Assembly (NCBI GenBank): GCA_020831845.1
Contig: JAFIFV010000021.1
Span: 1 to 41,418, forward strand
DNA: 41,418 bases
Direction: 5' to 3'
From: Ectothiorhodospiraceae bacterium
Lineage (GTDB): Bacteria > Pseudomonadota > Gammaproteobacteria > Nitrococcales > Aquisalimonadaceae
A program made the position numbers and the translations under genes. The notes under the pieces were generated by a model. It was given only the letters and a program-made list of their open reading frames with translations, was not told the DNA's origin and did not search any database. Below, one piece after another: positions 1-41,418 of the stretch; position 1 is the stretch's first letter; the number at the start of each line of letters is the position of its first letter.

Positions 1-67
1 TGCGGCCGCCTTCGACCTGCTTGAGCGTCTGGACAATCTGGCTCTCTGTAAACCTGCTCTTGCGCAT
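1..67 (-). CDS. IS3-family transposase OrfA, N-terminal fragment (window edge)
   Basis: The visible N-terminus, MRKSRFTESQIVQTLKQVEGG, is the characteristic start of IS3-family OrfA, the helix-turn-helix protein that binds the element ends and is fused to OrfB by frameshifting to make the active transposase. An AAGGAGG ribosome site lies 8 bases before the ATG. Only 22 codons are in the window, so neither completeness nor the presence of OrfB can be judged. Confidence 0.8.
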   Translation of the reverse strand, partial: MRKSRFTESQIVQTLKQVEGGR

Positions 68-141
68 CTGGGCCTCCTTGGGCTTAGTTTGCCCGGAGAC
101 CTCTAGTTTGCAATGGACCAATTTTCAGGGAAGGCGACACA
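1..141 (-). mobile_element. Left end of an IS3-family insertion sequence, cut by window edge
   Basis: The minus strand from about 141 downwards reads TGTGTCGCCTTCCC, which looks like an IS3-type TG... terminus, and leads into an orfA start at 67. The putative end sits inside a cassette reading frame that is open up to this point and then stops within the element. The exact boundary is inferred because the other end is outside the window. Confidence 0.6.
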
Positions 142-583
142 TTAGCCCAGACCTACTGCCATCACTGTGTTCGAAAACAATTCCCATCGGCAAACCACCG
201 GCTTCCGGGGACTCGACGGAAACAGAACGAACATCTTCTGGGCGAAGACTAGAGGGAAGCTCATAAGGCGAAGTGCCATCGAAACAGATTCTTATTGGCA
301 CTTCTTTTTTATCCGGATGTGTTTGAAATATTAACGTCGCTGATACTGTGTACGCATCAGGATTCCAACTCGCTTTAGGACCAAATTAGCTCGAAACTCG
401 TGAAGCGAGAACGTATAGATGATAATCACGAGTCAATCCAGAAACTTCAACCTGATTACCTCGCCGGTCTTTATAAATATCTTTCTTACGCCCGTCCAAC
501 TTCGCATTTTTTAGTTTTGCAGCGGAATTCGGTGAGAGTAACACCGGGAACCCCGAAAAAAACTCCAACGTTTGACTCATCAT
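142..583 (-). pseudogene. Integron cassette gene broken by a stop codon and an IS3 insertion
   Basis: A reading frame starts at the ATG at 583 (tandem ATGATG) and runs 65 codons to a TAA at 386-388. The same frame then continues open as FGPKASWNPDAYTVSATLIF... down to about 142, where the IS3 end begins. The part after the stop lacks a good start of its own and has normal coding character, so I read this as one gene with a nonsense mutation whose 3' end was later removed by the insertion. The product family is not recognised. It would be the most distal cassette visible in the array, beginning just after the attC at 649-707. Two independent small genes remain an alternative. Confidence 0.5.
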
Positions 584-648
584 TATAAATGGCTTCTCCT
601 ATGGTTATTTTACTAATTTTCCGGTTAAATCTGGAGCTGAAGTTGTAT

Positions 649-707
649 TCTTAACGCCACGCTTGAGCCGCGGGCGTCAGCCCGTCGGCTGCAAGCGTTT
701 GTTGGGC
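649..707 (-). repeat. attC recombination site of cassette 6
   Basis: On the minus strand it begins GCCCAAC and ends GTTAAGA, matching RYYYAAC and GTTRRRY. The inner boxes AAACGCTTG and CAAGCGTG are complementary, with an imperfect central stem (CAGCC...GGCT). It lies directly after the stop of the 725-1111 gene, as expected for a cassette 3' end. Confidence 0.85.
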
Positions 708-724
708 CATAGCATATGCATCGA

Positions 725-1111
725 CTAGCGCAGACCCAGCAGATGCCAGAGCCGTCGAGCATCGCAGATACTGCGGACCTTGACGGTCCACTCGCCAGCG
801 GTGTTCTCCGCTACGGAGTCGAAAGCCTCCTGAAGCTTCCCGAAGGCATAGTTCCCGGTGCGCACAGCAGGAGCCCGGAAGTAGAACAGCAGCCACTTCT
901 TGTTGACGATGAACGCGAACGGCTGCTCATTACCACCGGCGCGATAAAAGCGGAAATCGCGGACATCGCCTTTGCGCTCTGCATAGCACTCGTATCCAGA
1001 CACCGCAGCTGCTTGGCCTATGAGGTAGGCGAACGCATCTGCTACGTCTTCCGCCTCTATGTGCCGCAACCATTCGCCGACAAGCTCAGCGTTCTTCGCT
1101 TCCGAAAGCAC
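725..1111 (-). CDS. Integron cassette protein of unknown function, 128 aa
   Basis: The product is a small soluble alpha/beta-looking protein with no signal peptide or membrane segment. It contains the stretch FAFIVNKKWLLFYFRAP and ends CDARRLWHLLGLR. It resembles short hypothetical proteins often carried on integron cassettes, but I cannot assign a function. I chose the GTG at 1111 because GGGGGG lies 6 bases upstream. The longer frame from the ATG at 1144 would begin inside the attC of the neighbouring cassette (1129-1188), upstream of the crossover point, so that ATG would not travel with this cassette. The gene is followed at once by its own attC at 649-707. Confidence 0.65.
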   Translation of the reverse strand: MLSEAKNAELVGEWLRHIEAEDVADAFAYLIGQAAAVSGYECYAERKGDVRDFRFYRAGGNEQPFAFIVNKKWLLFYFRAPAVRTGNYAFGKLQEAFDSVAENTAGEWTVKVRSICDARRLWHLLGLR

Positions 1112-1128
1112 TGATTTCCCCCCTTTGC

Positions 1129-1188
1129 GCCCAACGCCAGCCATCAGCCGCGCGAGGTACGAGCGTCGGCTGGATGGGATTGTTAAGC
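1129..1188 (-). repeat. attC recombination site of cassette 5
   Basis: On the minus strand it starts GCTTAAC and ends GTTGGGC (RYYYAAC/GTTRRRY). Internal complementary arms (CCATCCAGCCGAC and GGCTGATGGCTGG) surround a short unpaired centre. It lies just after the stop of the STGPGGG-repeat gene. Confidence 0.85.
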
Positions 1189-1192
1189 ATGT

Positions 1193-1609
1193 TCATACGT
1201 CCGGCCTGTTCTGTCGTATGAAATTAGCAATGTCATGCATACTTCGTTTTTCCAGCTCTTCTACGAACACTGGCCACGGAGGAATATTCAGGTAGCATGG
1301 CGTCGGGCCCGTAGAGAGACCACCGCCCGGGCCGGTCGACATGCCGCCGCCTGGCCCAGTTGACAACCCGCCTCCCGGACCAGTTGATAACCCTCCCCCT
1401 GGCCCGGTTGACATGCCGCCACCGGGGCCAGTTGATAGACCTCCTCCGGGCCCTGTCGACATCCCGCCACCCGGACCTGTAGACATACCGCCCTCGGGTC
1501 CAGTGGAAGCGCCTCCACCGGGGCCGGTCGATAAACCTCCGCCAGGACCTGTAGATTGCCCCCCATATGGGCCTGTACTTAGGTCCCGCGGCCAACCCTT
1601 TTTGCTCAT
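1193..1609 (-). CDS. STGPGGG-repeat cassette protein, 138 aa
   Basis: After a short lead (MSKKGWPRD) the protein consists of eleven tandem octapeptides of the form STGP-x-GG-x and a final STGP, followed by a 36-residue non-repetitive tail that contains [22 protein letters not shown] and looks helical. No signal peptide is present. The short lead, repeat block and tail with a 'HDIA' helix recall small hypothetical proteins I associate with chromosomal integrons, but no biochemical function is known to me. The ATG at 1609 is preferred over 1633 because GGAGG lies 6 bases upstream. It is the fifth cassette from the integrase. The regular Gly/Pro repeat suggests a repetitive beta fold or a flexible linker. 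Confidence 0.7.
1304..1579 (-). repeat. 24-bp in-frame tandem repeat encoding STGP-x-GG-x
   Basis: There are eleven complete 24-bp units and one half unit within the cassette gene. Unit length is exactly eight codons. Units differ mainly at the eighth residue (L, M, A or Q) and at synonymous sites, so the array is old enough to have diverged but keeps its frame. Confidence 0.9.
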
Positions 1610-1643
1610 GTCAAACCTCCCACCTTTCTCCATCGCGCGAAAT

Positions 1644-1706
1644 GCTTAACGCTTGGCTTAACCGGCGCGGGCTTTGCCCGCGTCCGTGTTGAAGCCATTG
1701 TTAGGC
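1644..1706 (-). repeat. attC recombination site of cassette 4
   Basis: On the minus strand it runs from GCCTAAC to GTTAAGC with complementary boxes (AATGGCTTCAAC and GGTTAAGCCAAG) and a central GCGGGC-AAA-GCCCGC hairpin. The stop codon of the glutathione S-transferase gene (1701-1703) lies inside its first core box. Confidence 0.9.
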
Positions 1707-2354
1707 ATTTCGCTTCTGATCCGCTGCTGCGTAGAAGTCCAACTGATCTTTATGGGCTTTTATGAATGCTGGTCGAGCGGTGGCCCGAGCAACATACTCA
1801 CGATTGGCTGTATGGTCTTCTAGCCCATTAAATCTATCCACGAGACGCAATGCATCAGACATGACAATGTCAGCCACTGAGAACTTTCCAGCTAGCCATT
1901 CCCGCTTAGTCAGCACCTGCTCCATATGAAGAAGCCGGCTTGCCAGAAAACCCTCAAGGCTTTTGCGGCCCGGCGTTTCCTGAGTGTCTCCAGAAAACTT
2001 AAATAGCGACCATGGCACGGTTGCCATTTCAACTGAATTAAGTGCAGCAAAAAGCCATTCAATCACTTCATTACGGCCTAATCGGTCCCGAGGCATTAGA
2101 GCTTCACTCTGCTCAGCCAGATATAGCAATATGGCGCCACTCTCGAAGAGGGACATCCCTTCATCGGTTAACCACGGTACTTGACCAAAGGGTTGCTGCG
2201 CAAAGTGCTGCTCTTGACGATCCTCGAAGGAGGTGCCCTCCACACGATAAGGCAAACCCGCCTCTTCCAGAGCCCAACGCAGGCGTATGTCACGCACATA
2301 ACCACGCGGGATCTCAGGGACCCAATCGAAGGTGGTAATAACGAAGTCTGTCAA
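1701..2354 (-). CDS. Glutathione S-transferase family protein (cassette-borne)
   Basis: The 217-residue length is typical for the family. The N-terminal half has the thioredoxin-like glutathione site: ALEEAGLPYRVEGTSFED, the cis-proline segment FGQVPWLTDEG and the ESGAILLYLAEQ motif at about residues 70-81. The C-terminal helical domain carries the N-capping box region WLAGKFSVADIVMSDAL. Such enzymes conjugate glutathione to electrophiles or act as glutathione-dependent reductases or isomerases in the cytoplasm; the substrate cannot be told. The start is a TTG at 2354 with AAGGAG 8 bases upstream. As an integron cassette it is probably a horizontally moved detoxification gene. Confidence 0.88.
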   Translation of the reverse strand: MTDFVITTFDWVPEIPRGYVRDIRLRWALEEAGLPYRVEGTSFEDRQEQHFAQQPFGQVPWLTDEGMSLFESGAILLYLAEQSEALMPRDRLGRNEVIEWLFAALNSVEMATVPWSLFKFSGDTQETPGRKSLEGFLASRLLHMEQVLTKREWLAGKFSVADIVMSDALRLVDRFNGLEDHTANREYVARATARPAFIKAHKDQLDFYAAADQKRNA

Positions 2355-2369
2355 CTAGATTCTCCTTAT

Positions 2370-2429
2370 GCCTAACGATTGTAGCAGGGGCGCGACGTCA
2401 GGAGCGTCCCTTGCCTACACTGGTTAGGG
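2370..2429 (-). repeat. attC recombination site of cassette 3
   Basis: It has core boxes GCCTAAC (2370-2376, + strand) and GTTAGGG (2423-2429) around a TGTAGCAGGGGCGCGACG...GGAGCGTCCCTTGCCTACA inverted repeat. It differs from the attC at 3123-3182 at only about three inner positions. Confidence 0.9.
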
Positions 2430-3116
2430 GCTGTTTTCGCCGTGCTCAGGCTCCAGTCGCGCTTTGAGTTCAAATAGTTGGCCGCCATGATCTCTTAGAC
2501 GCCCGGCCTGCTCAGACAATGTTGCGCCGGCTCTGGAATCCTTCACGCTCATTGATATAGCAACTTGGAAGCCAAGCAAAATGAGCTGAACGAAAAGGTC
2601 TCCCAAGTTTCGGAAAAGAACGTCAGGCGCATAGCTTTGGCTCTTTTTTACCGACATCGACTCCGCGTCAATCAAATGTCGAAGCGAGTATTCGCTGTAT
2701 GAGCTGTGAGACGCATTCTGATTAAGGTACTCCCTGAACCCCTTAAGATCAGAATTGATCAGCTGGGCTCTTTTCCCTGCCGTGGGCAATTGACCTTCTA
2801 TAGCTTCTGTTACTCGATTCGGCTCCTCACTAAAATAAATCAGGAGCTCGTAATACTCGAGAAACGGGCGATTTAAGGCACCTGCTTCTTGAGCCAGATT
2901 GTCCAAAATCATTCCGTAGGCCCCGAGAGCGTAATTCCGCGCTTTTGCGAGGGTGAGCCCAGATATTCTGGAGTACTGATCGGTGGCAGCGTGGTTGTTG
3001 AAAAAATCAATGCCGCTATCTATGAGCCCGAAAGCACGCTCGATACAGCCTTTTTGTTCTTTGAGCTCAGAGTTCAGTAGCTCGAGCGAGGCCTTTCTCG
3101 TTGACCACAGGTCCAT
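2424..3116 (-). CDS. Cassette protein of unknown function, helical, 230 aa
   Basis: A predominantly alpha-helical soluble protein. It begins MDLWSTRKASLELLNSELK and is rich in Leu, Ala and Glu heptad-like stretches. A hydrophobic segment near residues 165-190 (FRNLGDLFVQLILLGFQVAISMSV) may be buried or membrane-associated. I do not recognise the family. The ATG at 3116 is 7 bases inside the cassette boundary, and the only Shine-Dalgarno-like sequence (AGGGG) overlaps the attC core box of the preceding cassette, so translation may depend on the junction. The third cassette from the integrase, it ends inside its own attC. Confidence 0.65.
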   Translation of the reverse strand: MDLWSTRKASLELLNSELKEQKGCIERAFGLIDSGIDFFNNHAATDQYSRISGLTLAKARNYALGAYGMILDNLAQEAGALNRPFLEYYELLIYFSEEPNRVTEAIEGQLPTAGKRAQLINSDLKGFREYLNQNASHSSYSEYSLRHLIDAESMSVKKSQSYAPDVLFRNLGDLFVQLILLGFQVAISMSVKDSRAGATLSEQAGRLRDHGGQLFELKARLEPEHGENSP

Positions 3117-3122
3117 TTTTGC

Positions 3123-3182
3123 CCCTAACGTTTGTAGCAGGGGCGCGACGACAGGAGCGTCCCTTGCCTACACTTGTTAGCG
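3123..3182 (-). repeat. attC recombination site of cassette 2
   Basis: Core boxes are CCCTAAC at 3123-3129 and GTTAGCG at 3176-3182 (+ strand), with the same inner inverted repeat as the 2370-2429 site. The near identity of two successive attC sites is a mark of a resident chromosomal integron. Confidence 0.9.
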
Positions 3183-3200
3183 TAAAGCATTCAGATCCCC

Positions 3201-4496
3201 CTATCGGTCCAGTAACAATTTCGCCATCGGATGGTAGGCCCGATAATAGCCCTGCGCCATCTCCAAGTCCTGGCCAAGCCATCGCTTTCTCCTAACCTCA
3301 GGCACGTCTTCTTTTCCTTTTAGCCAAGTAAAAACCCCTGATAAGACAAAGCTGTATTGATCAATCATCCTTTCGAGCACGGTAAACTGCGGCGATGGAC
3401 GACCAAGCTCTTGAATAACAGTATCGTCAAGCTTATGGAGCGACCTTTCCAGACGTTCTAGCTTTTTCTCAGGCAACCTTAAATCAGTTGTCAATGAATT
3501 CATTATGTCTAAGCAGATGGAATCAAGCTGCTCAAAAATCTCCTCCGCTTTGGCAATGAATGTATCGTCGTCTTCCTCAATACTCACTGACTCAGGAAGC
3601 TCTTCAAGAGCCGACTTACCATGAAATTGAAACCGAGCCCAATGCGCTGCCCTGGGCCAATTGATGCGCTCTCTAAGTTGATCCGCAGCTGGATGCTTGT
3701 CTTCAAGCCAAGATGCATGAGCAATAGCATTGTTATCTCGATCGTCCTTCAGGCTCCGATATACATGCACAGTTGCCAACAGAGGGACTCTCCTCCCCCC
3801 ATCTTTTTCTTGGAGCTGATCTGCAATATGGTTCAGAGTTGCCCAGAAATGCGCTGGGCGCCAAGGACCTTTCCACAACACTCGGATGTGCTTTTGCCAC
3901 ACATTTGCCTGAGGAAGGACAAAAGGTTTTTTTGTGGAAATGATCTCATAGTGGTTTCTGGCAATTACATTCTCAGAAACGTCTGAAAGCTGGAAGGCAT
4001 GAAGCGAATAGAACTCGGCGATTTCGCCTCTCAGAAATGAAGGCAACTCATCTATCCGTGGGAGCGATATTGTTATCTTTTTCTGCTCAAGTGCGGCAAG
4101 CCCGTCTGGTGCGACCTCCCCAACCAACTTGTCAACTGAGTTTGCAAAGAACACCGGCGTATTCCCGACAAGCTCAACCGCCACAACAAAGACCGGGAGA
4201 GGTATGGCAGCCCATCGTCGTAAATGATTCAGCTCAAGCCGCCTCTTCGCAACACTTTCTCCAAAGGCAAGTGCAGACTCGGCCTCATGACCTTTGATCT
4301 GAAGTAAGCCAATTCTCGGGCCGCTACCAACATCTGATTGTCCAATGTAGCCCTCAAGCTCGACTAGTAAATCCTCGCCACGGTCATGCTCATACTTTGA
4401 ACAAAAGAGTTCAGCATCAAGTAGGGCATCCCGGACTTTGGTTTCAGCTCGCTCGCCAGTAAGTTGGGATTGTTTTCCGCCTTTCCTATCGCTCAA
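3201..4496 (-). CDS. DUF4365-like protein with PD-(D/E)xK nuclease-type N-terminus
   Basis: A protein of 431 residues. The first ~115 residues match the layout of the DUF4365 domain: GERAETKVRDALL, then GEDLLVELEG (Asp42), then LLQIKG (Gln66-x-Lys68), and a strand/helix region ending PVFVVAVEL. This spacing fits the restriction-endonuclease-like fold, with Asp and Gln-x-Lys in the metal-site positions. The remaining ~310 residues are an unrecognised mostly helical region. DUF4365 proteins are widespread in defence islands, so a DNA-acting or antiphage role is plausible but unproven. The start is a TTG at 4496 with GGGAG 7 bases upstream. It is the second cassette. Confidence 0.65.
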   Translation of the reverse strand: MSDRKGGKQSQLTGERAETKVRDALLDAELFCSKYEHDRGEDLLVELEGYIGQSDVGSGPRIGLLQIKGHEAESALAFGESVAKRRLELNHLRRWAAIPLPVFVVAVELVGNTPVFFANSVDKLVGEVAPDGLAALEQKKITISLPRIDELPSFLRGEIAEFYSLHAFQLSDVSENVIARNHYEIISTKKPFVLPQANVWQKHIRVLWKGPWRPAHFWATLNHIADQLQEKDGGRRVPLLATVHVYRSLKDDRDNNAIAHASWLEDKHPAADQLRERINWPRAAHWARFQFHGKSALEELPESVSIEEDDDTFIAKAEEIFEQLDSICLDIMNSLTTDLRLPEKKLERLERSLHKLDDTVIQELGRPSPQFTVLERMIDQYSFVLSGVFTWLKGKEDVPEVRRKRWLGQDLEMAQGYYRAYHPMAKLLLDR

Positions 4497-4534
4497 GATT
4501 CACTCCCATAATTGGAAACTTTCCGCGGGGCGCT

Positions 4535-4603
4535 CGCTAACGCTCGGCTCTGGGGCTGCATGAAGCGTAGCGTAATGCAGTCCCTAGCAGCCGCTTGTTA
4601 GCC
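4535..4603 (-). repeat. attC recombination site of cassette 1
   Basis: Core boxes are CGCTAAC (4535-4541) and GTTAGCC (4597-4603) on the + strand. The inner region GCTCTGGGGCTGCATGAAGCG...CAGTCCCTAGCAGC forms a long imperfect stem. The stop of the first cassette gene is inside it. Confidence 0.85.
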
Positions 4604-5110
4604 CTCATCGCTAGATTCCTCTTCCATCCCCCATTCTGCATATGGGTCAAAGACTATGCTTGTTGGTGAATCCGGAAAAGAGTGAACAACCTTGAGGCGC
4701 ATATAGTCAACTTGCTCACCATCGTTTTTCCGAACATAAAGGTCTGAAGAGTCAACGATGCCAATGAGCTGTAATGGGTTTTGCGGGTTGCCAAGATGAT
4801 CTATATCTGATGCCCATGTCACCTCAAGCTTATTGCCCCTTCGATCATATGCCTCCACAGATTCGATATGCACCTTACGTTTTGACTTATTAAACAAAGT
4901 ACAGCGAATGACACATTGATCATGGGCATGTTCTCTTAGTCCAGGATGGATTGGAGTTCCAGTTAACATGCGCTCATCCGACGCCAACTCCTCCTGGATT
5001 TTCTTGGCTAGCTTAAAGCTCAAGAACGCACAGATGCCAGACAACACGGCCGCCAACGCGGCTAGTACAGCAGCGAGAGTTGAAGTTGCCTGTAATATCT
5101 CTGTGCTCAT
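4598..5110 (-). CDS. Small membrane-anchored cassette protein, 170 aa
   Basis: One N-terminal hydrophobic segment (about residues 8-32, [20 protein letters not shown]) is followed by [10 protein letters not shown]. The rest is a soluble domain of predicted beta character with [27 protein letters not shown], which looks like an immunoglobulin-like fold. No positively charged residue precedes the segment and KLAKK follows it, so by the positive-inside rule the domain may be cytoplasmic. It is not recognised as a named family. It is the first cassette, with its ATG only 18 bases from the attI core, so it is probably the most strongly expressed cassette if a promoter lies in the attI/intI region. 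The tail is acidic (EEESSDEG). Confidence 0.65.
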
Positions 5111-5127
5111 TGCTATGTCTCTTTGGG

Positions 5128-5250
5128 TGCTAACAGTATATTCGACAGAATCTGGCAGATCGGCGCTCTACAGATTCTGTAATCCCCCGTCCCACTTGCC
5201 TCCTTGCCACTCTCTGCGGCAGCATTGCTCCGCGACATTGCTCAACGAAC
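5128..5250. other. attI site and integrase/cassette intergenic region
   Basis: The crossover box TGCTAAC at 5128-5134 (GTTAGCA on the cassette strand) marks the junction of the first cassette with the platform. Between it and the integrase lies a perfect 10-bp inverted repeat, ACAGAATCTG at 5145-5154 and CAGATTCTGT at 5171-5180. By analogy with other integrons this region should hold integrase-binding sites and a cassette promoter, but I cannot assign -35/-10 boxes with confidence. Confidence 0.65.
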
Positions 5251-5264
5251 ATGGAGGTTGGCTT

Positions 5265-6653
5265 ATGGCGGCAGGAACGCGCGCCGAGCGGGAAAGGCAT
5301 TTCTGGAACCGCTACCGGAACACACTCATCAAACAACAGGTTAAGCCCGAAGCCGTGCGCTGGTACGTGTTGCGGGCGGAGCAGTTCATCCGAGCTTTTC
5401 CCGGACGACGACTCGCAGAGCTTGGCGCCGACGATATCTCTGCATACCTGGAGAGCGTCGGCAAGAACCCCAGCCTGCAGGCCTGGCAGTTCCGGCAAGC
5501 CGTCGATGCTATACAGACTCTGTATAGTCTTGTTAACACAGAATCGGGGAATGAGCTCGACTGGGGCTACTGGCGGAGTTCGGCGCGAACGCTCGACGCG
5601 CAGCATGCGACCACCGCGCGTGAGTTCCAGCCGGTGGCGCCGGAGGATTACGCAAAACGGATTGGTGACACGCGGTTTGCCCCGCTTATCCGCAAGCATC
5701 TGGAAGTATTTGCTCAAATGTCTTCCGTAATCCAGACGCGGGGCATGTCGATCCGCACGGAAAAAACGTATCTTGGCTGGGTTTGCCGCTTTCTTCTGCA
5801 TTTCAGCGGTGAAGCCCCCACCCGTTTGGGCCCGGCCGAAGTCGCTGCCTTCCTCGAGCACCTCGCTTTGAAGCGAAATGTGGCTGTCAGCACGCAGAAC
5901 CTGGCTCTGAACGCGCTCGTGTTTCTCTATGACAAGGTGTTGAACCAGCCGCTCGGCGATCTGGGCGCATTCCGGCGCGCGAAACGCCCCAGACGGGTGC
6001 CGGTGGTCTTGTCCCGAATCGAGGTAAGACACCTGCTCGCCGGGCTTCGTGGCACGCACTGGCTGATCGCTTCCCTGCTTTACGGCACGGGGATGCGGTT
6101 GATGGAGTCCTTGCGGCTGAGGGTGCAGGATCTGGAGTTCGACCGGGGCCTGATCGTGGTGCGGCGGGGCAAGGGGGACAAGGACCGGATAGTTCCCCTG
6201 CCAGAATCCCTGGTCGAGCCGCTCACAGAGCACCTGGAGTCGGCGCGAGCGCTGCACCAAAGGGATCTGGACGCAGGTTACGGCCAGGCGATGCTTCCGG
6301 ACGCTCTGGCGCGGAAATACCCCAACGCGCCCAGGGAGTGGCGATGGCAGTTCGTATTCCCCAGCGGGCGCCTGTCCCTGGATCCGCGCAGCGGGACGAT
6401 ACGGCGGCATCATCTCCATGAAACGGGCGTGCAGAAGGCGGTGACGTCGGCTGTACGGCGCGCGGGCATCAACAAACGTGCCAGTTGCCACACGTTGCGG
6501 CACAGCTTTGCGACCCACCTGCTGGAAAGCGGCTACGACATCCGGACGGTTCAGGAACTGCTGGGTCACAGCGACGTGGCCACCACCCAGATCTATACCC
6601 ATGTGCTCAACCGGGGCGGGCTCGCGGTTCGAAGCCCGCTGGATGCGCATTGA
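5265..6653 (+). CDS. intI: Integron integrase, long form with N-terminal extension
   Basis: A tyrosine recombinase that inserts and excises cassettes by attI x attC recombination. At 462 residues it is about 120-140 longer than usual IntI proteins. Residues 1-120 form an extra helical SAM-like domain ([17 protein letters not shown] ... [14 protein letters not shown]), followed by the usual core-binding domain (about 155-235). The catalytic domain has Arg278 ([10 protein letters not shown]), Lys303 (RRGKGDKDR), His409 and Arg412 ([10 protein letters not shown]), His435 (LLGHSDV) and the nucleophile Tyr444. The IntI-specific insert is present at about 342-390 ([16 protein letters not shown] ... 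HHLHE). All catalytic residues are intact. The ATG at 5265 is preferred over upstream in-frame starts because GGAGG lies 7 bases before it. It is divergent from the cassettes, the classical integron layout. Confidence 0.93.
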
Positions 6654-6765
6654 GAAGGCGGTGACGGGCGGCTTCATCAGTGACCACCCTCCCGTTTATC
6701 TTGTTATTTGTTCGGCTCTAACTGCTGGGTACAGGGGAGGCAAACGCCTCCCCTGGGCCCCTATT

Positions 6766-7470
6766 TCACCCGCACTTGCTGTCGCCGCAGCTCAGGCAGG
6801 TCATGCAGCCGTCCATCATGATGACGGCCTTGGTGTTGCATTTGGTGCAGAGCTGGGCGTTTTCCGGGAAGTCGCCGATGTTCTCCTTGGCTTCCTCGGC
6901 GTATTCCACTTCGCCGCGCAGTTCAGCCTTCTTCTTTTCGATGAAGGCGCGCTGGTGTTCGTCCAGGCCTTCGGGCTGGATCATGCCGATCTTGCGCAGA
7001 TGCTGCTCGATCACGTCGCCGATTTCGGCAACCAGCGAGGGCATGAAGCGGCCGCCCTTCTTGAAGTAGCCGCCGCGCGGGTCGAACACGGAGTGCAGTT
7101 CTTCCGCCAGGAAGGTGCAGTCCCCGCCCTTGCGGAACACCGCGGAGACGATGCGGGTGAGCGCGACGATCCACTGGAAGTGGTCCATGTTCTTCGAGTT
7201 GATGAAGATCTCGAAGGGGCGGCGCACTTCGTGTTCCGTACCCGGGTTGAGCACGATGTCGTTGATGGTGACGTACAGCGCGTGCTCGGACAGCGGCGTC
7301 TTGATCTTGTAGGTGCTGCCTTCCAGATCATCCGGCCGCTTCAGCAGTTCGTGCATGTGCTCGATGTCGGGGGCGTTGGCGGCCTCGGTCGGGGCGGCGC
7401 CCTTCCGGGGCTCCGCCACGTCCTTGACGACCTCGTAACCGACGATTTTCTTGCTTACCTTGATGGCCAT
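6766..7470 (-). CDS. nrdJb: Ribonucleotide reductase class II, NrdJb subunit
   Basis: The small partner of the split adenosylcobalamin-dependent ribonucleotide reductase known from Pseudomonas-type bacteria, 234 residues. The central part (residues 70-130) reads TLSEHALYVTINDIVLNPG...RPFEIFINSKN, homologous to the C-terminal region of single-chain NrdJ. It ends with a cysteine-rich tail, CTKCNTKAVIMMDGC then CLSCGDSKC, which fits a zinc-binding/thiol-relay element passing reducing equivalents to the active site. It starts 19 bases after the nrdJa stop with a GAGAGA ribosome site, so the two are one transcript. Its 3' end is convergent with intI. Confidence 0.9.
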   Translation of the reverse strand: MAIKVSKKIVGYEVVKDVAEPRKGAAPTEAANAPDIEHMHELLKRPDDLEGSTYKIKTPLSEHALYVTINDIVLNPGTEHEVRRPFEIFINSKNMDHFQWIVALTRIVSAVFRKGGDCTFLAEELHSVFDPRGGYFKKGGRFMPSLVAEIGDVIEQHLRKIGMIQPEGLDEHQRAFIEKKKAELRGEVEYAEEAKENIGDFPENAQLCTKCNTKAVIMMDGCMTCLSCGDSKCG

Positions 7471-7489
7471 TGGTCGTTATCTCTCCGGC

Positions 7490-9646
7490 TCAGAACTTGC
7501 CGTAGTAGCCTTCCTTGAGGGCGTCATAGAGGTTGGCGGCGGTGTGGATCTCGCCGTCGTACTCGATCTCGTCCCCGCCCTTCAGTTCCACCGTGCTGCC
7601 GTCGTCCAGTTCGAAGCGGTAGGTGGTGCTGGCCAGGTCCTTCTCCTTGACCAGTACGCCCTGGAAGGCTTCCGGGTTGAAGCGGAACGTGGTGCAGCCC
7701 TTCAGGCCCTGGTGGTAGGCGTAGTGGTAGATGTCCTTGAAGTCCTCGTACGGGTAGTCCGTGGGGACGTTGGCCGTCTTGGAGATGGAGGAATCCACCC
7801 ACTTCTGCGCCGCCGCCTGGATATCCACGTGCTGCTTGGGCGTGATGTCGTCGGCGGTGATGAAGTAATCCGGCAGTTCGTGCTCGCCGTCGCCCGCGTT
7901 GGGCATGGCTTCCTGGTCCACGAAGTGGCGGTAGGCCAGCAGCTCGAAGGAGAACACGTCCACCTTCTCTTTCGACTTCCGGCCTTCGCGGATCACGTTG
8001 CGGAAGTAGTGATGCGCGAAGCTCGGCTCGATGCCGTTGCTGGCGTTGTTCGCCAGGGACAGCGAGATGGTGCCGGTGGGGGCGATGGAGCTGTGGTGCG
8101 TGAAGCGGGCGCCCTTCTCGGCGATGGCCTCGGCCAGTTCGCGGTCGGCGGCGGCCACGCGCTGCATGTAGCGGCTGTACTTCGCCAGCAGCACCTTGCC
8201 CTTGATGGTGTCGCCCACCTTGTAGCCGTCTTCCTTCATCTCCGGCCGCTTGGCCAGCATTTCACCGGTGACGGTGAAGTCTTCGTCCATGATCGGGGCC
8301 GGGCCTTTTTCCTCGGCCAGGGCCAGGCCGGTGCGCCAGCCCACCAGCGCCATTTCCTTGGCCACCTGCTCGGTGAAGGCCACGGAGCCGGGGTCACCGT
8401 ACTGCATGCGCAGCATGGTCACCGTGGAGCCCAGGCCCAGGAAGCCCATGCCGTGGCGACGCTTGCGCATGATCTCTTCCTGCTGCTTGGGCAGCGGCAG
8501 GCCGTTGATCTCCACCACGTTGTCCAGCATGCGGGTGAAGATGGCCACCACTTCACGGTATTCGTCCCAGTCGAACCAGGCATTCTCGGTGAACGGCTCG
8601 CGCACGAACTTGGTGAGGTTGATGGAGCCCAGCAGGCAGGCGCCGTAGGGCGGCAGCGGCTGCTCGCCGCAGGGATTGGTGGCGCGGATGTCCTCGCAGA
8701 ACCAGTTGTTGTTCATCTCGTTGACGCGGTCAATGAGGATGAAACCGGGCTCGGCAAAATCGTAGGTGGAGGTCATGATCATGTCCCAGAGCCGCTGGGC
8801 CTTGACCGTGCGCTGGATGCGGCAGGCAACCAGACCTTCCTCGTTCACCACGTAGCCGTCCGTCTGCGGCCATTCGCGCCAGATGATGGTTTCCGCATCG
8901 TTCAGGTCGACGCCGTCGGCTTCGGCTTCCTGCTGAGTCAGCGGGAAGGACAGCGGCCAGTCGTCGTTCTTCTGCACCGCCTGCATGAATTCGTCGGTGA
9001 TCAGCAGGGACAGGTTGAACTGGCGCAGCCGGCCGTCTTCGCGCTTGGCGCGGACGAAGTCCAGCACATCGGGATGGCCGACGTCGAAGGTGGCCATCTG
9101 CGCGCCGCGGCGGCCGCCGGCGCTGGACACGGTGAAGCACATGCGGTCGTAGATATCCATGAAGGACAGCGAGCCGCTGGTGTAGGCCCCGGCGCCGGAG
9201 ACATAGGCGCCCTTGTGCCGCAGGGTGGAGAATTCGTAGCCGATGCCGCAACCGGCCTTCAGCGTCAGCCCGGCCTCGTGCACCTTGCCCAGGATGTCGT
9301 TCATGGAGTCGCCGATGGTGCCGGAGACGGTGCAGTTGATGGTGCTGGTGGCGGGCTTGTGCTCCTGGGCGCCGGCGTTGGAGATGATGCGGCCGGCGGG
9401 AATGGCGCCGTGACGCAGCGCCCACAGGAAACGCTCGTACCATTCCTGCTTCTGTTTCTTGGTGGTTTCAACGTCCGCCAGGGCCCGGGCCACGCGCTTG
9501 TACGTGTCGTCCATGGTGTCGTCGATGATGTGTCCGTCCTTGGCTTTCAGACGGTACTTCTTGTCCCAGATGTCTTCCGAGGCACTCTGCACCGGGATTT
9601 CGGCCACGTTCTGGACCGGCGCGCGCGCTGTGGCAGGCGTACTCAT
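7490..9646 (-). CDS. nrdJa: Ribonucleotide reductase class II (B12-dependent), catalytic subunit NrdJa
   Basis: Reduces ribonucleotides to deoxyribonucleotides with a cobalamin-generated thiyl radical and so works with or without oxygen. Recognisable segments are IWDKKYRLKAKDG near the N-terminus, IPAGRIISNAG, STINCTVSGT (active-site Cys), LKAGCGIGYEFSTLR, the NPCGEQPLPPYG motif with the radical Cys, and GCTTFRFNPEAF near the C-terminus. I prefer the ATG at 9646 (718 aa), which has GGGGAG 9 bases upstream. A GTG at 9718 would add a Lys-rich 24-residue lead but has no ribosome site and overlaps an NrdR-like box. It is co-transcribed with nrdJb. Confidence 0.92.
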   Translation of the reverse strand: MSTPATARAPVQNVAEIPVQSASEDIWDKKYRLKAKDGHIIDDTMDDTYKRVARALADVETTKKQKQEWYERFLWALRHGAIPAGRIISNAGAQEHKPATSTINCTVSGTIGDSMNDILGKVHEAGLTLKAGCGIGYEFSTLRHKGAYVSGAGAYTSGSLSFMDIYDRMCFTVSSAGGRRGAQMATFDVGHPDVLDFVRAKREDGRLRQFNLSLLITDEFMQAVQKNDDWPLSFPLTQQEAEADGVDLNDAETIIWREWPQTDGYVVNEEGLVACRIQRTVKAQRLWDMIMTSTYDFAEPGFILIDRVNEMNNNWFCEDIRATNPCGEQPLPPYGACLLGSINLTKFVREPFTENAWFDWDEYREVVAIFTRMLDNVVEINGLPLPKQQEEIMRKRRHGMGFLGLGSTVTMLRMQYGDPGSVAFTEQVAKEMALVGWRTGLALAEEKGPAPIMDEDFTVTGEMLAKRPEMKEDGYKVGDTIKGKVLLAKYSRYMQRVAAADRELAEAIAEKGARFTHHSSIAPTGTISLSLANNASNGIEPSFAHHYFRNVIREGRKSKEKVDVFSFELLAYRHFVDQEAMPNAGDGEHELPDYFITADDITPKQHVDIQAAAQKWVDSSISKTANVPTDYPYEDFKDIYHYAYHQGLKGCTTFRFNPEAFQGVLVKEKDLASTTYRFELDDGSTVELKGGDEIEYDGEIHTAANLYDALKEGYYGKF

Positions 9647-9714
9647 GCTGGCGTCTCCCCCCGAGGGCTTGGCTTTGGGCTTCAATGACTTGCGTTTCTT
9701 ATCCACAGGGTAAT

Positions 9715-9761
9715 CCACAACATATCTACATTCGGGCCGGAGAAACCCCTATATGTTGGGG
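9715..9761 (-). promoter_or_regulatory. Pair of NrdR-box-like operators upstream of nrdJa
   Basis: Two 16-bp sequences resembling the NrdR box (consensus ACAC-WATAT-WGTGT-like): CCACAACATATCTACA at 9715-9730 and CCCCTATATGTTGGGG at 9746-9761. Their starts are exactly 31 bp apart, about three helical turns, as is usual for NrdR box pairs. They lie just downstream of the promoter. A third box-like copy (ACACAACATGTAGGGG) is at 9845-9860, upstream of the -35. Confidence 0.7.
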
Positions 9762-9772
9762 TGGACCCCAGC

Positions 9773-9800
9773 ATCATAGCCGATGACATTTGCAAGTCAA
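9773..9800 (-). promoter_or_regulatory. Sigma-70-type promoter of nrdJab
   Basis: On the minus strand TTGACT (9795-9800) is followed after 16 bases by TATGAT (9773-9778). The predicted start is near 9766, giving a ~120-nt leader that contains both NrdR-like boxes. Confidence 0.65.
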
Positions 9801-9892
9801 CGCTTGACAGAGCTCGGTTTTGTGGTGTCCGAGCGCTACTGAAAACACAACATGTAGGGGGTCGACAAGGCTTTCGATGCCGGATCAGAGCC

Positions 9893-11092
9893 TTACCAGA
9901 CGTCTGCCGGGATGGCCGCCGCCGTGCCGAAGGCACGCGCGGGATCGATACCGAGAAAACGGAGAATTTCCGATTCCCTTCGCCAGGCATCCTTGTAGCC
10001 CAGCGCAATCAGCTCGCGGCAGAAACCCGCCTCGAACAACAGGTAGGAGGCCACGGTGGCGCCGGAGCCCTCATCGGCCCCGCTGCCCCGCAGGAAAAAG
10101 CGGATGGAGCGCGGCAGCTCCTTGGCGTGCCGCGCGGCGATCAGGTCCAGATCCTGGCTGGGGGAGATGATCAGCGTCTTGATCGGGCGCAGCTCGATGC
10201 CGGCCTTGTCACGCACCTTCTCCGGCAACGCGCGCAGCGTGCGGTTGATGCGCTCCAGCCGCTCCAGGTCGCCTTCCAGCGAGTCGATGAAGGCGGAGTC
10301 CAGCATGTGGCCCAGGATTTCCGCCACCGTGGGGTAGCGCGTGGGCGGCTCCGCCCCCGGACCGGCGGAGAGGTTGCCGCTCACCCCCACCACCAGCACC
10401 CGGTCGGCCCCCATGTGCAGCGCCGGGCTGATGGGCGCGAGCTGGCGAACCGAGCCATCGCCATAGTAGGCCTCGCCGATACGCACCGCGGGGAACACCA
10501 CCGGTATGGCGGACGACGCCATCAGGTGCTGCAACCCCAGCCGGGTGCGGCGCCCCTTGCGGCGTGCCCTGCCCCAATCCTGGATCTCGCTCACGCCCTG
10601 GTAGAAGCTCACCGACTGGCCGCTGGTGTAGCCGGAACAGGTAATGCTGAGCGCGCGCAGATCGCCGTCGGCGATGGCCTGCTCGATGTTCTGGAAGCGC
10701 AGCATGCTGCCGAGCAGTTCGGCCAGCGGGCTGTTGTCCAGTAGCGAGACGGGTCTGTGCGCGCCCACGCCGCCCATGAACAGCGCGGACAGCCAGCGGC
10801 TCGCCCGCCCCATCAGGGAGCGGCGCTGGGTGCGATACACCTGGCTGGCGGTGAAATTGCTCCAGACCTCTTCCATGGCGTCGATGCCCTCGCGAAACCG
10901 CGCGGCATGCGTCGCCACCACGGTGGCGTTGAGGGCCCCGGCCGAAGTGCCGCAGATGACCGGGAAGGGGTTGTGAACATCCGCCGGAAGGATCTCCGCA
11001 ACAGCCTTCAGCACGCCCACCTGGTAGGCGGCCCGGGCGCCACCGCCGGAGAGGATGAGTCCGGCGCAGGAGGATGTCTCACGCTTACTCAC
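9893..11092 (-). CDS. Patatin-like phospholipase
   Basis: A serine lipid acyl hydrolase of 399 residues. The patatin core shows the oxyanion glycine loop SGGGARAAYQVG (residues 15-26), the nucleophile elbow GTSAG with Ser50, and the catalytic Asp of the dyad in GDGS (Asp212). The C-terminal ~150 residues are family-typical and end in a basic, helical region. It has no signal peptide, so it is probably cytoplasmic or on the inner face of the membrane. The start is a GTG at 11092 with AGGGAG about 6 bases upstream. It lies 9 bases after the stop of the 48-aa membrane protein, so the two are likely one operon. Confidence 0.9.
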   Translation of the reverse strand: MSKRETSSCAGLILSGGGARAAYQVGVLKAVAEILPADVHNPFPVICGTSAGALNATVVATHAARFREGIDAMEEVWSNFTASQVYRTQRRSLMGRASRWLSALFMGGVGAHRPVSLLDNSPLAELLGSMLRFQNIEQAIADGDLRALSITCSGYTSGQSVSFYQGVSEIQDWGRARRKGRRTRLGLQHLMASSAIPVVFPAVRIGEAYYGDGSVRQLAPISPALHMGADRVLVVGVSGNLSAGPGAEPPTRYPTVAEILGHMLDSAFIDSLEGDLERLERINRTLRALPEKVRDKAGIELRPIKTLIISPSQDLDLIAARHAKELPRSIRFFLRGSGADEGSGATVASYLLFEAGFCRELIALGYKDAWRRESEILRFLGIDPARAFGTAAAIPADVW

Positions 11093-11101
11093 GCACGCTC
11101 C

Positions 11102-11248
11102 CTAACGGCGTATCAACAGAAACAACCCGGCCACAATGGCCAGAATCGATAGCACCTGAGTATCGTATGCGAACCGCAGGCCGATCAGACCCTGCAATCC
11201 ATAAATAATAAGCCATATGGCCAGCAACAGGGGGCCGATTCCGCGCAT
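11102..11248 (-). CDS. Tiny two-helix membrane protein, 48 aa
   Basis: The protein MRGIGPLLLAIWLIIYGLQG... (48 residues) consists of two hydrophobic helices (about 5-24 and 33-46) joined by a short RFAYDTQ turn, and ends with IRR. AAAGGA lies 7 bases before the ATG. It directly precedes the patatin gene (9-base gap). Short hydrophobic proteins of this kind are common in Gammaproteobacteria as unannotated DUF families; I cannot name one. It could be a membrane partner or regulator of the neighbouring phospholipase. Confidence 0.7.
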   Translation of the reverse strand: MRGIGPLLLAIWLIIYGLQGLIGLRFAYDTQVLSILAIVAGLFLLIRR

Positions 11249-11308
11249 GGGCAAGTCCTTTCCTCATCGTTGTTCAAGCGCCTGGTTCAGTGTTTCGGAT
11301 GGCGCTGC

Positions 11309-11346
11309 AAAAAAAAAAGCGGGAGAGCCGCGGCCGGCCCTCCCGG
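11309..11346 (-). terminator. Intrinsic terminator after dodecin
   Basis: On the minus strand a GC-rich hairpin (CGGGAG ... CTCCCG with a GGCCGGCC-containing loop) is followed by ten T residues. It lies 43 bases after the dodecin stop. Confidence 0.8.
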
Positions 11347-11388
11347 ATCGTGCACATGTCTCGATGTGCGTTCTGGAAGGTCAGACTA

Positions 11389-11598
11389 TCAGTCTTCCAG
11401 CGTGAAACCGATTTTCACCGTCACCTGCCAGTGCGCGACATCGCCATCCACAATATGGCCGCGCGTGTCGGTGACTTCGAACCACTGCATGTTGCGTACG
11501 GATTCGCTCGCCTTGGAAATCGCCCGCCGGATCGCCTCATCCGTTCCGGTGGTGGACGAGCCCGTTACCTCGATGTGCTTGTAGACGTGCGTGCTCAT
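11389..11598 (-). CDS. Dodecin, flavin-binding storage protein
   Basis: A protein of 69 residues from [15 protein letters not shown]. It forms a hollow dodecamer that binds riboflavin/FMN and buffers free flavin. The family pattern is complete: the first strand VYKHIEVTG, the helix [17 protein letters not shown], the flavin-stacking tryptophan in MQWFEV (Trp39), then [23 protein letters not shown]. The ATG at 11598 has GGAG 5 bases upstream; an in-frame ATG five codons earlier is less likely. It is a single gene with its own terminator. Confidence 0.93.
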
Positions 11599-11702
11599 GT
11601 CGTCTCCTTCCATTCTCGGTCAGTGGCTTCTCTGACAGTATCATGCCCGCCACGGCACCCTACAAGGAGACAGGAAAATCCCAATTTGGAAACAATGGCT
11701 TA

Positions 11703-12575
11703 TCAAAACTTCCCCAGTTTGAGTCGGCGAATGAACCGGCCGGGCTTCTCCGCGAACAGGGCCATGCCCAGTTCCCGTGCCTCGCTCTGCTGCCGCTCCC
11801 GCAACGCCGCCAGCTCCCGCTGACAGTGCTGCACATCGGCCTTCTTGCCGAAGGCCTGCGGCGCCGCGGCCAGCGTAACGGCCAGTACTTGCAGGTCGTG
11901 CTCGTCGCCCAGCAGCTTTCCCAGCCTCTTCACCCTGCGCCGCCGGTCAGCCATGGTTCCGGGTAACGCCAGGCGAACCACGTCCAGTTGCAGGCCGTGG
12001 GTCTTCACCGCCTTGCGCCAGTCATGCCAGGCTTCTCCTTCCAGGCCCGGGTCGGGTTCCGGCAACCGTCGGCGGGCTCGCCGGTAGTCCCGCTGCAAGG
12101 TCTTGCGCAGCCGCTTCCGCCCGCCCCCCTTCAGCCTTGGCGATTGCAGCTGTTGCCGCGCCTGCCGCAAGTCCTCCGCGCTCTGCACCGCCCTGTCGGG
12201 CTGTTCGGCCTCCGGGCCATGCCGCTCCCGCCGCCGGCGGGCAAGCTCCTCGGTCACCGACACCCAGGCGGCGTCGTCGGCGGCCAGTGTTCTGGCCGTG
12301 GCCAGCAGCACATCCGCATCGCGGGCGCCGCTGAGGTTGCCGGCGGCATCGCGCACCTGGCCGTTGATGTCCCGATACCGCTGTTCGCCCAACGACTTCC
12401 GCAACAGGCGCAGCACCGCCCGTACTCGCTTGCAGCGGCGGCGGGCCTGGTGAACGGCCTTCTCCCGATCGGGTTCCAGCATTTGCAACTGCCGCTCCGC
12501 CAGGCGGAGCTGCCTGTCCGCCAGTCTCAGCAGTTCAGTGGTGACGGCTTCTCGCTGTTTCAGTTGAAAGGCCAT
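11703..12575 (-). CDS. CHAD domain protein
   Basis: A protein of 290 residues composed of one CHAD (conserved histidine alpha-helical) domain, a polyphosphate-associated helical fold. Both repeat halves are visible: VHQARRRCKRVRAVLRLLR with the conserved His near residue 42 and GARDADVLL, then HDWRKAVKTHGLQLDVV and LGDEHDLQVL. It is extremely rich in Arg, consistent with binding an anionic polymer such as polyphosphate. There is no fused CYTH domain. It starts 10 bases after the stop of the RND transporter, which makes it the last gene of the efflux operon; this pairing is unusual and may be incidental. Confidence 0.88.
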   Translation of the reverse strand: MAFQLKQREAVTTELLRLADRQLRLAERQLQMLEPDREKAVHQARRRCKRVRAVLRLLRKSLGEQRYRDINGQVRDAAGNLSGARDADVLLATARTLAADDAAWVSVTEELARRRRERHGPEAEQPDRAVQSAEDLRQARQQLQSPRLKGGGRKRLRKTLQRDYRRARRRLPEPDPGLEGEAWHDWRKAVKTHGLQLDVVRLALPGTMADRRRRVKRLGKLLGDEHDLQVLAVTLAAAPQAFGKKADVQHCQRELAALRERQQSEARELGMALFAEKPGRFIRRLKLGKF

Positions 12576-12585
12576 GCCACGCCCG

Positions 12586-15500
12586 CTACGGCTGCCTGCC
12601 GGGGGGTTCCTCGTTCATCCAGTCGTCGGCGGTATCGCTGGCGTCGGACTCCAGCCAGGCTTCGCCGCTTTCCGCTTCACGCTCCAGCCGGGTGAGGTCC
12701 TCGGCCACGGCGTTGGTGGACCGGGTGAACCGGGCCAGCAGGTCGTACAGCACCGGGGTCAGGAACAGCGTGAGCACGGTGGCGAAGGTCAGCCCGCCGA
12801 TGATCACGATGCCGATGGCGCCGCGGCTCTCGGCACCGGCGCCGGTGGCCAGCACCAGGGGCAGCGCACCGAACCCGGTGGAGATGGCGGTCATCAGGAT
12901 GGGTCGGAAGCGCAGCACGGTGCCTTCCACGATGGCTTCCCGCACGGTGCGGCCCTGATCGCGCAACTGGTTGGCGAACTCCACGATGAGTATGCCGTTC
13001 TTGGCCATCAGGCCTATCAACAGGATCATGCCTATCTGACTGTAGATATTCAGGGAGACACCGGAGAAGAACAGCGCCCCCAGGGCACCGGTGATGGCCA
13101 GCGGCACGGACAGCATGATGATGCCGGGATGGATGAAGCTTTCGAACTGGGCGGCCAGTACCAGGAACACGATGACCAGCGCCAGGGCGAAAGTGAGATA
13201 GATGGCCCCGGAGGTATCCATGAATTCCCGTGACAAGCCCAGATAGCTCACGCGTGCCTCGGTGGGCAGTTCCTCTGCCGCCACGCGTTCCAGGTAGCGC
13301 AGCGCGGACCCCAAGTCGTAGCCCTCGGCCACGGAGCCGGTGATGGTCACGGAAGGCAACCGGTTCACGCGGCTCAGGCTGGGCGGGGACCCCAGCTCAC
13401 GGGTGCTGATCACCGAGGACAGCGGCACCAGCCCGCCGTTGGTACCGGCACGCACGAAGATGTTGTCCAGGTCGCTGGGCGTGTCGCGGTCCCGCGGTTC
13501 CGCCTGCAGCATCACGTCGTATTCCCGACCCCGATCCAGATAGGTGGTGACATTGCGCGACGCCAGCATGGTCTGCAGCGTGCGGCCCACGGATTCCAGC
13601 GGGATATCCAGGTCCGCCGCCAGATCCCGGTTGATTTCCACGTTCAACTGCGGCCGCGTTTCCTCGTAGTCCACGCTGAGGTTGAGCAGATTGGAATTCT
13701 CCCGGGCCCGGTCCAGCACGCGCTCGCTCCACTCTTTCAGCGATTCGTAATCCGGTCCGCCGATGACGAACTGGATGGGCTGCTGGAAGCCGCTCTGGCC
13801 AAGGCCCGGCGGATTCACCGCGAAGGCGCGCACGCCGGGAATTGACAGCAGTTGCGGGAAGATCTCCGCCGCGATCGCCTGCTGGCTGCGTTCGCGTTCG
13901 CCCCAGGGCGACAGACCGACGATGGTAAAGCCGTTCTCGTACTGGTTGCGGAAACCGATGACCGACAGCACGCGGAAGGCCTCGCCGCTGTCCAGGTACG
14001 GCAGCATGATGTCCTCGATCTGGCGCACGTAGCGGTCTGTGTAAGCCGCGCTGGAGCCCTGCGGCGCCTGACTGGGAATGATGATGACACCGCGGTCCTC
14101 CACCGGCGAGAGTTCCTCCGGCAGGGTGTCCACGAGTTTTACCGCCACCGCCGCCACCACGATGCAGGCGGCAATGATGACCAGGGGAACGTTCAGCGCC
14201 TTTTCCAGCGCCCACTTGTAACCGTTGGTAAGGCCGACGAAGACCCGTTCTGTGGCACGGAAGACCCGGCTCTCGCCACTCATCGGCCGCAGCCATTTCG
14301 AGCACAGCATCGGCGCCAGCGTCAACGCAACGATGCTGGAGAAGATGACCGCCGCCGCCAGCACGAAGCCGAACTCGGTGAACAGGCGTCCGACGTTGCC
14401 CTCCATGAAGGCAATGGGCACGAACACGGCCACCAGCGTCAGCGTGGTGGCAACAATGGCGAAGCCGACCTGGCGTGCACCACGGAAGGAGGCCAGCAGC
14501 GGCGGTTCGCCATCATCGATTCGTCGCTGGATGTTCTCCAGCATGACGATGGCGTCGTCCACCACCAGCCCGATGGCCAGCACCAGCGCCAGCAGCGTGA
14601 GCACGTTCACCGAGAAACCCAGTGGCGCCATTACCGAGAACGCGCCGATGACTGCCACCGGGATGGTGACCGCCGGCACGAAGGTGGCGCGAACCGAGCG
14701 CAGGAACACGAAGATGACCAGCACTACCAGGCTGACCGCAATGGCCAGCGTGATCAGCACCTCGCGAATGGATTCGCGGATGAAGATGGACTCGTCGTAG
14801 CTGGTCATCAGGTGCACGCCTTCGGGCAGGCCCTGCCCTATGGCGTCCAGCTCGGCGCGGACCGCGTCGGAGACGGAAATGACATTGGCCTGGGACTGGC
14901 GGATGACACCAAGGCCGACAGCATTCTGGCGGTTGCTGCGCAGCACGGTCTTGTCGTTCTCGACGCCCCGCTCCACCCGCGCCACCTCGCCCAGGCGGAT
15001 GGGGTAGTCGCCGACGCGGCGGACGACCAGGCGCGAGAACTCCTCGGCAGTGCTCAGACGGCTGTCGGTCCGCACGGTAAGTTCACGGTCCACCGACTCC
15101 ACCCGGCCGGCTGGCAGTTCCAGATTGTTCCGGCGGAGCGCGGTTTCGATGTCGTCCACGGTGATATCGCGGGCCGCCATGGCCTCCCTGCTCAGCCAGA
15201 TGCGCATGGCGTAGCGTCGCTCGCCGCCGATCCTGATCTGCGACACCCCGTCGATTACCGCCAGCCGGTCGACGATCTGGCGGTCGGCATAGTCACTCAG
15301 CTCGGCCGAACTGAGACGCTCGGAGGTGAGCGTGATCCACATCATGGGCCGGGCGTCGGCTTCCGTCTTGGCCACCACCGGCGGGTCCGCCTCGTCGGGC
15401 AACTGGGCGGCGACGCGGGCAATGGCATCCCGCACGTCGTTGGCCGCGGCGTCGATGTCCCGGTCCAGATTGAACTCGATGGTGGTTTCCGCCTGGCCGT

Positions 15501-15756
15501 CCCTGCTCACGGATGTAATGGAGCGCACCCCGTCCACCGCGCTGATGCCGCCCTCGATGATCTCGGTGACTTCGTTGTTCATCACCTCGGGCGCGGCACC
15601 CACGTACGTGGTGGTGACGGACACCACCGGCGGGTCGATATTGGGATACTCGCGAACCGGCAACTGGGTCAGGGAGGCGATGCCCAGCACCAGTATCAGC
15701 AGGCTGAGGACGGTGGCCAGCACAGGCCGTTTGACGGAGATGTCGGATACGATCAT
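12586..15756 (-). CDS. RND family efflux transporter permease (HAE1 type)
   Basis: An inner-membrane proton-driven pump of 1056 residues, the normal length. It has the typical N-terminus MIVSDISVKRPVLATVLSLLILVLG, a large periplasmic loop after TM1, and the TM4 proton-relay motif GLVVDDAIVMLEN with two adjacent Asp. A second periplasmic loop follows, and the C-terminal TM bundle includes GLMAKNGILIVEFANQLRDQG. The substrate class cannot be read from sequence; HAE1 pumps export drugs, dyes, detergents or fatty acids. It forms an operon with the adaptor upstream (38-base gap) and CHAD downstream. No outer-membrane channel gene is nearby, so it probably uses a TolC-like protein encoded elsewhere. 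Confidence 0.93.
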   Translation of the reverse strand: MIVSDISVKRPVLATVLSLLILVLGIASLTQLPVREYPNIDPPVVSVTTTYVGAAPEVMNNEVTEIIEGGISAVDGVRSITSVSRDGQAETTIEFNLDRDIDAAANDVRDAIARVAAQLPDEADPPVVAKTEADARPMMWITLTSERLSSAELSDYADRQIVDRLAVIDGVSQIRIGGERRYAMRIWLSREAMAARDITVDDIETALRRNNLELPAGRVESVDRELTVRTDSRLSTAEEFSRLVVRRVGDYPIRLGEVARVERGVENDKTVLRSNRQNAVGLGVIRQSQANVISVSDAVRAELDAIGQGLPEGVHLMTSYDESIFIRESIREVLITLAIAVSLVVLVIFVFLRSVRATFVPAVTIPVAVIGAFSVMAPLGFSVNVLTLLALVLAIGLVVDDAIVMLENIQRRIDDGEPPLLASFRGARQVGFAIVATTLTLVAVFVPIAFMEGNVGRLFTEFGFVLAAAVIFSSIVALTLAPMLCSKWLRPMSGESRVFRATERVFVGLTNGYKWALEKALNVPLVIIAACIVVAAVAVKLVDTLPEELSPVEDRGVIIIPSQAPQGSSAAYTDRYVRQIEDIMLPYLDSGEAFRVLSVIGFRNQYENGFTIVGLSPWGERERSQQAIAAEIFPQLLSIPGVRAFAVNPPGLGQSGFQQPIQFVIGGPDYESLKEWSERVLDRARENSNLLNLSVDYEETRPQLNVEINRDLAADLDIPLESVGRTLQTMLASRNVTTYLDRGREYDVMLQAEPRDRDTPSDLDNIFVRAGTNGGLVPLSSVISTRELGSPPSLSRVNRLPSVTITGSVAEGYDLGSALRYLERVAAEELPTEARVSYLGLSREFMDTSGAIYLTFALALVIVFLVLAAQFESFIHPGIIMLSVPLAITGALGALFFSGVSLNIYSQIGMILLIGLMAKNGILIVEFANQLRDQGRTVREAIVEGTVLRFRPILMTAISTGFGALPLVLATGAGAESRGAIGIVIIGGLTFATVLTLFLTPVLYDLLARFTRSTNAVAEDLTRLEREAESGEAWLESDASDTADDWMNEEPPGRQP

Positions 15757-15794
15757 GACGTGGCCTGCGCCTGTCTGCCTTCGTTATTCTGCAA

Positions 15795-16907
15795 TCAACG
15801 GTCTGCCGGTCCTGACGCGACCTGACCGCTTTCGCTGTCGCTGGACACCACGCGCACGGTGGCGCCGTCGCGCAGCCGCTGCAAGCCTGCCGTGGCGATC
15901 AGATCTCCCTGCGCGAGCCCTTCACGGATTTCCACCATGCCGGCACGTCGCTGGCCGGTGCGAACCTCCACCCGCCGGGCGACATCGTCCACCACCACGA
16001 ACACGTAGGTTCGCTGGCCTTCCGGCATCAGCGCCTGTTCGGGAATCATCACGGCGTCATCACGCTGGCCGAGCACGAGCCGGGCATTCATGAACATGCC
16101 GGACCGCAGGCTGCCGTCCTCATTGGGCAACTCCGCCTGCACGCGAACACTCCGGGACACCGGATCCACACGGCTGCCCACGCGTACGACAGCACCCTCG
16201 AACACACCATCCTGGAAGGCGATGTTGCGGGCCTGCACGACAAGCCCCGGCCTCAACTCGGCCAGGAAACGTTCGGGGACGGAGAACTCCAACCGCAGAA
16301 CGCTGAGATCGTCCAGCGTGGTGAGTGGCGTGCCTGGGCTGACATAGGCGCCCAGGCTGATCTGGCGCAGGCCGGTCACGCCGTCGAACGGCGCCCGGAT
16401 GGTGCGTTCCCGCAAGCGGGATTCGGCCACCGCCACACGGGCTTCCGCCCCTTCCAGCGCGGCCCGCAGTTCGTCCACCTGGGCTTCGGAAATATCATCA
16501 TCCTGCAACAGTACCCGGGCACGGCGCAGTCGCACGCGGAAGTCGTCCCGCTGGGCGATGGCTTCGCGCAGTTCGGCCTGCTCCCGTGCCAGGTCCAGTT
16601 CGAACAGCATGTCGCCCTGAGAGACTCGCTCCCCTTCTTCAAAACCAATCGCCGTGATACGGCCGGCCACTTCGGCAACCACATCCACGGATTCGCTGGC
16701 CAGCGTGCTGCCTACTGCTTCCACCGCATATTCCACCGATCCGTGGCTGGCCTCGAACACTTCCACGGGCACCGAGCCGCCGCTTGGTCCTCCGCCCTGC
16801 GGCCCCTGGGCCTGGGCATCGTCCGAAGACTGGCCGATCAGATACCAGCCCGCGCCGCCCAGCAGAAGGACGAACACCACGCCGATCAATTGGTATACAA
16901 CCCGCAT
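15795..16907 (-). CDS. RND efflux periplasmic adaptor (membrane fusion protein)
   Basis: A protein of 370 residues with an N-terminal membrane anchor (VYQLIGVVFVLLLGGAGWYLIG). A lipoyl half (VDVVAEVAGRITAIGFEEGERVSQGDMLFELD, about 75-105) is followed by a coiled-coil hairpin (LAREQAELREAIAQRDDFRVRLRRARVLLQ ... AEARVAVAESRLRER), the second lipoyl half (TIRAPFDGVTGLRQISLGAYVSPGTPL), and beta-barrel and membrane-proximal domains. It bridges the RND permease and an outer-membrane channel. It is the first gene of the efflux operon; no regulator gene is adjacent on the upstream side, where an approximately 280-bp region separates it from a divergent DsrE-like gene. Confidence 0.93.
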   Translation of the reverse strand: MRVVYQLIGVVFVLLLGGAGWYLIGQSSDDAQAQGPQGGGPSGGSVPVEVFEASHGSVEYAVEAVGSTLASESVDVVAEVAGRITAIGFEEGERVSQGDMLFELDLAREQAELREAIAQRDDFRVRLRRARVLLQDDDISEAQVDELRAALEGAEARVAVAESRLRERTIRAPFDGVTGLRQISLGAYVSPGTPLTTLDDLSVLRLEFSVPERFLAELRPGLVVQARNIAFQDGVFEGAVVRVGSRVDPVSRSVRVQAELPNEDGSLRSGMFMNARLVLGQRDDAVMIPEQALMPEGQRTYVFVVVDDVARRVEVRTGQRRAGMVEIREGLAQGDLIATAGLQRLRDGATVRVVSSDSESGQVASGPADR

Positions 16908-17188
16908 TCTTATCCACCCTGAACAGAGTCGCGCGGCAACTCGACAAGCGCAGCCTGATACTGCCTGAAACCGTCCAGTCTACTCCGTGAAGCTGGCCTC
17001 AGGAACTTGAATTCATGAACCGCACGTGTAGACACCGGTTTCCGCCCGATGTTTTCCCGAGACGGCACGATAATGCCCCTCGGTGTGATTGACCAATGAT
17101 ACCAGCCCGCCATCACTGCACCGATCCGGGCAGTTTGTTAAAATTGTCAGGTCGCGCGCGCCGCACCGCTTACACTCAAGGAACTCAA

Positions 17189-17629
17189 ATGAAGACATCG
17201 TTAATGACTCTGGTGGCCGGCCTGCTGCTGGCCGCAGCCTCGGTTGCCATCGCAGACAACGACCACACCTACGTGATTACGCTGAATTCGGACGAAGAGC
17301 AGACTCAGGGCATGGCGCTGGAACTGGCCACCGCCCTGGCTCGGGAAGAAGGCAACACCGTCCACATCGTGCTTTGCGGCGATGCCGGGGAACTGGCCAT
17401 CGAGCGCAACATCCCCCCTTCGCTGGAACCGCGCAGCGTCAGCCCCAAGGAAATGATGATGGAGGCCATGACGTTCGAGGCCGAGGTCTACCTCTGCCAC
17501 TTCTTCCTGCCCAACAGCCGCGCCAGACAGTACGAAGAGACCGACCTGGAGGAAGGCATTACCCAGATCAACTCCACCCGCCTCGCGGAGTTGGTGAGCG
17601 GAGAGAACATCCGGGTTCTGGGCTTCTGA
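17189..17629 (+). CDS. Secreted DsrE-like family protein
   Basis: A protein of 146 residues with a clear signal peptide (MKTSLMTLVAGLLLAAASVAIA, cleavage after about residue 22). The mature part has a DsrE/F-like alpha/beta fold: YVITLNSDEEQTQGMALELATALAREEG, then VHIVLCGDAGELA with a Cys in the loop where sulfur-carrier DsrE proteins bind sulfur, and a second Cys in VYLCHFF. Cytoplasmic DsrE proteins relay sulfur; periplasmic versions are less understood. The ATG at 17189 is chosen because AAGGAA lies 5 bases upstream and it begins the signal peptide. It is monocistronic and divergent from the efflux operon. Confidence 0.8.
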   Translation: MKTSLMTLVAGLLLAAASVAIADNDHTYVITLNSDEEQTQGMALELATALAREEGNTVHIVLCGDAGELAIERNIPPSLEPRSVSPKEMMMEAMTFEAEVYLCHFFLPNSRARQYEETDLEEGITQINSTRLAELVSGENIRVLGF

Positions 17630-17728
17630 TTCCGGGCCCGATTCCCGGGCTTTACCGCTGCTCCGGGGCAGCGCTGATTGATTCCCGCATTCTTGGCCAA
17701 GCGTCCAAGGATTGAGGCTGGAAATGAG

Positions 17729-18193
17729 TCAGCTTCCCCCCTGGGCCCGAAGCTTCGCCTGAATGAACACACGGTGCGGAATGTAGAGCAGATCCGCCAC
17801 TTTCCGCACCAGCGCCTCCTGCTCTGCATGACTGCTGCCGTCTGCCAGCGCCACCTCCCACATGAGTTCCACCAGCCGCTCCTTCTGCTCGGCATTGAAA
17901 TGATCATTGATCAGGGACGTGAACCCGTAATAGGAGACCGTTTCCCGTGATTCGGCTTCCGCAAGCGCCAGCAGTTCCTCGGTTTCCTGCGGGGTAAGCC
18001 CGAACTTCTGGCGTATGCCGTGGGCAATGGCTTCCATCTCCAGACTGCCCCGTTCATCATCATCGACCCGCGCCACCTCCAGCAGCAGTGCCGCTGTTGC
18101 CAGTTGCAAACCATGCAACCGGGTTTCGGCGGATTCCTCCTGCTGTTCTTCAAGGATATGGGATCGAAAATAACGCTTGACGGCATCCAGCAT
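17729..18193 (-). CDS. TerB-family protein
   Basis: A protein of 154 residues from MLDAVKRYFRSHI. It is an all-helical TerB-like domain with paired acidic metal-site motifs: LLLEVARVDDDERGSLEMEAI (about 37-57) and WEVALADGSSHAEQEALVRKVADLL (about 112-136). TerB proteins bind divalent metal and occur in tellurite/stress systems; single-domain versions like this are common and functionally unclear. The ATG at 18193 has GGAGGG 5 bases upstream, so the longer open frame up to 18316 is not used. It is divergent from the sigma-54-controlled acidic lipoprotein. Confidence 0.82.
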   Translation of the reverse strand: MLDAVKRYFRSHILEEQQEESAETRLHGLQLATAALLLEVARVDDDERGSLEMEAIAHGIRQKFGLTPQETEELLALAEAESRETVSYYGFTSLINDHFNAEQKERLVELMWEVALADGSSHAEQEALVRKVADLLYIPHRVFIQAKLRAQGGS

Positions 18194-18291
18194 GTAAACC
18201 CTCCCCACCAGTGATTTCACGGCAACGACCAGATCGGCAGTATTACGACCACCCCTCGCCCGTCGAATTCCTGCCAAGATGGCATAACAAT

Positions 18292-18315
18292 TGGCACATG
18301 TGCCTTTTTGACACA
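18292..18315 (+). promoter_or_regulatory. Enhancer-like element (copy 1) of the sigma-54 regulon
   Basis: The sequence TGGCACATGTGCCT, four bases, GACACA matches the 24-bp consensus NGNCRCATGYGNCA-N4-GNCACA shared by four other sites in this window, with one deviation (T for A at position 14). It is 68 bases before the -24 GG of the promoter at 18382. Proposed as the binding site of an unknown enhancer-binding protein. Confidence 0.7.
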
Positions 18316-18381
18316 CTCAATCTCCGCGTTGAACTGTAAACGGTGCACGCGGATACCTTGAAGCACCTTGATACACCATAC

Positions 18382-18398
18382 CTGGCATACTTCATGCT
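18382..18398 (+). promoter_or_regulatory. Sigma-54 (-24/-12) promoter of the acidic lipoprotein gene
   Basis: The sequence CTGGCATACTTCATGCT has GG at 18384-18385 and GC at 18396-18397, the exact 12-bp spacing required by sigma-54. The predicted start is near 18409, 29 bases before the ATG. Confidence 0.75.
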
Positions 18399-18437
18399 TC
18401 GAATCGTTGTGGATCAACACACGAGGATAACGACATC

Positions 18438-18575
18438 ATGAAGTCGACATTTCGCTACGCTGGAACCGGATTGATTGCCCTGCTGTTTTCCGGTGTGCTG
18501 CTGCTCTCTGCCTGTGAACCCGTGGACGAAGACGATTTCGAGCAGATGGAGCAGGATTTCGAGGAACAGCAGTAA
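18438..18575 (+). CDS. Small acidic lipoprotein, 45 aa
   Basis: It encodes MKSTFRYAGTGLIALLFSGV then LLLSAC, a textbook lipoprotein signal with Cys at residue 26 as the lipid-attachment site. The mature part of only 20 residues (CEPVDEDDFEQMEQDFEEQQ) has eleven Asp/Glu and no Lys or Arg. GAGGATAACGAC precedes the ATG. It is followed by a strong terminator and preceded by a sigma-54 promoter and an upstream element shared with the acidic miniproteins at 32434-34348. The extremely short mature chain suggests a structural, metal- or charge-binding role at the membrane surface; no known family recognised. Confidence 0.8.
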   Translation: MKSTFRYAGTGLIALLFSGVLLLSACEPVDEDDFEQMEQDFEEQQ

Positions 18576-18620
18576 CTGACAGACTGTTGAGCGCCTCTGA
18601 CTGAATCCCCGAGAGAGTTT

Positions 18621-18654
18621 GGCCCGCCACCCCTTAGTGAGCGGGCCTTTTCTT
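18621..18654 (+). terminator. Intrinsic terminator of the acidic lipoprotein gene
   Basis: GGCCCGCCAC - CCCTTA - GTGAGCGGGCC hairpin followed by TTTTCTTT, 45 bases after the stop. Confidence 0.85.
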
Positions 18655-18844
18655 TGCCGCGAGAATTGACCCGCTGCCTTTGCGTGCACACAATCTGCTC
18701 TCGGCGATTACACGGCATCGTCCACCGACGTATACACTAGTCAGTTGAAGGCCGCCGCCCTATCAGAACCATGAGACGTGTGTGCCCGCGATTTTCATGC
18801 CGCAGCCCTCGCCTGCCGCGGCATCTTGCACAGGATCTAGCCCG

Positions 18845-20383
18845 GTGACGAATCTCCATCTGAAAATCCTGGCCCTCATACTTTGCGCGCTGGGTGTTGC
18901 CGGAGTCTGGTACAAAGTAAGTGTCATCGGCCTGCCGCTGCAGCCGGACGCCGAAACACAGACCTGGACGGTGGAAGCCCGGGTCAGTTACCAGGCCGAG
19001 GGCGGCCCCACCCAGGTCCGGCTGTTCCTGCCCGGCACGCAACCGAAGTTCAGCGTACTGGGTGAGGATTTCGTCTCCGGCAGCTTCGGCCTGGCGCGGG
19101 AATCCGAGGGTAACAACCGCATCGCGCTGTGGACAGCCCGCCGGGCCAGCGGTGAACAGACCCTGTATTACCGCATACGGCTGGCGGCCGACCGGGATGG
19201 CGACAGCGTGCTCACCGGGCCGCAACCGCCCTTCCCTTCAGTGCCGGACTACCCGGAGCCGTACGGCTCGGCGGCCAAGACCGTGCTGGAGGAGGTACGC
19301 CGGGAATCGGCGGACATCGCTTCGTTCACACGCCGCCTGCTGATCCGCTACGGAGCCACCTCACCGGACGAGAACGTACAGGTACTCCGGGAGGACCCCG
19401 ATACCGACCTGGAACACGTGGAGAACATCATCCACATTCTCGCCGGCGCGCGTATTCCGGCGCGTCCGGTCAAGGTGCTTCATCTTCGGGACCGCATGCG
19501 ACGGGGCACGCTGGATACGTTTCTGGAAGTGCATAACGGCACGGAGTGGGTGGCCTTCAACCCCCGGACCGGGCAGCGTGGTTACGAGGATGACATGCTC
19601 GTGTGGTACCGCGGCGCCGGCGAACTACTGCAGTTGAGTGGCGGCAGCGGAGGCCAGGTCGAATTCTCGGCCGCGCTGACCGTGCGCCAGATGGTGTCCA
19701 TTGCCGAGCAACGGGCCGCGCAACGCGGGTCGCTGTTGATGGATTTCTCCCTGCTTGGCCTGCCGGTGCAGACCCAGAACGTCTACCGTCTGCTGCTGCT
19801 GATCCCCATCGGTGCGCTGGTGATGGTGTTCATGCGCAACGTAATCGGGGTCAGTACCTTCGGCACCTTCATGCCTATTCTGATTGCCCTGGCGTTCCGT
19901 GAAACCCAGCTGCTGTGGGGCATCTTCCTGTTCACCTTCATCGTGGCCATGGGCCTGGCAATCCGGTTCTACCTGGAAAACCTCAAGTTACTGCTGGTGC
20001 CGCGCCTGGCGGCGGTACTTACGGTCGTGGTGTTGCTTCTGGCCGCGGTGACCATACTGACGCACAAGCTGGGACTGGAGCGCGGGCTCTCCATCGCGCT
20101 GTTCCCGATGGTCATCCTGGCGATGACCATCGAGCGCATGTCCCTGGTGTGGGAAGAGCACGGCCCTTCCGAGGCGATCAAGCAAGGGGTGGGCAGCCTG
20201 GTGGTGGCCGTCATCGGCTACCTTGTGATGTTCCGACCGCAACTTGAGCATCTGGTGTTCTACTTCCCCGAGCTGCTCCTGATCGTACTGGCCGTGACGC
20301 TGCTGATGGGCCGCTATACGGGCTACCGGCTGACGGAGCTATGGCGCTTCCGCCACCTGCTACGGGAGATGAACAAGTCATGA
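18845..20383 (+). CDS. Inactive transglutaminase fused to 7 transmembrane helices
   Basis: A protein of 512 residues from the GTG at 18845 (AGGA about 10 bases upstream), which gives a clean N-terminal anchor (LHLKILALILCALGVAG). Residues ~25-300 are periplasmic: a beta-rich domain and a transglutaminase-like fold (FTRRLLIRYGA ... EHVENIIHILAGARIPARPVKVLHLRDR ... WVAFNPRTGQRGYEDD) lacking the catalytic Cys. The C-terminal ~200 residues hold seven hydrophobic helices, starting with LLLLIPIGALVMVFMRNVIG and the conserved GVSTFGTFMPILIALAFRET. Members of this family sit beside an alpha-L-glutamate-ligase-like ATP-grasp protein and often a RimB-like retropepsin; the protease is absent here. The stop overlaps the next start (ATGA). 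Confidence 0.92.
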   Translation: MTNLHLKILALILCALGVAGVWYKVSVIGLPLQPDAETQTWTVEARVSYQAEGGPTQVRLFLPGTQPKFSVLGEDFVSGSFGLARESEGNNRIALWTARRASGEQTLYYRIRLAADRDGDSVLTGPQPPFPSVPDYPEPYGSAAKTVLEEVRRESADIASFTRRLLIRYGATSPDENVQVLREDPDTDLEHVENIIHILAGARIPARPVKVLHLRDRMRRGTLDTFLEVHNGTEWVAFNPRTGQRGYEDDMLVWYRGAGELLQLSGGSGGQVEFSAALTVRQMVSIAEQRAAQRGSLLMDFSLLGLPVQTQNVYRLLLLIPIGALVMVFMRNVIGVSTFGTFMPILIALAFRETQLLWGIFLFTFIVAMGLAIRFYLENLKLLLVPRLAAVLTVVVLLLAAVTILTHKLGLERGLSIALFPMVILAMTIERMSLVWEEHGPSEAIKQGVGSLVVAVIGYLVMFRPQLEHLVFYFPELLLIVLAVTLLMGRYTGYRLTELWRFRHLLREMNKS

Positions 20384-21357
20384 TCCGACTGTTCCACGCG
20401 CTCAAAAAGGCCGGGATTCTCGGCATGAACCGGCGCAACGCGGACTACATCATGCTCTTCAACCCGCGGCACAATTACCCCCTGGTGGACGATAAACTGC
20501 TGACAAAACGGTTGGCGGAAGAAGCGGGCATTCATGTTCCGAAGCTGTATCACATGATCCAGATCGAGCGGCAGATTCGCCAGTTGCCGAAGATGCTGGA
20601 GGGCATCAACGATTTCGTGATCAAACCGGCCCACGGCAGCGGCGGCAACGGCATCATGGTCATCACCGGCTCCCGCAACGGCAGCTATGTGCGCGGCAGT
20701 GGCCTGCTCACCAACATCGACGAACTCGGCCATCACATCTCGAACATCCTCAGCGGCATGCATAGCCTGGGTGGTCAGCCGGACCAGGCCATGATCGAAC
20801 AACGGGTGATTTTCGACCCGATGTTCGATCGCATCAGTTACCAGGGTGTGCCGGACATCCGCACCGTCGTGTTCCGTGGCGTGCCGATCATGGCCATGGT
20901 GCGCCTGCCCACCCGCATGTCCGATGGCAAGGCCAACCTGCACCAGGGGGCGGTGGGTGCCGGGCTGGACATGGGGTCCGGTCGCACGACCACCGCGGTC
21001 TGGAAGGAAACCTTCGTCGACACCCACCCGGATACCGGCGACCCCATCGCCGGGCTGCAGATTCCGCAATGGGAGACACTGCTTGAACTGGCCGCCCGCT
21101 GCTACTCCCTGGCCGAACTGGGTTATCTGGGCGTTGACGTGGTGCTGGACAAGTACCAGGGACCGCTGGTGTTGGAGTTGAACGCCCGCCCTGGGCTCAG
21201 CATTCAGTTGGCCAACCGCGCCAGCCTGCTACGCCGGCTGCAACGGGTGGAGGCGCTGGATGCCATTCCCGACAGCGCCGAGGAGCGTGCCCGACTGGGG
21301 CAACGACTGTTCGGGCTGGACACCCCGCCGGTCGCCCAGGTGCTGGCGCCCGCCTGA
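20380..21357 (+). CDS. Alpha-L-glutamate ligase-like ATP-grasp protein
   Basis: A protein of 325 residues related to RimK, which ligates glutamate to a carboxyl acceptor. ATP-grasp features are present: DDKLLTKRLAEEAGIHVPKLY, the phosphate loop FVIKPAHGSGGNGIMVI (about residues 79-95), PDIRTVVFRGVPIMAMVRLPT, and the metal-binding end LVLELNARPGLSIQLANR. The actual substrate is unknown; the near-invariant pairing with the 7TM-transglutaminase protein suggests the two modify or sense an envelope component. It is translationally coupled to the upstream gene by a 4-base ATGA overlap. Confidence 0.9.
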   Translation: MIRLFHALKKAGILGMNRRNADYIMLFNPRHNYPLVDDKLLTKRLAEEAGIHVPKLYHMIQIERQIRQLPKMLEGINDFVIKPAHGSGGNGIMVITGSRNGSYVRGSGLLTNIDELGHHISNILSGMHSLGGQPDQAMIEQRVIFDPMFDRISYQGVPDIRTVVFRGVPIMAMVRLPTRMSDGKANLHQGAVGAGLDMGSGRTTTAVWKETFVDTHPDTGDPIAGLQIPQWETLLELAARCYSLAELGYLGVDVVLDKYQGPLVLELNARPGLSIQLANRASLLRRLQRVEALDAIPDSAEERARLGQRLFGLDTPPVAQVLAPA

Positions 21358-21444
21358 AACTACCCCGCCGCCGCCTGCGCGGTCGTCTTTCCGAATATTG
21401 CACATTGCCCGAAAGTGTGATTGCCCACACAGAATTTCACGCGT

Positions 21445-21606
21445 AATGCAGTCACACTGCATTCATCTCAAGGTGATTGTCGTGAAAGAGTAGTTGTCTC
21501 CTCCAAGGCGCTTGGGATTGGGCAAAGGCCAATGGATGCGGCTGTATGCCCCGAAAAACCCTTTCAATGAAGCGCATTCGGCAGGCCCCCGGGCCTGCCT
21601 TTTTCT
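21445..21606 (+). ncRNA. Possible small RNA or leader with intrinsic terminator
   Basis: The 333-bp gap between the ATP-grasp gene and the porin contains a perfect 7-bp hairpin (AATGCAG-TCACA-CTGCATT, 21445-21463) and, 115 bases on, a strong terminator (GGCAGGCCC ... GGGCCTGCC then TTTTTC, 21580-21606). A weak sigma-70-like pair (TTGCCC, 17 bases, TAATGC) lies just before. No convincing open frame lies between them. The terminator is over 220 bases after the ATP-grasp stop, so it may end that operon or an independent RNA of about 150 nt. Confidence 0.35.
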
Positions 21607-21690
21607 TTTCCGCCCCCATTCCTTGCCTCCCTCACGCAGACACGGCACCATCTGCCAAACCACTTCCTCGATCACAAGAACGAGACCAAC

Positions 21691-22728
21691 ATGCCCTTAC
21701 CAATGCCTGTCCGCCTGCCGCTGGCGCTCTGTTGCGTCCTGCTGCCCGCCGTCGCGCACGCAGTGGAGGTCAACCTTTACGGCCGTGTGCACGCGGGCTA
21801 TGCCAACCTGGATACCTCCCGCGCCGGCAATGCCGGCATCATCAACGACGAGCGCGGGCACAGCAGGCTCGGCGTAGATCTCGCCGCTCCACTGGGCGAC
21901 AACGTTGGCGGCCTGGCGCGTATTGAGCTTGGCTTCGACCCGACCAACTGGGACGGTGACGATGACCCGGTGAGCGTGCGCGAGGCGTGGGTGGGCCTGC
22001 AGGGTGCCACCGGCCGGCTCACCGTGGGCAGGCTTCCCGGTGTTTACAAGACCACCGGCGGTACCCGCTGGGACCCGATGAGCTCGACCTTGCTGCAGCA
22101 ACGTCGCACCGGCGGCATGTCGGGGGGCATCTACGGCCACAGCAACTACCTGGATCGAGCACTGGAATACCGAACCCCATCTCTGGGCGGTCTCCAGCTC
22201 AGGTTGCAGTACGGTGTCGACGACCGTGAAAACGATGGTGACTACCTGATCGGGCTGTCCTATCAGGAAGGGCCATGGGAGTTGATCGCTGCATGGTCCA
22301 GGAACAACGACGAAGAGGTGGCTTCAGGGGAACGGCGTAACTGGAAGGCCGGCATCCGTTATGCAGCCGATGAGGGCGCGCTGGTCTACCAGTACGAGGA
22401 CGCGAAAGTCCGCGACCGCCTGGATACAACGGATCTTCGTCGCGTGGACGGTTCGCTGGAGATCGGCAACTTCGACATGCCGTTCAATACGCGCCACCAC
22501 ATGCTGGGGCTGCAACAGAACCTGCAGAGCAGTTTCATCTGGCTGGCCGTGGGCTACCTGAACGCGTCCGCCGACGACTTCGACGTTATCAGTTACACCG
22601 CCTCGTGGACCTTGCTGTTCAGTCAGAACATCCGCTGGTACCTGGGCTACCAGCACCAGGATCGGGAGCGCGGCTACGAGTCCGGCCGGCTCAACGTGGT
22701 GGCCACCGGGTTCCAGCTGGATTTCTGA
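21691..22728 (+). CDS. Gram-negative outer-membrane porin
   Basis: A protein of 345 residues with a signal peptide (LPLALCCVLLPAVAHA, cleavage before VEVNLYGRVHAGY). Alternating hydrophobic beta strands follow throughout, with VNLYGRVHAGYANLD at the start, SRLGVDLAAPLGDNVGGLARIELGF, VREAWVGLQGATGRLTVGRLPG as loop-3 region, and the terminal strand GRLNVVATGFQLDF ending in the Phe that targets BAM assembly. It fits the general trimeric porin family for diffusion of small solutes. The many Asp/Glu in turns (NWDGDDDPV) fit a halophilic host. The ATG at 21703 is an alternative start; both give the same mature protein. Confidence 0.85.
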   Translation: MPLPMPVRLPLALCCVLLPAVAHAVEVNLYGRVHAGYANLDTSRAGNAGIINDERGHSRLGVDLAAPLGDNVGGLARIELGFDPTNWDGDDDPVSVREAWVGLQGATGRLTVGRLPGVYKTTGGTRWDPMSSTLLQQRRTGGMSGGIYGHSNYLDRALEYRTPSLGGLQLRLQYGVDDRENDGDYLIGLSYQEGPWELIAAWSRNNDEEVASGERRNWKAGIRYAADEGALVYQYEDAKVRDRLDTTDLRRVDGSLEIGNFDMPFNTRHHMLGLQQNLQSSFIWLAVGYLNASADDFDVISYTASWTLLFSQNIRWYLGYQHQDRERGYESGRLNVVATGFQLDF

Positions 22729-22735
22729 GCATGAT

Positions 22736-23365
22736 TCAGGAGGGTCTCGCGGGATCCTGAAAACGGGATTCCACGGCCAGCAAACGGCGTTTGCGCGCCA
22801 CTCCCCAGCGGTAGCTGCCGATGCCACCGGCCCGCGGCACCACACGATGACAGGGGATCAGCAGCGCAACCGGATTGGCCCCCACCGCACGGCCCACGGC
22901 CCGGCCCGCGGTCGGCTGCCCGATCTGTTCCGCCAGTTGCGCGTAGGTCACAGTCCGGCCCGGCGGCACGGTGATCAGCGAATTCCAGACACGCGCCTCG
23001 AAGACGGATGCCACGACGTCCAGCACCAGTGGGTGCCGTGGGTCTCCGGTCAGCAGCGGCCGCAGTGCCTCGGCCGTGGCGTATTCATCGATCTCGATAC
23101 GCACGTCGGGACAACGGCAGGCCAGCTGCTCCCGCTGCTGCACATCGGAAGAGCCGGGACGACGGAACATCAGATGGCTGATCCCCAAGCCGGTCACGGC
23201 CACGAACATGCAACCCAGCGGCGTGACGTGCCAGCCTACCCGAAGCTCCGGGTGGGTGGGGCGGTGCGGCAAGGGGACTGTCGCGCGCAGCCGGGGCACA
23301 ATGCCCGCTTGCAGCCAGCGCCACCAGAGTTCCAGGCCACGGCTTCCAGCCTCTGCAATCTCCAT
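22736..23365 (-). CDS. Methylated-DNA-protein-cysteine methyltransferase (Ogt/Ada C-terminal type)
   Basis: A direct-reversal repair protein that moves alkyl groups from O6-alkylguanine to its own cysteine. From the ATG at 23365 it has 209 residues: an N-terminal lead, an RNase H-like half (LRVGWHVTPLGCMFVAVTGLGISHLMF), and the DNA-binding active-site half VWNSLITVPPGRTVTYAQLAEQIGQPTAGRAVGRAVGANPVALLIPCHRVVPRAGGIGSYRWG with the acceptor Cys in PCHRV. The layout resembles the C-terminal half of Ada without the Ada zinc domain. The start is uncertain: a GTG at 23428 would add 21 residues and neither start has a strong ribosome site. Confidence 0.88.
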   Translation of the reverse strand: MEIAEAGSRGLELWWRWLQAGIVPRLRATVPLPHRPTHPELRVGWHVTPLGCMFVAVTGLGISHLMFRRPGSSDVQQREQLACRCPDVRIEIDEYATAEALRPLLTGDPRHPLVLDVVASVFEARVWNSLITVPPGRTVTYAQLAEQIGQPTAGRAVGRAVGANPVALLIPCHRVVPRAGGIGSYRWGVARKRRLLAVESRFQDPARPS

Positions 23366-23507
23366 GGGAACCACCCACTGCCGGTACAGGGAGACGCCGA
23401 TCCGTACCGGCACCCAGAGGCCGGCCACTGCATCGCCGTACCCATAAAACGTAGCACGGGCTGCGGAAGTTTCTTCCCGCCAACGGCAAGCTCAGGCAAA
23501 GACGCGT

Positions 23508-26162
23508 TCAGGGACGGCTGACCGCGTTCAGCCAGAACTCCGGTTTGTGCAACCCGTAACCCTGGCCATAGTCGATGCCCATCTCCCGCAGCCGGGCGGC
23601 CAGGGCGTGATCCTCTACGAACTCCGCGATGGTGCGGATACCCATGGCCGTGGCTACGCGGTGAATGGATTCCACCACCGCCTGGTTCACCTCATCGCTC
23701 AGCAGGGTCTGCACGAACTGGCCATCGATCTTCAGGTAATCGATCGGAATGCGCCGAAGATAGCCGAACGAGGACAGGCCGCTGCCGAAATCATCCAGCG
23801 CCACCCTGCTGCCCAGCTCCCGTATTTCGCTGAAGAATTCCACCGCCTGGCCAAGGTTGGTAATGGTGGCTGTCTCGGTGATTTCGAAGCACACGCGGCT
23901 CGGGCGAACGCCGTAATGGTGGAACGCGCGCCTGACGAAGTCCGGGAATTCGTTGTCACTCAGCGTGGTACCGCTGATGTTGATGGAATAGAAGCCTTCG
24001 CAATCCCCGACCTCGCCGCCGTCGGCCAGCGCGGCGAACACATTGGCAAGCACCAGCCGGTCCAGTCGCGGCATCAGGTTGTAGGTTTCCGCTGCAGGGA
24101 TGAAAACGCCGGGGGGCACCAGTTCGCCGTTCTCCCCGCGCATACGCAACAACACTTCATGGTGAAGCGGCGGCCGGTTGATGTCGCAGAGGCTGTGGAT
24201 GCCCTGGCGGAACAGCACCAGCCGGTCTTCCTCCACTGCGCGGTTGATGCGCCCGACCCAGGCCACCTGCTCCCGCCGTCGCATCATGATGCCGCCGTCC
24301 GCCTCATCCGCGCCGACACGCTGCACACGGTTGCGGCCCTGCTCCTTGGCCGCATAGCATGCACTGTCGGCCGCGCTCAGCAGCTCACTGACCACCTGCT
24401 GCGAGCCGGAGCGCACCGGCACCAGACCAATGCTCATGCCCGGCACGTAGACATTCCCTTCCCAACTGAACCGGAAGCCCCGCACGGCATCGATCAGCGC
24501 GTTGGCCACCGAGGTGGCTTCCTCCAGCTCGACGCCACGCAACAGCACTCCGAACTCGTCCCCACCGAGGCGTGCCAGCGTGTGCCGGGGCTCCAGTTGG
24601 CCGGAAAGCACGACGGTCAACCGCTGCAGCAACTCGTCGCCGGCCGGATGGCCGCAGCTGTCATTGACCACCTTGAACTGGTCCAGGTCCATGTAGAGCA
24701 GCGCATGATGCGCTTCCCCCTCCGCGGATGGGCGCTCCAGCAGCTCGCCCAACCGAGTCTCGAATTCCCGTCGGTTGTACAATCCGGTCAGGGGGTCATG
24801 GGAGGCGAGGTAGGCCATGCGCTGGTACATACGGCGCTGCTCGGTAACATCTGTCAGCGTCACCACCGCACCCATCACGACACCCTGGCGGTTGCGCACC
24901 GGTTCAGCCGCCAGCGTCACCGAATACACCGCTCCATCCTCCCGGATCAGCACATAATGGCCGGGTGGCGATACCGCCTCGCCGCTGTCCAGGCAGAGCT
25001 GCACCGGATCCGCCAGGGGCTGGCCGGTCTGCTCTTCATACAACCTGAACAATTCCACGAAGCGAGAGCTTTCCTGTCCGGGGAATGCATCCGGCACCAG
25101 GCTCTTCGCAACGCCGTTCATGTACTCGATCCGCCCGGCAATGTCCGTCCGCACCACCGCCTCGCCGATGGATTCCAGTGTGATCTGGGCGAGTTCCTTT
25201 TCCTTGTGGAGGGCGGCCCTCATGGCCACCTGCGCACTGATATCGTGCACCTGTGTGAACATGGAGACGAGCTGTCCGCGTTCGTCGCGGATCACGGAGT
25301 TGTACCATTCGCACTCGACCATCCGGCCTTCGCGGGTGTAGTTGCGATTGCGATGGGTGCAGCGGTTGATCTCGCCCCGGAGCATCCGCCCCATCACCTC
25401 GGCAACCGCGGGCGCGTCCTCTTCCACGAGAAAGCGCCATTCATCCGGGCACCGGCCGAGGACCTCCTCCGCCCGCCAGCCGAAGATGCGTTCGCATTGC
25501 GGCGACCAGCGCACGAGCCGGAAATCCTGATCCCATTCCGCGACCCCCAGCGGCGAATTGCTGAAATGCTCCTCCAGACGGGACACGGCACCCGGATCGT
25601 CCAGATCAACAGGCAATGCCTTCTCGGCCTCGCGGGCGCGGATGGCATCCATTGCCAGGTCGGCCAACAGTCGCAACTGTTCCACTTCCGGCGCACCGAA
25701 ATCCGGGCGGGGTTCCGTATCCACGATGCAGAGTGTGCCGATGATGTCCCCACCGCTGGCGCGGAGTGGAGCGCTGGCATGGAAGCGCACCGCTGTGGGT
25801 CCGGTAACCAGGGGATTGCTCCGGGAACGGGGGTCGGAGGCGGCATCCCGGATCACCACCGGCCCATCGTCGTCCAGCGAGGCCTGGCACAGCATGATTT
25901 TCCGGGGGATCGCTCTGACCTGCTTACCGGCGCAGGCCTTGAACCACTGGCGCTGGTCGTCGATGAAACCGATACCGGCGAACGGTATGTTGAACGACAA
26001 GGCCGCGAGTGCCGCCACCTGATCGAAAGCGCGCTCCGGAAGGGTATTCAGCAGATTCAGTTCACGGAGGGCGGAGAGACGCCGCTCCTCCCTGGCGCGA
26101 GCAACCCGGGCACTTTGCTTGTCTGACGTGGTCTGCTCAGGCATTGCTCTACTCGCGGCCAT
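23508..26162 (-). CDS. GAF-PAS-PAS-GGDEF-EAL cyclic-di-GMP signalling protein
   Basis: About 884 residues, with no membrane segments. Domains in order are GAF (about 25-170, NIPFAGIGFIDDQRQWFKAC ... IIGTLCIVD), PAS (about 190-315, SPLGVAEWDQDFRLVRWS), a second PAS (about 325-440), GGDEF (about 450-620, with an intact GGDEF signature near residue 533) and EAL (about 625-880). The EAL signature reads E-V-L-L-R, and the later motifs FEITETATI and DDFGSGLSSFGYLRRIPIDYLKIDG are intact, so both synthesis and breakdown of c-di-GMP are possible. The frame extends upstream only through a TTG; an ATG at 26144 is an alternative start. Confidence 0.9.
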   Translation of the reverse strand: MAASRAMPEQTTSDKQSARVARAREERRLSALRELNLLNTLPERAFDQVAALAALSFNIPFAGIGFIDDQRQWFKACAGKQVRAIPRKIMLCQASLDDDGPVVIRDAASDPRSRSNPLVTGPTAVRFHASAPLRASGGDIIGTLCIVDTEPRPDFGAPEVEQLRLLADLAMDAIRAREAEKALPVDLDDPGAVSRLEEHFSNSPLGVAEWDQDFRLVRWSPQCERIFGWRAEEVLGRCPDEWRFLVEEDAPAVAEVMGRMLRGEINRCTHRNRNYTREGRMVECEWYNSVIRDERGQLVSMFTQVHDISAQVAMRAALHKEKELAQITLESIGEAVVRTDIAGRIEYMNGVAKSLVPDAFPGQESSRFVELFRLYEEQTGQPLADPVQLCLDSGEAVSPPGHYVLIREDGAVYSVTLAAEPVRNRQGVVMGAVVTLTDVTEQRRMYQRMAYLASHDPLTGLYNRREFETRLGELLERPSAEGEAHHALLYMDLDQFKVVNDSCGHPAGDELLQRLTVVLSGQLEPRHTLARLGGDEFGVLLRGVELEEATSVANALIDAVRGFRFSWEGNVYVPGMSIGLVPVRSGSQQVVSELLSAADSACYAAKEQGRNRVQRVGADEADGGIMMRRREQVAWVGRINRAVEEDRLVLFRQGIHSLCDINRPPLHHEVLLRMRGENGELVPPGVFIPAAETYNLMPRLDRLVLANVFAALADGGEVGDCEGFYSINISGTTLSDNEFPDFVRRAFHHYGVRPSRVCFEITETATITNLGQAVEFFSEIRELGSRVALDDFGSGLSSFGYLRRIPIDYLKIDGQFVQTLLSDEVNQAVVESIHRVATAMGIRTIAEFVEDHALAARLREMGIDYGQGYGLHKPEFWLNAVSRP

Positions 26163-26283
26163 GTGGGTCGCCGATGCACCGGACAAAAGCGCGGCTTCCG
26201 GGATTGCTCTTCAGCGTTCAACTGGCGGCGTATGATTCAGGAATAACGACACAATCATTCTTATCGGCAGAGATTATTGAAGC

Positions 26284-26757
26284 ATGAACCACCAACCCCG
26301 TTTCGCGACCTTTGTCGCTATTCTACTCATCGGCCTGCTGATGGCGGGTTGTTCATCCATGCAACCGCAACTGGAAGACCCTGAATTCCGGCTGAGCAAG
26401 GTCGAGCCGCTGTCCCTGGGACTGCTGGAACAGCGTTTCCGCCTGACCATCAGCGTGGTCAATCCGAACTCGGTGGCACTGCCCGTGCGCCATGTCAGCT
26501 ACGACGTTCAGGTGGCCGGCATGGATTTCGCGTCCGGGATGAGCAACGAGCGGTTCACGATTCCAGCCCGTGATACCGGCGATTTCACAGTGGAAGCCAC
26601 GACCAATCTGATGGAGTCTTTACCGAAGTTGTTATCGATGGTCCGGGCCGGGGAAAGGCGACTGCCCTATGAGCTTAACGGGGAGGTGGAGTACGGGCGC
26701 TTCTTCCGTGGCATGCAGCCGTTTTCCCGCAAAGGGAACGTTCAACTGCAGTTCTGA
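26284..26757 (+). CDS. LEA type 2 (WHy domain) lipoprotein
   Basis: A protein of 157 residues. The lipoprotein signal FVAILLIGLLMAGC places the lipidated Cys at residue 23. The mature part is a single LEA14/WHy-type beta domain: FRLSKVEPLSLGLLEQRFRLTISVVNPNSVALPVRHVSYDVQVAGMDFASG, with the conserved N-P-N, then FTIPARDTGDFTVEATTNL. Such proteins are linked to desiccation and osmotic stress and probably face the periplasm. It is a single gene, divergent from the GGDEF/EAL gene and convergent with cysH. Confidence 0.88.
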   Translation: MNHQPRFATFVAILLIGLLMAGCSSMQPQLEDPEFRLSKVEPLSLGLLEQRFRLTISVVNPNSVALPVRHVSYDVQVAGMDFASGMSNERFTIPARDTGDFTVEATTNLMESLPKLLSMVRAGERRLPYELNGEVEYGRFFRGMQPFSRKGNVQLQF

Positions 26758-26811
26758 GGAGCCTTCGGCAGACGCCGCCCGAGACCGGGAGGCGCAGCCG
26801 ACGGCGATACA

Positions 26812-27543
26812 TCAGACTTCTTCGTGCAGGCCGCACTCACGCTTGAGACCGAAGAATCGCGTCTCCTCCTCGGTCATGCCGTCTTCCAGCCGCCGCGTGG
26901 TGTGGACATCGCCGATGGAGACGTAGCCCTGGTGCCACAGCGGATGGTAGGGCAGTTCATGACTAGTGAGGTAGCGGTACACGTCCCTGTCGGTCCAGTC
27001 GATGATGGGGTGGATCTTGTAACGGCCGTTCTGCACTTCCACCACGTCCAGACCGCGGCGCGACTCGGACTGTTGGCGACGCAATCCGGCGAACCAGGCT
27101 TCGGCGCGCAACTCTTCCAGGGCGCCGCGCATGGGTTCCACCTTGACGATGCGGTTGTACTTCTCAAGCCCTTCGAGGCCCTGTTCCCAGAGCTTGCCGT
27201 ACCGCGCCTCCAGCCAGGCCGGCGTAAGGCGGGGCCGGAACACCTTGAGGTTCAATGAAAGCCGGCGCTGGAGTTCGTCCACGAACTGGTAGGTTTCGGG
27301 AAACAGATAGCCGGTATCCACCAGGATCACCGGAATGTCTGGCTGCTGCCTGCTGACCATGTGCAGCGACACGGCGGCCTGCGCCCCGAAACTGGAGGAC
27401 AGGACGATGCGGCCGCCGAACGTATCCAGCCCCCAGGCCACGCGCTCCTCCGCACTGGCGCCCGCCAGGCGGCGATTGATGTCCGCCAGCGTTTCGCCGG
27501 TGTGGAATTCCGCTGCATTGTCAGCCTGAGGGAGACCGGCCAT
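26812..27543 (-). CDS. cysH: Phosphoadenylyl-sulfate reductase
   Basis: A protein of 243 residues that reduces PAPS to sulfite with thioredoxin in assimilatory sulfate reduction. It has the PP-loop-type nucleotide site [18 protein letters not shown], the [17 protein letters not shown] segment, the Arg-rich [14 protein letters not shown] region, [15 protein letters not shown] and a C-terminal ECGLH with the single catalytic Cys. The two Cys-Cys pairs that bind a 4Fe-4S cluster in APS reductases are absent, so the substrate should be PAPS rather than APS. No cysI/J or cysN/D genes are adjacent. Confidence 0.93.
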
Positions 27544-27660
27544 GCCTTGTACTCCTATGCCCTGTTGGAATGAGCATTAGGATAAGGCTTGGCTTTAAGA
27601 CAGAAAAAGAATGAAAAACTCTATGGTAAGAAACTGACAGCATACCGACCGGTACACTGT

Positions 27661-28518
27661 CTATTGCTGCCCGGCTGCCAGCCGCACGGCCTGCTGGCGG
27701 GATTCCCGGACCTCGGCTTCGCTCAACACCTGTTGCTCCAGATACTGCCGGATCCGCTCGCCCTGATCCTCGCCCTGGGCGGCCGCCAGCGTGGCCCAGA
27801 CGTTCGCCTGCACGGGGTTTTCCTCGATCAGGCGGCCCTCCAGATAGAGTTGGGAGAGCAGTAGCTGCAGATGGCTGTCTCCAGCCCCGGCCCCCAGCTT
27901 GACCGCGCTCAGACCGCGCTCCCGATCGCGCTCCACGCCCGTACCGTCGAGATACATGCGCGCCAGAAAACGGGTAGCGTAGAGCATCCCCTCCTCTAGC
28001 GCGTCCCGCAGCAAGGCCTCGGCTTTCGGCCCCAGTTCGATGTTCCCACCGAGGACATCGGCATAGTAGACGGAGCCCAGGGCGAGCTTGGCTTCCGCCA
28101 TGCCATGCGTGATTCCGAACCGGAACCACTGCTCTGCGATCTGGCGATCACGCTCCACCAGTCTGTCATCCATGTGCAGCCAGGCCAGGTGGAGGCTGTA
28201 GCGAATGGCGCCACCGTGAACAGCCTGGGTGTACCAGTGCACGGCCTGCGCACCGTCCTGCTCCACGCCATGCCCGTTCTCGTAGAGCCAACCCAGATTG
28301 GCACTGCCCACCGAGGAACCCTGCCGGGCTGCCGCCAGGTACCAGGAGTAGGCCTCCTCCGGCTCGTCGCGCTCGCGCAGATAGGACTGGCCGTGGGCCA
28401 CGAGTTCGTTCACCGAATACGCATCGGGGTCCGCGTCAGCCCAGCGTGGCAAATTCTCCGCGAACAACGGCGCTGTCATCAGCATCACGGCAAGTGAGAG
28501 CGCGCGACAGGCGAGCAT
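27661..28518 (-). CDS. Sel1-repeat secreted protein
   Basis: A protein of 285 residues with a signal peptide (MLACRALSLAVMLMTAPLFA). Sel1-like TPR-type repeats of about 36 residues follow, recognisable by A-x-x-x-L-G-x-x-Y-x-x-G: AYSWYLAAARQGSSVGSANLGWLYENGHGV, AVHWYTQAVHGG, AEQWFRFGITHGMAEAKLALGSVYYAD, and further degenerate copies to about residue 240. These form a solenoid for protein contacts in the periplasm. GGAGG lies 5 bases before the ATG. It lies between cysH and the DUF1295 remnant, same strand. Confidence 0.85.
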   Translation of the reverse strand: MLACRALSLAVMLMTAPLFAENLPRWADADPDAYSVNELVAHGQSYLRERDEPEEAYSWYLAAARQGSSVGSANLGWLYENGHGVEQDGAQAVHWYTQAVHGGAIRYSLHLAWLHMDDRLVERDRQIAEQWFRFGITHGMAEAKLALGSVYYADVLGGNIELGPKAEALLRDALEEGMLYATRFLARMYLDGTGVERDRERGLSAVKLGAGAGDSHLQLLLSQLYLEGRLIEENPVQANVWATLAAAQGEDQGERIRQYLEQQVLSEAEVRESRQQAVRLAAGQQ

Positions 28519-28579
28519 GCTACCTCCAGTAACGGGAATCGAACGGGGGGTATCGTACGCAAGCGCGGTGACAGTTCTG

Positions 28580-28852
28580 TTACAGCGTCGCCTTGTCTCG
28601 GGGAGGGCCGGGAATCAGCGCGCTGGTCCGGGCCACGTAGTCCGCATAGCCGGGACGGGATTCCTTCAGACTCCGTTCCAGCAGAGTCACGCCGGATACC
28701 CGGACGATCAGAAAGATCATCAGTGCGACGCTGACCACGGTCCACCAGCCGCCGCCGGCAGCGGCAATCAGGAAGAAGCCCATCCAGACCAGCACCATCA
28801 ACGACGGGGCCAGTGCCAGGCCGAGTAGCATGACGGCGGCCGAGCCGGACAT
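28580..28852 (-). pseudogene. Truncated DUF1295 (steroid-reductase-like) membrane protein
   Basis: Ninety residues corresponding to the C-terminal third of DUF1295 proteins, which are normally around 260 residues: VWMGFFLIAAAGGGWWTVVSVALMIFLIVRVSGVTLLERSLKESRPGYADYVARTSALIPGPP. The N-terminal membrane helices and the R-H-P-N-Y-F-G-E-type motif are missing. Yet it has its own ATG overlapping the stop of the upstream gene (TGATG), so it may be translated. I read it as a remnant left by an internal deletion, or a shortened protein still coupled to its operon. Confidence 0.6.
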
Positions 28853-29193
28853 CAGGCACGCTCCCGGTCAGGTAGCAGCACATCCCGCAGGCGGGCATGC
28901 GACTCCACGCGGAAGAGCTGGATCAGCACATACGTGGTAATGGCAACGGAACCCAAGGTCAGCACAAGCACCAACCAGAGCAGTCGGGAAACCCAGCTCC
29001 GCTCCTTGTAGGCGATCCACAGCCAGATGGTGAGAAAGCTGATATAGATATCCACCAGCGTGGTCTGGATCCAGGCATCGCCGGAGAGATCTCGCAGCGC
29101 CGCGAGCACACCGCGGTCCAGGCTGGCGTACACGATCATGCCGATGATCAGGACCAGCGCGAACAGGAAGGCGGCTCTGAGCCAGAGAATCAT
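28852..29193 (-). CDS. DUF1475 family membrane protein
   Basis: A protein of 113 residues with three hydrophobic helices (LRAAFLFALVLIIGMIVYASL, TTLVDIYISFLTIWLWIAYKE and LLWLVLVLTLGSVAITTYVLIQLF) and the DUF1475 signature around DAWIQTTLVDIYI ... WIAYKERSW. Function unknown; homologues are often next to lipid- or methyltransferase genes. The ATG at 29193 overlaps the stop of the methyltransferase by 4 bases (ATGA), and its own stop overlaps the next start, so three genes are translationally coupled. Confidence 0.8.
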   Translation of the reverse strand: MILWLRAAFLFALVLIIGMIVYASLDRGVLAALRDLSGDAWIQTTLVDIYISFLTIWLWIAYKERSWVSRLLWLVLVLTLGSVAITTYVLIQLFRVESHARLRDVLLPDRERA

Positions 29194-30233
29194 TCTGCCT
29201 GCTCCGGTGCGCGGAACAGATAGTGGCCCACATACCACTCGTTGCCGCGATTGAAACCGAACAGTTCGGCGCAAGCCAGGAAAAAGACTCGCCAGCGGTT
29301 TATCCAGCGCTCCACCTGGTCGGCGCCATAGACCTCGGCAAACACGCTCTGCAGCTCCTGCCGGGCACCGTCCATGCGCTGAAGCCAGGCTTCGGATGTA
29401 CGCTGGTAATGACGGCCGTTCACACGCCAGTGCGCCTCCAACTGGAGGTGTTGCTGCATGTGGTATGGAAGCGAATCGGACGGCATCAGGCCGTCGGTAA
29501 AGAAATGCCTGCCCATCCAGTTGTGCTCGCCTTCGATCTCGAAAATGTACGGCTGTTCTCGATGACAGAACACATGCATGAAGAATGTGCCGTTCGGGGC
29601 CAGCCAGCCCGAGATGCGGCGCAGCAGTTCCGGCCAGTTGCGCATGTGTTCGAACATTTCCAGCGACACCACACGGTCGAACCGTTCACTGGTCTGGAAA
29701 TCATTCATGTCGACGGTGACCACGGACAGGTTCTTCAGCCCCCGCTCGTGCCGCCTGGCTTCGATGAACGCGCGCTGGGAGGACGAATTGGAGACAGCGG
29801 TCACGGCACTGTTGGGGTAGTGTTCGGCCATCCAGAGCGACAGCGCACCCCAGCCGCAGCCCAGTTCCAGGATGCTGTCGCCATCCTTCAGCGACGCCCG
29901 TTCGCAGGTCAATGCCAGCATCCGATCTTCCGCCTGGTCGAGAGTCCCCGTGCCCTCTTCCCAGAGGCAGCAGGAGTACTTGAGACGATGACCAAGGACC
30001 TGCTGGAAGAAGCCCGCAGGAAGCTCGTAATGCTGCTCGTTGGCCCTCTCGGTGGACAGCGCCACCGGACTCTTGCGCATCTCCAGAAGCAGGCTGCGGG
30101 TGCGTGCGTGCCAATCCTCGCAATTCCCGGCATAACTCTCGTCAAGCCGTTGCCGCAACAACCGACGTATGCCGGCACGAACCAGCATGTCCGGTACGAT
30201 CCCTCGCTCCACCAGCCCGATCAGTTGCTGCAT
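29190..30233 (-). CDS. CFA-superfamily SAM methyltransferase, coclaurine N-methyltransferase-like
   Basis: A protein of 347 residues from the ATG at 30233 (GGAG 7 bases upstream). The N-terminal segment IGLVERGIVPDMLVRAGIRRLLRQRL, then HYELPAGFF...LKYSCCLW, the SAM loop ILELGCGWGALSLW (residues 121-134), VSLEMFEHMRNWPELL, and the late motifs WMGRHFFTDGLMPS, WRVNGRHYQRTSEAWLQRMD and WRVFFLACAELFGFNRGNEWYVGHYLF match plant-type coclaurine N-methyltransferases and their bacterial relatives. It is therefore not a canonical cyclopropane synthase, though it shares the fold. The substrate in bacteria is unknown to me. It heads a coupled operon with DUF1475 and a DUF1295 remnant. Confidence 0.85.
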   Translation of the reverse strand: MQQLIGLVERGIVPDMLVRAGIRRLLRQRLDESYAGNCEDWHARTRSLLLEMRKSPVALSTERANEQHYELPAGFFQQVLGHRLKYSCCLWEEGTGTLDQAEDRMLALTCERASLKDGDSILELGCGWGALSLWMAEHYPNSAVTAVSNSSSQRAFIEARRHERGLKNLSVVTVDMNDFQTSERFDRVVSLEMFEHMRNWPELLRRISGWLAPNGTFFMHVFCHREQPYIFEIEGEHNWMGRHFFTDGLMPSDSLPYHMQQHLQLEAHWRVNGRHYQRTSEAWLQRMDGARQELQSVFAEVYGADQVERWINRWRVFFLACAELFGFNRGNEWYVGHYLFRAPEQAE

Positions 30234-30268
30234 GTTTGACTCCGCGCGGCCATTTATTAAACATAAAT

Positions 30269-30285
30269 TGTACAATATATGTACA
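30269..30285. promoter_or_regulatory. Palindromic operator-like site TGTACA-N5-TGTACA
   Basis: TGTACA ATATA TGTACA is a near-perfect 17-bp palindrome 36 bases upstream of the methyltransferase start, in an AT-rich stretch likely to include its promoter. TGTACA half-sites are reported for MerR-type light/B12 regulators of the LitR/PplR group, but with a longer spacer, so the regulator is only a guess. Confidence 0.5.
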
Positions 30286-30313
30286 CACCGGGCGCAACTT
30301 AATTTGCGGGGAC

Positions 30314-30348
30314 AAAAAAACGGCCGCCCCCGCTACGGGAGCAGCCGC
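30314..30348 (-). terminator. Intrinsic terminator after the alanine symporter
   Basis: On the minus strand CGGCTGCTCCCG - TAG - CGGGGGCGGCCG is followed by seven T residues, 15 bases after the stop of the symporter gene. Confidence 0.8.
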
Positions 30349-30363
30349 TGACATGAAGGAAAA

Positions 30364-31746
30364 TCAACCGTCGGACTTGTTATTCACCTTCGCCCGCAAC
30401 GCCTCGGCCATGTAGTCCGCTTTCTCCCGGGCCAGCACCCCAGCCAGCAGGATCAGGGCAATCAGGTTCGGGGCGGCCATCAGGCCGTTCAGCGTATCCG
30501 CCACATCCCATACCGCTTCCAGCCCACCGATGGCCCCCACGAACAGGAACGCCAGGAAGATCACGCGATACGGTAGGACCACCCTGGAGCCGAACAGGTA
30601 CTCCCAGCTTTTCTCGCCGTAGAAATTCCAGGTCAGCATGGTGGTATAGGAGAACAGCACCAGCGCAACGATGACGATGTAACCACCCAGCCCGGGCAGG
30701 CCGGAGGAGAACGCGCTGGACGTGAGGTCGGCTCCTGTGGTGCCGTCCTGGAAGACGCCGGTCACCAGGATGACCAGCGCGGTCATGGTGCACACCACGA
30801 GGGTATCGATGAAGACTTCCCACATGCCCCACATCCCTTGCGCAACAGGCTTGTTCCTGGCCTGCGCGTAGACGATGGAAGCCGAGCCCAGCCCCGCCTC
30901 GTTGGAGAAGATACCGCGGGCGATCCCGTAGCGGATGGCCATGGCCACGGTTGCACCGGTGAAGCCGCCCACCGCTCCCATCGGCGTAAAGGCATGCTGG
31001 AAGATCAGGCCAAAGGCGGCAGGTATCTGATCATAGAAGGAAACCAGCACCCCAATCGCGCCGATCACGTAGACGATGGCCATGAACGGAACAATCTTCT
31101 CGGCAGTGACCGCAATACGCCGTATGCCGCCAAGCGTGACCGCGCCGACCAGCACGATGGCAATCAGGCCCGTGAGCCATGGCGGCACGTTGAAGCCGGT
31201 ACTCATGGCGGCGCCCATGGTGTTGGCCTGCACCATGTTGCCGATGCCGAAAGCAGCCAGGCCTGCGAAGAAGGCGTACAGCACGCCCAGCCATTTCCAG
31301 TTGGAGCCCAGGCCCTTCTCGATGTACCAGAACACACCGCCGGAGATGTTGCCGTCTGCATCCTCATGACGGTACTTCACACCCAGCGTGGCCTCGGCCA
31401 TCTTGGTGGCCATGCCAACCAGCGCAACCATCCACATCCAGAACACCGCGCCCGGCCCACCGAGCGCGATGGCGGTGGCCACGCCCGCGATATTGCCTAC
31501 GCCAATGGTCGCCGCCATGGCGGAACTCACCGCCTGGAAAGGCGTAATCGCTCCCGGCTCAGTGGCTACCTGCCTCTTGAACAGCCGGCCAAACGTCATT
31601 CTCCAGGCGAAGAGCAGATGCGTGAACTGGAAAAAGCCCAGACGAATAGTCAGGTAGGCGCCTGTGCCTACCAGGAGAATCATGAAAGGAGGTCCCCAGA
31701 CAATACCGTTGACAAAGCTATTGATATCCAGCAGAAGATCCACCAT
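30364..31746 (-). CDS. Sodium:alanine (AGCS family) symporter
   Basis: A protein of 460 residues and about ten to eleven membrane helices. It couples Na+ entry to uptake of alanine or glycine. Family signatures are visible: GVGNIAGVATAIALGGPGAVFWMWMVALVGMATKMAEATLGVKYR (about residues 82-126), ANTMGAAMSTGFNVPPWLTG, and RYGIARGIFSNEAGLGSASIVYA (about 268-290). The ATG at 31746 has AAAGGAG 8 bases upstream and gives the usual N-terminus; the open frame further upstream is not needed. It is monocistronic with its own terminator. Confidence 0.92.
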   Translation of the reverse strand: MVDLLLDINSFVNGIVWGPPFMILLVGTGAYLTIRLGFFQFTHLLFAWRMTFGRLFKRQVATEPGAITPFQAVSSAMAATIGVGNIAGVATAIALGGPGAVFWMWMVALVGMATKMAEATLGVKYRHEDADGNISGGVFWYIEKGLGSNWKWLGVLYAFFAGLAAFGIGNMVQANTMGAAMSTGFNVPPWLTGLIAIVLVGAVTLGGIRRIAVTAEKIVPFMAIVYVIGAIGVLVSFYDQIPAAFGLIFQHAFTPMGAVGGFTGATVAMAIRYGIARGIFSNEAGLGSASIVYAQARNKPVAQGMWGMWEVFIDTLVVCTMTALVILVTGVFQDGTTGADLTSSAFSSGLPGLGGYIVIVALVLFSYTTMLTWNFYGEKSWEYLFGSRVVLPYRVIFLAFLFVGAIGGLEAVWDVADTLNGLMAAPNLIALILLAGVLAREKADYMAEALRAKVNNKSDG

Positions 31747-31986
31747 GAGCCCAGCTCCTTTTTTGTGCTCCCCAGGACGAGCGCGACCGACTACCTCGTC
31801 AGCCTGTCTCAGCGACAAGCATGCCTTGCATCGCCCTTCGTTGTGCCCATCGAGTGCCTTCCCGGAAAGCATCAGCGGACACCAGCCCGCCGGCCCTTCC
31901 GAGCGCAATATGAGCAAGGCCAGAAACCGCTGTCATGTCGGGACCGACCTTGCTCGTCTGGAGTATAGGCAGTGACCGGGAAAATG

Positions 31987-32010
31987 GGACACATGTGACA
32001 GCGGGACACA
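31987..32010 (+). promoter_or_regulatory. Enhancer-like element (copy 2) of the sigma-54 regulon
   Basis: GGACACATGTGACA, GCGG, GACACA; a full match to NGNCRCATGYGNCA-N4-GNCACA. It ends 54 bases before the -24 GG of the promoter at 32063. Confidence 0.75.
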
Positions 32011-32062
32011 GACTTCAGAAAGGTACTGAATCTCAAGTAACTGATTTATATGACGTCATTCC

Positions 32063-32080
32063 CTGGCATGGTGTCTGCTT
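32063..32080 (+). promoter_or_regulatory. Sigma-54 promoter of the CU-rich small RNA
   Basis: CTGGCATGGTGTCTGCTT: GG at 32065-32066 and GC at 32077-32078. Predicted transcription start near 32090. Confidence 0.8.
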
Positions 32081-32089
32081 ATTATGGAA

Positions 32090-32197
32090 TGAAATGGTAG
32101 GAATCTCTGCCGAAAGGCAGCCCTCAATTCTTGCTGATTCCTCATTTCTACTCCTCTCTCTCCTCTTCAGCCACCGCTCACAGGGTGGCTTTTTTTT
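32090..32197 (+). ncRNA. Putative sigma-54-dependent small RNA with CU-rich tract
   Basis: About 108 nt from the predicted start to the terminator. Two hairpins flank an unstructured middle. The 5' hairpin is CTGCC-GAAA-GGCAG (32107-32120), a GNRA tetraloop. The 3' one is GCCACC-GCTCACAG-GGTGGC (32170-32189) followed by eight T residues. Between them lies a pyrimidine run, CTCCTCTCTCTCCTCTTC (32151-32168), complementary in type to Shine-Dalgarno sequences. No ribosome site with a plausible open frame is present (an ATG at 32097 is not preceded by one). The layout fits a trans-acting antisense regulator. Not matched to a named sRNA family. Confidence 0.65.
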
Positions 32198-32288
32198 GTT
32201 CATCGCCCTTTAAGTAAGCACCCATCCGATTCCCGTTCACCCTGGGTTCAGCACCGATCGTGGCCAGGAGCAAGGCGCCCTATCAGCG

Positions 32289-32318
32289 TGACCTGACGTC
32301 ACATGTGACATCAGGTCA
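32289..32318. promoter_or_regulatory. 30-bp near-perfect palindrome upstream of miniprotein gene A
   Basis: TGACCTGA ... TCAGGTCA flanks a perfect GTCACATGTGAC core; only one position pair breaks the symmetry over 30 bp. Its core and right part coincide with the shared enhancer-like element at 32297-32320 (CGTCACATGTGACA, TCAG, GTCACA), which ends 56 bases before the -24 GG at 32377. Confidence 0.8.
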
Positions 32319-32374
32319 CACCCGCCACCTTGCGGCGGGGGCCGTAACTTGCTGATTCTCCGAGCCCTCCCTAG

Positions 32375-32391
32375 CTGGCATGGTCGCTGCA
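32375..32391 (+). promoter_or_regulatory. Sigma-54 promoter of acidic miniprotein gene A
   Basis: CTGGCATGGTCGCTGCA with GG at 32377-32378 and GC at 32389-32390. Predicted start near 32402, giving a ~32-nt leader. Confidence 0.82.
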
Positions 32392-32433
32392 CTACTCTTG
32401 GTGACATTTCGAAGCGAAAGTAAAGGAGTAACA

Positions 32434-32631
32434 ATGACTGCTCTCAAACTGCGCGAACTGCTGATGACTCTTCTGATCGCTCTTGGTCTGACCTTCGGCT
32501 CCGCCGGCGTCGCCATGGCGGACTGGGGTGATGAGCAGGACTCCCAGGATGAGCACCAGGAGGACACCTGGGATTGGGAAGAAGATGATGATGATGACGA
32601 TGAGTGGGATGACGGCGACGACGACTGGTAA
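32434..32631 (+). CDS. Secreted Asp/Glu-rich miniprotein A, 65 aa
   Basis: MTALKLRELLMTLLIALGL then TFGSAGVAMA is a strong Sec signal peptide (cleavage after Ala29). The mature 36 residues start DWGDEQDSQDE, contain 23 Asp/Glu and no Lys or Arg, include a WDWEEDDDDDDEW block, and end DDDW. AAGGAG lies 5 bases before the ATG. It is the first of three paralogues (33427, 34163) with nearly identical signal peptides, and is flanked by its own sigma-54 promoter and terminator. The very high negative charge suggests binding of divalent cations or of basic partners in the periplasm. I know no described family for it; it does not carry a PEP-CTERM or LPXTG sorting tail. Confidence 0.85.
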   Translation: MTALKLRELLMTLLIALGLTFGSAGVAMADWGDEQDSQDEHQEDTWDWEEDDDDDDEWDDGDDDW

Positions 32632-32662
32632 GTTGTCGGGCTAGCCAAGCCCCTCATCCAGA

Positions 32663-32686
32663 AGCCACCGCCATGGCGGTGGCTTT
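32663..32686. terminator. Bidirectional intrinsic terminator between miniprotein A and hemerythrin
   Basis: AGCCACCGCC-AT-GGCGGTGGCT followed by TTTTT on the + strand; a weaker A/T flank on the other side may serve the convergent hemerythrin gene. Confidence 0.8.
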
Positions 32687-32690
32687 TTCG

Positions 32691-33125
32691 TTACTGGGCG
32701 GCCTGCATTTCCCGAAGATAGTCTTTGGCCAGCGATTCCTTCTGACCCTCGTCAAGCACGCGCCCGGCCAGCTGGAACACCTCATGCTCTTCCTCATCGA
32801 GGTGGTGCTGAACCAGTTCCTGCAGTTTCTTCGCGGCCACCAACCAGCCTGGGGAACTGAAATCCGTGTCGGCAAGCTCCGCGACCAGTTCATCGATCTC
32901 ATGGTGTTCTGCGACGCCGTGCCTGGCCTTTTCCTGCGTCATGTCGAATGCCATCATTGGCACATAAAGCGTCCTCTCCTCGGCGGCCGCGTGTTTCTCC
33001 AATTCCTTGCGAATGCGGACGAACAACTCCTCCCGTGCTTCAGTGTGGCCCTCTGTCCTCACCAGCAGATCCAGCAATGTTCTCTGCTTCTGATGATCCT
33101 CACGCAATGCTTCGAATAATGTCAT
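32691..33125 (-). CDS. Hemerythrin (HHE) domain protein
   Basis: A protein of 144 residues forming a four-helix bundle with the di-iron ligands in order: His in EDHQKQRTLLD (about residue 10), His and Glu in ELEKHAAAEERTLY, the His pair in AEHHEIDELV, and the His residues of QHHLDEEEHEVF. Such proteins bind O2, NO or iron, or sense redox state. AGGAG lies 8 bases before the ATG at 33125. It sits convergent with miniprotein A and divergent from miniprotein B. The upstream region on its strand carries a weak sigma-54-like site near 33199-33212, so it might belong to the same regulon. Confidence 0.9.
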   Translation of the reverse strand: MTLFEALREDHQKQRTLLDLLVRTEGHTEAREELFVRIRKELEKHAAAEERTLYVPMMAFDMTQEKARHGVAEHHEIDELVAELADTDFSSPGWLVAAKKLQELVQHHLDEEEHEVFQLAGRVLDEGQKESLAKDYLREMQAAQ

Positions 33126-33197
33126 CCCGGGTGCTCCTGTCGTAGTCAGTCGTCACTCAGGAATTACGAACGCGAAGCCAGGATGGTTCCCGCGGCC

Positions 33198-33213
33198 AGC
33201 CACACAATTGCCA
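33198..33213 (-). promoter_or_regulatory. Weak sigma-54-like promoter candidate for hemerythrin
   Basis: On the minus strand TTGGCAATTGTGTGGCT has GG and GC at the required 12-bp spacing but deviates from the consensus (TGGCAA rather than TGGCAC/T, and TGGC rather than TTGC). The palindrome at 33272-33295 lies about 90 bp upstream of its predicted start. Confidence 0.35.
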
Positions 33214-33271
33214 ACACATCCGGGAGTGCGCCGTCGCATAAAGACGACAGCAAGGAAATCCGATCTCCGAG

Positions 33272-33295
33272 GGGCACATGTGCCAATGGGGCACA
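33272..33295 (+). promoter_or_regulatory. Enhancer-like element (copy 4) of the sigma-54 regulon
   Basis: GGGCACATGTGCCA, ATGG, GGCACA; a full match to the shared consensus. It ends 70 bases before the -24 GG at 33366 and lies between divergent hemerythrin and miniprotein B genes. Confidence 0.75.
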
Positions 33296-33363
33296 CCATA
33301 AACGCTTGAAACAGGGCTTGCAGAAAACACTTTATATCATTGTTTTTCAACAAAGCACATGAG

Positions 33364-33380
33364 CTGGCACGGAGTCTGCA
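33364..33380 (+). promoter_or_regulatory. Sigma-54 promoter of acidic miniprotein gene B
   Basis: CTGGCACGGAGTCTGCA is close to the full consensus, with GG at 33366-33367 and GC at 33378-33379. Predicted start near 33391. Confidence 0.85.
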
Positions 33381-33426
33381 AAAGTCTGATTGCAACTTTT
33401 CAAAAGCGAAGCAAGGAGACGAAAGC

Positions 33427-33606
33427 ATGACTGCTCTCAAACTGCGCGAACTGCTGATGACCCTTCTGATTGCCCTGGGCCTGTCCGTCGGCTCTGCCGG
33501 CGTTGCCATGGCTGACTGGGGTGAAGAGGAAGATGCTCAGGACGAGTATGAAGACACCATGGATTGGGAAGAGGAAGATGACGATGATGAGGACGACGAC
33601 TGGTAA
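33427..33606 (+). CDS. Secreted Asp/Glu-rich miniprotein B, 59 aa
   Basis: The signal peptide is MTALKLRELLMTLLIALGL then SVGSAGVAMA, with cleavage after residue 29. The mature 30 residues run DWGEEEDAQDEYEDTMDWEE then EDDDDEDDDW, with 21 Asp/Glu and no Lys or Arg. The final TMDWEEEDDDDEDDD block is identical in paralogue C. AAGGAGACGAAAGC precedes the ATG and is also nearly identical to the leader of C. The first ~90 bases of A, B and C are almost the same at DNA level, which points to recent duplication or gene conversion with the mature parts diverging. Function unknown. Confidence 0.87.
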   Translation: MTALKLRELLMTLLIALGLSVGSAGVAMADWGEEEDAQDEYEDTMDWEEEDDDDEDDDW

Positions 33607-33629
33607 GTTCCAGTCGCTGATCGTCCAGA

Positions 33630-33658
33630 CCGCCGGCTGTAGGCCGGCGGTTTTTTTT
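33630..33658 (+). terminator. Intrinsic terminator of miniprotein gene B
   Basis: CCGCCGGC-TGTA-GGCCGGCGG hairpin then eight T residues, 24 bases after the stop. Confidence 0.88.
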
Positions 33659-33945
33659 GCCCTGCCTATTACCCCGACGTTCCCAGAGCCGTCATCGCGC
33701 CGACGCACGATAGACGGCGTGCGCCTCCCTACTTCCCCCTGCTTCCGACGCGGAAGCGGATGCTCGACCCCCTGCTTGCGGGAAGAGGCCCCCGATGACG
33801 CCTCCTGGGGGCCCGGGCCATAGGTTCTGCCGGCGTAGCGGGTGCCGACCCGGCCCCCCAATTGGCTCCCTGGATGGAATTGAGATCGAAGGCGCTACGC
33901 TCTGGGGTATGATGATCACGAGGAAAGCGACTACTGAGCGCTATT

Positions 33946-33993
33946 CGCTCTTTCGAAAACCGTCGCTCAATGCCGACGGTTTTCGAAAGAGCG
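33946..33993. repeat. Perfect 20-bp inverted repeat with 8-base loop
   Basis: Arm 1 at 33946-33965 (CGCTCTTTCGAAAACCGTCG) and its exact complement at 33974-33993 are separated by CTCAATGC. There is no following T-tract, so it is not a standard terminator. It lies in the otherwise empty ~360-bp stretch 33659-34016 between miniprotein genes B and C; I find no supported gene in the rest of that stretch. Confidence 0.9.
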
Positions 33994-34016
33994 AGGCCCG
34001 GCACAGATGGTCAGAA

Positions 34017-34040
34017 GTGCGCATGCGTCAGATTGTCACA
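34017..34040 (+). promoter_or_regulatory. Enhancer-like element (copy 5) of the sigma-54 regulon, degenerate
   Basis: GTGCGCATGCGTCA, GATT, GTCACA. It keeps CATG, the C and G positions and the right half-site of the consensus, with T for G at position 2. It ends 58 bases before the -24 GG at 34099. Confidence 0.6.
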
Positions 34041-34096
34041 CCCCCTCTCTTCCTCCATCAATAATTAAATCATTGTTTTAAAAACAATTAGCGATA

Positions 34097-34113
34097 CTGG
34101 CACAGCTCCTGCT
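34097..34113 (+). promoter_or_regulatory. Sigma-54 promoter of acidic miniprotein gene C
   Basis: CTGGCACAGCTCCTGCT with GG at 34099-34100 and GC at 34111-34112. Predicted start near 34124, ~39-nt leader. Confidence 0.82.
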
Positions 34114-34162
34114 TTAGTAGCACTCCCGGCACGCTACAGTGCTACTACCAGGAGACGAAAGC

Positions 34163-34348
34163 ATGACTGCTCTCAAATTGCGCGAACTGCTGATGACTCT
34201 GTTGATTGCCCTGGGCCTGAGCGTTGGCTCCGCCGGCGTCGCCTTCGCAGGCGCGGACGACAAGGACAAGGACCGGGATTACGACGAAGAAACGGAAACC
34301 ATGGATTGGGAAGAGGAAGATGACGACGACGAGGACGACGACTACTAA
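34163..34348 (+). CDS. Secreted Asp/Glu-rich miniprotein C, 61 aa
   Basis: The same signal peptide as paralogues A and B (MTALKLRELLMTLLIALGL then SVGSAGVAFA, cleavage after residue 29). The mature 32 residues begin GADDKDKDRDYDEETE, unlike A and B with a few Lys/Arg and no DW start, then share TMDWEEEDDDDEDDD and end in Tyr; 21 of 32 are Asp/Glu. Thus the C-terminal block and a terminal aromatic residue are the conserved features of the family, while the mature N-terminus varies. AGGAGACGAAAGC precedes the ATG. Own promoter and terminator; convergent with nadA. Confidence 0.87.
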   Translation: MTALKLRELLMTLLIALGLSVGSAGVAFAGADDKDKDRDYDEETETMDWEEEDDDDEDDDY

Positions 34349-34371
34349 GTCGCTCTGCCTCCGAGTTCGAA

Positions 34372-34399
34372 GCCGCCGGTATTTACCGGCGGCTTTTTT
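34372..34399. terminator. Intrinsic terminator of miniprotein gene C
   Basis: GCCGCCGGT-ATTT-ACCGGCGGC hairpin and six T residues, 23 bases after the stop; probably also limits read-through from nadA. Confidence 0.88.
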
Positions 34400-34408
34400 G
34401 AGCAGACA

Positions 34409-35488
34409 TCAGGCGTCGCCTGCTCCCAGCACCTGCCGCTGCCGCGCCTTGCCGAACTCCAGCATGCGTCCCAACGAGACCAACGCCTTCTCCGCAACAA
34501 CCGGATCCACGTGGATCTCATTGCCACCGAACTCAAGCACCTGCGCAAGGCTGCGCAAACCGTTCATCGCCATCCACGGACAATGCGCGCAACTGTTGCA
34601 GGTGGCACTACGGCCTGCCGTGGGGGCTTCCAGAAGCGTCTTGTCCGGAGCGGCCTCCCGCATCTTGTGGAAAATGCCGTTGTCGGTGGCCACGATGAAG
34701 GTGCTGGCATCCAGTGTTCTCACAGCCTTGAGCAATTGCGACGTGGAGCCCACCACGTCCGCCTGAGCCACCACACCTGCCGGCGATTCGGGATGGACCA
34801 GCACCTTGGCATCCGGGTACTCGGCACGCAGCTTGTCCAGTTCCAGCGACTTGAATTCCTCATGCACGATGCAACTGCTGTCCCACAGCACCATGTCCGC
34901 ACCGGTCTCGCGCCGAACGTAGTCACCCAGGTGCTTGTCCGGCGCCCAGAGGATCTTCTTGCCCTGCTCGTGCAGGTGGCGCACCACATCCACGGCAATA
35001 CTGGACGTTACCACCCAGTCGGCGCGCGCCTTTACCGCGGCACTGGTGTTTGCATACACCACCACCGTCCGGTCCGGATGCTGGTCGCAGAATGCATTGA
35101 AGGCGTCCGCCGGGCAGCCCAGATCCAGCGAGCAGGTGGCTTCCAGCGTCGGCATCAGAATGCGCTTCTCGGGGCTCAAAATCTTCGCCGTCTCACCCAT
35201 GAAGCGCACACCGGCCACCACGATGGTCTCCGCCGGGTGCTCGTAGCCGAAGCGCGCCATCTCGAGCGAATCGGAGACACAGCCGCCAGTCTCGTCAGCC
35301 AGCAACTGCAGGTCCGCATCGGTGTAGTAGTGCGCGACCAGAACGGCATTGCGCGCCTTGAGCAGCTGACGGATGCGCTCCATCAACCGCTCGCGCTCGC
35401 CGGCCCGCAACTCCTCGCTGGAGCTGAACGCCTCTTCCCGGAAAAACATCGCCGGGGTCGCCACCTGGGCCGTTTGCGCCTTGCTCAT
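34409..35488 (-). CDS. nadA: Quinolinate synthase
   Basis: A protein of 359 residues that condenses iminoaspartate with dihydroxyacetone phosphate to quinolinate in de novo NAD synthesis. It has [37 protein letters not shown] near the N-terminus. Cysteines for the 4Fe-4S cluster lie in [24 protein letters not shown] and the C-terminal [21 protein letters not shown] lies 6 bases before the ATG at 35488. It follows nrtR by 29 bases on the same strand, so the two likely share a transcript under NAD-responsive control. nadB and nadC are not adjacent. Confidence 0.95.
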
Positions 35489-35517
35489 GTCCTACCTCCG
35501 GCCCCTTGGGCCGCCAC

Positions 35518-36177
35518 TCACTTGATGATGTCCACCCGTCCCGGCTGTTTCACGCGATATAGCCGGGCCGGACGGTGGTTGCCGGCGCGAAACCAGTCGC
35601 CGGTCTGCTCGATGCAAGGCAGGCCGCCCACCCGCTTGCGAAAATTCCGCTTGTCCAGGGGCTCGCCCAGAATGATCTCGTATACGCGTTGCAGCTCGCT
35701 GAGGGTGAACCGCTCCCCCATGAACTGCAGGGCGATCGTGGAGTAATCCAGCTTCGCGGCCAGGCGCTGATGCGCCATCGCCACAATGCGATCATGGTCG
35801 AAGGCCAGCGACGGCAACTCGTTCACCGGCTGCCAGCAGCGCTGCCCGTCGTCCTCGTCCAGACCGTGGAGCTGTGCGGGAGGGACCAGCGCGTAATGCG
35901 CCACAGTCACTACCCGCCCGCGCGGATCCCGGTCCGGCCGGCCGAAGGTGTACAGCTGTTCCAGGTACACCCCCCGCACCCCGGTCTGATCCCTCAGGGT
36001 ACGCACCGCGCAGTCTTCAAGCCCTTCGTTGTCTCCCACCAGACCACCCGGCAGACTCCACACACCCTGGAAGGGTTCGCGTGGACGAGACCGGAGCAGT
36101 ACCACCAACAGGTCATCCCTGATGGTGAACACCACGACATTGGTGGCGAGCACTGCGGTTGGCGGACTGATTGGCAC
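35518..36177 (-). CDS. nrtR: NrtR-type Nudix-related transcriptional regulator of NAD metabolism
   Basis: A protein of 219 residues. The N-terminal Nudix fold (about 10-145) has a degenerate Nudix box, GGLVGDNEGLEDCAVRTLRDQTGV, lacking the Glu pair needed for hydrolysis, as in regulators that only bind ADP-ribose. The C-terminal winged helix (about 145-219) reads FMGERFTLSELQRVYEIILGEPLDKRNFRKRVGGL. NrtR represses NAD biosynthesis or salvage genes and is released by ADP-ribose; nadA directly downstream supports this. The start is a GTG at 36177 with GGAG 7 bases upstream. Confidence 0.88.
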   Translation of the reverse strand: MPISPPTAVLATNVVVFTIRDDLLVVLLRSRPREPFQGVWSLPGGLVGDNEGLEDCAVRTLRDQTGVRGVYLEQLYTFGRPDRDPRGRVVTVAHYALVPPAQLHGLDEDDGQRCWQPVNELPSLAFDHDRIVAMAHQRLAAKLDYSTIALQFMGERFTLSELQRVYEIILGEPLDKRNFRKRVGGLPCIEQTGDWFRAGNHRPARLYRVKQPGRVDIIK

Positions 36178-36208
36178 GTTGCCACTCCATCGAAAAGCCG
36201 GACTGACA

Positions 36209-36236
36209 ACTTAGTGTAAGACCTACACTATGTCAA
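36209..36236 (-). promoter_or_regulatory. nrtR-nadA promoter with embedded palindromic operator
   Basis: On the minus strand TTGACA (-35) is followed after 17 bases by TAAGTT (-10). The whole spacer is filled by TAGTGTA-N5-TACACTA (palindrome at 36212-36230). An operator between -35 and -10 would block polymerase when bound, which fits autorepression by NrtR. Confidence 0.75.
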
Positions 36237-36344
36237 TCAGGTGACAACAGCCCGTTCTAGACTGGCAATGTACTAATGGACGCATAACGCTGGATCCTGG
36301 CCAGACGGGCTGGATTCTGGACACAAAATTCTGAACTGGCGCTG

Positions 36345-36396
36345 TACGCGAAATCTGGGGCGGGACACGGGGTGCTTGATCTGCAGATTTCGCGTA
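36345..36396. repeat. 13-bp perfect inverted repeat in the gdhA upstream region
   Basis: TACGCGAAATCTG at 36345-36357 and CAGATTTCGCGTA at 36384-36396, 26 bases apart. It lies in the ~635-bp gap 36237-36871 between nrtR and gdhA. Elsewhere in that gap I see only short open frames without ribosome sites and no clear promoter; the repeat may be an operator or a remnant of a mobile element. Confidence 0.6.
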
Positions 36397-36868
36397 GCGT
36401 AAATAATTCGTAAAATTTTGTTTTCAAAGACATTGCCAGGCAGGCACCGGTCATTTTATGCCAGGAACCACCATAGATCCCCGGCTGAAACACAGTATTC
36501 CTGATTCAAGGCGCTCTAGCGCCCCGTTCAGTGCAGGTGCCCTGTCCCCACTCACGGCCTACTGGATAAATTGGACTTCCCCCCGATGCAGTAGACACAC
36601 ACCCTCTACCACTGGCTGCTGCCGGCAGCGCTGCAAGTCCACGATCAGGCGCCGGTGACCATTTTCCTGTCATTTCCCGGCGTCGCACCTAACCCTCAAC
36701 AGCGTGCAGAGGTCATCCCGAGTAGCCGATAAATGACCTAGCCAGCCTCACTCCCATGCCAGCGTATCCAGTAACAACGTCCCGCGGGCGCACCGAAGAG
36801 GTGCATCGTTCCCGGAAATGCGACAATGCGACTTTTTCACGTACCAACATGGAACATGACGGGGCTAA

Positions 36869-40850
<3,982 letters not shown>

Positions 40851-40862
40851 GCGCGGGGCCAA

Positions 40863-40982
40863 TCAGGCGTCGCCCACGCCCAGCGTTTGCCGGTGCTGTG
40901 GCTTACCGCCCCCCAAGATTTGCATGGGCTCGCGCTGGTAGGTGTGGAGATCGAAGCCGATTCTGGATTTCACGAGTTTCAT
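40863..40982 (-). CDS. Possible 39-aa ORF preceding the KaiC/PEP-synthase-like gene
   Basis: The frame encodes MKLVKSRIGFDLHTYQREPM then QILGGGKPQHRQTLGVGDA and stops 12 bases before the next gene, so the two could be co-transcribed. Its tail GK-PQHRQTLGVGDA resembles the last residues of the NadA encoded at 34409 ([14 protein letters not shown]), and the DNA around the stop is also similar, so it could be a duplicated nadA end fused to other sequence. No ribosome site is obvious. It may equally be the 3' end of a decayed gene. Confidence 0.3.
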   Translation of the reverse strand: MKLVKSRIGFDLHTYQREPMQILGGGKPQHRQTLGVGDA

Positions 40983-41065
40983 AGGCACCGAGTGAAGCAC
41001 CGGTTGTCGGGGCGGTCAACACGGACGCAAGAACCGGCTGTTCAGCCAGGCACCGCGGGGCAGGC

Positions 41066-41225
41066 GCCAGTGCGGCGATCTACCGCGTTATCGAAACCGC
41101 CGGGATCAACGGCCTGGCATCTGACGCGTACCTGCTCGAGCAGTTAAGGATCCTGCCCGCGGCGACCACCGATGAAACTATCAAGGCGCTGCTCCCACGG
41201 AACCAGGATGAGAGCCTATACGCGC
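41066..41225 (+). pseudogene. IS66-family transposase C-terminal remnant
   Basis: The frame reads ASAAIYRVIETAGINGLASD, AYLLEQLRILPAATTDETIKALLPRN, matching the last ~50 residues of IS66 transposases (the pattern SLIETAKANGLEPYAYL ... LP ... ALLP). No upstream part of the transposase is found, so only a fragment survives. It marks a former insertion beside the hydrolase gene at the right edge. Confidence 0.7.
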
Positions 41226-41261
41226 CAGAACCCCACCCGGAAGGTGCAGTTCCCGGATCGC

Positions 41262-41418
41262 TTACCGAGCTTCGAAATGGTTGGCCTCGAGTAGCCGTGC
41301 AACGAATCGCGCCGAACCCTCAATGCTCCAGTGATCGCCGTCGGCCCAGTAAGTGCGCTGGCAATCCATGAAATCGCGCCGCATGTCGAAGTCGATAGCC
41401 TGCTGGTTGGAGATGTAG
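41262..41418 (-). CDS. C-terminus of an SGNH-type hydrolase or acyltransferase (window edge)
   Basis: Only the last 52 codons are in the window: YISNQQAIDFDMRRDFMDCQ then RTYWADGDHWSIEGSARFVA and RLLEANHFEAR. The D-x-x-H motif (DGDHWS followed by E-G-A-R-F) is the catalytic end of SGNH/GDSL hydrolases and of the SGNH domain at the C-terminus of membrane acyltransferases of the OafA type. Which of the two applies cannot be decided from this fragment. Confidence 0.55.
   Translation of the reverse strand, partial: YISNQQAIDFDMRRDFMDCQRTYWADGDHWSIEGSARFVARLLEANHFEAR

Follow-up and report, generated by a model that had tools for sequence, protein, structure and literature searches.

The window, meaning the whole stretch of 41,418 nucleotides that we analysed, carries five sigma-54-type -24/-12 promoters on the plus strand, each with an enhancer-like element upstream and a short predicted transcription unit downstream. 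An earlier sequence-only reading had described these promoters and elements, and a check of the window found every one of them where that reading had placed it. The features are as follows, with elements, promoters and IHF-like sites identified by pattern match.

18292..18315, + strand: element 1, enhancer-like, one deviation from the earlier pattern; core repeat 18299-18315
18382..18397, + strand: sigma-54-type -24/-12 promoter, spacer 67 bp
18438..18575, + strand: 45-aa acidic predicted lipoprotein, LSAC lipobox assigned by eye, mature part CEPVDEDDFEQMEQDFEEQQ
31987..32010, + strand: element 2; core 31994-32010
32034..32046, + strand: IHF-like site CAAGTAACTGATT, between element 2 and its promoter
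32063..32078, + strand: -24/-12 promoter, spacer 53 bp
32090..32198, + strand: predicted small RNA of about 105 nt with a CU-rich unpaired stretch; terminator-like hairpin 32169-32190
32297..32320, + strand: element 3; core 32304-32320
32345..32357, + strand: IHF-like site TAACTTGCTGATT
32375..32390, + strand: -24/-12 promoter, spacer 55 bp
32434..32631, + strand: paralogue A, 65-aa acidic predicted exported protein
33272..33295, + strand: element 4; core 33279-33295
33364..33379, + strand: -24/-12 promoter, spacer 69 bp
33427..33606, + strand: paralogue B, 59-aa acidic predicted exported protein
34017..34040, + strand: element 5, one deviation; core 34024-34040
34066..34078, + strand: IHF-like site TAAATCATTGTTT
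34097..34112, + strand: -24/-12 promoter, spacer 57 bp
34163..34348, + strand: paralogue C, 61-aa acidic predicted exported protein

The promoters are of the type TGGCAY-N6-TGC, with GG and GC 12 bp apart in all five. From element to TGG the spacers measure 53, 55, 57, 67 and 69 bp, which corresponds to the 54-70 bp described earlier when measured to the GG, and the two elements said to carry a single deviation (18292 and 34017) do so. When the promoter regions of the five units were aligned, they had little in common beyond the motifs, and the regions of 33272 and 34017 shared two additional stretches of 13-15 bp. Because so little aligns beyond the motifs, we do not accept that recent duplication of entire units, promoter plus gene, alone accounts for the common element, despite the stretches shared by the units of paralogues B and C. 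The genome encodes rpoN (contig C122, 235.6 bits against a cut-off of 22.8).

The description of the units as short, four of them encoding tiny acidic predicted exported proteins and one an RNA, agrees with what we found. The four proteins are 45-65 aa long, and their mature parts are 50-68% D+E, with cleavage points placed by eye. Lipoproteins like the product of 18438..18575, with the site, are found ahead of an RloB-like gene in seven related genomes (eight counting this one). One protein family among the targets is seemingly an orphan: a word-based search of 5.8 billion proteins, which relatives can escape, found three proteins, one of them probably this genome's own cluster. In the unit at 32063, no plus-strand ORF of at least 40 aa starts inside the transcript, and a 92-aa plus-strand ORF that starts upstream of the promoter crosses it. 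The transcript folds better than all 200 of 200 shuffled sequences (z -3.0), and at its end is a terminator-like hairpin with a U run. No Rfam family scored above threshold in 31900-34420, and the small RNA was found in this genome alone, not in the remaining 53 of the order (1/54).

We scanned the whole genome (4.69 Mb) with sequence patterns, using the reversed pattern as a control. The shared element is real, although its conserved core proved to be not the left palindrome but the 17-bp inverted repeat TGTGNC-N5-GNCACA, which usually has a third half-site to its left; the left part of the element, CACATGTG, is a perfect palindrome. The full pattern GNCRCATGYGNCAN4GNCACA occurs exactly at three places in the genome, all inside the window, and with at most one mismatch at eight, five of them inside the window. 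With up to three mismatches there are 91 forward and 59 reverse places. The reversed pattern gives 56 and 59, which marks most loose matches as background. The full element and promoter as a single pattern were found at three places and the core repeat with promoter at five, against none for either reversed pattern. The core repeat alone occurs at nine places (control count 2), and seven of these precede a -24/-12 box, including two less regular cases, on contig C75 (box at 125 bp) and on contig C150 (box AGGCAC). The other two look like background: C73:63858 is without a fitting box, and C31:4049, which is probably background, has only a weak box 119 bp away. The proposed regulon of five promoters keeps all five and extends further, with at least three more promoters on other contigs, for a predicted total of eight under the common site.

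Across the order, the core repeat with a -24/-12 box was found at 20 places in 13 of 54 genomes, compared to none for the reversed pattern; in a class-wide draw of 369 genomes, 2 had this composite of repeat and box. A lack of the element in front of orthologous genes had been named as grounds for abandoning the regulon, and we found the element present in related genomes, where the sites precede orthologous small predicted exported proteins and lipoproteins. Recurring genes downstream of the site also include those for an acidic protein with MTxLKLRELLMT (L031 and G010), other acidic exported proteins (G006, G013 and G014) and DUF4168-like proteins (G018 and G037). A CDDQGPAEEAGEEIDD-type lipoprotein follows a core repeat and a box departing from TGGCA in this genome and three others. 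The left half-site, which the core and box pattern does not demand, is exact at 12 of the 20 places and within one mismatch at 18. We also examined 20 further repeats in other genomes, chosen among the matches listed. Three of these precede a box and an acidic lipoprotein and were missed by the pattern because their boxes (TGGCGC, TGGCCC and CGGCAT) depart from TGGCA; one has a weak box without an acidic lipoprotein gene, and the remaining 16 have none.

The earlier reading had noted that no activator is encoded in the window. That is correct, and a strong candidate is found elsewhere in the same genome, on contig C75, in the form of a histidine kinase and an NtrC-type response regulator divergent from a gene whose product belongs to Pfam DUF4168. 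Structure searches for the DUF4168 protein gave no significant match. The core repeat lies between the pair and the DUF4168 gene, with the -24/-12 box on the side towards DUF4168. The regulator has receiver (PF00072), sigma-54 interaction (PF00158) and Fis-type HTH (PF02954) domains, and GAFTGA is present in it and in all of the 32 loci, out of 36, whose regulator was readable with a motif filter. We searched the 500 bp upstream of the kinase in orthologous loci for the repeat with at most one mismatch. It was found in 20 of 24 loci in the order (shuffle mean 0.63, maximum 4) and, elsewhere in the class, in 5 of 12 (shuffle mean 0.21, maximum 2), leaving 4 and 7 loci, respectively, where none was detected. 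In the order, 23 of the 24 loci have DUF4168 and the kinase divergently arranged, and the remaining locus is cut by a contig end; a -24/-12-type box on the DUF4168 side was not found in 6 of the 24, by a scoring that has no chance control. Because the site recurs both upstream of similar genes and beside the pair, we predict that the C75 pair is the common activator. Adjacency here means a repeat near an activator, and binding of the one by the other is a prediction from sequence.

The distribution of the kinase is consistent with this prediction. In the order, the kinase was found in 11 of 13 genomes with the composite compared to 13 of the other 41 (p 0.001, without correction for kinship), and in the class both composite genomes are among the 13 with the kinase (1/1 when this genome is left out, p 0.03). 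The composite at the searched spacing was not found in 13 of the 24 kinase-bearing genomes of the order, and two genomes, G008 (82% complete) and G013 (96%), have the composite and no kinase match. The kinase search, made in genomes other than G424, scored up to 28 candidates per genome in the order and up to 4 in the class, so orthologues may have been missed.

The genome has 25 sigma-54 activator domain matches, 19 strong and 6 weak, and it is conceivable, though rather improbable, that a different activator binds the repeat in a single sigma-54 regulon and that the C75 pair simply adjoins one target, the DUF4168 gene. In its favour are the 19 strong domains, a C75 link that is one of adjacency, the two composite-bearing genomes without a kinase match and the core repeat at C31:4049, which is within 4 kb of the C31 activator. 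However, the repeat is beside the kinase in most order loci and in five class loci, in three of which BLAST shows no DUF4168 gene at that place. A scan of 1.5 kb around the 19 activator domains turned up a single copy with one mismatch (L072); the C75 copy lies 2 kb away from its own domain, beyond that range. Of the genome's 19 strong activators, 18 were readable, and among these only that of C75 has the recognition helix SRRTLYR, the nearest being PRRTLNE and SRATLYR, and in one case, G339, a changed helix, SRQTLYR, pairs with a site, TGTAACAATATGAAACA, missing the usual G.

Of 23 spacers, 9 contain an IHF-like site, against a mean of 1.18 and a maximum of 5 in 300 shuffles. Among 14 spacers 53-57 bp long, 10 have YAAN4YTGWT with its first base at position 23-26, a pattern that we composed after inspecting the spacers. 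This fixed placement bears on whether the repeat is instead the operator of a regulator acting on sigma-70-type promoters, with the -24/-12 boxes being secondary or due to chance. The left palindrome is of a type bound by many dimeric regulators, but we regard this reading as very unlikely given the IHF-like sites in the short spacers, the 20 occurrences of repeat and box at limited distance against none reversed, and the boxes after seven of nine repeats in the genome, two less regular ones included.

NCBIfam cut-offs were applied to the C75 pair, and 10 further strong activators of the 19 were also scored. The top models for the two C75 proteins are AtoC (429.5 bits) and AtoS (193.2 bits), far under the cut-offs of 714 (NF008469) and 646. 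The regulator was likewise rejected as NtrC (422.9; TIGR01818 cut-off 558.6), PrsR (395.8; TIGR02915, 502.6) and GlrR (335.1; NF011695, 763), and the pair as ZraR and ZraS (332.4 and 175; NF007689, 760, and NF007688, 479). Like the C75 regulator, GlrR (QseF) and NtrC are NtrC-type response regulators, but it does not reach their cut-offs. NtrC sites are 17-bp repeats with a 5-bp centre, and GlrR drives a small RNA. Distinct from the C75 regulator, the genome encodes an NtrC that passes both cut-offs with 755.5 and 751.1 bits, a GlrR-like protein with 595.5 bits (cut-off 763) and a true PrsR with 709.8 bits (cut-off 502.6).

Two known systems have a similar layout. In enterobacterial ZraPSR, which is sigma-54 dependent, a kinase-regulator pair is divergent from a small exported protein with the regulator's site between them (PMC8249747, PMC7657598). 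Among its solved relatives, the C75 kinase core scores best with ZraS. The partner there is ZraP, whereas here it is DUF4168, and the ZraS and ZraR cut-offs are not reached. ZraR is reported to have one high-affinity region in vitro, and ChIP-seq work cited in the same paper adds 25 targets (PMC8249747). The PrsK-PrsR regulon of PEP-CTERM proteins also combines a kinase and an NtrC-type regulator with a 17-nt motif, a mean of 62.8 nt before a -24/-12 motif, and many single-gene exported-protein units, and it was likewise found by comparing sites and regulators across genomes (PMC1569441). That ours is the PrsK-PrsR regulon itself, as this shared geometry (17-nt element, spacer of about 63 nt, -24/-12) and the PrsR in the genome might suggest, is a very unlikely reading, since the PrsR motif ends in TTTACA and not GNCACA (PMC1569441), the C75 regulator is under the PrsR cut-off, and by eye the regulon proteins have no PEP-CTERM tail. 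The regulon belongs to the known kind exemplified by PrsKR and ZraPSR, sigma-54 regulons under a two-component system, and it now has a nominated regulator.

We think it likely that the five promoters form one sigma-54 regulon, predicted to be under an undescribed two-component system that would bind TGTGNC-N5-GNCACA; the earlier proposal of a new sigma-54 regulon with an enhancer element is supported as far as sequence can test it, the element recurring upstream of orthologous genes. The sites, their conservation and architecture, the repeat adjoining the kinase-activator genes, and rpoN are all seen in the DNA; beyond these we infer that the regulator is phosphorylated and binds, that IHF bends the spacer and that the promoters are activated together. 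The kinase would be activated by an extracytoplasmic signal, and the phosphorylated response regulator would bind the 17-bp repeat as dimers, with the left third half-site as an additional contact. In promoters with 53-57 bp spacers, IHF would bend the DNA at a set point within the spacer. Opening of the sigma-54 polymerase at the -24/-12 site would fall to the AAA+ domain with its GAFTGA motif. The predicted output in this genome comprises three exported polyacidic proteins and two acidic lipoproteins, one of the latter followed closely by a DUF1328 gene, together with the DUF4168 exported protein, a TraX-family protein and the small RNA. A role in the response to envelope or ionic/osmotic stress, suggested by the RloB-like neighbours and the acidity of the products, is the weakest step.

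An orphan regulon gains a likely regulator, a site and a target list together, and therefore a nameless two-component system becomes directly testable. Its targets include a seemingly orphan protein family, DUF4168, a term of which we found no mention in the literature searched, and DUF1328. Because the kinase-DUF4168 pair occurs in four families of the order and the acidic genes with the site in two, we may be seeing how a regulator that had a single local target comes to head a regulon built around new genes. More speculatively, halophilic Gammaproteobacteria may have an envelope-stress pathway of their own, in which an ancient kinase/sigma-54-activator/DUF4168 module, single-target in most lineages, became a regulon in one family by acquiring sites before newly born genes for tiny polyacidic exported proteins and lipoproteins and a small RNA, which together would shield the cell surface, as a polyanion, from ionic or osmotic change.

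All five promoters and their five upstream elements are present in the window at the coordinates that the sequence-only reading had assigned to them, and the distance between GG and GC is 12 bp in each of the five, as it had described. The gap from the end of the element to the TGG is 53-69 bp. The element can be read as half-sites in the order GNCACA, TGTGNC, N5, GNCACA, in which the two right-hand half-sites form a 17-bp inverted repeat, TGTGNC-N5-GNCACA (the core repeat). Outside these motifs, the regions from element to start codon have little sequence in common.

Features of the window
4968-6653 (+), tyrosine-recombinase-like ORF that by eye resembles an integron-type integrase, possibly with a mobile element or cassette array close by
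17729-18316 (-), TerB-family gene divergent from the lipoprotein gene; its longest ORF overlaps element 1, so its true start is probably further in
18292, element 1; 18382, promoter
18782, RloB-type membrane protein gene
31987, element; 32063, promoter
32090-32198, predicted small RNA
32297, element; 32375, promoter
32434..32631, acidic paralogue A
32691-33125 (-), hemerythrin-domain gene, which separates paralogues A and B
33272, element; 33364, promoter
33427..33606, acidic paralogue B
34017, element; 34097, promoter
34163..34348, acidic paralogue C

We searched the genome in full (4.69 Mb in 158 contigs, with the window as contig C50); it has an rpoN gene. The exact element occurs at three places, all in the window, and at one mismatch or fewer at eight, five of them in the window. 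The -24/-12 pattern by itself is common (63 places vs 35 for the reversed pattern), so the element holds much of the information. The core repeat alone is found at nine places vs two for the control, and a box follows seven of the nine. We count eight predicted promoters in this genome, these seven plus 34097, which has one mismatch. Further sites lie on three other contigs: on C75 before a DUF4168 gene, with the box 125 bp downstream; on C110 before TraX; and on C150 before a lipoprotein, CDDQGPAEEAGEEIDD, with the box AGGCAC and DUF1328 directly downstream. The C150-type lipoprotein, with repeat and irregular box, also occurs in G011, G012 and G016.

A regulon, as the sequence-only reading proposed, implies the element upstream of orthologous genes in relatives, and it is there for both the acidic lipoprotein and the MTALKLRELLMT protein. 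The tiny lipoprotein (CEPVDEDEF-like) lies behind the site in eight genomes (G000, this genome, and G005, G007, G008, G009, G010, G016 and G017), followed in each by an RloB-type gene; the RloB-type gene of the window (18782) scores 474.7 bits against NF052267, under the cut-off of 900. In Pseudomonas aeruginosa, rloB and rloC are reported to be tied genetically to secreted retropepsins in hypoosmotic tolerance (PMC12239564). Orthologues of the MTALKLRELLMT acidic protein follow the site in G010 and in the Ectothiorhodospiraceae MAG L031, and different acidic exported proteins do so in G006, G013 and G014. In G018 it precedes a further acidic lipoprotein as well as a DUF4168-like protein; G037 also has a DUF4168-like protein behind it. 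D and E together account for 50-68% of the residues in the window's mature acidic proteins, with export and lipidation assigned from N-termini by eye.

Among 54 genomes of the order, the composite (core repeat, spacer of 45-75, TGGCAN7TGC) occurs at 20 places in 13 genomes and the reversed pattern at none; with CACATGTG required, the counts are nine places in seven genomes and none. The left half-site, which formed no part of the query, is exact at 12 of the 20 places and within one mismatch at 18. A sigma-54 enhancer promoter typically has a repeat, an IHF-like site and a -24/-12 box at fixed distances. Scanning 23 spacers (the 20 composites plus 34097, L031 and G373) at one mismatch or fewer, we found an IHF-like site in nine (300 shuffles: mean 1.18, maximum 5), and in seven of these nine it sits at spacer position 23-25. 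In spacers of 53-57 bp, YAAN4YTGWT, a pattern devised once the spacers had been inspected, begins at position 23-26 in 10/14 (2000 simple shuffles: mean 0.12, maximum 2).

The candidate activator is encoded on C75. There the site separates the DUF4168 gene from two divergently oriented genes, one for a membrane histidine kinase (HisKA, HATPase, weak HAMP), the other for a response regulator that combines a receiver, a sigma-54 interaction domain and a Fis-type HTH. We could follow 18 of this genome's 19 strong activator domains as far as the C-terminus, and among these only that of C75 has the recognition helix SRRTLYR (nearest PRRTLNE and SRATLYR); its orthologues retain [SG]RRTLYR with few changes. 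In G339 (L120), the helix is SRQTLYR and the adjoining intergenic site, TGTAACAATATGAAACA, is without the conserved G, a single case in which protein and site may have changed together.

The kinase has matches in at least 25 of the 54 genomes; leaving out a partial match (G040), we kept 24 loci. DUF4168 is divergent from the kinase at 23, the remaining locus stopping at a contig border. In the 500 bp that precede the kinase gene, the repeat is exact at 8/24 and within one mismatch at 20/24 (shuffle mean 0.63, maximum 4), and a -24/-12-type box on the DUF4168 side, 45-125 bp from the repeat, was seen at 18/24, a count made without a chance control. Among 369 genomes drawn class-wide, at least 13 have the kinase (up to four candidates scored per genome), and the repeat at one mismatch or fewer is present at 5/12 loci besides this genome's (mean 0.21, maximum 2), three of which adjoin small exported proteins other than DUF4168. 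At L121, L122, L123, L124 and L125, such proteins, of about 120-150 aa with cysteines, replace DUF4168. The composite occurs in two of the 369, G000 and G373, both kinase-bearing; in G373 a DUF4168 gene lies behind it, directly downstream of the regulator. G424, a relative of G373, has the same repeat in its composite, which is found in 2/47 genomes of their order. The term DUF4168 was not found in the literature searched.

Several observations count against the C75 link or limit the evidence for it. Within the order, the kinase is found in 11 of 13 genomes with the composite vs 13 of 41 others (p 0.001, uncorrected for kinship), leaving two composite-bearing genomes with no kinase among the candidates scored (in many genomes a part of all candidates), and 13 kinase-bearing genomes with no composite within the spacing searched. 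The repeat at one mismatch or fewer was not found at 4/24 order loci and 7/12 class loci, and the class-wide association without this genome (p 0.03) comes from one composite. A repeat at C31:4049 lies within 4 kb of a different activator and is probably background.

The predicted mode of working resembles that of PrsK-PrsR (PMC1569441), and the gene layout that of ZraPSR (PMC8249747, PMC7657598). The C75 regulator scores below the cut-offs for PrsR (395.8; 502.6), ZraR (332.4; 760), AtoC (429.5; 714), NtrC (422.9; 558.6) and GlrR (335.1; 763), and the kinase below that for ZraS (175; 479). A separate NtrC is encoded in this genome, as is a true PrsR (L066 on G000:C126; 709.8 bits, cut-off 502.6), which makes it probable that the genome has a PEP-CTERM regulon too. 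By the tests made, the C75 pair and its sites would constitute a sigma-54 two-component regulon having its own site, regulator and targets, outside PrsK-PrsR and ZraPSR.

The 32063 unit has no protein start inside it. Its predicted transcript is ~105 nt with a folding z of -3.0 and is closed by a terminator-like hairpin; it was not found in the 53 other genomes of the order. The predicted RNA could regulate translation, for its unpaired bases include a CU-rich run, CUACUCCUCUCUCUCCUCUUC, that is complementary to ribosome sites of the AGGAG type, among them the sites of acidic paralogues A, B and C.

The best solved relative of the C75 kinase is the ZraS core. We take the lineage to be halophilic, from the names of relatives (Ectothiorhodospiraceae, Aquisalimonas). 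In what is the least certain part of our reading, the polyacidic exported proteins, the lipoproteins, the RloB-type neighbour and this kinase relative together suggest that the regulon serves an envelope or osmotic/ionic stress response.
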